From NCBI GenBank assembly GCA_964019415.1, contig OZ025871.1, positions 10,265,256 to 10,329,255 of the forward strand: a stretch of DNA of 64,000 bases. Direction: 5' to 3'. Origin of the DNA: Ianthella basta (taxonomy: Eukaryota; Porifera; Demospongiae; Verongiida; Ianthellidae). A program made the translations under genes and the position numbers. The notes beneath the pieces are model-generated. The model was given only the letters and a program-made list of their open reading frames with translations. It did not search any database and was not told where the DNA came from. How positions within the stretch are numbered: position 1 is the first letter of the stretch; every line of letters starts with the position of its first letter. This document shows, piece by piece, positions 1 through 64,000 of the stretch.

Positions 1-119
1 ATATAGCTGATTTATCTATTAAGCATAAAATCAACGTTGATCTGTGTAGCATAGTTACCATGGACAACAGCTTTCATTTCTTTTGAGAGTAACTAACATA
101 ACCTACAATGCTTCACCAT

Positions 120-300
120 TTATATAATTTATAATCACCACCACACAGTACAAGTTACAATGCCTCACTAGTAGCTATATGTGCCACTGCTACAAGGACA
201 ACACCCACCAGTGCAACCACCACCACCACCTCCACCACCAGCACCACTGCCACCACCACGCACCACCATACAGCCCAGGTTACAATCGCTGTAGCCAGTA
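120..300. repeat. CCA-rich low-complexity repeat
   Basis: Runs of CCACCACC separated by a CACAGTACAAGTTACAA-like core. The same core combined with CCACCA runs recurs at 63285-63570 at the other end of the window, so this is a member of a dispersed repeat family rather than simple microsatellite. No coding region is seen from 1 to 408. Confidence 0.6.
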
Positions 301-408
301 TATACGGCAGAACATGTATTTAATGTAAACGGGACCTCAGGTTCTGTTACACCGGCCCCGCGAGACTACGCCTTCCCAGGGCGCAAGGGTCAAGGGGCGG
401 AGTGGGTC

Positions 409-416
409 TATATAAG
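409..416 (+). promoter_or_regulatory. TATA box of gene 1
   Basis: TATATAAG lies 86 bases upstream of the chosen ATG at 502, behind a GC-rich stretch with GGGGCGG at 393-400, which resembles a GC box. The spacing suits a short 5' UTR of roughly 60 bases. The other three paralogues lack an equally clear TATA box at this distance. Confidence 0.45.
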
Positions 417-501
417 CTGAATGTTAGCTCGTAGATGTAGCTTATACTCGACCGTATCTGCATGTTAGCACATACGATTCTAAGGCGTGGTCTTGTCCAG
501 G

Positions 502-1402
502 ATGAAATCGATTGGTTGCCTTTTTGGTCTTTTTCAAGCACTCGTCTGGTGTACGGTTGCGGAAGGCGCTCTGTACAAGACAGTTGCCATCGGTGGACCA
601 GGCGGCGAAACCTTTGACGATCTGTCTACTTTGGGCAATGTGACGGATTTCCATCTACGACAGGTCCTCACCTGGCAAAATTGTGCGCAAGAAGGGGGCA
701 TTTGTAGCGATAGGATTGGCGGTGTGGTTGGGTTTCAAACTGTGTACAGTGTGCTCGAAGATAACACGTTTAACGTGTTGGTTGGAAAGAGTGTTGTGAC
801 AAACTTTCAGGATGTTGGCGCCACGTCTGCAATTGTTCTTGAGCACGGAGACTTCATTGAAAAGATGTACGGATATATCACCATGTTCCCACCGAACGGA
901 AGAATCTATGTACTGGATGGCGTAGGTTTTGTTATTACTAGACGTGGAGCATCTAGAGAGAGGGAGGAGATATTTGTAGGCAAGAATACGAGCAGCAACA
1001 GGTACATTGAAGTGCTCGGTCCATTGGTAGCCTTTTGGGGAAGTGTTGGAGATGCTTTCGATCAGCTTGGTGCCTACATTGATCCGTCAGTGTGGCCTGA
1101 ACGCCCATCCCGTATTGTGGCACGAGAGATGTATGGAGTGCACTTTGGGGACATAAGTGACATTTACTTTAGTAGTGTTGCTGCAAGCTCAAATTATTAT
1201 GCAGTAAGATTGCTTGACATCACTGTCTATTCAACTAGCACCCACATTACAGGGATTGCAGCCACATTCCAAAATGACCTCCGTGAAACTGTAATGTGGA
1301 ATGTTGGGACAGACAATGCTTATACTTATCAGTCAAACATATCTGTATTGAATGGGTCAGTGAGCATCGGAGCTATTCGTATTCCAATTGAGGATAGATC
1401 TG
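502..1402 (+). CDS. Gene 1 exon 1: signal peptide and jacalin-like lectin domain
   Basis: The leader is a 22-residue hydrophobic signal ending near VAEG. The lectin domain opens with the jacalin-type GGPGG...FDD motif (residues 31-40) and closes with a GSVGDAFDQLGAYI motif near residue 190, the counterpart of the family's G-x-G-D-x-(I/L)-D-x-(I/L)-G-x-(Y) end. The last 80 residues start a second, related beta-prism unit completed by exon 2. The donor is GTAAGT at 1403 after phase 1. Odd feature: leucine 85 and phenylalanine 90 replace two cysteines that genes 2, 3 and 4 all have at these positions, so a probable disulfide is missing here. Confidence 0.85.
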
Positions 1403-4400
1403 GTAAGTGGCCATATGCTATATGTTTGAGATCTAGTAGAGGTTCAAAGGGAGGTAGAGCACACTTGAGTGCATTATGATAATCATTGCATGCGGAGATA
1501 AAATGGGTATATTTGTACAGTTCTGCTTCCAAGAGAGCACCAGAAAGATTTTGGGGGCTTGAAACACTTCTACTGTGCTGAGAGCAAAGGATTTCCGTCT
1601 TTATGCACATGCACCCAAATGGACCGGATAATTGTAGTTTTATCACCTCAACTAACCTTCCTGCAATTTAGGGCAACAGCATGTAGTTGAATCTCTTAGG
1701 AGTTACATCAATTTAATTTTGAAACATGTAGTACAAGCTCGAGATTAAGAAAAATTAATGTTGAAAAGTTGATTGTGTGTTAATATAATATGCAAGCATA
1801 TGTCTCATCAATTAGTATCCTAACTAGAGTTGCACCGATATAGATTTTTACCGATTATCCGATTTCTGATTTTTAAGTGCCGATACCGATCAGATATTCC
1901 GATTTTTGCATCACAGTGTGTACCTTGGTTTCTTTGATCTATTGCCTGAAGCCCTGGTCCTCAGCCACAGAGAACGGCTGACAATCGAGTGCAATCATCT
2001 CACCAGTTCTCCCGTGAATACGCTGTGTGCGCACATCACTAATACAGCTTAGCCTACAGATTCATATGCCATCTCCGCTTTCAGGCTTGAAGCGATATTA
2101 GCCAGAAAGGCGCTGGACTACTTGATAAAGTCGATGCATTCTGCACCTCAACCATTTTGTTGAAACTCTCTGTGTAGTTGAGCGTTCTTGTCCTTCAGAT
2201 GCTGCACCAAATTCGTATAATCGGTCCATAATATTACTCGTGCACGCAATTCCTACCGCTGCGCGGATTCCTTCTTGTTGCAGGACTGGCACACTACGAA
2301 GTTGAGGTCCTCGTCGACAGCGAGGTAGTCCCATGCTGGTGAATCTTTCTTCCTGGCGATTCTATGCGCGCCGCAGACCCAGAACAAACTAACGGTAAAC
2401 GCTGCAACAACGTAACCACTCGACATAACACTTTACTCGTAAACGTCACGTGCTGGAGGTGACATAATCGCGATCACGGCCGTTTCGCTATGGCAGCTTA
2501 GTTTAAATGGCCGCAGATTGGGAATCGGAATTGTGTGAACATCACACAGCAAATATGTGTGCTCACAGTGGCAACCTATCGACACCAATTATGGGTGTAA
2601 TCATCACTCCCTATTTTAACAGTGTACCGAGAAACTTTCCCATGTGCATGCCAGCATTGCATCAAATTTGTACCTTTTCAAGGATCATGTTGTACTGTGG
2701 ATGAGGAGGTGGCACTGGGCATTGAGGCTCCACAGTGAGCAAGGGGCAGAGTCAGTACACAATATTCTCAACACTTTAGAGAGAACATACTGTGCAATGC
2801 ATAATCCACTGGAAGGCATGAAGCAAACTTCGGCATTGACAGCTCAACTGCATGCAGCCATCAATATAGAAAAAGAAGGAATAACGGAACAATCTCTTAG
2901 CACATACATAACATACTGAACTTATATATGTTTGTTATATACTTATTTGCAGATTATGTAATACACCTAGACTTATTTAAAGCTTATGCTTAGACTAGTA
3001 GTTACTGGGAAAAAGTATGCAATTAATCTATGAGCAAGCATGTAGCTAGCTAGCTTACACTATACTGTATAGTCAAAGCATTGCAGATCCAATTTAGCAA
3101 AGGTAAAGCAAAACCTGCAATACAGAGACATTCTCAATTCACTGAGACTTAGTCACACTAGCTGGGATCGTGGGGAAGTGCATTATGTAGTCACCTAGCT
3201 AGCTACCCTATACACATGCTGTGTTATGTGACTATTTTATTTTCGCTCAAAACATGAAGTAAGAAAATGGCTCAAGAATAAGCTCTCCTTTGCTATGTTG
3301 TAGAGTGGTTGGGCTATCATGACATGCATCGCATGTAGGTAGGAAAACCCGGAGAAACGCACAACGAGCCGTTTAATACGAGCAAATGTTTGCCAAAATA
3401 TCGCTAACATAACAGCATAAACAACGCTTTTATCCTTTACAGCACATTATCCACTGTTATGCTCACCTTGATACGGAGTTTCCTATGGATTGCATCCTCT
3501 TTCACAGAGAAAAGGCTATAATATATTCACTTCACGATACGAGGTGAAAACTTGCATACTATGGACAGGTTTCCAAACCAAAACTAAGCTGCCGCCATTT
3601 ATACATACGAAACAGCTGTGATCGGTAGGTGACGAAGGAAAAACCGATAACCGATAAGGTTACAGAGACCCAATATCGGCCGATACCAATTGCTGATCCG
3701 ATTATTGTTACAACTTTAATCCTAACACATAGAGAGCAGCTCCATTTGGCCGTATATTTCTGTCTTCCATAACTCAAGTATATAGGGAAGGATCAAGTGA
3801 TTGACTACGAATATATAGTTATATAGATTTAGATACATCTTCTAGGTATCTTTATCAACAGCTGTACCAAACATTGTGCGGGTTTTATTTTCACATGTTA
3901 GCCAGTGCTGCTACTTTAATGGCCGGTGTATTTTATTTGGTTAAACATAACTGTACTATTGTATACTAGTGTATTAAAAGTCCTTTCACTGTAATAACAA
4001 AGTAGCAATATCTGTGGCAGGGTAGTGAACCTCACTAACGAAAGTTAATGATGCTCACTGCTTTCGTGGAAAAAGTTGGTGCAAGCGTATGCTCCAATGG
4101 ACGACAGCAAGAGTGAGGCCAAAGACCAGTTTCATGCTGAGATGCAGAAGGTTGTGGAGAATGTAGGAAGAAGGGAGACTTATGGAAATAGAAGAAATAC
4201 GGAAGTTTGGGGTAGTGTTCTGGGGTGTCATGGGGAGGATGCTAGAAATGAGAGTGGGGAAAGGCTGTTGAGTTTTTGTTCAGTGAATGACTTGATGATC
4301 ACCAACACATGGTATCCACATAAGGACATACATAAGTACACGTGGATTTGCCCCGGGAGACAACTGAGGAGCCAGATCGATTACTTCCTGGTGAGAAGGG

Positions 4401-7400
4401 AAACCAAGGCTAGGGTACATGATGTGAAGGTAGTGAGAGGTGCAGAGATAGGGAGTGACCATCATCTAGTCTTGATGAAGTTGAGCATGAGGAGCAAGAG
4501 AGAAAGAAAGGATAGGGTGAAGAATAGAGTAAGGGTAAGGATAGAGAGACTATAAAGGAGAGATGTGAACAGTTGAAATATCAGAGTAGAATTAGGCAGA
4601 AAATGAATAGTGGTAGGAGGCATGAAGGTCAGGCAGAGGGGGCAACTGTTGAAGAGGCATGGGTTGAGTTTTAAGAGGCTATACTAAGCACGGCTGTGGC
4701 AGCGTTTGGGATGAAACGGTCAAAGGGCCAGCAAAAGAGGACAAAATGGTGGAATAATGAGGTGAAGGAAGTAGTGAGGAAGAAGAAGGTAGCGTATATA
4801 GTATGGTTGCAGCAGAAGACATCAGAGGCTAAAGAGGAGTATTTGAAGGCTAAAAGAGAAGCTAAGAGGGTAGTCAGAAATGCGCAAAACGAGGAATGGA
4901 TCAAAATGGGCAAGTCTTTGCAGGAGGATTTTCAGAGAAACCAGAGGAGATTCTGGGAAAGAGTGACAAGCAAAAATGAAAGTAGAATGAATGGAATGCT
5001 ATGTGATGAAAATGGTGTGGTGATTGCGGATGAGAAAAGGGTCATGAATCGATGAAAGGAATACTTTGGAGGGTTACTAGGTGGGGATGCTCAGGGGGAG
5101 GAAAAATACAGTAGACAGGATGTGGAATCAGAGATGGAGGAGGAATGCATTGGCATGGAGGAAGTCACAGCAGCCATTGCTAAGTTGAAGAAGGGGAAGG
5201 CTCCAGGCTTATGTGTTATTAGTGCTGAGATGCTAAAAGCTGGAGGAAGGGTTGTAGCAGAATGGTTGCACATGATCATAAACTTGATGTGGAGGAAAGG
5301 GGAGGTGCCAGCTGATTGGAAGAAAGCAGTTATTGTGCCCATTCACAAGAAAGGCAGTAAAATGTTATGCAACAACTATAGAGGTATAAGTTTCCTCAGC
5401 ATAGCCTGCAAGGTGTACACAAGAATATTGGATGCCTGAGTAAGAAGCAGAACTGAGTGTAAGGTTATGGAGGTGCAGGGGGGGGGGGGGGGGGGGGATT
5501 CACACAAGGAAGAAACCAAATATTTATGGTCCGCCAACTAAGTGAAAAGATCTTGGAGGAGAACAGGCAGATGGCAGTAGCATGTGTGGATCTCGAGAAA
5601 GCATATGACAAGGTATGTAGGGATAAGCTGTGGTGTGTGTTGGATGAGTATGGAGTGAAGGGAAAGCTAATGAGAGCAATCTGGTCATTATATGAAGGAA
5701 GTGAGGCCTGTGTTAGATTTGGTGGAATGCTGTCAGGCTGGTTTCCCATCAGTCAGGGAGTGAGACAGGGTTGTGTGCTGTCGCCATGGTTATTTAATGT
5801 ATACATGGATAGAATGATGAGAGAGGTAAAGGAAAGGCTACAAGGTGGTGTACAGCTCACTACTACACTGGTTCAGATGCTACTATTTGCAGATGACATA
5901 ATTGTATGTACTGAAAAGAAGGAGGATATGGAGAGAAATCTAGCTGAGATGAGAGTGGTAATGGAGAAGTGGGGAATGAGCATGCATTGGGGGAAAACAA
6001 AAGTAATGATGGTTAGCAGGACAGGTGAGGGATACAAAATAAGTGTTGATCAGGAAGTTGAAGAAGTGGACAAATTGAAGTACCTTCGAGTGATGATAAG
6101 TGGAGATGGTGGATGTGATGATGAGATTGAGCAGAGAATTGGTGCAGCAGCGAGAGTGGTTTGAGCAATGAGGAAAGAAGTATTGGAGAGAAGAGAATTG
6201 TAGAAGAAAGCTAAAATGTGGGTCTTCAATGCTATGGTGGTGCCGACGCTCCTATATGGATGTGAGACATGGACAGTGCAGGGGAGACATGTAAGTAAGC
6301 TGCAAGCATTTGAAATGATGTGTTTGAGAAGAGTGCAAGGTTTGACGAGAATGAATAGAGTCAGGAATGAGGAGGTGAGGGAGGGAAGCAGTGATTGAGA
6401 TGGTAAAGGAGAAGCAAAGGAAGTGGAAGGCAAAATTGGAACGAATGAGAGACGACAGGTTGGTGAAGATAGTGTTTGAGGAGGAAGCAAAGGGAAAGAG
6501 ACCGAGGGGGGGACCCCGAAAGAGATGGCGCAAGAATTTTTCTATTACTGATGAATGACTCAATGACTGTATATTACATAACTATATATACTATATATGT
6601 CTTTTATATTCCATGTCGCTATATACTGAACTTGTCTGTTTTGGCTATACCTCCTGCTAAGGAGATAAAGCCGTGAAGATTCATGAAGATTAATAGCGAA
6701 CTTCACGGCAATTTGGTTCATGATGGTGTTGAGTTACTGTTGCTTGTTGCTTGACTGGAACTGGTTGTGATTTTACAGTTCTCTTAGTGGGCTGCATGGA
6801 GCACACGTTTCAGAAAATTGTTAACTGCATGAGATTGGTACTAGTCTATTTAACCCTTGTGCTGTCTGTTCACCTATCCTGGAACCAAAAGCTCCCTACC
6901 ATCCTCAGCCTTAATTATATATAAATTGTCCGTATGCACTTTAGACTGGTCTGTCTTGTTCCAATCGCCACTGTTTGAACTGAAGTTGTAGCCACCATTA
7001 TGACATCACCAAGCTGATAACCGATGCAAATATCCAGTTTGGGACAACCGACACTAAAAGTACTGTATATAGGCTGAACTGACAGTCATGGTCATCAGGG
7101 TGTTGTTGCATGGATGCAGCATACGTAGCTGCAATGTATGCCAAAGGAGGACATTGTAGGTACGTATAAAATAGATTACTGTAATTGTGTTTATAATTGT
7201 GGTTCACTAGCTTTCACACTTAAATCTAAGCTTCTATTGCAGCTGCAGCTAATGCTCAAGCATTTGCATCAAATTGACTATAATCAGACAGCACGGTAGT
7301 GCTGTCTATGTAGGGATGGCAGTGGTTGTTTGTATGCTGTAATACAAACGAAAAGTCACGCTACTCCTGAAGAGGATCGAAAACCGGCAAATGAAACTTA

Positions 7401-10400
7401 CCATGACAAAGCGGGGACTGAACAGTGCACATAACTAACCTTACTTCCCAGTGAAGGTGCGCCTACATGTAGAGAGCACCCTCGACATTACCCATGTACC
7501 ATTACCGTCTTCTTCTTCTTCTTCTTCTTCTTTTTCTTCTTCTTCTTCTTCTTCTCTGACAGCTGTAGCGCACAAACCAGAGGGACCAGGAGGATACCTC
7601 TTGCACCCTATTGCATCAATTTTGGCTGGCTGCATTCCTTTGTAGGTTAGAAGGCGGCGCGAGTTAGTGCGGAAGACAGCGCTTGCCACAACTCCTGCCA
7701 TTTTCAAACTACGTAATTAAACCGGATGAAACCGGAGTGACTGGTGCCATTGTTAGCAACTGCAGCAGTTAGATTGTGCGCCGTTTGAAGGACTTTTGCA
7801 GTAGTGTGTGCATTTCCCCTCCATGGTTGGCTTCCGATCGCCGTTTCTCGCGCATGGGTTAGCGTGGAACCTAGGTGCTAGCCCACACCTTGAGCTCCAG
7901 GATTATAGAAATGAGGTATAATGCCTGCACCAATGCCCTATGGTTGAGACTAAGTGTCTTGCTTCAGCTTAGCTGCCCACTAAAGAAAGTACAGAAACTA
8001 GAAATAATAAAAATTTTCTACAAGAATTGTAAGGATGTAGGGATGGCATAAAGAGGACAGCAACAAGTAAAGGCTACATGTTATATTACACAGTGGAGCA
8101 TTAACCATCATCCCTACATTCAAGGATGTAGGACTATATGGTGCAACATTCTTGCATGTAGGGGCCATGGTTAATGCTCCACCGTGTAACAGCCTTTACT
8201 TGTTTCTGTCCGTTTTATGCCATCCCTATATACATCCTTACAATTTTTGTAGAAAATTATTATTATTTCTAGTATTATGTATGATTATAACTGCTCACCT
8301 GCATGCTTGCTCCTGACACTGTTGACTTAAGCAGGGTTTTGTGATTGTACGACCAATTGACACTCAAATGCTCTATTAAATCATTACAGTTAATTGCCTG
8401 AGTGGGTTCGCTATTCAGCTAGTCTTCTCAGATAGTAGACCGCCTGAGGACATGGTCTTTGGAAGCAATGCCACAGTCTACAACATAACAGAGAGACATA
8501 TTGTTGGGTTTCATGGCCTGCTTGCGCCCAATGATAACTGTATCAGACGTCTTGGTATTTACATGCAAATGGATAGCAGTGAGCTAAAAGGTGAGTCACT
8601 AATTGTAAAAGCAGCAGATCCCATGCAAGCATGATGATATGGAATTAAACTTCATTTCTCATCATCGCCTTGTAGATCAATAAAATTTGCCTACCTGACT
8701 GATTCTTCTATGAAATTATTTTGGATTCAGAATTCTTTCTTTCATTTCTTTCTGGGAAAGACCCAGGAAGAGATGGCGAGATGAATTCTGAATGGAAGCT
8801 AGAGTACAGGCAATACCTTGAGTAGTATAGAACTATTGGTAACCTGTTCCTTTTATTATCCATGCATGATGATGACGATTCTTTCAGATTCCATGAAGGT
8901 CATCGCTGCCCTCCTTACCGCTGCAGCACTTCTGGTCACTTGACTTCTAGTTGGGGCAAAGAAAGGGAGTTCACGATGGATCCAAAATTAGGCCATCATC
9001 CAGGTTCATCATTGTATGGTCTTAAGCTTCTTTGCTGGAACCCTTCTTCTTCCCCAGTTGTCCTCCTTTGCAAGGATCTTTGCTTCTTGCCAGTTGATGA
9101 CTTGTGCAGTCTTTTGAGCATGCATGGCAATTCCATTTTTGAGGTCCATGTTCTTCACTGCCCTCCATTCTTTGCCCAAGTAGAATAAGTGACATGATCA
9201 GAATTGCTGTGGCGGGAAGTCCAAACCCTATATAATGAGGGCACCTTTTGTGGCACTTCAACTTACTGATGATGCCCCTCAGGGTCAAAACATTCAAGAT
9301 GAATTACTTGAGCTCGCTTCAACAGATTACTTATACTAATGCTCCTGAATCCGAACAAATTGTCACATCATCACTGCAGTGTGTCAACATGTAGCACAAC
9401 ACTGTCACTTAATGAATAGATCTAGTGTAATTGTAAAAACAACTCCTGCATGATCTAGGTGCTCAACTTGTAGGCAGGCACTTCAACACAAGTGGCAGCA
9501 GAGAGTGTTGTGAGAGCAGCCGCAGTTACTTCTGGTTTCATGAATACTGATAAGTGCATAAGTTAACCTGCTTTGTCTCAGTACATTCACCTGCCAGGCT
9601 CATAAATGTTACCCACTTTGTCATGTAACAGTGTATGTACGTAGTCAGAAACAAGTATTTCGAGTTAAAGAACTCGTGGGGCGCCGGGCGCCCCTGAACT
9701 CGAACTACTTGCTAACAATTCCCTATGTATGTTCAATAAATCAGATAGTTGGGGGTACAGCATTGAAGATGGCCCAAAAGATACATCAAGATACAATAGA
9801 TTGTTGTGTTTGCAAGATTTTCAAGTCTCCAGAGCAGCCAGTCATCCTGTGAAAACACCCCTATACCAAACTGTCAAAATGTTGGCATGCAGACTGCATT
9901 GTCATCTATAATAATTATTCATTTCATTTCCCCTGCAGACACCTGTAAAGTCCCCAGTCTGAGTAGACTTGCAGACAATGTCACTCTTGCTCTGGATGCT
10001 GACCTGCCTGAGAGGATACTGAATGGCACAGAGTTGAAGTTTGGCTGTATTGAGGGATTAGCTCTAGTTAAAGGAGGAGTGCTGACATGTGGAGATGATG
10101 GAATATGGCAAGGAGACCTTCCAGAGTGTGCTCGTAAGTGAACACTGAATGCAATTAGTTTAATAGTCTATAGGAATCTCCAATAATTATTACAAATCAA
10201 GGCACTTGCTTCACTCATTAATTTTACCAAAGTTCAGGAGTAGATATAAGTGATCAATGCCAAGGATATACACACCTGTGAAGAGAAAATTTGATGAGTT
10301 GCTGGATGGGTTGGTTACCATGCATGCATGGTCTCCTGTACATGGCCCAATAATGTAATGTCAAGTGTACAAGCTTTCATATGCGAATGATTGCATTTGA

Positions 10401-13400
10401 TGGATGATTGACGTCCATGCATACATGCATGTTGAATTCGAAGGTGCATAGCAATTTCCTTACTCAATAGATAGTGACATTAAGGGTTGGCTGGGGAGGG
10501 TAGGAAGATAGTCATTAATTATGGTGGGGGCATGTTAATTTAGAGATATATAGTACTATATGCTGGAGAGGGCATGCATTGGAATATATATATAAGTAGG
10601 CGGAAACTTTGATATTCCAGTCGTACACTGACAAGACGTCATGCCTGCAGTGTGGAATGTGCATAATCAATTAATTCTAAATTCATTTTATAATTATTAG
10701 GTATGTCTTAATTCTTTACTTCAGACACCTGTAAAGTGCCCGGTCTGAGTAGACTCGGAGACAATGCCACTCTTGTTCTGGACACTGACCTGCCTGAGAG
10801 GATACTGAATGGCACAGTGTTGAAGTTTGGCTGTAGTGAGGGGTTAGCTCTGGTTAAAGGAGGAGTGCTGACATGTGGAGATGATGGAATATGGCACGGA
10901 GACCTTCCAGAGTGTGCCCGTAAGTGAACACTGCAGCTGAATGTCTATGTAGGGATGGCAGTCATTGTTTGTATGCTGTAATACAAAAGGAAAAGTAGCA
11001 CTATCTTCGTATAGGGCTGAAAACTGGTGAAGAAGGCCCCCAAAGAGGAAGTATCTGTTGCATACAACTCAGAACTAACCTTATATTTCCCAGCGAAAGC
11101 ACGTGTTTCGGCAGAAAACCACCTCGACATTTTCCCTGTTTCATCTTCTCATTAATTCTTCTCATTCTTCTTCTCTGACAGCAGTAGCGAACGAACCATA
11201 ATGAGTAGAAGGAAACCTTTACTACAGTTTAATTTGCCCTCAAACTGGCTGTAGTCCTTTGTAGGTTAGAAACCTCTGCAAACAAGTTTCGCAAATGAGG
11301 GTTTCCGGGCATTCGATAGTTGTTGCTATGTGATAGACGACATAATGAATGCTGACATAGTGACATAATGAATGCTATGGCTACATTGGTTTGCCAAATC
11401 TGCATTCAGATTTAGTTCAATAGCTTAGGAACGCTGCCGCAGTCCAATTGGAGGTGTGTATGTTGCTATCCCAGGCCAAAGGCAGCTTGCGTGCCATTTG
11501 AATGACATTAGCAGTAGTGCATTTCACAACCATTTTCTAATTACACAGTTGGCTTTCAGTTGCCTTTTCTGTATTCTTTTCGGTAGGTTAGCGCAGAACC
11601 TAGGTGCTAACCCTCACCTTAAGTTCCAGGATTACAGAAATGCGGTACATATGCCTGCACTATTGCCCTATGGTTGAGACTAAGTGTGTTGCTTCAGCTT
11701 AGCTACCCACTATAAAAAGTACAGAAACAAAAATAATAAAAATTTTCTACAATAATTGTATATAAGAATGTAGGGATGGCATAAAAAGGACAGAAACAAG
11801 TAAAGGCTGTTACACAGTGGAGCATTAAGCATCGTCCCTACATTCCATGGTGTAGAACTATACAGTGCAACATTCTTGCATGTAGTGGACACTGAATGCA
11901 CTTAATTTAATAGTCTATAGGAATCTCCAATAATTATTACAAATCATGGCACTTGCTTCACTCATTAATTTTACCAAAGTTCAGGAGTAGATATGAGTGA
12001 TCAATGCCAAGGACATACACACCTGTGAAGAGAAAATTAGATGAGTAGCTTGATGGGTCGGTTACCGTGCATGGTCTCCTGTACATGGCCCAATAATGTC
12101 AGGTGTACAAGCTTTCATATGCAAATGATTGCATTTGATGGATGATTGACGTCCATGCATGCATGCATGTATGTTGAATTCGAAGGTGCATAGCAATTTC
12201 CTTACTCAGTAGATAGTGACATTCAGTATCAGTAGGCGAAAACATTGATATTCCAGTCGTACACATGGCAAGACGTTATTCCTGCAGTGTGGAGTGTGCA
12301 TAATTAATTAATTCTAAATTAAATTTATAATTAATAAGTATGTCTTAATTCTTTACTCCAGACACATGTAAAGTGCCCAGTCTGAGTAGACTTGGAGACA
12401 ATGTCACTCTTGTTCTGGACACTGACCTACCTGAGAGGATACTGAATGGCACAGTGTTGAGGTTTGGCTGTATCGAGGGATTAGCTCTGGTAAGAGGAGG
12501 AGTGCTTACATGTGGAGATGATGGAATATGGCAAGGAGACCTTCCAGAGTGTGCTTGTAAGTGGACACTGAATGCACTTAATTCAGAAGTCTATAGGAAT
12601 CTCCAATAATTACACAAATAAAGGCACTTGCTTCACTCGTTTGGCTGGGGAGGGTAGGAAGATAGTCATTAATTATGGTGGGGGCATGTTAATTTCGCGA
12701 TAGTACTATAAGCTGGGGAGGGTCCATGCATGGGATTATATATATAAGTAGGCGGAAACTTTGATATTCCAGTCGTACACTGACAAGACGTCATGCCTGC
12801 AGTGTGGAATGTGCATAATCAATTAATTCTAAATTCAATTTATAATTATTAGGTATGTCTTAATTCTTTACTCCAGACACCTGTAAAGTGCCCGGTCTGA
12901 GTAGACTCGGAGACAATGCCACTCTTGTTCTGGACACTGACCTGCCTGAGAGGATACTGAATGGCACAGTGTTGAAGTTTGGCTGTAGTGAGGGATTAGC
13001 TCTGGTTAAAGGAGGAGTGCTGACATGTGGAGATGATGGAATATGGCACGGAGACCTTCCAGAGTGTGCCCGTAAGTGAACACTGCAGCTGAATGTCTAT
13101 GTAGGGATGGCAGTCATTGTTTGTATGCTGTAATACAAAAGGAAAAGTAGCACTATCTTCGTATAGGGCTGAAAACTGGTGAAGAAGGCCCCCAAAGAGG
13201 AAGTATCTGTTGCATACAACTCAGAACTAACCTTATATTTCCCAGCGAAAGCACGTGTTTCGGCAGAAAACCACCTCGACATTTTCCCTGTTTCATCTTC
13301 TCATTAATTCTTCTCATTCTTCTTCTCTGACAGCAGTAGCGAACGAACCATAATGAGTAGAAGGAAACCTTTACTACAGTTTAATTTGCCCTCAAACTGG

Positions 13401-16400
13401 CTGTAGTCCTTTGTAGGTTAGAAACCTCTGCAAACAAGTTTCGCAAATGAGGGTTTCCGGGCATTCGATAGTTGTTGCTATGTGATAGACGACATAATGA
13501 ATGCTGACATAGTGACATAATGAATGCTATGGCTACATTGGTTTGCCAAATCTGCATTCAGATTTAGTTCAATAGCTTAGGAACGCTGCCGCAGTCCAAT
13601 TGGAGGTGTGTATGTTGCTATCCCAGGCCAAAGGCAGCTTGCGTGCCGTTTGAATGACATTAGCAGTAGTGCATTTCACAACCATTTTCTAATTACACAG
13701 TTGGCTTTCAGTTGCCTTTTCTGTATTCTTTTCGGTAGGTTAGCGCAGAACCTAGGTGCTAGCCCTCACCTTAAGCTCCAGGATTACAAAATTGTGGTGC
13801 ACTATTGCCCTATGGTTGAGACTAAGTGTGTTGCTTCAGCTTAGCTACCCACTATAAAAAGTACAGAAACAAAAATAATAAAAATTTTCTACAATAATTG
13901 TATATAAGAATGTTGGGATGGCATAAAAAGGACAGAAACAAGTAGAGGCTGTTACACAGTGCAGCATTAAGCATCGTCCCTACATTCCATGGTGTAGAAC
14001 TATACAGTGCAACATTCTTGCATGTAGTGGACACTGAATGCACTTAATTTAATAGTCTATAGGAATCTCCAATAATTATTACAAATCATGGCACTTGCTT
14101 CACTCATTAATTTTACCAAAGTTCAGGAGTAGATATGAGTGATCAATGCCAAGGACATACACACCTGTGAAGAGAAAATAGATGAGTAGCTTGATGGGTC
14201 GGTTACCGTGCATGGTCTCCTGTACATGGCCCAATAATGTCAGGTGTACAAGCTTTCATATGCAAATGATTGCATTTGATGGATGATTGACGTCCATGCA
14301 TGCATGCATGTATGTTGAATTCGAAGGTGCATAGCAATTTCCTTACTCAGTAGATAGTGACATTCAGTATCAGTAGGCGAAAACATTGATATTCCAGTCG
14401 TACACATGGCAAGACGTTATTCCTGCAGTGTGGAGTGTGCATAATTAATTAATTCTAAATTAAATTTATAATTAATAAGTATGTCTTAATTCTTTACTCC
14501 AGACACATGTAAAGTGCCCAGTCTGAGTAGACTTGGAGACAATGTCACTCTTGTTCTAGACACTGACCTACCTGAGAGGATACTGAATGGCACAGTGTTG
14601 AGGTTTGGCTGTATCGAGGGATTAGCTCTGGTAAGAGGAGGAGTGCTTACATGTGGAGATGATGGAATATGGCAAGGAGACCTTCCAGAGTGTGCTTGTA
14701 AGTGGACACTGAATGCACTTAATTCAGAAGTCTATAGGAATCTCCAATAATTACACAAATAAAGGCACTTGCTTCACTCGTTTGGCTGGGGAGGGTAGGA
14801 AGATAGTCATTAATTATGGTGGGGGCATGTTAATTTCGCGATAGTACTATAAGCTGGGGAGGGTCCATGCATGGGATTATATATATAAGTAGGCGGAAAC
14901 TTTGATATTCCAGTCGTACACTGGCAAGACGTCATGCCTGCAGTGTGGAATGTGCATAATCAATTAATTCTAAATTCAATTTATAATTATTAGGTATGTC
15001 TTAATTCTTTACTCCAGACACCTGTAAAGTGCCCGGTCTGAGTAGACTCGGAGACAATGCCACTCTTGTTCTGGACACTGACCTGCCTGAGAGGATACTG
15101 AATGGCACAGTGTTGAAGTTTGGCTGTAGTGAGGGATTAGCTCTGGTTAAAGGAGGAGTGCTGACATGTGGAGATGATGGAATATGGCACGGAGACCTTC
15201 CAGAGTGTGCCCGTAAGTGAACACTGCAGCTGAATGTCTATGTAGGGATGGCAGTCATTGTTTGTATGCTGTAATACAAAAGGAAAAGTAGCACTATCTT
15301 CGTATAGGGCTGAAAACTGGTGAAGAAGGCCCCCAAAGAGGAAGTATCTGTTGCATACAACTCAGAACTAACCTTATATTTCCCAGCGAAAGCACGTGTT
15401 TCGGCAGAAAACCACCTCGACATTTTCCCTGTTTCATCTTCTCATTAATTCTTCTCATTCTTCTTCTCTGACAGCAGTAGCGAACGAACCATAATGAGTA
15501 GAAGGAAACCTTTACTACAGTTTAATTTGCCCTCAAACTGGCTGTAGTCCTTTGTAGGTTAGAAACCTCTGCAAACAAGTTTCGCAAATGAGGGTTTCCG
15601 GGCATTCGATAGTTGTTGCTATGTGATAGACGACATAATGAATGCTGACATAGTGACATAATGAATGCTATGGCTACATTGGTTTGCCAGATCTGCATTC
15701 AGATTTAGTTCAATAGCTTAGGAACGCTGCCGCAGTCCAATTGGAGGTGTGTATGTTGCTATCCCAGGCCAAAGGCAGCTTGCGTGCCGTTTGAATGACA
15801 TTAGCAGTAGTGCATTTCACAACCATTTTCTAATTACACAGTTGGCTTCCGGTTGCCTTTTCTGTATTCTTTTCGGTAGGTTAGCGCAGAACCTAGGTGC
15901 TAGCCCTCACCTTAAGCTCCAGGATTACAAAATTGTGGTGCACTATTGCCCTATGGTTGAGACTAAGTGTGTTGCTTCAGCTTAGCTACCCACTATAAAA
16001 AGTACAGAAACAAAAATAATAAAAATTTTCTACAATAATTGTATATAAGAATGTAGGGATGGCATAAAAAGGACAGAAACAAGTAGAGGCTGTTACACAG
16101 TGGAGCATTAAGCATCGTCCCTACATTCCATGGTGTAGAACTATACAGTGCAACATTCTTGCATGTAGTGGACACTGAATGCACTTAATTTAATAGTCTA
16201 TAGGAATCTCCAATAATTATTACAAATCATGGCACTTGCTTCACTCATTAATTTTACCAAAGTTCAGGAGTAGATATGAGTGATCAATGCCAAGGACATA
16301 CACACCTGTGAAGAGAAAATAGATGAGTAGCTTGATGGGTCGGTTACCGTGCATGGTCTCCTGTACATGGCCCAATAATGTCAGGTGTACAAGCTTTCAT

Positions 16401-19400
16401 ATGCAAATGATTGCATTTGATGGATGATTGACGTCCATGCATGCATGCATGTATGTTGAATTCGAAGGTGCATAGCAATTTCCTTACTCAGTAGATAGTG
16501 ACATTCAGTATCAGTAGGCGAAAACATTGATATTCCAGTCGTACACATGGCAAGACGTTATTCCTGCAGTGTGGAGTGTGCATAATTAATTAATTCTAAA
16601 TTAAATTTATAATTAATAAGTATGTCTTAATTCTTTACTCCAGACACATGTAAAGTGCCCAGTCTGAGTAGACTTGGAGACAATGTCACTCTTGTTCTGG
16701 ACACTGACCTACCTGAGAGGATACTGAATGGCACAGTGTTGAGGTTTGGCTGTATCGAGGGATTAGCTCTGGTAAGAGGAGGAGTGCTTACATGTGGAGA
16801 TGATGGAATATGGCAAGGAGACCTTCCAGAGTGTGCTTGTAAGTGGACACTGAATGCACTTAATTCAGAAGTCTATAGGAATCTCCAATAATTACACAAA
16901 TAAAGGCACTTGCTTCACTCGTTTGGCTGGGGAGGGTAGGAAGATAGTCATTAATTATGGTGGGGGCATGTTAATTTCGCGATAGTACTATAAGCTGGGG
17001 GGGGGGGGTCCATGCATGGGATTATATATATAAGTAGGCGGAAACTTTGATATTCCAGTCGTACACTGACAAGACGTCATGCCTGCTGTGTGGAATGTGC
17101 ATAATCAATTAATTCTAAATTCAATTTATAATTATTAGGTATGTCTTAATTCTTTACTCCAGACACCTGTAAAGTGCCCGGTCTGAGTAGACTCGGAGAC
17201 AATGCCACTCTTGTTCTGGACACTGACCTGCCTGAGAGGATACTGAATGGCACAGTGTTGAAGTTTGGCTGTAGTGAGGGATTAGCTCTGGTTAAAGGAG
17301 GAGTGCTGACATGTGGAGATGATGGAATATGGCACGGAGACCTTCCAGAGTGTGCCCGTAAGTGAACACTGCAGCTGAATGTCTATGTAGGGATGGCAGT
17401 CATTGTTTGTATGCTGTAATACAAAAGGAAAAGTAGCACTATCTTCGTATAGGGCTGAAAACTGGTGAAGAAGGCCCCCAAAGAGGAAGTATCTGTTGCA
17501 TACAACTCAGAACTAACCTTATATTTCCCAGCGAAAGCACGTGTTTCGGCAGAAAACCACCTCGACATTTTCCCTGTTTCATCTTCTCATTAATTCTTCT
17601 CATTCTTCTTCTCTGACAGCAGTAGCGAACGAACCATAATGAGTAGAAGGAAACCTTTACTACAGTTTAATTTGCCCTCAAACTGGCTGTAGTCCTTTGT
17701 AGGTTAGAAACCTCTGCAAACAAGTTTCGCAAATGAGGGTTTCCGGGCATTCGATAGTTGTTGCTATGTGATAGACGACATAATGAATGCTGACATAGTG
17801 ACATAATGAATGCTATGGCTACATTGGTTTGCCAAATCTGCATTCAGATTTAGTTCAATAGCTTAGGAACGCTGCCGCAGTCCAATTGGAGGTGTGTATG
17901 TTGCTATCCCAGGCCAAAGGCAGCTTGCGTGCCGTTTGAATGACATTAGCAGTAGTGCATTTCACAACCATTTTCTAATTACACAGTTGGCTTCCGGTCG
18001 CCTTTTCTGTATTCTTTTCGGTAGGTTAGCGCAGAACCTAGGTGCTAGCCCTCACCTTAAGCTCCAGGATTACAAAATTGTGGTACATATGCCTGCACTA
18101 TTGCCCTATGGTTGAGACTAAGTGTGTTGCTTCAGCTTAGTTACCCACTATAAAAAGTACAGAAACAAAAATAATAAAAATTTTCTACAATAATTGTATA
18201 TAAGAATGTAGGGATGGCATAAAAAGGACAGAAACAAGTAGAGGCTGTTGCACAGTGGAGCATTAAGCATCGTCCCTACATTCCATGGTGTAGAACTATA
18301 CAGTGCAACATTCTTGCATGTAGTGGACACTGAATGCACTTAATTTAATAGTCTATAGGAATCTCCAATAATTATTACAAATCATGGCACTTGCTTCACT
18401 CATTAATTTTACCAAAGTTCAGGAGTAGATATGAGTGATCAATGCCAAGGACATACACACCTGTGAAGAGAAAATTAGATGAGTTGCTTGATGGGTCGGT
18501 TACCATGCATGGTCACCTGTACATGGCCCAATAATGTCAGGTGTACAAGCTTTCATATGCAAATGATTGCATTTGATGGATGATTGACGTCCATGCATGC
18601 ATGCATGTATGTTGAATTCGAAGGTGCATAGCAATTTCCTTACTCAGTAGATAGTGACATTCAGTATCAGTAGGCGAAAACATTGATATTCCAGTCGTAC
18701 ACATGGCAAGACGTTATTCCAGCAGTGTGGAGTGTGCATAATTAATTAATTCTAAATTAAATTTATAATTAATAAGTATGTCTTAATTCTTTACTCCAGA
18801 CACATGTAAAGTGCCCAGTCTGAGTAGACTTGGAGACAATGTCACTCTTGTTCTGGACACTGACCTACCTGAGAGGATACTGAATGGCACAGTGTTGAGG
18901 TTTGGCTGTATCGAGGGATTAGCTCTGGTAAGAGGAGGAGTGCTTACATGTGGAGATGATGGAATATGGCAAGGAGACCTTCCAGAGTGTGCTTGTAAGT
19001 GGACACTGAATGCACTTAATTCAGAAGTCTATAGGAATCTCCAATAATTACACAAATAAAGGCACTTGCTTCACTCGTTTGGCTGGGGAGGGTAGGAAGA
19101 TAGTCATTAATTATGGTGGGGGCATGTTAATTTCGCGATAGTACTATAAGCTGGGGAGGGTCCATGCATGGGATTATATATATAAGTAGGCAGAAACTTT
19201 GATATTCCAGTCGTACACTGACAAGACGTCATGCCTGCTGTGTGGAATGTGCATAATCAATTAATTCTAAATTCAATTTATAATTATTAGGTATGTCTTA
19301 ATTCTTTACTCCAGACACCTGTAAAGTGCCCGGTCTGAGTAGACTCGGAGACAATGCCACTCTTGTTCTGGACACTGACCTGCCTGAGAGGATACTGAAT

Positions 19401-22400
19401 GGCACAGTGTTGAAGTTTGGCTGTAGTGAGGGATTAGCTCTGGTTAAAGGAGGAGTGCTGACATGTGGAGATGATGGAATATGGCACGGAGACCTTCCAG
19501 AGTGTGCCCGTAAGTGAACACTGCAGCTGAATGTCTATGTAGGGATGGCAGTCATTGTTTGTATGCTGTAATACAAAAGGAAAAGTAGCACTATCTTCGT
19601 ATAGGGCTGAAAACTGGTGAAGAAGGCCCCCAAAGAGGAAGTATCTGTTGCATACAACTCAGAACTAACCTTATATTTCCCAGCGAAAGCACGTGTTTCG
19701 GCAGAAAACCACCTCGACATTTTCCCTGTTTCATCTTCTTATTAATTCTTCTCATTCTTCTTCTCTGACAGCAGTAGCGAACGAACCATAATGAGTAGAA
19801 GGAAACCTTTACTACAGTTTAATTTGCCCTCAAACTGGCTGTAGTCCTTTGTAGGTTAGAAACCTCTGCAAACAAGTTTCGCAAATGAGGGTTTCCGGGC
19901 ATTCGATAGTTGTTGCTATGTGATAGACGACATAATGAATGCTGACATAGTGACATAATGAATGCTATGGCTACATTGGTTTGCCAAATCTGCATTCAGA
20001 TTTAGTTCAATAGCTTAGGAACGCTGCCGCAGTCCAATTGGATGTGTGTATGTTGCTATCCCAGGACAAAGGCAGCTTGCGTGCCGTTTGAATGACATTA
20101 GCAGTAGTGCATTTCACAACCATTTTCTAATTACACAGTTGGCTTCCGGTTGCCTTTTCTGTATTGTTTTCGGTAGGTTAGCGCAGAACCTAGGTGCTAG
20201 CCCTCACCTTAAGTTCCAGGATTACAGCAATGCGGTACATATGCCTGCACTATTGCCCTATGGTTGAGACTAAGTGTGTTGCTTCAGCTTAGCTGCCCAC
20301 TATAAAAAGTACAGAAACAAAAATAATAAAAATTTTCTACAATAATTGTATATAAGAATGTAGGGATGGCATAAAAAGGACAGAAACAAGTAGAGGCTGT
20401 TACACTGTGGAGCATTAAGCATCGTCCCTACATTCCATGGTGTAGAACTATACAGTGCAACATTCTTGCATGTAGTGGACACTGAATGCACTTAATTTAA
20501 TAGTCTATAGGAATCTCCAATAATTATTACAAATCATGGCACTTGCTTCACTCATTAATTTTACCAAAGTTCATGAGTAGATATGAGTGATCTATGCCAA
20601 GGACATACACACCTGTAAAGAGAAAATTAGATGAGTTGCTTGATGGGTCGGTTACCATGCATGGTCTCCTGTACATGGCCCAATAATGTCAGGTGTACAA
20701 GCTTTCATATGCAAATGATTGCATTTGATGGATGATTGACGTCCATGCATGCATGCATGTATGTTGAATTCGAAGGTGCATAGCAATTTCCTTACTCAGT
20801 AGATAGTGACATTCAGTATCAGTAGGCGAAAACATTGATATTCCAGTCGTACACATGGCAAGACGTTATTCCTGCAGTGTGGAGTGTGCATAATTAATTA
20901 ATTCTAAATTAAATTTATAATTAATAAGTATGTCTTAATTCTTTACTCCAGACACATGTAAAGTGCCCAGTCTGAGTAGACTTGGAGACAATGTCACTCT
21001 TGTTCTGGACACTGACCTACCTGAGAGGATACTGAATGGCACAGTGTTGAGGTTTGGCTGTATCGAGGGATTAGCTCTGGTAAGAGGAGGAGTGCTTACA
21101 TGTGGAGATGATGGAATATGGCAAGGAGACCTTCCAGAGTGTGCTTGTAAGTGGACACTGAATGCACTTAATTCAGAAGTCTATAGGAATCTCCAATAAT
21201 TACACAAATAAAGGCACTTGCTTCACTCGTTTGGCTGGGGAGGGTAGGAAGATAGTCATTAATTATGGTGGGGGCATGTTAATTTCGCGATAGTACTATA
21301 AGCTGGGGAGGGTCCATGCATGGGAATATATATATAAGTAGGCGGAAACTTTGATATTCCAGTCGTACACTGGCAAGACGTCATGCCTGCTGTGTGGAAT
21401 GTGCATAATCAATTAATTCTAAATTCAATTTATAATTATTAGGTATGTCTTAATTCTTTACTCCAGACACCTGTAAAGTGCCCGGTCTGAGTAGACTCAG
21501 AGACAATGCCACTCTTGTTCTGGACACTGACCTGCCTGAGAGGATACTGAATGGCACAGTGTTGAAGTTTGGCTGTAGTGAGGGATTAGCTCTGGTTAAA
21601 GGAGGAGTGCTGACATGTGGAGATGATGGAATATGGCACGGAGACCTTCCAGAGTGTGCCCGTAAGTGAACACTGCAGCTGAATGTCTATGTAGGGATGG
21701 CAGTCATTGTTTGTATGCTGTAATACAAAAGGAAAAGTAGCACTATCTTCGTATAGGGCTGAAAACTGGTGAAGAAGGCCCCCAAAGAGGAAGTATCTGT
21801 TGCATACAACTCAGAACTAACCTTATATTTCCCAGCGAAAGCACGTGTTTCGGCAGAAAACCACCTCGACATTTTCCCTGTTTCATCTTCTCATTAATTC
21901 TTCTCATTCTTCTTCTCTGACAGCAGTAGCGAACGAACCATAATGAGTAGAAGGAAACCTTTACTACAGTTTAATTTGCCCTCAAACTGGCTGTAGTCCT
22001 TTGTAGGTTAGAAACCTCTGCAAACAAGTTTCGCAAATGAGGGTTTCCGGGCATTCGATAGTTGTTGCTATGTGATAGACGACATAATGAATGCTGACAT
22101 AGTGACATAATGAATGCTATGGCTACATTGGTTTGCCAAATCTGCATTCAGATTTAGTTCAATAGCTTAGGAACGCTGCCGCAGTCCAATTGGATGTGTG
22201 TATGTTGCTATCCCAGGCCAAAGGCAGCTTGCGTGCCGTTTGAATGACATTAGCAGTAGTGCATTTCACAACCATTTTCTAATTACACAGTTGGCTTCCG
22301 GTTGCCTTTTCTGTATTGTTTTCGGTAGGTTAGCGCAGAACCTAGGTGCTAGCCCTCACCTTAAGCTCCAGGATTACAGAAATGCGGTACATATGCCTGC

Positions 22401-25400
22401 ACTATTGCCCTATGGTTGAGACTAAGTGTGTTGCTTCAGCTTAGCTGCCCACTATAAAAAGTACAGAAACAAAAATAATTAAGATTTTCTACAATAATTG
22501 TATATAAGAATGTAGGGATGGCATAAAAAGGACAGAAACAAGTAGAGGCTGTTACACAGTGCAGCATTAAGCATCGTCCCTACATTCCATGGTGTAGAAC
22601 TATACAGTGCAACATTCTTGCATGTAGTGGACACTGAATGCACTTAATTTAATAGTCTATAGGAATCTCCAATAATTATTACAAATCATGGCACTTGCTT
22701 CACTCACTAATTTTACCAAAGTTCAGGAGTAGATATGAGTGATCAATGCCAAGGACATACACACCTGTGAAGAGAAAATTAGATGAGTTGCTTGATGGGT
22801 CGGTTACCATGCATGGTCTCCTGTACATGGCCCAATAATGTCAGGTGTACAAGCTTTCATATGCAAATGATTGCATTTGATGGATGATTGACGTCCATGC
22901 ATGCATGCATGTATGTTGAATTCGAAGGTGCATAGCAATTTCCTTACTCAGTAGATAGTGACATTCAGTATCAGTAGGCGAAAACATTGATATTCCAGTC
23001 GTACACATGGCAAGACGTTATTCCTGCAGTGTGGAGTGTGCATAATTAATTAATTCTAAATTAAATTTATAATTAATAAGTATGTCTTAATTCTTTACTC
23101 CAGACACATGTAAAGTGCCCAGTCTGAGTAGACTTGGAGACAATGTCACTCTTGTTCTGGACACTGACCTACCTGAGAGGATACTGAATGGCACAGTGTT
23201 GAGGTTTGGCTGTATCGAGGGATTAGCTCTGGTCAGAGGAGGAGTGCTTACATGTGGAGATGATGGAATATGGCAAGGAGACCTTCCAGAGTGTGCTTGT
23301 AAGTGGACACTGAATGCACTTAATTCAGAAGTCTATAGGAATCTCCAATAATTACACAAATAAAGGCACTTGCTTCACTCGTTTGGCTGGGGAGGGTAGG
23401 AAGATAGTCATTAATTATGGTGGGGGCATGTTAATTTCGCGATAGTACTATAAGCTGGGGAGGGTCCATGCATGGGATTATATATATATAAGTAGGCGGA
23501 AACTTTGATATTCCAGTCGTACACTGGCAAGACGTCATGCCTGCTGTGTGGAATGTGCATAATCAATAAATTCTAAATTCAATTTATAATTATTAGGTAT
23601 GTCTTAATTCTTTACTCCAGACACCTGTAAAGTGCCCGGTCTGAGTAGACTTGGAGACAATGCCACTCTTGTTCTGGACACTGACTTACCTGAGAGGATA
23701 CTGAATGGCACAGAGTTGAAGTTTGGCTGTATTGAGGGATTAGCTCTGGTTAAAGGAGGAGTGCTGACATGTGGAGTTGACGGAATATGGCACGGAGACC
23801 TTCCAGAGTGTGCCCGTAAGTGAACACTGCAGCTGAATGTCTATGTAGGGATTGCAGTCGTTGTTTGTATGCTGTAATACAAAAGGAAAAGTAGCACTAT
23901 CTTCGTATAGGGCTGAAAACTGGTGAAGAAGGCCCCCAAAGAGGAAGTATCTGTTGCATACAACTCAGAACTAACCTTATATTTCCCAGCGAAAGCACGT
24001 GTTTCGGCAGAAAACCACCTCGACATTTTCCCTGTTTCATCTTCCTATATTCTTCTCATTCTTCTTCTCTGACAGCAGTAGCGAACAAACCATAATGAGT
24101 AGAAGGAAACCTTTACTACAGTTTAATTTGCCCTCAAACTGGCTGTAGTCCTTTGTAGGTTAGAAACCTCTGCAAACAAGTTTCGCAAGTGAGGGTTTCC
24201 GGGCATTCGATAGTTGTTGCTATGTGATAGACGACATAATGAATGCTGACATAGTGACATAATGAATGCTATGGCTACATTGGTTTGCCAAATCTGCATT
24301 CAGATTTAGTTCAATAGCTTAGCAATGCTGCCGCAGTCCAATTGGAGGTGTGTATGTTGCTATCCCAGGCCAAAGGTAGCTTGCGTGCCGTTTGAATGAC
24401 ATTAGCCGTACTGCATTTCACAACCATTTTCTAATTACACAGTTGGCTTCCGGTTGCCTTTTCTGTATTCTTTTTGGTAGGTTAGCAAAACCTAGGTGCT
24501 AGCCCTCACCTGAAGCTCCAGGATTACAGCAATGCGGTACATATGCCTGCACTATTGCCCTATGGTTGAGACTAAGTGTGTTGCTTCAGCTTAGCTGCCC
24601 ACTATAAAAAGTACAGAAACAAAAATAATAAAGATTTTCTACAATAATTGTATATAAGAATGTAGGGATGGCATAAAGAGGACAGAAAGAAGTAAAGGCT
24701 GTTACACAGTGGAGCATTAAGCATCGTCCCTACATTCCATGGTGTAGAACTATACAGTGCAACATTCTTGCATGTAGTGGACACTGAATGCACTTAATTT
24801 AATAGTCTATAGGAATCTCCAATAATTATTACAAATCAAGGCACTTGCTTCACTCACTAATTTTACCAAAGTTCAGGAGTAGATATGAGTGATCAATGCC
24901 AAAGATATATACACCTGTGAAGAGAAAATTAGATGAGTAGCTGAATGGGTCGGTTACCATGCATGGTCTCCTGTACATGGCCCAATAATGTCAAGTGTAC
25001 AAGCTTTCATATGCAAATGATTGCATTTGATGGATGATTGACATCCATGCATACATGCATGATGAGTTTGAAGGTACGTAGCTATTTCCTTACTCAGTAG
25101 ATAGTGACATTAACGGTTGGCTGGGGAGCGTAGCTTTTGTTGGGATTTAGAGATAGTACTATAAGCTGGGGAGGGTCCATGCATGGGAATATATCAGTAG
25201 GTGAAAACATTGATATTCCAGTCGTACACATGGCAAGACGTCATGCCTGCAGTGGGGAATGTGCATAATTAATTAATTCTAAATTAAATTAATAATTAAT
25301 AAGTATGTCTTAATTCTTTACTCCAGACACATGTAAAGTGCCCAGTCTGAGTAGACTTGGAGACAATGTCACTCTTGTTCTGGACACTGACCTACCTGAG

Positions 25401-27440
25401 AGGATACTGAATGGCACAGTGTTGAAGTTTGGCTGTATTGGGGGATTAGCTCTGGTAAGAGGAGGAATGCTGACATGTGGAGATGATGGAATATGGCAAG
25501 GAGACCTTCCAGAGTGTGCTCGTAAGTGAACACTGAAAGCACTTAATTTAGTAGTCTATAGGAATCTCCAATAATTACACAAATAAAGGCACTTGCTTCG
25601 CTCATTAATTTTATTAATGTTCAGGAGTAGAATGACATAAGAGCGATTAATGCCATAGATACACCTGTGAAGGGAAGATAAATATATAGACGAGGAGCTG
25701 GATGAGGAGAGAATTATTTGCCAATGAGGTGGTTACCTTGGTCTCCTGTACATGGTCCAAAGTAGTCAATTGCACAAGCTTTCATATCATACGCCACTGA
25801 TTGCATTTGATGCCTGATTGAAGTCCATGCATGTATATTGAACTTAAAGGTAGCTCTTTCTTTACTCAGTAGATTATAGTGTCGTTAATGTTTGGCTGGG
25901 GAGGGTAGGAAGAGTCATCAGGTAGGGACATGTTGATGTACAGATAGGTAGAGTTAAATATGCAGTCTTTTGACCACATGGAAAGGTTGCTATACAGACC
26001 CTGCCTTCTGATATCTTTCTCACTAGTCCACTTCTACTTTCTCAGCAAGTAGAGGTCCATGCAGCACTACAGTAACTATATATATAGCTATATTTGCATC
26101 CAATGCGTAATGCATCCAATTGTTCAGATATTAAGGTAATCCACCTACAGATGATCCTAGGTGTGTTAATATGCCCACATTTTGTCTTTCATATGGCTTT
26201 TCCTTTTTGATTTTCACTCTTTCACTGGCCACAACCAAATTTAATTGCATTGTAGATGTGACTTGTGAAACGTCCTGCATTCAGTTGTTGAATAATCTGC
26301 TAAGTATTGCCCACAAACTATTCGCTTACATTGAACAACGTAGCAATGAGCCTCTTCTTCTACATTATTGATCGCTTGGAGCAAGCTAAACCGAGGACAG
26401 CCTACAAGCTGAAGAAGTACAGGGAGAGACTGGCCAAATTGCTTGACCGAGGCAAAGAACACCACAGAGAGGACCAGCCGCAAGGGAAAGGATTGGAGAA
26501 GAGTCAGAAGGTGATGCTGTCACAGTGTACCATGCAGCAGGAGGGAGATCTGTCCCAGTCCAACTAGTGGGCCAAAGTCAGCAACATTTACAAGGAATTT
26601 AGCCCCCCCCCCTCCAATCCCACTATTTTCTTTTCTTTTTCATTGGCCACACCCCCTGTACACATAACTATGTTTCTTATTGGCTAAACACATGTACACA
26701 TAATCCTAGAATTTGATTGGTCACACAGTCACCCATAGCTATATAAACTAGTCTCACACTGTACATTCTCAGTTTTGTACACAGCTGACAAAGGCCTTCG
26801 GGCCGAAACGTCCTGATTTCAGTTGTTGAATAATCTGCTACGTATTGCCCACAAACTATTTGCTTACATTAAAGATATTATTATCCACTCTTGCAGTATC
26901 CTCTAAGGGTGGTACAGTCAACAGAAATGCTCTTACATTGGGTGGTTTGGCACCATTCATTGTACTTGGCATTCTGGTGTTGCTCCTGCTTATACTTGGC
27001 ACTCTGACTATTATTGTTGTACTAGTCCTACGTATGAGGATCAAGAAGTACAAAGGTGAGTGTGCTGCAAAGTGTGAACAATACAACATTGTGCAGTTTC
27101 ATTCTACATTGTGCATTATTTTTTGTGCTGCCTGGTCATGATCTGTTTGCCACAATGTGACTCGCAGCCTTTCCTTGCTCACTGCATCTAATATAATGCA
27201 GGGCAGTCTGATGCAAGACATGTACAATGTGTACAGATGGAACTGAATAACAGAGAGGAGGATCACTATGAAGACCTGAGCCAATTCACACAGGGAGATG
27301 AAAGACAATGTGTTGCGATGGAACTGAGTTACAGAGAGGAGACTCACTATGATGACGCGGACCATATCAAACAGGGCTTTGAATTATCAGAGAATCCAGC
27401 ATACCTGTCATGCAGTGGATTAACTTACGTGGAACAGTGA
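502..27440 (+). CDS. Gene 1: jacalin-like lectin / 15-Sushi transmembrane receptor (spliced)
   Basis: A 19-exon gene model. Exons: 502-1402, 8390-8590, 9939-10133, 10725-10919, 12362-12556, 12877-13071, 14503-14697, 15018-15212, 16644-16838, 17163-17357, 18800-18994, 19315-19509, 20952-21146, 21467-21661, 23104-23298, 23621-23815, 25327-25521, 26897-27055, 27202-27440. All introns are phase 1 and have GT-AG ends. The exons sum to 4425 bases, an intact frame of 1474 residues. Order: signal peptide (1-22), jacalin-like domain (about 29-195), second jacalin-like unit (about 225-365), 15 Sushi domains (about 368-1342), one helix (about 1357-1385), and a cytoplasmic tail of about 80 residues with YEDL, YDDA and NPAY. 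Expected location is the plasma membrane with the lectin and Sushi region outside. The ATG at 502 is preferred because it gives a clean signal peptide and matches the paralogues. Function is not shown by the sequence; surface recognition of glycans is an inference from the domains. Some array copies may be spliced alternatively. Confidence 0.8.
2098..2342 (-). pseudogene. hAT transposase N-terminal BED zinc-finger remnant
   Basis: Reading on the minus strand from 2342 gives AWDYLAVDEDLNFVVCQSC followed by a stop near 2252. A shifted frame continues with TTSNIMDRLYEFG. An aromatic, acidic stretch with C-x2-C followed by T-x-N-(I/L)-x2-(H)-L is the BED finger pattern of hAT transposases. The histidine positions and frame are broken. 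It sits inside the element bounded at 1825-3718, which supports the call. Confidence 0.6.
2695..2919 (+). pseudogene. Transposon-associated ORF fragment with EQxxESxH motif
   Basis: A frame open to 2919 contains HSEQGAESVHNILNTLERTY. An E-Q-x2-E-S-x-H segment followed by a basic, aromatic stretch resembles proteins encoded by repetitive elements in sponges and cnidarians; I cannot name the family. It lies inside the hAT element on the opposite strand to the BED finger, so it may be a nested insertion. Confidence 0.3.
4070..6560 (+). mobile_element. 5'-truncated RTE-like non-LTR retrotransposon, decayed
   Basis: The endonuclease C-terminal half is at 4076-4555: QAYAPMDD, a GC-HGED-NESGERLLSFC segment, QIDYFLV, then the catalytic GSDHHLV. 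Reverse transcriptase follows in pieces at 4696-5055, 5122-5439 and 5526-6164 in different frames. It has KAPG...AEMLK, NNYRGISFLS, the aspartate motif VDLEKAYD, QGVRQGCVLSP and the active site LLFADDII. A C-terminal thumb/connector piece (LLYGCETW) is at 6216-6398, with RPR-RW-like sequence near 6500. The frame changes at least twice and there are internal stops, so it is dead. It lies on the sense strand of gene 1 intron 1. The RTE-like assignment rests on the APE-type endonuclease and YGCETW motif; a related clade is possible. Confidence 0.8.
5478..5497 (+). repeat. Poly-G tract inside the LINE reverse transcriptase
   Basis: A run of 20 G. It falls where LINE reverse transcriptases carry the conserved E-x-Q-G-G-F-x3-R segment (GCAG before, TTCACACAAGGAAG after), and the reading frame changes here from the 5122-5439 frame to the 5526-6164 frame. 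Confidence 0.8.
6561..7286. other. Intron 1 spacer, no gene recognised
   Basis: A short inverted repeat GCCGTGAAG...CTTCACGGC lies at about 6669-6708. From about 7065 the sequence is clearly related to gene 2 intron 1 at 33355-33560 (for example GGTCATCAG followed by GATGCAGCATA and GCCAAAGGAGG), so this is shared ancestral intron, not new insertion. Confidence 0.5.
7507..7555. repeat. TTC microsatellite
   Basis: TTC triplets with one interruption (TTTTTC). The array copies of element E have only a short TTC remnant in the same place, for example near 11161-11175. Confidence 0.85.
8000..8272. repeat. Long foldback hairpin at the right of element E
   Basis: The left arm AATAATAAAAATTTTCTACA...GATGTAGGGATGGCATAAA...GTGGAGCATTAACCAT pairs with the right arm ATGGTTAATGCTCCAC...TTATGCCATCCCTA...TGTAGAAAATTATTATTATT. 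Each arm is about 110-125 bases with few mismatches and a short centre around 8110-8165. This is the form of a foldback MITE. Confidence 0.75.
8390..8590 (+). CDS. Gene 1 exon 2: completes second jacalin-like unit
   Basis: A phase 1-1 exon of 67 codons. It holds CLSGFAIQLVFSD, a conserved FGSN, then IVGFHG...DNCIRRLGIYMQ, which matches the jacalin-type closing strand pattern (I-x-G-F-x-G...D-x-I-x-x-L-G-x-Y). Acceptor is ATTACAG at 8383-8389, donor GTGAGT at 8591. Confidence 0.85.
9009..9185 (-). pseudogene. Penelope-like element GIY-YIG endonuclease fragment
   Basis: On the minus strand a 58-codon stretch begins FYLGKEWRAVKNMDLKNG, continues IAMHAQKTAQVINWQEAKIL, and ends at a stop at 9009-9011. 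A Y-(I/L)-G-x-x-x-R start, KNGIAxH and (I/V)-N/D-W-x-x-A-x-(I/V)-L match the GIY-YIG endonuclease region of Penelope-like retroelements. The full domain and the reverse transcriptase are absent. Confidence 0.65.
9653..9710. repeat. 58-bp GC-centred foldback
   Basis: AAGTATTTCGAGTT at the left pairs with AACTCGAACTACTT at the right, and GGGGCGCCGGGCGCCCC forms the centre. It is a compact perfect-to-near-perfect hairpin in an AT-rich intron. Confidence 0.65.
9939..10133 (+). CDS. Gene 1 Sushi exon 1 (unique copy)
   Basis: Sixty-five codons, phase 1-1. Four cysteines and a tryptophan in CCP order (TCK, FGC, LTC, IW, PEC), with an NGT glycosylation site before the second cysteine. It differs from the array copies by LADNVTLALDAD and by ELKFGCIEG. 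It follows exon 2 directly and is outside the 2.15-kb tandem repeat. Confidence 0.9.
10725..10919 (+). CDS. Gene 1 Sushi exon 2 (G type)
   Basis: The first G-type domain, with GDNATL, TVLKFGCSEG and GIWHGDLPEC. A histidine replaces the glutamine found after tryptophan in the S type. The upstream intron here is longer than in later units and includes a CATGCATGCATG stretch. Confidence 0.9.
10933..11883. mobile_element. Element E copy behind the first G exon
   Basis: It begins 13 bases past the G-exon donor. Left flank AGTGAACACTG and right flank AGTGGACACTG look like a target duplication around what would have been an uninterrupted GTAAGTGGACACTGAATGC intron start, as seen after the S exons. 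The remaining copies lie at about 13085-14025, 15226-16166, 17371-18321, 19523-20473, 21675-22625 and 23829-24775. Confidence 0.6.
12362..12556 (+). CDS. Gene 1 Sushi exon 3 (S type)
   Basis: The first S-type domain, with GDNVTL, TVLRFGCIEG, ALVRGG and GIWQGDLPEC. The junction codon to the following G exon is TAC (tyrosine), while G to S junctions give histidine. Confidence 0.9.
12877..13071 (+). CDS. Gene 1 Sushi exon 4 (G type)
   Basis: Encodes the same protein as the G exon at 10725. Only about 320 bases separate it from the preceding S exon. Confidence 0.9.
14503..14697 (+). CDS. Gene 1 Sushi exon 5 (S type)
   Basis: Protein identical to 12362; one silent change (CTAGAC for CTGGAC) near 14557. 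Confidence 0.9.
15018..15212 (+). CDS. Gene 1 Sushi exon 6 (G type)
   Basis: Protein identical to 10725. The shortest unit spacing (2141) precedes it. Confidence 0.9.
16644..16838 (+). CDS. Gene 1 Sushi exon 7 (S type)
   Basis: Protein identical to 12362. The following intron carries a 12-base G run (16997-17008) where sister copies read GGGGAGGG. Confidence 0.9.
17163..17357 (+). CDS. Gene 1 Sushi exon 8 (G type)
   Basis: Protein identical to 10725. The upstream intron has CTGCTGTGTGG for CTGCAGTGTGG, a marker shared with the later units, which orders the duplications. Confidence 0.9.
18800..18994 (+). CDS. Gene 1 Sushi exon 9 (S type)
   Basis: Protein identical to 12362. Its upstream intron reads TTCCAGCAGTG instead of TTCCTGCAGTG. 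Confidence 0.9.
19315..19509 (+). CDS. Gene 1 Sushi exon 10 (G type)
   Basis: Protein identical to 10725, in a unit carrying the CTGCTGTGTGG intron marker. Confidence 0.9.
20952..21146 (+). CDS. Gene 1 Sushi exon 11 (S type)
   Basis: Protein identical to 12362. Confidence 0.9.
21467..21661 (+). CDS. Gene 1 Sushi exon 12 (G type variant)
   Basis: One replacement relative to 10725: GGA to AGA gives SRLRDN for SRLGDN (near 21497). The four cysteines and tryptophan are intact. Confidence 0.9.
23104..23298 (+). CDS. Gene 1 Sushi exon 13 (S type)
   Basis: Protein identical to 12362; GTCAGA for GTAAGA is silent and removes an internal GTAAGA that could act as a cryptic donor in the other S copies. 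Confidence 0.9.
23621..23815 (+). CDS. Gene 1 Sushi exon 14 (G type, divergent)
   Basis: A hybrid: it keeps VPGLSRLGDNATL and GIWHGDLPEC of the G type but has TELKFGCIEG like the first Sushi exon at 9939. GVDG replaces GDDG. It reads as an older edge copy or a conversion product. Confidence 0.9.
25327..25521 (+). CDS. Gene 1 Sushi exon 15 (S type, divergent)
   Basis: The last Sushi exon. Relative to 12362 it has TVLKFGCIGG and RGGMLTC, and its end reads GCTC|GTAAGT like the unique first exon. It ends the array. Confidence 0.9.
25522..26896. other. Gene 1 intron before the transmembrane exon
   Basis: The first 450 bases are Sushi-type intron sequence. The region to about 26260 matches gene 2 at about 41440-41600. 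From about 26265 a retroelement-like insertion is present in gene 1 only (listed next). Confidence 0.5.
26265..26872 (+). mobile_element. Retroelement-like insertion with direct terminal repeats (possible Penelope-like pLTRs)
   Basis: A 66-base direct repeat (GAAACGTCCTG...CAGTTGTTGAATAATCTGCT...) is at 26267-26332 and 26805-26870. Between them is a 72-codon frame starting at AMSLFFYIIDRLEQ (26345-26567), then CCAAT-type boxes (ATTGGCTAAA 26680s, TTTGATTGGTCAC 26710s) and TATATAAAC near 26742. The right repeat is preceded by CTGACAAAGGCC-TTCG-GGCCGAAACGTC, a stem-loop with a hammerhead-like core. Gene 2 lacks the insertion at the matching point. Confidence 0.45.
26897..27055 (+). CDS. Gene 1 transmembrane exon
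   Basis: Phase 1-1, 53 codons. A polar juxtamembrane stretch (SSKGGTVNRNALTLGG) leads into a long hydrophobic helix (IVLGILVLLLLILGTLTIIV), closed by the basic stop-transfer RMRIKKYK. Acceptor CTTGCAG, donor GTGAGT. Confidence 0.9.
27202..27440 (+). CDS. Gene 1 cytoplasmic tail exon with tyrosine motifs
   Basis: Seventy-nine residues after the junction, ending at TGA 27438-27440. It holds two imperfect repeats of CVxMEL-x-x-REE-x-HY-(E/D)-D: HYEDL, then HYDDA. SENPAYLSC follows. NPxY is a known PTB-domain and endocytic adaptor ligand, and YxxL is a known SH2 or sorting motif; which applies here is not shown by the sequence. Confidence 0.85.
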
Positions 27441-28212
27441 ACTTACCTGTATTGTGTTGCAAGGAATGTGTTAACTGACTATAGCTAATTGAGTAGGCAA
27501 ACAATTGCAGTTAGCAGTGATATTATTAGTCTAGTGCAAGGCCTTTGGCGCACCACATTGTGTTACTTACTTTGTAGGCTGATAGTAGTAGACACTGCAT
27601 GTGTTGTATTGGTTTTGGCAGCCTGGCCATGCATGTGATTGATTGAAGTGCAAGTGATGGTTCTTTGACAGAGTTGTGGTACAATCAAGCTTGATTGCAA
27701 GTGCAACATTAATGCCACACTTACAACCACAACATTAGCTCAGATTTTGTTGAGCCAATGCATGCAGAGATAGTGCGCGCAGTTATAATAATTATGTTAT
27801 ATATGCATAATAGAGTGGACTGAGTACATTCCAATTAATATATTGTTGTACAATCATCTATACAATAATAGTGCATCAGTGTAAATTAAGTATAACGTAG
27901 AATCATAAAACACACATGCACACTGTCTGGTGCAGGATATGGTGGAAATACCAGCAATGAATACGTTTTATAGCAGTTTGTCCTGTTCATTGCAATTGCG
28001 AATATGTAGCTGGCTATTATTTCATTCAGATCTTGCCCTCACTCATTTGCAAGGCCTTATTAACGATTTAAAATCCATTGGAGAAACATCATCATCATAC
28101 GCATGATTAACTGTGAATTATTATATATCACACTATTCTGTTGCTGTGTCTAGTGTACCAGATACAGAACTGTAATAACTATAATAGTGACCTCATACAC
28201 ACACACGCACAC

Positions 28213-28293
<81 letters not shown>

Positions 28294-30444
28294 ACACACA
28301 CACACATGCATCTGTGCACACACAGAAATAATTAGAATTGGTTAAATATATTCACACCATGCATACCTAGACACAAAACCACATGCACACATACATGTAG
28401 TTCAGCAGTGAAAATAGCTCAATTGAATGATCATGAGCTTGTGCAGTCTGCGAAACTGGGAAACAAACAAGGAATTGGAGGTTTGCAAACACTGCAAAAC
28501 AGATGCAAACTATAAGTGTTTGCATGGTGCAGGCCATTTGTGTGTGTGCATGTTGACTAAACATTTTGATCTGATTTTTCAGTAAACATTTTCAATTGAT
28601 TTTAAATACACTAGTACTCCAATGCAAATGACACACATCGAGTGTTTTGGGCAATACTAGGGCATCATCAGGCCTAGGTCTGCTGGAAGTTTGTGAATGT
28701 GGACACTGCTGATGCTTGCAAAGGTTATTATAATTATATAGTATGTGCTCATCAAGCGCCTGAATTGACTGGTGCCTTGCTCACATGCATGTAGTACATA
28801 CCTCAATCTTGAAGTAGTTGGATGACTTCAGATGGTCTAAAATTTCTTTCCTCATTCCCATTTGCAAGGGGAGAGGGTTACAATGTCATTCATCCTTGGA
28901 AGTATAGCTAATGCTGCACATGCAACATTAATTTGCAGGCTACAACACCTATCTAGTCATAGGCACTACAATGACATTGCAGATAGCTGGTCTGTCCATT
29001 ACGACTTGAAGTGTTAAAGCAAAAACAGAAGCAACTAGCTATATGACACTAGCACAATGCAGCTCACTTTAAATATTAATTTTTTTTATAACAATGGTCA
29101 ACCAGTGGACCACATGCCTCTTGCTATGCATACGCTTGTTCACTACTGTTCCAAGAGCTTCTTGTTGACGGTAGCTGAGGAAACACACAGATCGTCCAGA
29201 TTTCGAGTGCATAAGTGAGTACTTGGGACGGGCACCGTGTGAACACGTGCACACATAATACCATACTGAATGATGAAGCTCATAGAAGGTGCTGCATTTA
29301 TTGTAAGGATATGAAGCAGTATGGGGTCCCTGGAAGGAAAAAAAGAGCCTGTATCTAACGGGTGTGTGTTCAGCCAGGTAGGATAAAAGCATGTGCATGT
29401 ACACACCAAATATTCAGGCCATTAATGAAGAGACGGCATGTTACTGAGAGTTTGATTCCAATATGGGATCAGTAACCAAGAGTCATTTTCTGCTTTATAT
29501 TATACCCAACTTTGTGTGTACTACTGTGCAGACACTGGTAGATAGTAATGTAGATGCTGTTGATGGAGGCCACATGGTACTCAGGAATGATTGTATTATA
29601 TGCATGTATGTGTATATGTATGTATATGTATGTATGTATTTGTTTGGCAGAGTCAACTTAAGCCACAGTGGCAGTCAGCAATGACGACACACACACACAG
29701 GCTTAAAACGTCACTAAAATACATGCATCTGTATGTGTGTGAAATGTATTTTAATACATTGTTCTTTAATTTGCATTGGAGTTATAATTATTATAAAGTG
29801 GCACCATTGTTATGGTGGACAAAGCGATACAGTAATACTATGGATTTACTGTCTGACAGTGCTCTAGACAATGCATGGGCAGGCATACAGCTATGCACCT
29901 ATATATGTGTGTACACATGCATATATAGGCCAACTGGGTGGGTCTATCTGTGGTGGATCCTGCGACTACGTATAATGCACATATCAATGATTGTCCCCAC
30001 TATTCCCCCCTCGGGCGACCCCAGGTCATAGGGTGGGGATTGCCCTGGTATAGTTGTAGCCCCAGTGGTTGGGCATTGGGTAGCCCTGTAGAAATCCGTG
30101 ATCTGCCAGAATGTTAGCCAGAATGGTGTTCCTCACCTAGCCATTTGGGTGGGGATTTGCTGTACTGCACGATCGAGTCCATGTTTGCTATTCAGCAGTG
30201 AATTGGAATCATTGCTAAGAATAGGTAGATACGCATTATCTATACACAGAGTACGATTAGTGGATCATAAAACATGGACACTCACTGAAGGTCCACATGC
30301 GTATTGTTCCTGTGTATCGTCCTACAGTCAATTTATATTAATAACTACCCTATATTACCGTACTGCTTTTAATACGGGTAGCCATTTTATGGATATCCTT
30401 TCTGAAGACCATAGATGTGAAGACAAAGCCCTACCTCGTCCAGC
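27441..30444. other. Gene 1 / gene 2 intergenic region
   Basis: No coding region is supported. It contains a CA repeat (28196-28306), a hammerhead-like stem-loop motif on the minus strand (28641-28671), a TGTATG-rich patch (29603-29640), and a C/G-rich stretch at 29990-30090. Gene 2's promoter must lie near the right end; no clear TATA box is visible. Confidence 0.5.
28196..28306. repeat. CA microsatellite
   Basis: Nearly pure CA dinucleotides with a few interruptions (CGC near the start, ACCAC near 28292). Confidence 0.95.
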
Positions 30445-31357
30445 ATGAAATTGAATTATTGCCTTTTTGGTCTTCTTCAAGCACTCGTCTGGTGTACGGT
30501 TGCGGAAGGCGCTCTGTACAAGACAGTTGCCATCGGTGGACCAGGCGGCGAAAACTTTGACGATCTGTCTGCCTTGGGCAATGTGACCAATTTCCGTCTA
30601 CGGCAAGTCCTCATTTGGCAAAACTGTGTGAAAGAAGGAGGCATTTGTAGCGGTAGGATTAGTATTGACGGTGTGGTTGGGTTTCAAACCGTGTACAGTG
30701 TGTGCGAAAATGGTACGTGCAACAGTTCGGTTAGTAAGAGTGGTCTGAGCTATGATGACAGAGACTTTGATGATGTTGGCGCCACGTCTGTCATTGTTCT
30801 TGAGGACGGAGACTTCATTGAAAAGATGTACGGATACATATCCATGTTCCCAACGAACGGAAGACTATATGCCTTGATTGGTGTGGGTTTTGGAGTAAAC
30901 AGACGAGGTGCATCTGGGGACACGGAGGAGATATTTATAGGCGATACTTCGTACAAGTACATTGAAGTGCTCGGTCCAGTGGTAGCCTTTTGGGGAGGTG
31001 TTGGTGATACTTTTGATCAACTTGGCGCCTACATTGATCCATCAGTGTGGCCAGAACGACCCTCCCGTATTGTGACACGAGAACTGTATGGAGCAGTCCG
31101 TGGACGTGAAACTGATGTTTACTTCAATAGTGTTGCTACAAGCACAAAGTATTATGCCGTAAGATTGCTCGACATCGCTGTCTATTCAACTAGCACCCGC
31201 ATTACAGGGATTGCGGCCACATTCCAAAATGACCTCCGCGAAACTGTAATGTGGAATGTTGGGACAGACAATGCTTACACTCATCAGTCAAACATATCTG
31301 TATCCAACGGGTCAGTGAGCATCGGAGCTATTCGTATTCCCATTGAGGATGAATCCG
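30445..31357 (+). CDS. Gene 2 exon 1: signal peptide and jacalin-like domain
   Basis: Near-identical leader to gene 1 (FGLLQALVWCTVAEG). The lectin domain keeps GGPGGENFDD and GVGDTFDQLGAYI, and has the VCENGTC cysteine pair missing in gene 1. It is 12 bases longer than the gene 1 exon, with changes concentrated in the loop around residues 84-110 (including a SYDDRDFDD segment). Confidence 0.85.
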
Positions 31358-34300
31358 GTAAGTGGCCATATCCTATGTGTTTGGGATCTAGTAGAGGTTC
31401 AAAGAGACCTATAATTTTATTTTGAACTATAGCTATGTATACTTTGCAGTTATATACCCACTGCGTTAGATCTGCCGGATTTACTCAAGGGTTATCTTAA
31501 TCCTTTGTTAGCTAGTTACCTAGAACCAAAGGATATACCTAGTTAGCTAGCTAGGGATTTATAGGTTTGCTGAGTAAAATCCACAAAAGTGAGGGTACAT
31601 ATGTCAGATCTTGAGTTGCTATTGCTTATTTCTATGCTTTTTCAGTTAATTATTCTTAAATCCTTTCACATTTCGAGGAAAGGTTTTTATTCTCTAGTTT
31701 GTGTATGTTCTGTATATCCAAAAGCATCAAAGTCTTGAGCTGATTGTCACCTGTTTTAAACCTGTCAAGACGATGGTACAGAATATATAGCATATATAAT
31801 GTCACTCTAGAATACTTACGGCCACATGCATATGTATAATCTAGCACATTTGTTTATGTACGGCAGTATATAGACACACAGCAGCACAATGGCAGCATTG
31901 GGGTATCTTTAAGACTAACTTAAGACAAACTTCGTACTCGCTCCAACACTATACTCATTGGATTGCCACCGGTGCTCAGATTGTCTTTGCCCTAGATATG
32001 TACACATGTTGGACATGTCCAGTCTGTTGTCTGGATGTACACATGTTGGACATGTCCAGTCTGTTGTCTGGATGTACACATGTTGGACATGTCCAGTCTG
32101 TTGTCTGGATGTACACATGTTGGACATGTCCAGTCTGTTGTCAGGATGTACACATGTTGTACATGTCCAGTCTGTTTACATAATCTGAACCTTGAGGTAT
32201 TCACACCTTGAGGTGTGAAATTCCTGTGTTGCCATGACACTGCGTTGCATGTTATATATGTGCGCATGATTCGAGAGGATTGAGAAATCGAATGTCATAT
32301 TCGGTGTTGGCAGGCAAACAAAAATTTAAGAGGCCAAGAAGAAGTTTTGGTAAGAGGGAAACAGAGCTGATCTGTTTGTCATTCTCAACTTAAAAGGGTC
32401 AACGTTTCAGCCTTTATACGAAGAAATCTCGCACTTAAAACTTGGTGGACATTGAATGACGTCATATGCTTGCTTCCGTTTTGTACTCCATATATGGTTT
32501 GTCCTGAGAATGTCACGTGATGCGCTTGGTAACGAGGCTTTCCTGCTATTGCTTTCACAAACCGCCGTTGTCGAAATCACTGAGACAATTTCTTGGCAAG
32601 ATAAAAGATTGAAATGGTTAGTCAAGTGAGTTTTCTAACTTTTCCATGAGGGATTATCCTTTGCACCTTTCCTATCTAGAGTTAGATGACCCGAACGTTT
32701 TTAGATAAACAAGTAGTTGTAGTTTTCTTGCTATAAGTCCTCAGTAGATTGGTTGATCAACTAATTCCTCATGCAAATGTTAGGTAGCACTCTTGCGCAC
32801 ACAATGATGCTGTTCTCTGCCCGCTGCATCCTTCCATTGGTTTTGACATCGCCATTTACTGCTATTTCAGTGGCTTTGTAATTGTCATTATAACTCGATA
32901 TAACAAAGAATTATTAACAATGTTTGGGCACAGAGTTATAGAAGGGTTAAGCAGCAGTCAGCAAAGTTCTTTTCTATGGCAGGAGGTTCTTTAGCCTTTC
33001 TGTCTAGGCCAGGCACCAGAAAACCGGTAGCTATACACACACTGCCATCCTTCCTAAGGAAAAGGAAGCTGTTCAGCTGTCTATCCTTGGACTGTGTCCC
33101 ACTTTGTAACTGCCTTTCAAAACGGCCACGGCATTGGGATTGTGGAAATTGGTAAATTCCGTAGTCAGCCGCAGTACTTCTCTGACGGTTGGCGACCAAA
33201 CACTTTTGTACTCGTGATATCCTCTAACGTACGAAGGCCACTCACAGCAGGAGCCTTCCCCAACGACTTGACTAACCATCCCTTGCAATTTGACCACATC
33301 ATCATTGCTGCAAAAGATCATGCAAGGCTCACTAGCCACATGGTTTCAAGCTTGTACTATAGGCCGAGCTGATACTCATGGTCATCAGAGTGTTGGTACA
33401 TGGATGCAGCATAGCTGCTATGTTTGCCAAAGGAGGGCATTGGGGCTAGTTATTTTTAGTTGTGAGTATTATTATGGCTCACTTTCCCACATTAAGTGAA
33501 GCCTCTAATCTGCAGCTGCATGTTCAAGTATTTGCATCAAATTGACCATATTCTAACTGCTTACCTTCTTGTTTATGTGACACTACTGACATACTGTATG
33601 CAGGTTTTGTGTTTGTGTGACCAATTAACTCTCAAATACTCTATTAAATCATTACAGTTGATTGCCTGAGTGGGTTCGCTATTCAGCTAGTCTTCTCAGA
33701 TGGTAGACCGCCTGAGGACATGGTCTTTGGAAGCAATACCACAGTCTACAACGTAACAGAGAAACAGATTGTTGGGTTTCATGGCCTTGTTACGGACTTT
33801 GATTGGTGTATCAGACGTCTTGGTATTCTCACGCAGATGGATAGCAGTGAACTAAAAGGTGAGCCACTAATTAAAACGTTCTGAAAGCAGCAAATGCCAT
33901 GCAAGCATGCATGATCATGTTATAACTTCATCTCTTGTGATCATTTGTGTATAGATCAATGAAATTGCTTATCTAACTGGTGATAGTCCAAAATGCTATA
34001 TTGCATGCATTAATTCTTCTATACACTTCACAAAGCCCCCATGTTGAATTGTGTTTGTTTTATGTTGCTGACGGGCATCGTCTGATATTCAATTTGTATC
34101 AACATGTACTGCAATAAAATATATTTGGTTTGTCATTCCATCTAATTGTTCTTCATGACCATATCAAATCTAAACTTTGGCACCCCAGCCTTGTGCAGCA
34201 AAAAATGTGTCATTTGGAACCACTAGAGTTTGAATGGAGAAGACCGTGAGGTGACAAATAGTTAGGGAAGCAATATTGCAATGGTGACAGGGGCATTCGT

Positions 34301-37300
34301 AGGCTGTGTTGCAAAAGAAAGTTGTTGCTTTTGATCTGGGCATTACGATTCTCATTGCGAGCACTTTTACCCTTTTGGCAAACCACTTTGGACTTCGAGT
34401 CACAGCTGAAAGACATCGGAGACTTTCCTTCCTTTGTTCGCTTCCACTCCTTGAATATTGTCTGTGGGTTGTCAGCACATGTTAACTTGGTGTATATGAA
34501 GTCAATAGGCTACGATTAAAGAATTTATGTATTAATTTTGTTCGTAAGCCTCTAGTGATTGGAATAGTGAATTCCTTTACTCCTATGTACCATATTGGAC
34601 ACAGACTGGTACCATGTGGTTCTAATTTGACCTGGGAGAACAATGAAGCCAGTTCAGTGGTGACAAATGGATATGGATAATGGAAATCTTCATAAAGGGT
34701 CATACCATCCTAGTACATAGTTTATTTGCCAATAAGTGGGTTATCTTGGTCTCCTGTACATAGTCCAATGAAGTACAGAGTGAACAACCATTTCAACTTT
34801 ATACCAATGATTATTCTATTTAATGGCTGATTGAAGTCCACACATGTTGAAGGTATATAGATATTCCTTATTTGGTTGATAGTATTGCTAACAGCTGGCT
34901 GGGAGGGTAGGTAGAGGGTCATAGGGTGGGAACATGTTGAGTTATAGAAGGCACGGGGAGGGTCCTTGGGGATAAGTAAATGGAGTCTTTTGTACACATG
35001 TCAGAGTGCCACCTTTTTGCAGTGTGGAATGTGCATGCACAAACATTGTGTGCCTTCTGTTCCCCAGACACCTGTAAAGTGCCCAGTCTGAGTAGACTTG
35101 CAGACAATGTTACTCTTGTTCTGGACACTGACCTGCCTGAGAGGATACTGAATGGCACAGAGTTGAAGTTTGGCTGTAGTGAGGGATTAGCTCTGGTTAA
35201 AGGAGGAGTGCTGACATGTGGAGATGATGGAATATGGCAGGGAGACCTTCCAGAGTGTGCTCGTAAGTGGACACTGAATACACCTAGTTTAACAGTCATC
35301 CCATTATTTAGTGTACGCTGCCAATTATTGGCCAGTGCATATACAATGCATTAGTATCTGAGGTTGAACCAAGCAATATATGGCAGAGAAACACAGATGA
35401 AAACTGCCATTCAACTTGCTTTGTGCTGGCTGTTTCAAAGTTGCACTATGTTGAAAACTGAGCGATAGCCTTGATACAGGCTACGTTTAAGTTCAGGCAC
35501 ATTTCTCAAGATCTACAAGCTTGTTTTAGGGTGTTGGCGAGTTAGCTACACATCACCTGCTACTTGCTTGTCAGCCTTTCTCTCGTGTGTGCACATTTGC
35601 AGCGATTTATGCCTCAGTTGTTGTGGTTGCCATACTCAAAAAGAGAAGTCTAGAGCATTACGCTAGGTCTATAATCCAGTAGGTTTGTGATCTGAGTTGT
35701 GCGTGTCTGCATGTAGTTAACTATCTGTCTGTAGCCACAACAAGCTATCAAGGATTGCCAGCTTCCAACCCCAGGCAGCACACACAGTCTTTACACACGG
35801 ACTGATGCATAGATGGACTTTCCTAATGCGTACAGTTCCAGGTGTGGAGGAATTGTTCCAACCATTGGAAGAGGTTATCCGCCATCAATTCCTACCGGCG
35901 TTGACTGGTAGAAAGGCTCTCAGTGGTTCTGAGAGAGCGCTGCTGGCCTTGCCAGCAAGGCATGGAGGACTCGGCATCCCCATACCTACAGCAGCTGCCC
36001 AGCGCCAGTTCCTGGCCTGTTCTTCCATTAGTGCACCATTGGTGGAGGTCATCAAACAGCAGAACACGAACTACCCTATGGAAGTTCGCCTGAAACAGAG
36101 ACACGCAAAGGCTGCCATTCGCACCAACAACCGCAATGATGCCGCCGAAGAGGCGATGGCACTCAAGCCTAAGCTGTCCAATGCCCAACAGTGTGCCATG
36201 GAGCAAGCCAGCGAGAAGGGGGCCTCTTCATGGTTGACCGCCCTTCCGCTGGCGAAGTATGACTTCTGCCTCCACAAGCAGGCATTCAGGGATGCCTTAT
36301 GCCTCCGATTTGGATGGACACCAACTCGACTTCCATCCCACTGCCCATGTGGAAAGCTATTCACTGTTGATCATGCCTTCAGTTGCCCTAATGGAGCCCT
36401 GCCATCTATCCGCCATGACCGAATCCGGGACATCACTGCTAATTTCCTGACAGAAGTCTGCCCGAACGTTGGCCTCGAGCCCACTCTCCAGCCCCTGACT
36501 GGAGAGAGCTTCCCCCTCCGTAGTACCAATACGGAAGAAGGGGCAAGGCTCGACATCAAGGCCCAGAACTTCTGGGACAACAGCCAGAGAAGTGCCTTCT
36601 TTGATGTTAGAGTGTTTAATTCCTTTGCCCCCACCAACAGCTCATCCTCAACCAGCTCCACATATCGCAGACATGAAAGAGAAAAAAGGAGAGCGTATGA
36701 GCAGAGAGTCCTGCAAGTTGAACATGGAACCTTCACTCCATTGGTCCTGTCCTCAAGTGGTGGCTGGGGCCCCTCTGCCACAGTTGCCTTCAGAAGACTG
36801 GCTGGCCTCATCGCCACCAAGCATGGACAATCCTACAGCACGACACTGAGTTTCATCAGATGCAAGATTGGATACTCACTCATACAATCAGGAATCATGT
36901 GCCTGCGTGGACCGAGATCGTCATTCCATGCCCCTGCCAAGGCCATCAGCCTCGAGGAACACCCCCTGGACCTCATCCGCCAGGAGGTGCGCCTGTATTG
37001 ACTGACCCAACTATCTTCATTCACCTCATCTATGCTATTACATTAACAAACACATACTTTACACATCACCTTTGTTATCGCCGTTATGTTAACTATTGTA
37101 TACATTACATTCCTTTATTTAAGTCCTGAAAAAAAAAAAAAAAAAAAAAAATGAGACTGCGTGTTGAGTTACGTACGAAGCGCGTAGAGTGAGACAGCGC
37201 GTGGAGAGAGGCCGCGCGTAGTCAGGCGTATCCGTTAGGCAGGGCGTGGAGTGAGACAGCGCGTGGAGAGAGGCCATGCGCAGACTGAGGCTGCGTGTGG

Positions 37301-40300
37301 AGTTGGGCAGCGCGTGGAGTGAGACAGAGCGTGGATTGAGGCTGTGCGATGAGTTAGGGAGCGTGTAGTGCGGCACACATGGATGCACCCCAACGTACCT
37401 TCACTAAATCATACTCTTCCAGTTCTGTGGGCCTGACAACAATAACAGATACTGTCCTCGATCTGCTGCACTTCGGTTGACGAGCCGCGTCCTGACATCC
37501 CTTTAACACATTGCTATTCGATAACTTATAGTGACGTTTGTTGACGTCATCACAATGGCCGGCTTGTTGCTCAGGGAATTTTGTATAAAAAACCGGCATA
37601 CCTAGAGCTCCATCTCGGTGAGTGTGCTGCGCATCATCGTGTTTAGTAGTAAATGTACCTTCATATTCGACTGAGAACAGAAGTGTACCGTAGTCTGTTT
37701 CAGAGAAAATTGCATTCGAACGTGTGAATTGTGGCAAAATTTCTACCGAAAAGGTGTTTTTCTTTATATCCTCTGCAAACAGACGCGTATATCCCCAGTT
37801 CTCAGTCGATTCTGAAGCTTTACATTCCCCTACACCTAACCAGCGCAACTACGCGTGTTTCAGGCGTCGTCTAGATATGCCGGTTTTGCTCTGAATGTCG
37901 GCGAGTATACCATTTTCAACACTATCAAACATCGTCATCCAAGCTTTTGCCGGTGCGCTGATCGACTTTTCCGATAAAGCTAAGATCATACTTTATTATC
38001 TTGCCAATCTTTATCCTTAGAGTCATTCAGAGAGCGAAAATATAACGTTTCAAAAAGGTGCAAAATTAGCGGCTATATTAGCGGTTTCATGTTATAACTA
38101 CCCTGTGTACTCTAAATACCTGAGTTAAAAAATGGCTGCGCACACGAAGATTTTGTGCACTAAATATTCACGCTTTCTGGTCATTCCTTCGCCCAAACAG
38201 TGACATAAGGAGAAAGGTAGTGTAGAGTGATATACTGCATGACGTTTGACAGTGTAGTTGGACCAAATCCAGACACTTCGCACGAGTGCGTGGTGCCATT
38301 GAGGAAGACGTCGCACGCCTACTCTTCAAGCTTTTTCTTGGCCATGAAACGGGATGATGTAAGTACGTACGTAAGCGAATTGTTGGCGCAGTATCACAGG
38401 AAGATGTAGAGCCCGTACTTCACCATTTCGTTACACAGCGCGCGTTCTTTGGCTTTAACTACGAACGAGAAGGGACACGGCGTAATGTCGCTCGAACTAA
38501 AGCAGTTGCTTGCACGCAGCTTGTGCAACCAGAAGACAAGGTACGCTCGCTGAGAGAAGCTTTTTCTACTGGTACATGTCCTTGGAAAACAGTTGCTTGG
38601 GTAGAAGACTTGTAACCACTGAAGCAGCGACGTTTTTTAGGCCTCTTTAGTTATGACACCTTTAGGTGTCAATGGGCCTTAACGACATTGCATTTTATGA
38701 CACCTAAAGGTGTCATTGGGCGCTAAAGGGTTAATCAGGGCTTCAAGATCTTCATGTCTAAGCAAACCTTAGCTTGAGGCGCCCTCCCAAAGCTGAAATA
38801 TGGACAAAAGTTTCAAAATCGGCCGATAATTGGTATAGGTATTTATACAGGTGGTTAATAATAGGTACAGAAGCCGTTAGTTGGTTTGAAATGGCACCTA
38901 CTGGTTCTAATCCCACTTCAAAACTGAATGCGACACCAGCATTGAAGGTGGTGTGTAAAGAGGTGCTTCGTTGGGCTACTGATTGCTGCAAGAATGAAGC
39001 TTGTATGACCTTTGGTCGCTGATATACAGCCCAAGGTTTGATGTGTGGCCAATAATTGGTAGCGTATGCTAGTACATATAAAAGGCACTTGCTTCACTCT
39101 ATAATTTTACCAAAGTTCAGGAGTTGATATAAGTGTGATCAATGCCAAGGATATGCACACCTGTGAAGTGAGAATTTAATGAGTAGCTGGATAAAGAGAG
39201 ACTTGTTTGCCAATGAGGTGGTTACCATGGTCTCCTGTACATGGGCCAAAGAAGTCAATTGTACAAGCTTTCATATCATATGCCAATGACTGCATTTGGT
39301 GGCTAATTGACGTCCATGCATGTATGTTGAATTCGAAAGAAGTTGATTCCTTACTCAGTAGATATACAGTGCCTAACCAGGCCAGAACAATTCACCCTTT
39401 CTCTCCTTATAGGCTAGTTCCAAACGATGGAATGATTTAACTAACCTGTGCAGGTGTGCCGCTAACTGCTGCCACTTAGAACCTGCGTACAACAAGTCAG
39501 TACGAAACGATGACAAGGTTCCACTAACCTGAACATGCGGGCCGCTTACTGCTGCCACTTATCAACCCAGTACTGTGCTTCTATTCTAATTCTACGTAAA
39601 ATGAACGTGTCGGTTGTAACTGTGTTAAGTTTAATGAAAGTCACGACTCAGAAGAAATGTTGGAATGCACGTACACGTGTGTACGTCTTATGTATAATTC
39701 ACGGTTGGCTGGGGAGGGTAGGAAAATATTCTCATCAGGTGGGGATATGTTGATTTACAGTAGTATAGCTGAGGATGGTCCATGCATATGAATATATACG
39801 TAGGTAGAAACATTGTTATTTTGGTCGTACACACGGCAAGGTGTCACTACTGCAGTGTGGAATGTGCACAATTGATTAATAATTATTGTATGTCTTATTA
39901 ATTCTCTTCCTCAGACACCTGTGAAGTGCCCAGTCTGAGTAGAATTGCAGACCATGTCACTCTTGTTCTGGACACTGACCTGCCTGAGAGGATATTGAAG
40001 GGCACAGAGTTGAAGTTTGGCTGTAGTGAAGGCTATGCTCTGGTTAAAGGAGGAGTGCTGACATGTGGAGATGATGGAATATGGCAGGGAGACCTTCCAG
40101 AGTGTGCACGTAAGTGGACACAGAATGCGCTTAATTTAACAGTCTATAGCAATCCCATTAATTATTACAACTAAAGGCACTTGCTTCACTCATTAATTTT
40201 ACCAACATTCAGGAGTAGATAGCATTGTGTAATAGTTAAATGCTGCCCAAGAGGTTTCTGCGAGATTTAGAGCATGAAGCTTTGTGCCCAATTGCTGAGT

Positions 40301-42939
40301 AGTCTAAGTGCCTGCAGACACCGATTGGGCGGCAGTTAATGTAAATCCTAAAATATGTTCTCCAATCCAATCTAAATTGTCTTCCCTATCTCCTCTTGAT
40401 GATGCCCGCGTCTCTGGCAAATGACGACAATGTGGGAGCCCGACAGAAGAACTCTCCGGCATCCATGAACCTTCTCGTTATACTCCGTTGCAGTCTGTCC
40501 TTAAAATCCTACTTCATAGGGAGGCCATTCAACAAGAAATAAAGGGACGTTCGTAGAGACGAGCATGTATTACAAAATGGCTGTGATGACATCATATATA
40601 CTTCACACTCACTCTGCCTGCCACATACATCTACAGGATTTAGAATCACGCGCAAAGCAATTGGGATGCTTAATTATCTGAAATTTGAAATCATCGCTTA
40701 GGTGTACGTTACCTTGGCAACAGGGTCTATAAGAGTGATCAATGCCACTGACACACCTGTGAATAGAGAATCAAATGAGTAGCTGGATGAGTAGAGACTT
40801 ATTTGCCAATGAGGTGGTTATACCTTGGTCTCTTGTACATGGCCCAACAAAGTCAAGTATACAAGCTTTCATATCATATGCCAATGACTGCATTTGGTGG
40901 CTAATTGATGTCCATGCATGTATGTTGAATTCGAAAGAAGTTGATTCCTTACTCAGTAGATATACAGTGACATTAACAGTTGGCTGGGGAGGGTAGGATG
41001 ATAATCATTAGGTAGGGACATGTGGATTTACAGATGGTATATTTGGGGTGGGTCCAAGCATGGGGATAAGTAGGTTGAAACATTGTTATTTTGGTTGTAC
41101 ACATGGAAGGGCGTCATACCTGCAGTGCAGATTGTGCACAATGGATTAATTGTATGTTCAATTCTTTCTCCAGACACATGTAATGTGTCCAGTCTGAGTA
41201 AACTTGCAGACCATGTCACTCTTGTTCTGGACCCTGATCTGCCTGAGAGGATACTGAAGGGCACAGAGTGGAAGTTTGGCTGTAATGAGGGATTCACTCT
41301 GGTTAAAGGAGGAGTGCTGACTTGTGGAGATGATGGAATATGGCAGGGAGACCTTCCAGAGTGTGCATGTAAGTGGACACTGAATGCACCTAAATATGCA
41401 GTTTCTTGACCACCTGCAAGTGGAGGTTAATGCAGCACTAGCAATATTCAAACATAATGCTTCCAATTATTCAGATATTAGGTGATCCACCTAGAGACAG
41501 TCCTAGACAAGTAAACATTGCTCACATTCTGCCGTTTGGTGTTATCCTTCTCGCTGGCCACAACCTAATTTAATTGCATCGTCCATATGACTTCTGACTG
41601 CATGCAGCCCACGGCCCTTAAATGCCCCCACTCCGCACTTTCTAGGTCCTATTAGCCTATTTGTATGGTATTACAGTCCACTCCATGCCAGAATTACGGT
41701 AATAATTTTATGTTTTATCTTTTTATGAGCATGCAAGCATAGTTAGCATTGGCCGTAGTATTGACAAGGTCTTGAGCCCATGCATGTCATTGTTATCCAG
41801 TGATGCACTAGTCTTTGCAATTGAGTCCAGTTGCATTAACCTTTATAGGCTAATGATGTCTAAAGTGGTCTTGAGTTGTTTTACATGTTAAGTGGCAATG
41901 ACAATTAGACGTTATGATAAACAGCGCGTTTTCGAGTGTTTTTCGCAGCTAAGGACGTCCCGAGCGAAACCTTGCTTACAGTGCACTTGCACCACTCAGT
42001 GAGGCTTGCTTCAGCACCTTCACTTTATCTCCCTGTCACGCACATGGCGCTCAAGCCTAGACTAAATTTCGGATGAATTTGTGCTGCGTCTTCTTCGATG
42101 AAAAGCAAGTAGTGCATTAGCTAATGGTTATCAATGACAAAATAGTGAAGACAAAAATTACAATGAATACTTCAAGAGCAGAATGTCAGGACACTCTTTA
42201 AGAGCCCGCTTCTCTGCAGGAAGTCTTGGCTCACATTCTTGTCTTCTTCCTCAATGAGCATCCCAGTAGATGCTGAAAAATGTGCAAGAGTGCTCCAAAA
42301 TCATCCTAGATCATCACTCCATACTGGTAACACTTCTTATTCACCGTTATGGGCAAGGGAGCACCTCAGAAGGTGTCAACACGTAGTCTGCCAGATTCTC
42401 ACGAGAGTGTCCATTTTTATTCAGCTCCAGGGTGCACCGTGCGCATGTTAATTTCGACAGTTAATAGGTTAATCAAAGTATATCTGTAATAATATTATAG
42501 TATCATTTGATGACTCTTAATTTTGCTAGAATTATTATTTTTTCTATTCACTCTCGCAGCATCGTCTAAGGGTGGTACAGTCACCAAAGATAATCTTCCT
42601 TTGGGTGTTTTGGCAGCAATCATTGTACTTGCCATTCTGTTGTTGCTCCTGCTTACACTTGGCACTCTGGCCATTATTGTTGTACTAGTCCTATGTGTAA
42701 GGATCAAGAAGTACAAAGGTGAGTGTGCTATAGTGTGCTCGGTGCAACATTGTGCAGTTTAAACATTTCAAATGTCATGATTTATTAGTCACAATGTAAT
42801 ATGTAGCCTTTCCTTTCTCATAGGATCTACTATATCTGCAAATGCAGGGCAGCATGATCAAAGACAATGTGTTGAGATGGAGAGTAACAGTGAGGAGTCT
42901 GACGATGAAAGCATAAACCTTATCAGACAGGGCATTTAA
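30445..42939 (+). CDS. Gene 2: jacalin-like / 3-Sushi transmembrane protein with truncated tail (spliced)
   Basis: Exons: 30445-31357, 33658-33858, 35068-35262, 39915-40109, 41174-41368, 42560-42718, 42848-42939. All introns are phase 1. The exons sum to 1950 bases, 649 residues, with no internal stop. It has the same plan as gene 1 but three Sushi domains, the second and third of a distinct subtype (ADHVTL, ILKGTE). The tail is only about 30 residues, without tyrosine; a TAA replaces the GAA codon found at the matching place in gene 1. It would bind like its paralogues but should not signal through the same motifs; that is inference. Confidence 0.8.
32001..32178. repeat. 37-bp minisatellite, nearly five copies
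   Basis: The unit is TACACATGTTGGACATGTCC followed by AGTCTGTTGTCTGGATG, starting at 32001, 32038, 32075, 32112 and 32149 (last partial). Each copy has the palindrome GGACATGTCC (the fifth reads GTACATGTCC). Because 37 is not a multiple of three, open frames run through it in several phases; these are artefacts of the repeat. Confidence 0.95.
32940..33340 (-). pseudogene. HIRAN-like domain remnant
   Basis: On the minus strand 33339-33073 reads YHEYKSVWSPTVREVL, then FHNPNAVAVLKGSYKVGHSPR. This is the pattern of HIRAN-like domains: Y-x-x-Y-K-x-x-W-x-P, E-x-x-N-x-x-D/N-x-x-A-V-A-V, V-G-H-x-P-R. A frameshift leads into SFLFLRKDGSVCIATGFLVP at 33060-32990. The frame is broken and there is no neighbouring exon, so I call it a remnant in the intron of gene 2. 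Confidence 0.5.
33658..33858 (+). CDS. Gene 2 exon 2: second jacalin-like unit
   Basis: Phase 1-1, 67 codons, the same length as gene 1 exon 2. CLSGFAIQLVFSDGRPPEDM is conserved; the variable loop reads LVTDFDWCIRRLGILTQ in place of LLAPNDNCIRRLGIYMQ, losing the tyrosine of the closing strand. Confidence 0.85.
33859..35067. other. Gene 2 intron 2
   Basis: No gene recognised; short open frames at 34170-34519 on both strands lack recognisable domains. The segment from about 34680 to the Sushi exon is closely similar to 49640-50026 in gene 3. Confidence 0.45.
35068..35262 (+). CDS. Gene 2 Sushi exon 1
   Basis: DTCKVPSLSRLADNVTLVLD type, close to the gene 3 exon at 50027, whose upstream intron it also shares. 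All four cysteines are present. Confidence 0.9.
35721..37151 (+). mobile_element. 5'-truncated LINE with restriction-like endonuclease C-terminus
   Basis: An intact reading frame runs from 35721 (in-frame stop just before) to TGA 36999-37001 (ATG at 35805). It carries THGLMHRWTFLMRTVPG and ALPARHGGLGIP, typical of the post-RT region. A zinc knuckle C-P-C-x8-H-x4-C (CPCGKLFTVDHAFSC, about 36343-36387) follows, then RHDRIRD and acidic pairs ARLDI...AFFDVRVFN, the layout of the restriction-like endonuclease of R2-type and related non-LTR elements. A 3' UTR ends in 23 A (37129-37151). The long open frame with a poly-A tail points to a fairly recent insertion. The catalytic reverse transcriptase core is missing, so this copy cannot mobilise itself. 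GC content is clearly higher than the intron around it. Confidence 0.75.
37152..37376. repeat. GC-rich degenerate tandem repeat beside the LINE poly-A
   Basis: Repeats of a GAGACAGCGCGTGGAGAGAGGC-like unit of about 20-23 bases, starting directly after the poly-A tail. GCGCGTGGAG is the most constant part. Confidence 0.65.
37377..39914. other. Gene 2 intron 3, right part
   Basis: A 164-codon minus-strand open frame (37848-37354) has no domain I recognise and is probably chance or transposon derived. Paired palindromes are at 38654-38715. From about 39080 the sequence is the Sushi-type intron seen in gene 1. An insertion-like patch at 39385-39570 carries a duplicated GCCGCT(A/T)ACTGCTGCCACTTA. 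Confidence 0.4.
38654..38715. repeat. Pair of reciprocal palindromes
   Basis: TGACACCTTTAGGTGTCA (38654-38671) and TGACACCTAAAGGTGTCA (38698-38715) are each near-palindromic and are exact reverse complements of one another. Each is followed by AATGGGC or TTGGGC. Confidence 0.8.
39915..40109 (+). CDS. Gene 2 Sushi exon 2
   Basis: A divergent subtype: DTCEVPSLSRIADHVTLVLD, ILKGTE and GCSEGYALV. The same subtype recurs in gene 4 at 58443. Confidence 0.9.
40110..41173. other. Gene 2 intron 4
   Basis: Sushi-type intron sequence at both ends. The middle (about 40225-40735) is unrelated and may be an insertion; no domain is recognised. Confidence 0.4.
41174..41368 (+). CDS. Gene 2 Sushi exon 3
   Basis: DTCNVSSLSKLADHVTLVLD, with PDLPERILKGTEWKFGCNEG. 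The proline before the first strand is replaced by serine and a tryptophan is added before the second cysteine; the framework cysteines are intact. Confidence 0.9.
41369..42559. other. Gene 2 intron 5
   Basis: No coding sequence recognised. About 41440-41600 matches the gene 1 intron at about 26090-26265. Confidence 0.4.
42560..42718 (+). CDS. Gene 2 transmembrane exon
   Basis: Same length as in gene 1 (53 codons). Helix AIIVLAILLLLLLTLGTLAI with basic stop-transfer RIKKYK; a cysteine (LCVRIKK) sits at the inner membrane edge and could be palmitoylated. Confidence 0.9.
42848..42939 (+). CDS. Gene 2 truncated cytoplasmic tail exon
   Basis: It aligns with the second half of the gene 1 tail: CVEMESNSEESDDESINLIRQGI, written here as CVEMESNSEESDDES then INLIRQGI. 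The HYDD segment has become SDDE, so no tyrosine is left. TAA 42937-42939 stands where gene 1 has GAA. Past the stop the old frame still reads MTENPAYL at 42940-42963. Confidence 0.8.
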
Positions 42940-43408
42940 ATGACAGAGAATCCAGCATACTTGTACATACATACATGCATTAATGTGCAACCACAACATT
43001 GGCTCAAATTTTGTTGAGCCAGTGCAGTTGTAAATATAATATTGTTCATATAATAGAGTGGACTGAGTGGATTCCAATAATTTTTGGGGCGAGCAAAGCG
43101 AAGCCCCCTCTCCGGTTGGTGCAAAATTGGAAGACATGCATGGTACAACGCAGAAGTCGTGGTACGTCCTCCATGTAATTTATGGTTCTATGGACAGGCT
43201 ATAGCTTGCGTAACATGCCTGCACATGATCATGACCATAGGTTTGTGTATACGTAACACTTGCATGGCTGATGTGTGCAACATATATTGGCCGCAAATAC
43301 TAAATGGCGCTGAGGCTGAGCAGTGGGTTCATCTATCATCTTCTTATGTTTAATTCAGGTGATCCCCTCTGCCTATATAAGGCTAGCACTAGGTATGAAT
43401 GGGGAACC

Positions 43409-43491
<83 letters not shown>

Positions 43492-44707
43492 GAAGTTTTG
43501 AAATGTATTATTCCATGCATTACTCATTGTCCTACTGTGTGTATTAGTGTGTTAATGCATAATTACGAATATGAGTAGCATTGTCTTTACAATGGTGCAT
43601 GGCAGGACATACACTGCACAAAGCCTGATGATAGATGAACCCACTGCACAAAGCCTATAGTTTGCATAGACGCATACAAAGTGCTCTATAGCCTTATGTA
43701 TATTTTAGCAGGTTTGCTGCAGCCTCTAGTACTAAAACATTATATTGCGCATTCTTCATTCCCCAATTTCAATTCTTTCTATTTAGTTGTTGCATACACT
43801 TGAAACAGGCAAGGAGCTAGTGGTGTACGAGCAAAACATTGAGTGTCATTCAACAGTCAGTACTGTAGAAGAGAACTGGCACCAGATATAAACTACCAGA
43901 TATAATATTATTCCAGCAAAGAAATCACTGTATAATTATACGGTAGCAAATTCAAAATGGATTGTGGAGTGACTCTGCATAGTTATTAATAATTTTGTTA
44001 GCTTACCCATGTATTATGGTATATTATACAAAAATTATATTGAAGTATACCTATTTAATATTATTGTAGATGTTAAGCACTGAGCTACCTCAAGCCTCTC
44101 AGTTCTCTGCTTCGGACTCAACTCGGGGATTGTGAATGTGACCATTATATCAACAGCTAATTAAGGGCAAGGTACAACAGAGAGTGCTCTGCACTGTGAC
44201 TGAATCCATTAGTACTTTGGCAGCACATGCAGGCAGCCATGCATGAAACCAGAACAGCTTCAAGTTTAATTGTGGCTGGCAACACAGCAGTGATACAAGT
44301 GTTCGTGGTCTTGCCGACTGGCTTCCATAAAGTCGTAACATGCTTTGACCGATGTTCTGGCAGCTACTCAGCTTACGCCTCTCTGCTGACTTTGTTACCT
44401 CTTAGCAATTGCAACCCACGTATAATAGGGCTATAGCTTCCTCTCGCCCTATATATTCCGGCTAGCTATAGACGGCCTCAAAAGCGTTCACCTGGCGGGG
44501 TATAGGAAGCTATGGGATATCGTATGGGAGGTAAGTAACAGCTGCATACGTATGTGGCCGTACAATTGCTATGAAGCTCTATATTAATTTAGCAGTTGAG
44601 AGGTCGGAAGCCCGACATTGGTAGCGCCAATTTGCAATAGATTTATATCTTCCTATAGTAGCTAGCTACACGGCAGAGCACGTTACATCATCTGTCAGTG
44701 GCCCAGC
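42940..44707. other. Gene 2 / gene 3 intergenic region
   Basis: A GGGGCGAGCAAAGCGAAGCCCC inverted repeat lies at 43086-43107, and a CA repeat at 43413-43489. From about 43500 the sequence is the left part of a segmental duplication shared with 53660 onward. No gene is supported. Confidence 0.5.
43413..43489. repeat. CA microsatellite
   Basis: A nearly pure CA run that also sits at the left edge of the gene 3 duplication unit. Confidence 0.95.
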
Positions 44708-45593
44708 ATGAACTTGCTTCACCGTGTGTTTGTTCCTTTCCAAGTTCTCGTCTGGTGCACGATCGCGGAAGGCACTCTGTACCGGACAGTAGCCATCGGT
44801 GGAGCAGGTGGCAGCAGTTTTGATGATCTGTCTGCCTTGGGCAATGTTAGCGATTTCCGTCCACAACAGCTCGGCCTTTGGAAAAGGTGCGCGAACTTCA
44901 GATATTGCAGCGGCCCGCCTGGCGGAACGGTCGGGTTGCAAAGTTTGTATAGTGTTTGTCAAAATGAAAACTGCACCATGTTGGATAGAAAGCTAGTTGT
45001 GAGACGGTTTAGGAATCTTAAAGCCACAACTGCAATTGTTCTTGAGCATGGAGACTTCATTGAAAAGATGTACGGGTACATGTCCATATACCCATACAGA
45101 ATAACTATACTTACTGGAGTTGGCTTTGTTATTAAGAGACGTGGTGCATGTGGAGAGAAAGATGAGATATTTGTGGGCAAAAATGCAAGTATGGACAAGT
45201 ACATTGAAGTGCTCGGTCCATTGGTAGCCTTTTGGGGAAGTGTTGGAGATGCTTTTGATCAGCTTGGTGCCTACCTTGACCCCTCTGTGTGGCCAGAACG
45301 CCCCTCGCGCATAGTGGCACGACAGATGTATGGATGGAACTATGGGGTCAACAGTGACACATACTTCAGTAGTATCAAGTCAAGTACAGAATACTATGCA
45401 ATACAACTGCTCAACTTCACCATCTTTTCAACTAATACAAGTATTGTGGGAATTGCAGCCACATTTCAAGATGACCTCCATGAGATTGTGACATGGAAGG
45501 TTGGGACGGGCAATCCTTATAGACATCAGTCAAACATTACTGTATTTGATGGGTCAGTGAGTATCAGCGCCATTCATATTCCCATTGAGGCAG
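44708..45593 (+). CDS. Gene 3 exon 1: signal peptide and jacalin-like domain
   Basis: Leader VPFQVLVWCTIAEG, then GGAGGSSFDD; the variable stretch has RCANFRYCSGPPGG and VCQNENC. The end KYIEVLGPLVAFWGSVGDAF is as in gene 1. The C-terminal half is nearly identical to gene 4, with the N-terminal half more divergent. Confidence 0.85.
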
Positions 45594-48500
45594 GTGAGTA
45601 TGTACATGGGCAATGTGGAATGAAAGTCATCTAATTGTCATTTTAGATTACATGGTCTTTGAAATCTTGTGCATCACTGAATATAAACACTGGGGCATAC
45701 TGGTAGCCATATTTACACTTAGCTGTCAAACCCTGATTGTTACATGAGGAAGCCATATATCAAAGCAAGCTGCAGTGTGCTAATTTCGCATAACGCCACT
45801 GTTTACACTTTCACACCTCATAACACACTGCGTTGAACGGGGCTCTTATTTGCTAACCCAATCACTTACTAGCCATAAACAAACGTTTTGTCTACTGCTT
45901 TAGCAAAATGCCTTTGATATTCATCACCTTGTAAACTTTCTCATGAACATTGGCTCTGGAATGATGAGTGCTTGGCACTTGGAAGCATGGTCATCAACAT
46001 AAATTTATGCCTAGCACAGCACTGCATGTGTGCTTTTATGGCAGTGACATGTATAATTGCTCATGTAATGTCTTTAGTGACAGAGAAACTCAGATTCCCT
46101 TTCCCGAGTTCACTTGATGGATCAACTTGAAGGTAGGTCTCGCCACCCCCAAGTTCTTCAGTCGTTTAAATCCTAGTACACTCTCTAAAAAGAAAGTTCT
46201 TCCTTCATACGCTGCTTGTAGGACTTCTAATCATCTGCCCTAGTGCTGACTCAAGCGGCGCCGACGCTTTATTCAGCACGAAAGGCCGCGGACAGTCTTT
46301 TTCTTGTGACACTTCTCGCCTTTCGCCTTGTGCTCCGAGAAGAGCGTGTTCTCTAGTTTCTATAGTAACTTCAGTCAGGTTCGTTCGGTAAATTCATTTG
46401 ACAGCGAACGAATTCGAACGCTAATCGCTGCTGTTTGAATCGTAACAAGTCAGTTATAACTAGTACTTGTTACTAGATCTAATACATTACTATATAATTA
46501 TTATGGTTGTGTCCAACCTTTGTTTGGGTCATGTATGGCATGGTACAACTGCACGATTCTTCTACAGAAGCAAGGAATCAAGTAGAGCGAACTGCTATTA
46601 ATGAAATCTGGACAGCTGCTGAATAAGATTTAAATTTTATTTTATAAATAATTGCTATACTGTTGCATCATTAAGAGGCTGCAATTTTAATTGCATGTGA
46701 AGTTAACTTGTTGAGAAGTCAAATTTGGTGGATACTAGTTTAATAAGATTTTTGCCTGTGCAAAGGCATGCAATGAGAAAAATGTTTATATATTGATTAT
46801 TTCACTAGTTGCTAAATTCATTAAACATTCGCTTGTACCTGTTCAGATTAGTAGCCTTAGGGTATAGCTGAATTGATGCATCTATAGGTTAAATAGTGCA
46901 GAAGTGGCATTTACATGTTACATCACAATTTGATATAACATGTAAATCTTACTTTGTATGATAGTTGTCTATAAACTGGATGTCACTTGTAGCTGTTTCT
47001 TGTACAATACTATTAGTATAGTCAAATGAGTTTCTTTTGAATTATCCAGCCCATGGGTAGGCATTCATTGGAATACAAGGTTGCCACAATTTAATACAAA
47101 TGTATGAGCCATGCAGTCAATTGAGTCTTGAGCATGATTAACTCAGGAAGATACAAGGCCTTTCCAGAAGCATTCTCGTATACAAATAGACTCTTCTTAA
47201 GACTTTGTTTTCTTAGCAAAAGTCACACATGCATGCATTATTTGCAAACTAGTAGTGGAGCATCCTGAAAGAACAGGGAAGCACAATGTCTGTATTGCAT
47301 GCAGACTCAAGACACCATGCAGCCTTTGTTCCTATACACCAATAGATTGAGCCAGTGGTTGGAGGCAAGCACTGTTATTGGATCAATGCACTGTATGCCT
47401 TTAATGCCCACTGAAAGATAGCACTGTGGCTAGTATGATTATATGTATAACACCAATCTTTATTATTGTTCACTGTTGCATATGTTTGAAGCTTCAAATT
47501 TGGACCTAAAACTGCATGTTCAATTGTTCATGCATTTACAAAAGGCTAACAGTTACAACATTTTATGTGAGCAGATTTTGTGAATGCAATAACAATAATT
47601 ATTAACACACCTGGACCAATGCTCTTTACAACAGGTAGGTGTCTGAGTGGGCTGGTCATTCAGCTAGTCTTCTCAGATGGCAGACCTCCAGTGGACATGG
47701 TGTTTGGAAGCAATCCCACTTCATACCACAACATAACAGACAACCGGATTGTTGGATTTCATGGTATTATTGCAACTGGAGATAACTGTATCAGACGGCT
47801 TGGTGTTTACATGCAGCTGGATGGCAGTGAACTGAAAGGTGAGCCATCATTTATGACATTGTTTAGCTATACATGGCAGATTGTTGCACCCAAGCATTAA
47901 CACGTTGTAGAACAAGACAGGCTTGATCATTGCTATGTTGCTCTATGTAGGCAAATATAGATCTTGAGAAATGACATTGCAGATTATGATTCTAGGATGT
48001 GAGTAAAGTTCGAGTGCAAATATTACTACTTGTATAATGTACACAACTGTCAACACAATTAGTCAACATGATTGGATGCACGTTCAGCCAGTTAAATTTT
48101 ATTTGTCACTTTTCTTATACAGCTAGTCTCATTATGCACATACATACATACAAAGTGGGCATGCAATTAATTGATTCTAGCAATGTGGAACAATAAGATT
48201 ATATATAATAATTATTATCGAGCTCCATTAATTGTTTTCTTTCTTGGAGCGATCAAGGATGGCATGGCATAGTGACTCATTGCAAACTACACAGTTCAAT
48301 CATCAGCTGATGTTTGAAGGCATACATGGCCAAAACGTTGTGATCTATTGAAGAAATGCTATATAATGTGTAATCTGCTCGTAAGCCCATCACTCGCATA
48401 TTCTTTCTCTTCTCCAGACACCTGTAAAGTGCCCAGTCTGAGTAGACTTGCAGATAATGTCATTCTTGCTTTGGACACTGACCTGCCTGAGAGGATACTG

Positions 48501-50842
48501 AATGGCACAGAGTTGAAGTTTGGCTGTAGAGAAGGCTTTGCTCTGGTGAGAGGAGGAGTGCTGACATGTGGAGATGATGGAATATGGCAGGGAGACCTTC
48601 CAGAGTGTGCACGTAAGTGTTGTACGCTGAATCCACTTAATTATACAGCACCAACTGAAGCTTATTAGTTATCAGAAGTGAAAGAGTCACTTTGTTCAGT
48701 GCTGGTACTTAGGTGCAGGAAAGGGAATGCATGAAGTAAAGGTTGGCATATATATATAGTCACTTAGCTTGTTTCAATCAATAATACAGTGGCTTCCAAC
48801 TTCAATTGTTCAATGAATCAATGAATCATACCAATGTTTCGCTGCATGCTGCAGCCTTCTTCAGAGTCAAACTGAGAAGAGTTTTTATATACCTCTCAGT
48901 GTTTGCCTCTATTATAGAGAGCTGTTCGGCTATAAATATTATATTCTCTGAAGCATGCAGCTGAAACATCAGTATTATACTTATGATCTATCAATTCATT
49001 GAACTATTGGAGCTAATTGGAAGCAACTGAATTGACTCATGCTCCCAACAGCCAACTAAGATTATTCCTTCATGAATATGTATCTATAGTATTAACAAAT
49101 TCAATTGATGAATGTCTAATCCTGAAACAAAAACTCAATTAACCATGATATCATAATACACCTATAGGCATGTTCTCATTCAAGTTTCAGCTGACTTCTT
49201 ATATAGCAGACGGCATATGGGTATTTAATTATTATTAATGTACAGTAAGCATATATTAGTATATAATTTTATACTAATATAATTATGCATATTGTACATT
49301 GTAGGTGGAGACAAACTCTTTTTCCCAGACACCTGTAAAGTCTCAAGTGTGAGTAAACTTGCAGACAATGTCACTCTTGTTCTGGACACTGACCTACCTG
49401 AGAGGATAGTGAAGGGCACAGAGTTGAAGCTTGGCTGTAGTGAGGGATTCACTCTGGTTAAAAGAGGAGTGCTGACATGTGGAGATGATGGAATATGGCA
49501 GGGAGACCTTCCAGAGTGTGCACGTAAGTGCATGTTCACTTGTTCTGTTTATTGGGTAGTATAAATTATAGTTACATTGGCCTAGGCCCTGTATAAGAGT
49601 AGCTAATACCATTGCCAATACTAATTAACGGTATCTTTATTGGAATCTTCATAAAGGGTCATACCTTCCTAGTACATAGTTTATTTGCCAATAAGTTGGT
49701 TATCTTGGTCTTCTGTACAGAGTCCAATGAAGTATAGTGTGAACAACCGTTTCCACTTTACACCAATGATTATTCTATGTAATGGCTGATCGAAGTCCAC
49801 ACATGTTGAAGGTATATAGATATTCCTTATTTGGTAGATAGCATTGGTAACTGCTGGCTGGGAGGGTACGTAGAGGGTCATAGGGTGGGAACATGTTGAG
49901 TTATAGAAGGCATGGGGAGGGTCCTTGGGGATAAGTAAATGGAGTCTTTTGTACACATGTCAGAGTGCCACCTTTATGCAGTGTGGAATGTGCATGCACA
50001 AACATTGTGTGCCTTCTCTTTTCCAGACACCTGTAAAGTGCCCAGTCTGAGTAGACTTGCAGACAATGTCACTCTTGTTCTGGACACTGAACTGCCTGAG
50101 AGGATAGTGAATGGCACAGTGTTGAAGTTTGGCTGTAGTGAGGGATTAGCTCTGGTAAGAGGAGGAGTGCTGACATGTGGAGATGATGGAATATGGCAGG
50201 GAAACCTTCCAGAGTGTGCACGTAAGTGCATGTTCACTTATTCTGTTTATTGGGTAGTATAAATTATAGTTACATTGGCCTAGGCCCTGTATAAGAGTAG
50301 CTAATACCATTGCCAATACTATAATTAATGGTATCTTTAATGACTAGTTCAATAATATTTTTTGCTATTATCATAAATTTTTTCTTCTTATATACCACAG
50401 TGTCGTCCACAGGTGGTGCAGTCAGTAACATGAACGACAATCATATGCATACTTTAGGTGGTTTGGCGGCACTTGCTGGCATTCTGTTGCTGTTCCTGCT
50501 TGCACTTGGTACTCTGACGATTGTTGTTGCTGTAGTCCTACGCCAAAGGATTACGGCATCCAAAAGTTAGTGTGAATTTGAGTTGACATCCGTGCCAAAG
50601 CATGCCGGTTAAATTATTTTGCTAGTTGGTCAAATTAGTAAGTGAAGTTAATTTCAATAGGTGACTTGGCACCACTTCCCTATTCATTTCACCATCTCTC
50701 TATTGTAGATACTAATACAGGACAGTGTGTTGGGGGACCATATGTTGAGATGGACCTGAGTGACAGAGATGGGCCTCACTATGAATGTGTCCATCAGGAC
50801 ATTGGAATGACTGGGAACCCAGCCTACCAGCCAGTGCATTAA
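44708..50842 (+). CDS. Gene 3: jacalin-like / 3-Sushi transmembrane receptor (spliced)
   Basis: Exons: 44708-45593, 47635-47838, 48418-48612, 49329-49523, 50027-50221, 50401-50565, 50709-50842. All introns are phase 1; the exons total 1974 bases, 657 residues, without stops. It keeps the full plan and an intact tyrosine tail (HYECV, GNPAYQPVH). It is the intact member of the gene 3 / gene 4 pair, so it is the better candidate for a working receptor in this half of the cluster. Confidence 0.8.
45744..46473. mobile_element. 730-bp insertion in gene 3 intron 1
   Basis: Gene 4 reads CCCTGATTGTTACTAGAT without interruption (about 55904). Gene 3 has GATTGTTAC, then 730 bases, then CTTGTTAC-TAGAT. 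TTGTTAC is repeated at both edges (45737-45743 and 46467-46473), consistent with a 7-base target duplication. No inverted ends or coding region are seen; class unknown. Confidence 0.7.
47635..47838 (+). CDS. Gene 3 exon 2: second jacalin-like unit
   Basis: 68 codons, one more than genes 1 and 2. CLSGLVIQLVFSDGRPPVDM, NPTSYHNITDN, then IVGFHGIIATGDNCIRRLG. Phase 1-1; acceptor ACAACAG at 47628-47634. Confidence 0.85.
48418..48612 (+). CDS. Gene 3 Sushi exon 1
   Basis: LADNVILALDTD and GCREGFALVRGG. It corresponds by position and intron sequence to 57870 in gene 4. Confidence 0.9.
48811..49005. repeat. Inverted repeat with stem-loop motif in gene 3 intron 3
   Basis: CAATGAATCA...CATACCAATGTTTCGCTGCATG on the left is answered on the right by CATGCAGCTGAAACATCAGT...CTATCAATTCATTG. 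The left arm carries, on the minus strand, CTGAAGAAGGCTGCAGC followed by ATGCAGCGAAACATT. Confidence 0.55.
49329..49523 (+). CDS. Gene 3 Sushi exon 2
   Basis: VSSVSKLADNVTLVLD, VKGTELKLGCSEGFTLVKRG. It shares about 120 bases of downstream intron with Sushi exon 3, marking an internal tandem duplication. Confidence 0.9.
50027..50221 (+). CDS. Gene 3 Sushi exon 3
   Basis: LADNVTLVLDTELPERIVNG; asparagine replaces aspartate in WQGNLPEC. The exon with its upstream intron (from about 49640) is closely similar to the gene 2 cassette at 34680-35262. Confidence 0.9.
50401..50565 (+). CDS. Gene 3 transmembrane exon
   Basis: Phase 1-1, 55 codons. Stalk SSTGGAVSNMNDNHMHTLGG, then helix AALAGILLLFLLALGTLTIV and a basic RQRITASK stop-transfer. 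Donor GTTAGT is weaker than those of the other exons. Confidence 0.9.
50709..50842 (+). CDS. Gene 3 cytoplasmic tail exon
   Basis: CVGGPYVEMDLSDRDGPHYE then CVHQDIGMTGNPAYQPVH, stop TAA 50840-50842. One copy of the MDLSxRxGxHYE unit compared with two in gene 1; the NPAY motif is kept. A second in-frame acceptor 12 bases downstream (ATACAG, exon start 50721) would drop four residues. Confidence 0.85.
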
Positions 50843-51803
50843 CTTACAGCGCTAGCCATGCATAACAGGACCTTAGTCTTCAGTGTAGTGCTTAAAGATG
50901 TCAAAATAATAGAGCATTTCTATATTATATGCACATGAACAGACTGAGTGTATTGCCATGCATTATAATTACGTATAATAATGGTATGTTCGTACATATT
51001 GCTTGTACATCAACATGAAACAATAATTAGTTACTATGTGTTGAGGATTCAACACTACAACACTCTAGTAATTATTGAAAGTAATATCTTACATTATTTA
51101 TATAGTGACTGCAACACAGGTGCATGAATGTGGTACAAAACAATGATGGCAAGTAAACTATGAAATGTAATTATGACTTGATCATTTATGCCTTGACTGT
51201 GAAGATCTGTGGCATTATTTAGACCCCATGCCCATTACATTACTCACTGTATAAATTTAGTTTATGCACAGTGCATGACTTACAATCTGAAGTGTGAGGA
51301 AGTATTGCTCAACCATATACAGCACCAAAATTATATTGCTAGAGCTATTTTAAACATATCACCTTCAGTTAGACTACTCTTGGCATAATTACATATATCC
51401 CTAAGCATGCATTATAGAAGCAATAATAGTAATCTACACTAAGAAGTGACACTGAACTTTAACTTTTTTATTCTAGATCTAGCTGTGGATATAATCTATG
51501 TTTACATGCAAGCATGTCCGAGAATGGTGTATCTTGTAATGTTCCGTCCGCTGCCAACATTATTACTCAATCCAAACATCACTAGTACAGAAAGCAACAG
51601 TTCTGGCATAAAATATAATTATAGCAGCTCTATTACAAAAGAACAAAGGTGGGGGCATAAGGTCTTAAATCACTGGTAAGCTACATGTTGTGCACCCTAG
51701 TAATTATGCCTAACCATACTACAAGTATATGCAAATTAATTATTGCTACTTCAAGAGTATAATGTCACACTGTGTGGCTAGGTTCCACACAGTTTGCATT
51801 ACT

Positions 51804-51840
51804 TCAGTCAGTATTCACCAAGGCTTGGCACTGGTCACAG
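51804..51840 (-). pseudogene. ApoL-like 3' end remnant behind gene 3
   Basis: Minus-strand reading gives CDQCQALVNTD and a stop at 51804-51806, matching the last codons of the pseudogene at 61022-61745 (CDQYQALVNTD). Homology stops at once upstream, so the duplication breakpoint cuts this gene. Confidence 0.65.
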
Positions 51841-52673
51841 ATAAATATATTGGGAGCGCACATACATGTTTTCGTATAGCATATTATGCCCTGTGTCATC
51901 TCAAGACCCAAACGGACTTTTGCAGCTGTTTCTTGTAGCTACAGTGTTATATCATAATGTACGTACCTAATCAATTTTTTCATGTTAAAAGTTTTTCTGT
52001 GTGTATACAGTGCAAGTGAATAACTAATATACACCACTTTTCACACCTGAAGACTTACGCATGATGAATAATCCAATGTAGTACGATAATGTTCTGAAGC
52101 TGCGTATGCATGACTTGAGGTGCAAGTCTCACAGTGAGGGTATGGATTATATAGAGTAAAATACATGAAGAAATTAGGTCATGCATGACTTGCATGTGGT
52201 TCACATACATTGCCGTGCAAGAACAGCCATCCAACTGACGCTCGTTATTGTTGTTTGCATGCCATGCATTATGCTGTTTAGTCTCTCCCCAAAGTGAATG
52301 TGTGGGCTGGTGCTAATGTTCGCAATGCAGTCCATTTAGTGCCAAAGCCTAATATGGTAAAGGTGTATGCATTGTGCATACAATTTTATAATTATGATTT
52401 CACTATGCATAACCAAAGTTATTGTCATTCAGCAGACCCAGTTACCATTCACAGGAACCCATGTTACCATAAGTATATAAGATATACTTGTACTTCAGAA
52501 AGGGTTGGTTCTCTAATACCAGCTTCACAACAGGGTTGAAAACCTTGCCGACGTTTTGACCAGATGCTCTGGTCTTCTTCAGGGCCTGAGCCAGCTGAGA
52601 AGCCCTCACTTCATACTTGTACTTGAAACAACTGCAAGAGAAGTATACAGAACATGTTAAGATATTATGCAAT

Positions 52674-52690
52674 CACACACATATACACAC

Positions 52691-52758
<68 letters not shown>

Positions 52759-52850
52759 CACACACACAGTACACGCACGACACATTACATAAACATACAA
52801 CACATGTATGCACACACAGCACACATATACACACACACGTGCATGCGCAT
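52674..52850. repeat. CA microsatellite, interrupted in its second half
   Basis: Pure CA to about 52758, then CA-rich sequence with ACGCACGA and CATGTATG interruptions. Confidence 0.9.
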
Positions 52851-54880
52851 GCGAGCCACACAGAGGGCACATGCACAGCACACTTCTGCAATGTACAGTT
52901 CTTGAGCATCACTGACCTAGCTATACTCTCATGCTTATTTACCATTGTTGTAGTTGGTCACCTTTGACTATGGTCACAAAGGTAAAATCCTAATTTGATA
53001 GCATGCACTTTCTCAGCAAAAATGTCCAGAGGAAGCTTCCTGCAAGCTACCCAGGTGTTCACTGGGTGACAAGTTAGACTGTACATGCAGCAAGAGGGAA
53101 GACAATGGCATTTGCTGCACATCAGCTTGGAGTTAATTCCTTATATGGAAGAACAGACAGCAGCTAGACTTGTCAATGTGGAAGGATGGTATAATTATAT
53201 TGTAGTAATAGGCAACTTACAGTAAGACTACCAGCTTTGCATACTAATTACTGATTATTTATGACATTTGGGAGGAAGAAGCGCTTGCTGGCTTGTTATC
53301 ATTCATTTCACACAAGTGATAGTGTGTGGGCAGTAATATACAGTATATGGTATAATGTATTGCAAAGTGTGTATAAGATATAGACCAGTATTGTCTTTTG
53401 GGTTGGATCCAATGCAGGACTTCATTTGCATTGATCAGATCTGCAATAATGGCCGTCAGGGGCTCCAGATAGAGAAGATTGTGTGATGCCAGCAACATCC
53501 CTTGTATAGTTACTTGGATTTAGCTAGCTAGACATTTGATTCCATGCAGTTAGGAAATTAGGAATGTAGAGGGAACTTCATGGACATGTGCGTGATTTTG
53601 CTATATGACTTGTAACTTTTATTGTGACTCATAGTTTTCTCTCAAACCAAGCATTTCAGTATATTCTTGCCAGAATTATGTATTCCATTACTTGTTTTCC
53701 TACTGTGTGTAGTTGCGTGCTAATGATTTTTAGTAATGATGTATCGTACAATAAATAATGTGTGGCAGGACGTGCATACATTACTGCACAAAGTCTTTGG
53801 TCTGAGTAGATGCATACAAAATGCCTTATAACCTTGTGCACATTCAGCCATGTTTCTTGCTGTACCTAGTACTAAACTATATGATTAAGTATCCCTAACT
53901 TCCTTTATTTCTCATAATATATTGCATACACTTCAAACAGGCCTATCAAGGGTAGTGTATGTGCAACAATTAGAGTGTCGTGGAACTGCCAGTATATACT
54001 GCAGCAGAGAAACAGCACCACACTACAAGACATATTTCACCAAAGTAGCCATTGTATAGTGTCACAGATTTATATTTCACAAGTTTAGCTTTAGTTTAGA
54101 CTGCAGAGTAAACGTGCATATATTTTATTATAGAATTGCCAATGTACTTTTGTAAATTCTCGTATTTTTGTGATTACTTATAAGCTAGCTATAGCTAGTA
54201 GCATGGTAGAGGCTCATAGCTACATAGCGGATAACACAGCAGGGTATAGTTTTAGAGCAGTAATGTAGCATAGGGTCTGTACTGGTACAGCACTGACTCA
54301 TGGGTAGCTACCTCAAGCACCCCTTGCTTCTCTGCTCTAGATTGATGGGGTTGTGAATGTGAACATTTATCAACAGCTAAAATAGCATGGCAAAATGCAA
54401 CAGAAACTGTGACTGAAGCCTTTCAGTACTTTAGCTACACAGCTATGAAGCCAGACTAGCTTTAGGTAGTGGCTAGCATTACAGCAGTGATTAATGTGTT
54501 TGTCGTCTTGCCAACTGGCTTCAATAAAGTAACCACAACATGCTTTGGTAGCTACTCAGCTTACTCTTCTCTTCTGACCATGTTTCATGGAAACCTGCAC
54601 GCATAGGTCTAACTTCCTTTCATCCTAGTCCGGCCAGCTATAGACTGTCTCAAAGGCGCCTCCCCTTGGTAGAGTATATTGGGAGCTAGGAATATTATAG
54701 CTAGGAGGCAAGTTTGGCAATTGTACAGCCAAACACTTGTATGGCTGTACAATTGATTTGAAGCTCCAGTTTCAGCAGTTGAGGGGATCGAACGTCTGAA
54801 ATTTGTAGTGCCTGAAATATTGATCTTTTAGTAGCTAGCTACACTGCAGAGCAAGTTACAACATCTGTCAGTGGCCCAGC

Positions 54881-55765
54881 ATGAAATTGCTTCACTATGT
54901 GCTTGGTCCTTTCCAAGTTCTCATCTGGTGCACGATCGCGGAAGGCACTCTGTACAGGACAGTTGCCATTGGTGGAGCAGGTGGCATCAGTTTTGATGAT
55001 CTGTCTGCCCTGGGCAATGTGAGTGATTTCCGTCCACAACAGCTCAGCCTTTGGCAAAGGTGCCCAAACATTAGTTTTTGCAGCAGCCCGCCGGGCGGAA
55101 TAGTTGGGTTGCAAACGTTCTATAGTGTTTGTCAAAACGGAAACTGCACTATGGTGGATAGAAAGCTAGTTGTGAGACGGTTTGGGAATCTTTCTGCCAA
55201 AACTGCAATTGTTCTTGAGCACGGAGACTTCATTGAAAAGATGTACGGATACATGACCATATACCCATACGAATAATTATACTTAATGGAGTTGGCTTTG
55301 TTATTAACAGACGTAGTGCATGTGGAGAGAAAGATGATATATTTGTGGGCAAAAATGCAAGTATGGACAAGTACATTGAAGTGCTCGGTCCATTGGTAGC
55401 CTTTTGGGGAAGTGTTGGAGATGCTTTTGATATGCTTGGTGCCTACCTTGACACCTCTGTGTGGCCAGAACGCCCCTCGCGCATAGTGGCACGACAGATG
55501 TATGGATGGAACTATGGGGTCAACAGTGACACATACTTCAGTAGTATCAAGTCAAGCACAGAATACTATGCAATACAACTGCTCAACTTCACCATCTTTT
55601 CAACTAATACAAGTATTGTGGGGATTGCAGCCACATTTCAAGATGACCTCCATGAGATTGTGACATGGAAGGTTGGGACGGGCAATCCTTATAGACATCA
55701 GTCAAACATTGCTGTATTTGATGGGTCAGTGAGCATCAGCGCCATTCGTATTCCCATTGAGGCAG
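54881..55765 (+). pseudogene. Gene 4 exon 1 with one-base deletion
   Basis: The first frame covers 54881-55276 (signal peptide and N-terminal half of the lectin domain). The second resumes near 55278 and runs to the GTGAGT donor at 55766. GGAGGISFDD, VCQNGNC and VLGPLVAFWGSVGDAFDMLG are all recognisable. It also has methionine for glutamine in DAFDxLG and threonine for proline in LDTSVWPE. Confidence 0.85.
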
Positions 55766-57079
55766 GTGAGTATGTACATGGGCAATGTGGAATGAAAGTC
55801 ATTTAATTGTCATTTTAGATTACTAGGTTTTTGAAGCCTTGTGCATCACTGAATATAAACACTGGGGCATACTGGTATATCCATATTTACACTTAGCTGT
55901 CAAACCCTGATTGTTACTAGATATAATACATTACTGTATATTATGGTTGTGTCCAAACTTTGTTTGGGTCATTTTGTATGGCGTGGTACAACTGCATGAT
56001 TCTTCTACAGAAGCAAGGAATAAAGTAGAGCAAACTGCTATTAATGAATTCTGGACAGCTGTTGAATAAGATTTAAATTTTATTTTATAAAAAAATTGCA
56101 ATTCTGTTGCATCACAAAAGGCTGCAATTTTAATTGCATGTGAAGTTAACTTTTTGAGAAGTCAAATTTGGCGGATACTAGTTTAATAAGATTTTGCCTA
56201 TGCAAAGGCATGCAATGAGAAAAATGTTTATTACAATAGTGATTATTTCACTATTGATAAATTCATTAAACATTCATTTGTACCTCTTCAGATTAGTAGC
56301 CCTATGGTATAGCTGAATTGATGCATCTATAGGCTAAATAGTGCAGAAGTGGCATTTACATGTTACATCACCATTTGATATAACATGTAATCTTACTTTG
56401 TATGATAGCTGTCTATAAACTGTATATATGTCACTTGTAGCTGTTTCTTGTACAATACTATTAGTATAGTCAAATGAGTTTCTTTTGAATTATCCAGCCC
56501 ATGGGTAGGCATTCATTGGAATACAAAGATGCCAAAATTTAATACAAATGTATGAGCCATGCAGTCAATTGAGTCTTGAGCATGATTGACTCAGGAAGAT
56601 ACAAGGCCTTTCCAGAAGCATTCTCGTATACAAATAGACACTTCTTAAGACTTTGTTTCATAGCACAGGTCACACATGCACGCATTATTTGCAAACTAGT
56701 AGTGGAGCAGCCTGAAAGAACGGGGAAGCACAATGTCTGTATTGCATGCAGACTCAGACACCATTGCAGCCTTTGTTCCTATACACCAATAGATTGAGCC
56801 AGTGGCTGGAGGCAAGCACTGTTATTGGATCAATGCACTGTATGCCTTTAATGCCCACTGAAAGATAGCACTGTGGCTAGTATGATTATAGGTATAACAC
56901 CAATCTTTATTTTTGTTCACTGTTGCATATGTTTGAAGCTTCAAATCTGGACCTAAAACTGCATGTTCAATTTATTGTGCATTTACAAAAGGCTAACAGT
57001 TACAGCATTTTATGTGAGCAGATTTTGTGAATGCAAACAATAAATATTAACACACCTGGACCTATGCTCTTTACAGCAG

Positions 57080-57283
57080 GTAGGTGTCTGAGTGGGCTCG
57101 TCATTCAGCTAGTCTTCTCAGATGGCAGACCTCCGGTGGACATGGTGTTTGGAAGCAATCCCACTTCATACCACAACATAACAGACAACCAGATTGTTGG
57201 TTTTCATGGTATTATTGCAACTGGAGATAACTGTATCAGACGGCTTGGTGTTCACATGCAGCTGGATGGCAGTGAACTGAAAG
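57080..57283 (+). CDS. Gene 4 exon 2: second jacalin-like unit
   Basis: 68 codons, almost identical to gene 3 exon 2; histidine replaces tyrosine in the closing LGVHMQ. Confidence 0.85.
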
Positions 57284-57869
57284 GTGAGCCATCATAATAT
57301 TATACGTATGACATTGTTTAATTGTGGGAGATGTTGCACCCAAGCAATAACATGTTGTAGAACGAGAGAGGCTCATGCATTGCTGTGTTGCTCTTTGTAG
57401 GCAAAATTATAGATCGTGAGCAGTGACATAATATTGCAGTATATAATTCTAGGATGCGAGTAAAGTTAGGGTGCTATTATCACTACTAACTGTCTTGTAT
57501 GTACACAACTGCACATTACTCAACATGATTGTCTATGGACGTTTAGCCAACTAGTCTTATTATGTACATGCAATGTGTGTATGTATATGTAAAATTACTG
57601 TACATACAAAGTGGGCATGCAATTGATCCTAGCAATATGGAATATACTTATAATTTTATAATAATATATTGAGCTCCATTAATTGTATCTTTCTCGGAGA
57701 GATCAAGGATGGCATAGTGACTCACTGCAACCTGCACAGTTCAATCATCAGCTGATGAAGCTAGGCCTACATGGCCAAAATGTTCTGAACCATTGAAGAA
57801 CTGCTATAGTTATACGTGTAAGCAGCTTGTAAGCCTATCATTGATCTGTGTATTCTTTCTCTTTCCCAG

Positions 57870-58064
57870 ACACCTGTAAAGTGCCCAGTCTGAGTAGACT
57901 TTTAGATAATGTCACTCTTGTTCTTGATACTGACCTGCCTGAGAGGATACTGAATGGCACAGAGTTGACGTTTGGCTGTAGTGAGGGATTTGCTCTGGTC
58001 AGAGGAGGAGTGCTGACATGTGGAGATGATGGAATATGGCAGGGAGACCTTCCAGAGTGTGCTC
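57870..58064 (+). CDS. Gene 4 Sushi exon 1
   Basis: DTCKVPSLSRLLDNVTLVLD, GTELTFGCSEGFALVRGG. Counterpart of gene 3 exon 48418. Confidence 0.9.
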
Positions 58065-58442
58065 GTAAGTGGACACTGAATGCACTCTTAATTAGACACT
58101 CACAGTACAGAATGAATCATAATAATTATCAGGAGTGAAAGTGCCAGGTTATATAATTAGTTTATTGCTGCTATTTTGGAGGCAGAAACATGCTGCAGTG
58201 AAATATATATAGTTAATGGCTAGCATAGTTACTTCTATTATTTGCAATACGGTTCTACAATTCTGACACAAATAATCAGTATGTCCTTATACATGTGCAC
58301 CTAAATGAATGTTCTAATGACAGTTTAATGTCGGCCATTCAATTTATACAGCTAGCTATGGTGCAGCTGATTTGTTAGCATTACAGCAAGCATGCATGCA
58401 TAACTATATCAAATTATATTATGGTCAAACTCCGGTCCCCAG

Positions 58443-58637
58443 ACACCTGTGAAGTGCCCAGTCTGAGTAGAATTGCAGACCATGTCACTCTTGTTCTGGA
58501 CACTTACCTGCCTGAGAGGATATTGAAGGGCACAGTGTTGAAGTTTGGCTGTAGTGAGGGATTTGGTCCGGTGAGAGGAGGAGTGCTGACATGTGGAGAT
58601 GATGGAATATGGCAGGGAGACCTTCCAGAGTGTGCTC
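58443..58637 (+). CDS. Gene 4 Sushi exon 2
   Basis: DTCEVPSLSRIADHVTLVLD and ILKGTVLKFGC place it with the gene 2 exon at 39915 rather than with gene 3 exons. FGPVRGG replaces the usual FALVRGG. Confidence 0.9.
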
Positions 58638-58699
58638 GTAAGTGCATGTTCACTTATTCTGTTTATTAGGTAGACTAAGTATAAATTATAGTTACATTG

Positions 58700-59470
58700 G
58701 CATGGTTCTATATATGATACACCATAGTGTTAATGGTATCTGTGTGTGTCTATCTGTCTTGAGCACATAATGGCATTTAAATGTGGTTTGCTCCACAAGT
58801 AATGATGTACTCCATAATACATACATTTCATCATGTGTTGGTGTCAGTAAATAGTTAATAATGATCATTACTGTGCAATTATGATGCATGTCATTAGTCA
58901 TGAGACCTTGTTTGAGATAGTCCCAATCATTATCATATATTATGAGTGACAATTGACCTTGAGCCTGTACATGTGCCACTAACATCCTGTACATGCACAT
59001 GCTGCAGTAAGCAGTACAGCCTCAACTTGCCACATGTAGCTAGTAGGTCAGTCCAAATTAATATGTAGCAAGGTACAGTGGAACCTTTCTAAGATTGTCA
59101 CTGTGTTAGGCAGCCACCTCTCTAAAACAGCCTCCCTGGACCCAAATAGCACTAACTTAAGAACACTGCAGTCTACTTTGTACGATATGTCGATGACCGG
59201 TTGACGATTCACGTTCACTGACAGCGTGCCAAGACTGATATCATTATCAAGAACACGTGCATAAGACAGTTACAAGACAAAGACCATTGTTACAGGAATA
59301 GTAACTACATACAGAATAGCTAGCATTTAACACAACCATAATAGTAAAGCACTATCTCTAGTAACAATCAGTAGTTGGCAGTGTCTAAGTGTTATAATCA
59401 CTACCAGTATGCCACATACTTCTGTAGAGCAGCCACCTCTCTGTAGAAATTCATTCGAACTGGCCCAAAG
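58700..59470. mobile_element. Insertion-like segment in gene 4 intron 4
   Basis: Gene 3 continues directly from TTACATTGGCCT to CCTGTATAAGAGTAGC; gene 4 has about 770 extra bases. TACAGTGGAACCTTTCTAAG at 59076 with GGCAGCCACCTCTCTAAAAC and a second GCAGCCACCTCTCTGTAGAAAT near 59430 resemble pogo/Tigger-type non-autonomous elements. A matching right end was not found, so the class is uncertain. Confidence 0.4.
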
Positions 59471-59610
59471 GTTGCCCTGTATAGGAGTAGCTAATACCAC
59501 TGCCAATACTAATTAATGGTATCTTTAAATTAATGACTAGTTAAATATTAATTTTTGTTTTGCTATTATCATAAATTATTTCTTCTTATCACAGTGTTGT
59601 GGTGCTACAG

Positions 59611-59754
59611 TCAGTGACATGAAAGACAATCATATGCATACTTTAGGCGGTTTGGCGGCACTTGCTGGTATTCTGTTGCTGTTCCTGCTTGCACTTGGTA
59701 CTCTGACCATTGTTGTTGTTGTAGTCCTACGTCAAAGGATCATGGCATCCAAAA
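59611..59754 (+). CDS. Gene 4 transmembrane exon, shifted acceptor
   Basis: The acceptor used by gene 3 (ATCACAG, exon start 59595 here) would run into TGA because gene 4 has lost five bases at the exon start. A second AG (GGTGCTACAG at 59601-59610) restores the frame: exon 59611-59754, 48 codons, with the same AALAGILLLFLLALGTLTIV helix. Confidence 0.75.
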
Positions 59755-59918
59755 GTCAGTGTGAATTTGAGTTGACATCCATGCTAAAGCATGTCAGTTA
59801 AATTATTTTGCTAGTTGGTCAAATTTGTATGTGAAGTTAATTTCAATAGGTGACTTGGCACCACTTCCCTTTTCATTTCACACCATCTCTCTATAATTAT
59901 TATATATTTATTTTGTAG

Positions 59919-60061
59919 ATACTAATGCAGGGCAGTGTGTTGGGGGACCATGTGTTGAGATGGACCTGAGTGACAGAGATGGGCCTCACTATGAATGTGT
60001 CGACCATGTCCATCAGGACATTGGAATGACTGGGAACCCAGCCTACCAGCCAGTGCATTAA
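59919..60061 (+). CDS. Gene 4 cytoplasmic tail exon
   Basis: As gene 3 but with three added residues after HYECV (VDHVHQD), then GNPAYQPVH and TAA. An alternative acceptor 12 bases later (AATGCAG, start 59931) is also in frame. Confidence 0.85.
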
Positions 60062-61021
60062 CTTACAGCACTAGCCATGCATAACAGGACCTTAGTCTTC
60101 AGTGTAGTGCTAAAGATGTCAGAATAATAGAGCATTTCTACAATTATGCACATGGACAGACTGAGTGTATTCCATGCATTATAATTATGATAATGGTATG
60201 TTCGTACAGATTGCTTGTACATCAGGCTGAGCATGAAACAATAATTAGTTACTCTGCGTTGAGGATTCAACACTTTAGCACTGCATGCAGTAATTATTGA
60301 AATTAATAGCATACATTATATATATAGTGACTGTGACACAGGTGCATGATTGTGGTACAAAGCAACGATGGCAAGTAAACTATGAAAGGTAATTATAACT
60401 TGATCATTTATGCCTTGACTGTGAAGATCTGTGGCAGTATTTAGACCTATGCCCATTACATTACTCACTGTGTTAATGCACAGTGCATGACTTACAATCT
60501 GAAGTGTGAGGCTGTAATGCTCAGCCATATACAGCACCACAATTATTACAGTATAACTATTGTTTATCACCATCAGTTAGTGATTATACTCTTGGCATAA
60601 TTTACATATATCCCTAAGCATACATTAGAAACAATAATAATAATAATCACTCAGAAGTTACACTGAACTTGTTTATTCTATCTAGCTATGGATACAAGTA
60701 AGCATATCTGAGAATGGTGTACCTTTGTAATGTTCTGTCCACTTTTGCACTACTTTCGATGGCCGGCAGCAGCCAACATTATTACTCAATCCAAACAGCA
60801 CAAGTACATAGTGCAACAGTTCTAACATAGCATATGTAGCAGCTCTATCTATTACAAAAGAACTATAGAAGGTGGGGGCATAAGGCCCTAAATCACTAGT
60901 AAGCTACATGTTGTGCACCCTAGTAATATGACCATGCTACAAGTATACAAATTAAGTATTGCTACTTCAAGGGTATATAATGTCACACTGTGTGGCAAGG
61001 TTCCACACAATTTGCATTACT
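60062..61021. other. 3' flank of gene 4
   Basis: Closely paralogous to 50843-51803; no gene recognised. Confidence 0.5.
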
Positions 61022-61745
61022 TCAGTCAGTATTCACCAAGGCTTGGTACTGGTCGCAGATTGTCTTCTTGGTTGAATTCAGGTCTTTTGCAGGCTGTCGG
61101 AATTGACTTGCAATCTCGCTGCCATTCTTCAGTTGCTCAGAGGCAGAAACAATTAACATCCCAAATCCCAAAGCCGATGCCCACCACTCCTCCTATGCCA
61201 GTCAAGGCTTTGGCAGCGAGTGATCCTGCAGTCACTCCAGTGAACAGAGTAATCCCTCTCACAGAGATGCGTGGAATTCCTCCAGCAGCAGTTTTTATTG
61301 CCATGCCTTTAACTTCAGGGCAAAGGAGTGATACAATTAACTCTCTCAAGTCTCACTGCTTGGGTCACCTTCCTCCCAGCCCAATTAAGTGATACTGCTT
61401 TGCTCCCCGACTTTAGTGTGATAGCAGTGACATTGGAGTAGACACAATCAATGGCCTTCAGCTCATCAATCGGCTGCTTGCCTTTAGGTGTAACAGAATA
61501 GTCTTTAAATTCAGTCAGTGTGTCGCAATACATTTTCAGACAATGTGCCAATATTTGTGCCTGTTTGCACACGTTCTTCGTCACGTCTTCTCCTTCTTTG
61601 GTCTGAGACTTGTCCCAACCATGCTGCACCATGGAAGCAGTGAACGATGTTACTCCTTCCCCAACTGCCAAAGCGGTTCCAGCTGCTGTCGCTGCGAGGC
61701 TAGCACCAGCCGTAAACGGTGCCACAGTATTCAGAGTTACGAATG
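61022..61745 (-). pseudogene. Apolipoprotein L-like pseudogene
   Basis: The minus-strand frame from 61745 gives VAPFTAGASLAATAAGTALA, the alanine/glycine-rich hydrophobic signature of ApoL-type proteins. A hydrophilic helical part follows (QAQILAHCLKMYCDTLTEFK). Near 61340 the frame shifts into GITLFTGVTAGSLAAKALTG, then IGGVVGIGFGIWD, and near 61155 it shifts again into ASEQLKNGSEIASQFRQPAK and CDQYQALVNTD, ending at 61022-61024. At least two frameshifts. The upstream AG at 61745 could be a splice acceptor; no upstream exon was found. ApoL family proteins act at membranes in animals; this copy is unlikely to be functional. Confidence 0.6.
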
Positions 61746-62614
61746 GATTCCCTTGAAGAATGCATCAAGCAATAGGAAGGTATGCTGTGATGTTGAAATA
61801 TTAAACTGTATATAATGGAAGATAGACAAATACAATAGTAACAGTTACTTAAAATCAAATTGAATGCTGCATTAATTCCTTGCTTCCTTCTGTGTTGCAG
61901 AACAAGCTCTCAGTGCATGTGTTGGGATGAAATGGCACTAAGGAAATCAGTGTGCAATTGCATGATATGGCAATGTGACCATCACCATAGGACTTTGGCG
62001 GCAGCACCAGTTTCTGCTAACGAGCTCATCGCTTAGTCTTACAATGCTGAGCAGTTCCCATGATCAGATCAGTGATCTTATTCATCCAGAGTGCATGCAA
62101 CAAGGATGCTGTGTATCCACATATAGTTACTGACAGTAATCCTAGAATCTATCAACTAAACTCTAAGAACTTATGAAATCCTATTAGTGATAAGCAACAG
62201 TGGCTAGCGCCACAACATACGATGCACAGGTCGCCCGGCTCACTTGTTTCGTCGAGAAACAGGGAAAAGCCACAATCCGGCTACGAACCAGAGCCGAGAG
62301 AGGAACTGGTTAGCTACGAGCAGGGAACAAACTTTGGTATAAAGACACCGCTCTGGGAAACGCTGTGGCTTACGGGGCTGACAGTCACAGTGACTCGCGC
62401 TTAGTTGACGTGCCGCATCCACTGCCGACCAGTAGGAAGCGTCCACTGCGAGTTGAACAACCCAACTTGAGACCATAATCACACGACGTTTTCTCTGCCA
62501 TGTCAAAAGTAGCTTACTGCTTCCGGAGGACGCATGATGACGTAGGGACGAGTAGGTAAATTTATTCACTGCCGGCTCCTCACCCAATCATTTGCATGAG
62601 ATCTATAACACTTG
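61746..62614. other. Intergenic, nothing recognised
   Basis: Short open frames at 62222-62587 on both strands look like chance frames; no repeats or domains are identified. Confidence 0.4.
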
Positions 62615-62722
62615 AATGCTGACCAATCGGTGTCTCTGAAGATTTAGACCACTCAGCACTCGGGCGCTTCGCGCCCTCGTGTCTCGTGCTCTAAATCACA
62701 GAGATACCTCTTGGTCAGCATT
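62615..62722. repeat. 108-bp foldback MITE
   Basis: AATGCTGACCAATCGGTGTC...GATTTAGA on the left pairs with TCTAAATC...GATACCTCTTGGTCAGCATT on the right. The centre is the near-palindrome GGGCGCTTCGCGCCC (62663-62677). Confidence 0.75.
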
Positions 62723-63188
62723 TAATTTAACTATTACTTAGCGCTGAAGTTTAAAATTCGCGCCGTGCAGCAAGTGCCGAAATTAAAATGGCGACGCACG
62801 TGAGCAATTCGGTGTGCCACGATTTTTAATTTTATTCGCGCCCGAGACTGTAGGAAGAAGAGCACCGTGCTGCCAATGTCAGACAGAAAGATGGAAGGGT
62901 CGTATCGTACAACTTCAAGACTCCTGCTCGCCATTGTTTATAGCGTCGTGTAATAATCTCACTTTCACCCGCTGCGTACTGATAGACATGGCATTCAATT
63001 TTGGGACTAAACGGTGTATATACGTACACCTACGCGCGCTGCAGACCCCCAGACAAAAATATTGCGTCCAAACTTTCCCCTGTGGCCCAAACAGATGTAC
63101 GACATAAACAGATACAGCTGTCACGGAAATTTTGGTCCGGCGAAAAAATTGGTCCAATATTCCAGGAAAAATGGCCCGGTCTGACCAT

Positions 63189-63213
63189 TTTTAGGGGCTG
63201 CCGCAGGCAGCCC
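63189..63213. repeat. GC hairpin
   Basis: GGGGCTGCC-GCA-GGCAGCCCC, a perfect nine-base stem with a three-base loop, in AT-rich surroundings. A TA microsatellite follows at 63259-63284. Terminator-like in form, but no gene ends here. Confidence 0.6.
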
Positions 63214-63284
63214 CTATATTGTTTTCAAATTGACGTTTTCATATGGCTTCATGTTACGGATATATATATATATATATATATATA

Positions 63285-63570
63285 CCACCACCACCACACA
63301 GTGCAAGTTACAATATCGCAGCCACCACCACCTGTGCCAGTAGAGTATCTGTGCTAGTTGGTCATAGAAAAAAAGCACCACCAGTGCAAGTTACAGTAGC
63401 CACCACCACATGTGTCAGTAGAGTATCTGCGCTAGTTGGTCATAGAAAAAGACCACCAGTGCAAGTTACAGTGGTACCAGCACCATTCGCACCACCACAT
63501 GTGCCAGAAAGTAAATGCGCTCAATGGCTGAAGAAAAAGACCACCAGCGCAAGTTACAGCTGGTCAGAAC
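63285..63570. repeat. CCA-rich tandem repeat, about 75-85 bp unit
   Basis: Three to four degenerate copies of CACCACCA...GTGCCAGTAGAGTATCTG...CTAGTTGGTCATAGAAAAA...CACCAGTGCAAGTTACAG. Open through one frame (63243-63737), but the translation is repetitive and I do not regard it as a gene. Confidence 0.7.
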
Positions 63571-64000
63571 CTGCACCGCCGCCATTGGAGTGCACGCTGC
63601 AGCAAGCAAATGTAAGCTTGCCTAAGGGCATGCGCCCAACAGGTCATCGACTTCGCCCCGCGCCTTCTTCGATAATGGCCGCGCCGCCTCGGAGGACTTC
63701 ACTCCGCCGCCTGGAACACATGACAGGAGTAACGTAGAAACTGGTGAACGCCGTGATATGTACACGCTAACGTTCTTCAACCGTTTCTAGCGTTGAAAAG
63801 CTTAACTCGCACGGTTGCCCTTCTAAATGCTCTTCAGAACCTGGCCCACGCGTACTGCGCTGTAGCAAACGTACGTAGCTTTTGCCACCACAGACCACTA
63901 GCTACTCTGTCGACTGTGGGTTCCTTGGTACATTATGTTTCTGTAATTACTCACTGTAAATGCACGTGCTATAAGCAGTCATGTGTCTGTCTGCTGGACA
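63571..64000. other. Right end of the window, no gene recognised
   Basis: GC-richer sequence (63630-63720, with GCCGCGCCGCCTCGG) that could be a promoter region of a gene beyond the window; no start or domain is visible. Confidence 0.3.

Follow-up and report, generated by a model that had tools for sequence, protein, structure and literature searches.

Selectins are built in the order lectin domain, EGF, a series of Sushi modules, transmembrane helix and short tail. The plant jacalin-related lectin BanLec is soluble, and it is as soluble plant proteins that jacalin-type lectins are best known, with few animal cases. ZG16p is likewise described as a soluble lectin (PMC4059138, accessible text). 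The genes that we describe here, from the sponge Ianthella basta, resemble selectins in having a lectin-like tip, Sushi modules that vary in number, a single helix and a short tail, but differ from them in that the tip is jacalin-like and not of the C-type, and in that it consists of two units; neither C-type lectin nor EGF domains were found at E<=5 in Pfam scans of two of the full proteins (g2 and g3). With jacalin-related lectins (PF01419; BanLec, ZG16p) they share a GG loop and GxxxD in the first unit, as well as profile matches to PDB entries, but they encode predicted membrane receptors with a Sushi stalk, and their second unit lacks the aspartate. Rice jacalin-related lectin kinases are also reported to join a jacalin domain to a signalling output, in a plant and with a kinase as the output (PMC13165441). 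The fester/FcoR proteins of Botryllus are likewise type I membrane proteins that occur in a cluster and have Sushi domains, and FcoR tails carry YxxI/L/V; Ig domains are found there and jacalin here, and it is for the Botryllus proteins that polymorphism and function are known (PMC12065747, accessible text). The first-pass annotation knew of no described family with the order jacalin-jacalin-Sushi-helix-tail, and we found no description of it in the open literature, several of the searches bearing on it only indirectly. If jacalin-type lectins are indeed joined to Sushi stalks in a clustered family of membrane receptors, this would add a new layout to the lectin receptors of animals, one that converges on that of selectins.

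The window, that is, the whole stretch of DNA analysed (64,000 nucleotides), holds between positions 502 and 60061 four tandem genes, g1 to g4, all on the same strand (Table 1). The spliced models of g1 (1474 aa), g2 (649 aa) and g3 (657 aa) close in frame, and their 30 introns (18 + 6 + 6) are all GT-AG and all phase 1. The first-pass annotation had read the four same-strand genes, the uniform intron phase and the three closed frames in this way, and all three points hold. Each of these models contains, in order, a signal peptide, two jacalin-like units, Sushi exons (15 in g1, three each in g2 and g3), one hydrophobic helix exon and a short tail; with the two of g4, the window has 23 Sushi exons. 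A single helix had been claimed for the four genes, which is correct for g1, g2 and g3, while the helix exon of g4 is broken in frame. Chance as the source of this pattern is ruled out by the fourfold repetition of the same exon order, the 23 phase-matched Sushi exons and the presence of homologues at nine other loci. The cluster extends beyond both ends of the window, with one gene upstream (g0) and one broken gene downstream (g5). Exon 1 of g0 is open, like those of g1, g2 and g3; the usual AG before its helix exon is altered, and inspection by eye found another in-frame AG 12 bases on.

Table 1. Exons of the four receptor-like genes in the window.
Feature	Position	Strand	Basis
g1 exon 1: signal peptide, jacalin-like unit 1, most of unit 2	502..1402	+	ORF and donor; Pfam Jacalin 16.4 bits, sub-threshold
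g1 exon 2: end of jacalin-like unit 2	8390..8590	+	phase-1 exon, GT-AG; homologues at 9 loci
g1 Sushi exons (15)	9939..25521	+	splice model, cysteine spacing
g1 array: six complete 2.15-kb units, two Sushi exons each	between 10725 and 23620	+	
g1 transmembrane exon	26897..27055	+	hydrophobic helix, splice model
g1 tail exon, YEDL and NPAY	27202..27440	+	splice model, motif reading
g2 exon 1	30445..31357	+	splice model; whole g2 protein Jacalin 21.7 bits against cut-off 22
g2 exon 2	33658..33858	+	splice model
g2 Sushi exon 1	35068..35262	+	Pfam Sushi 23.8 bits
g2 Sushi exon 2	39915..40109	+	cysteine spacing, Pfam Sushi
g2 Sushi exon 3	41174..41368	+	cysteine spacing, Pfam Sushi
g2 transmembrane exon	42560..42718	+	hydrophobic helix, splice model
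g2 tail exon, stops before NPAY	42848..42939	+	splice model, motif reading
g3 exon 1	44708..45593	+	splice model, Pfam scan of whole g3
g3 exon 2	47635..47838	+	splice model, exon-2 homologues
g3 Sushi exon 1	48418..48612	+	cysteine spacing, Pfam Sushi
g3 Sushi exon 2	49329..49523	+	cysteine spacing, Pfam Sushi
g3 Sushi exon 3	50027..50221	+	cysteine spacing, Pfam Sushi
g3 transmembrane exon	50401..50565	+	hydrophobic helix, splice model
g3 tail exon with NPAY	50709..50842	+	splice model, motif reading
g4 exon 1, frame broken by one base	54881..55765	+	
g4 exon 2	57080..57283	+	phase-1 exon, exon-2 homologues
g4 Sushi exon 1	57870..58064	+	cysteine spacing
g4 Sushi exon 2	58443..58637	+	cysteine spacing
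g4 transmembrane exon, frame broken by 5-base loss	59595..59754	+	
g4 tail exon with NPAY	59919..60061	+	motif reading

Two jacalin-like units had been proposed at first pass, and the Pfam check (whole proteins for g2 and g3, exon 1 for g1) did not bear this out on the window proteins themselves. Against the Jacalin (PF01419) cut-off of 22 bits, g2 and g3 scored 21.7 and 20.9, missing it by 0.3-1.1 bits, and exon 1 alone scored 16.4 in g1 (5.6 short), 19.7 in g2 and 15.6 in g3. The exon-1 pieces of g4 gave no Jacalin match, and one paralogue (C1a) gave no Pfam match at all; a genome-wide Jacalin search returned four places, none of them in the window and none a close family member. The proposal stood through relatives: all four distant paralogues scanned passed the cut-off (33.8-39.3 bits), and an 11-row family profile matched 16 PDB sequences at E<=1, of which 12 reached E<=0.0063 and the best 6.8e-5, over the later part of unit 1 only. 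Going by their names, these entries belong to jacalin-type lectins, apart from two dirigent proteins; we take the dirigent proteins, and several entries with unusual names, to carry jacalin domains. A 3-row profile had found no PDB match, which raised the possibility that exon 1 has another fold; the jacalin-type matches of the 11-row profile led us to reject it. In hhalign the family aligned weakly to a lone jacalin on C23 (E 0.0011, probability 21%), and an AlphaFold2 model from the 3-row alignment had a pLDDT of 26. At the level of sequence, the jacalin homology of the window genes is secured through the distant paralogues and the PDB profile.

The two units differ in their putative sugar site. 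Unit 1 has GxxxD at 11 of 13 loci, the other two being without it, and a GGxGG loop in 9 of the 12 exon-1 rows covering the site; this motif has a role in mannose-binding jacalin lectins and in ZG16p (PMC4059138, accessible text). Unit 2 is weaker, being sub-threshold in three of the four distant relatives and without any match in the fourth. In g1 to g4, a copy on C18 and three distant loci, CIRRLG or a similar string replaces its GxxxDxIG, and the combination of GG loop and GxxxD is absent from unit 2 in the seven rows read and in the C18 copy. Unit 1, which keeps these short signatures, is the likely glycan binder, and unit 2, without the GxxxD aspartate, is more likely structural.

The reading that we favour, with about as much belief as doubt, is that these genes encode lectin-like receptors anchored at the cell surface as type I proteins. 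Their plan would be that of a selectin in which a jacalin (beta-prism) lectin serves as the tip, with a Sushi stalk and, in most cluster members, an endocytic tail. The two jacalin-like units would sit at the tip of a stalk of 1-15 Sushi modules, followed by the helix and the short tail; unit 1 would bind glycan and unit 2 would be structural. NPAY and YxxL/V may act as docking sites for clathrin or PTB adaptors, and a ligand or cell held by the receptor would then be taken in. Such proteins would be candidates for the receptors by which glycans are read in sponge-microbe recognition or in recognition of self.

NPAY is found in five of the six cluster genes (g0, g1, g3, g4 and g5), and the tails fall into two sub-types that have diverged apart from it. 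Some members also have YxxL/V (YEDL in g1), and inspection of the tails by eye found no motif that matches the complete ITIM consensus. The tail exon of g2 reads GQHDQ...LIRQGI-stop, and since TAA stands where g1 has GAA, the tyrosine and NPAY are lost; the shared tyrosine tail reported at first pass is thus confirmed in g1, g3 and g4 but not in g2, which might act as a decoy or adhesion form. Loss of NPAY from a gene whose frame is open, together with the differing Sushi number among members, would also fit a role in adhesion, at the cell surface or in the matrix, in which cells or symbionts are held through glycans, nothing is taken up and the tails serve as anchors. We find this improbable, as NPAY has been retained in most of the cluster despite divergence of the remaining tail. 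Judging from these short motifs, the best reading of NPAY is as a candidate uptake motif in most cluster members, although, with two of the six genes broken and a third without NPAY, tail function may be weakly constrained.

The broken genes are g4 and g5, whose lesions rule out that all cluster genes are intact. Exon 1 of g4 has lost one base and its helix exon five, and the gene is probably a pseudogene. In the C18 copy ATG is followed by TAA, and the remnant tail of this copy also has a stop. Together with the truncation of g2, these lesions could suggest a decaying family of repetitive duplicates with little function, in which frames are open by chance and recent origin. We give this very little credence: exon 1 is open in g0, g1, g2 and g3, dN/dS is about 0.17-0.45 between older pairs, and the architecture is common to relatives at ~30% identity.

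Exon-1 dN/dS was below 1 in all 21 pairs. The stretch 58-115 of jacalin unit 1 had the highest dN among five regions in 17 of the 21, with dN/dS up to about 0.95. Values above 1 appeared in a few small regions (for example g3-C18, 116-205, 0.099/0.055; g2-g0, 25-57, 0.087/0.08) and in signal-peptide pairs with small dS; these were not counted as evidence, and positive selection was rejected. The high dN of this stretch, and a tandem cluster with broken and truncated copies and a near-identical Sushi array, would fit a polymorphic, copy-variable allorecognition haplotype in which the jacalin tips recognise partner proteins, or glycans specific to the individual, for which Botryllus fester/FcoR, with its YxxI/L/V tails and Sushi domains, offers an analogue (PMC12065747, accessible text). 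Such a role seems quite unlikely, given that exon-1 dN/dS never exceeds 1, that the Pfam scan found no Ig domain in g2 or g3, that the sequence comes from one individual and that tandem duplication is common across many receptor families.

The family comprises 13 loci in this genome: six in the cluster, one on C18, two on C1 and four distant. Each of the distant relatives has the end of the second unit and/or a Sushi or helix exon downstream; the one at C1:13.73 Mb has a Sushi exon followed by a helix exon. A search of IMG/VR for relatives gave 43 pattern matches, none confirmed. On C1, an HRM exon comes next after the Sushi exon. The copy on C18 is a single cluster period lodged within an adhesion-GPCR array, with stops at both chimeric ends; the exons next to the head are EGF, HRM, GPS and 7TM, with SRCR also present, and HRM (33.4 bits), GPS (39.3 bits) and a piece of 7tm_2 (17 bits, below the cut-off of 20.6) lie downstream. 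HRM, EGF, SRCR and GPS exons recall the sponge adhesion GPCRs, and the SRCR exons agree with receptors reported in Amphimedon, but the window genes are single-pass, and the words jacalin and sushi are absent from the main text of that source (PMC4302439, as accessible). Neither GPS nor 7TM was found at E<=5 in the full g2 and g3. These junctions might be taken to mean that adhesion GPCRs with a jacalin-Sushi head came first, as an ancestral family, and gave rise to the single-pass genes as a by-product. That is hardly probable: the C1:13.73 Mb relative itself leads from Sushi into a helix exon, and the C18 join is secondary, because the copy groups with g3/g4 (support 100/100) and its flanks show arrival as one cluster period.

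These juxtapositions let the shuffling of phase-1 exons between adhesion GPCRs and single-pass receptors be read from a concrete example. Symmetric phase-1 exons would allow Sushi modules to multiply and the whole head to be joined to other outputs. As a speculation to which we attach low probability, one jacalin-jacalin-Sushi head could have been traded through phase-1 introns, within a modular lectin-receptor system of an early-branching animal, among an endocytic single-pass tail, a tailless form and an adhesion GPCR, including the cluster period moved into an adhesion-GPCR gene. A common set of glycan readers would then serve the recognition of microbes or of self both by uptake and by signalling through G proteins.

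As a separate observation in this genome, the readable active sites in the C1-peptidase matches fetched (12 of 15) carry Cys or are degenerate, with no silicatein-type Ser, the site being out of view in several. Not all sponges make spicules, and with this coverage the result is neutral.

The Sushi assignment was confirmed with Pfam (PF00084), which scored g2 and g3 at 71.0 and 68.9 bits, above the cut-off and over three stretches each; the four-cysteine spacing is kept in all 23 window exons. At an analyst-chosen threshold of E<=1e-8 (141 candidates scored), the Sushi subtype occurs at 30 places, all inside the nine close loci of the family. Sushi number varies among members, and most of the 15 Sushi exons of g1 sit in a 2.15-kb tandem array, the introns of whose units differ by 0.46-1.26%. 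This two-Sushi-exon unit has been amplified recently in g1. The first-pass description of a clustered, copy-variable family of jacalin-like/Sushi single-pass genes is upheld, both gene copies and Sushi exons having been gained and lost within this one genome.

The window spans positions 10265256-10329255 of contig C4 in the 209-Mb genome analysed (96 contigs), and its + strand carries four homologous blocks, as the first-pass annotation had claimed. That annotation had also described three in-frame models with phase 1 introns only, and our results bear this out, since the introns of g1, g2 and g3 are all GT-AG (30/30) and all phase 1 (30/30). Exon 1 of these genes encodes the signal peptide, jacalin-like unit 1 and most of unit 2, which ends in exon 2; 15 Sushi exons follow in g1 and three each in g2 and g3, before a helix (transmembrane) exon and a tail exon. 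The fourth block, g4, has lost one base in exon 1 and five in its helix exon, and is therefore probably a pseudogene. Intron 1 of g1 holds retrotransposon pieces (window 4052-6560), one of which matches a reverse transcriptase (RVT_1, 108.8 bits), and the g2 intron past the first Sushi exon holds a 426-aa ORF (35721-37001) with no Pfam match. This ORF is repeated genome-wide: scoring of 98 out of 1642 candidates gave at least 98 matches at E<=1e-20. The best copies are 97-99% identical, with many lying within open frames of about 1050 aa. Downstream of g4, the minus strand carries an Apolipoprotein-L-like exon (61315-61761; PF05461, 30.8 bits, above cut-off).

Genes of the C4 cluster and the C18 insert (g1-g4 in window positions; g0 and g5 lie outside)
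Feature	Position	Strand	Content	Tail
g0				...ADYEDV...NPAYLAVN
g1	502-27440	+	19 exons, encodes 1474 aa	...HYEDL...NPAYLSC...
g2	30445-42939	+	7 exons, encodes 649 aa	...LIRQGI
g3	44708-50842	+	7 exons, encodes 657 aa	...HYECV...NPAYQPVH
g4	54881-60061	+	same exon kinds, two Sushi exons, frame lesions	similar
g5				ends at NPAY
C18 insert and surroundings	C18:1854000-1876500		L073, L072, L029, L045, L048	

The Sushi assignment was upheld by Pfam, which scored above cut-off in the whole proteins of g2 and g3, and the four-cysteine spacing is retained in 23/23 Sushi exons of the window. The jacalin assignment held in part: the whole proteins of g2 and g3 fall below the Pfam Jacalin cut-off of 22 bits (21.7 and 20.9), but four relatives with 26-33% identity to g2 exon 1 score 33.8-39.3 bits. 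Exon 1 alone gave 16.4 (g1), 19.7 (g2) and 15.6 bits (g3), and the g4 pieces and a closer paralogue on C1 (C1a) gave no score. In the whole genome, a Pfam Jacalin search returned four places, all of them outside the window: C16 has three and C23 the other. Comparison of a profile of 11 family members with all PDB sequences yielded 16 matches at E<=1, of which 12 reach E<=0.0063. They align to the latter portion of unit 1, roughly profile positions 95-185. The entries matched are jacalin-type lectin, ripening-associated protein, Parkia lectin, artocarpin, ipomoelin, salt-stress-induced protein and similar, including two dirigent-protein entries (E about 0.6); the less plainly named ones we take to be jacalin-related proteins. 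Unit 2 is weaker, with Pfam scores of 15.4-17.7 bits in three of the four relatives and none in the fourth. GxxxD is present in unit 1 at 11 of the 13 family loci (lost in C1far and C16b), and unit 2 has CIRRLG or similar without the GxxxD aspartate; the mannose site of ZG16p and related lectins is described as GxxxD plus a GG loop (PMC4059138).

Elsewhere, a 174-aa ORF on C23 (L010, C23:556319-556723) encodes a stand-alone jacalin whose domain is nearly full-length (29.7 bits). Sushi exons are dense on C6, mainly at 4.5-7.1 Mb; among the 150 matches listed (150 of 990 candidates scored), most fall on this contig. In papain-family copies at C6:3129864-3135966 (L052-L054), the catalytic-cysteine motif is replaced by other residues in both of the copies read, out of three.

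The tyrosine tail that had been ascribed to all four genes is found in g1 and g3, which carry tyrosine motifs and NPAY, but is missing from g2, one of the three clean genes, because a TAA stands in place of g1's GAA and the NPAY codons lie just past this stop. The two tail types have otherwise diverged, NPAY being their most constant part. NPAY and YxxL/V are uptake motifs. By their structure, the window genes would encode type I receptors with jacalin unit 1 at the tip as a putative glycan reader, a Sushi stalk that may hold this tip away from the membrane, and NPAY (and YxxL/V) as a putative uptake signal. Their layout resembles that of selectins, which however have a C-type lectin and an EGF domain; neither was found in the whole proteins of g2 and g3, so that they are not selectins themselves. 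In the literature searched, mostly open-access, we found no jacalin-Sushi receptor, no adhesion GPCR with jacalin and no jacalin with Sushi in sponges; the earlier statement that no described family has this order stands to that extent, such absence being no proof. The main text of a sponge GPCR survey mentions neither jacalin nor Sushi (PMC4302439). We file the family among lectin-Sushi single-pass receptors, an already known type, with the jacalin form as a new version.

Two exon-1 proteins used as queries gave 15 rows each, collapsing to 13 loci. C4 has six of these, C18 one and C1 two, to which four distant ones are added (C1:13.73 Mb, C19 and two on C16). The C4 cluster comprises six genes in about 117 kb: g1-g4 are flanked by g0 on the upstream side of the window and, on the downstream side, by g5, which is broken. 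Exon 2 was located at nine loci, and all 30 places matching the window Sushi subtype at E<=1e-8 lie within them. Among the distant relatives, Sushi and helix exons follow at C1:13.73 Mb, Sushi exons at C19 and one C16 gene, and a helix exon, with no Sushi exon seen, at the other C16 gene. By eye, the C1:13.73 Mb relative has two consecutive helix-like exons after a Sushi exon (L049 499-657 and 1048-1206, minus strand).

Signs of recent change are seen within the cluster. In g1 there are six complete 2.15-kb units of two Sushi exons apiece; across their 15 pairs, introns diverge by 0.46-1.26% and exons by 0-3 of 390 bases. The last part of exon 1 is 93% identical between g3 and g4 against 77% for the first part, which suggests gene conversion. 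Exon-1 dN/dS is below 1 in 21/21 pairs, and in 17 of the 21 the top dN among five regions falls in stretch 58-115, within jacalin unit 1. A role in immune or self recognition is possible, as judged from the cluster dynamics.

On C1, two tandem paralogues (L043, L044; C1:1530400-1536000) each have a Sushi exon and then an HRM exon, scoring 27.6 and 26.6 bits against a cut-off of 26.2. The upstream copy runs into exon 1 of its neighbour: about 130 bases separate the end of its HRM exon from the first ATG of the next copy. The genome is rich in HRM/7tm_2-type receptors, with at least 117 HRM matches (150 of 244 candidates scored) and at least 149 for 7tm_2 (150 of 427 scored).

On C18, a family member lies inside an adhesion-GPCR array. 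The helix, the tail and what lies downstream in the cluster genes correspond to L072:568-2766, and exon 1 plus the upstream flank to L029. L045:1-1671 in turn corresponds to exon 2 and two Sushi exons, reaching about window 58698. The left edge of the insert corresponds to about window 58888, so that the two edges share an intron of the repeat and the insert looks like a single displaced period of the C4 array; a circular intermediate would fit such edges. The copy clusters with g3/g4 in the tree (support 100/100). From L045:1752 onward the DNA matches a neighbouring adhesion-GPCR gene at 83-88%. After the insert come an EGF exon (22.1 bits, above cut-off) and an HRM-like one, whose 20.8 bits fall short of the cut-off of 26.2; further along, HRM scores 33.4 bits, GPS 39.3 and a 7tm_2 piece 17, the last of these below cut-off. 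The neighbour has SRCR and Sushi exons instead. SRCR-like exons were also seen by eye upstream of the insert. SRCR exons near the HRM exons of adhesion GPCRs fit the sponge origin assumed in the first-pass annotation (PMC4302439); a silicatein comparison is neutral on this point, the readable active sites having Cys or being degenerate, with no Ser. The insertion creates a reciprocal pair of chimeras, both carrying a stop: a TAA follows the ATG of the copy, and the remnant tail holds a stop and VYPAY, which argues against a working chimera.
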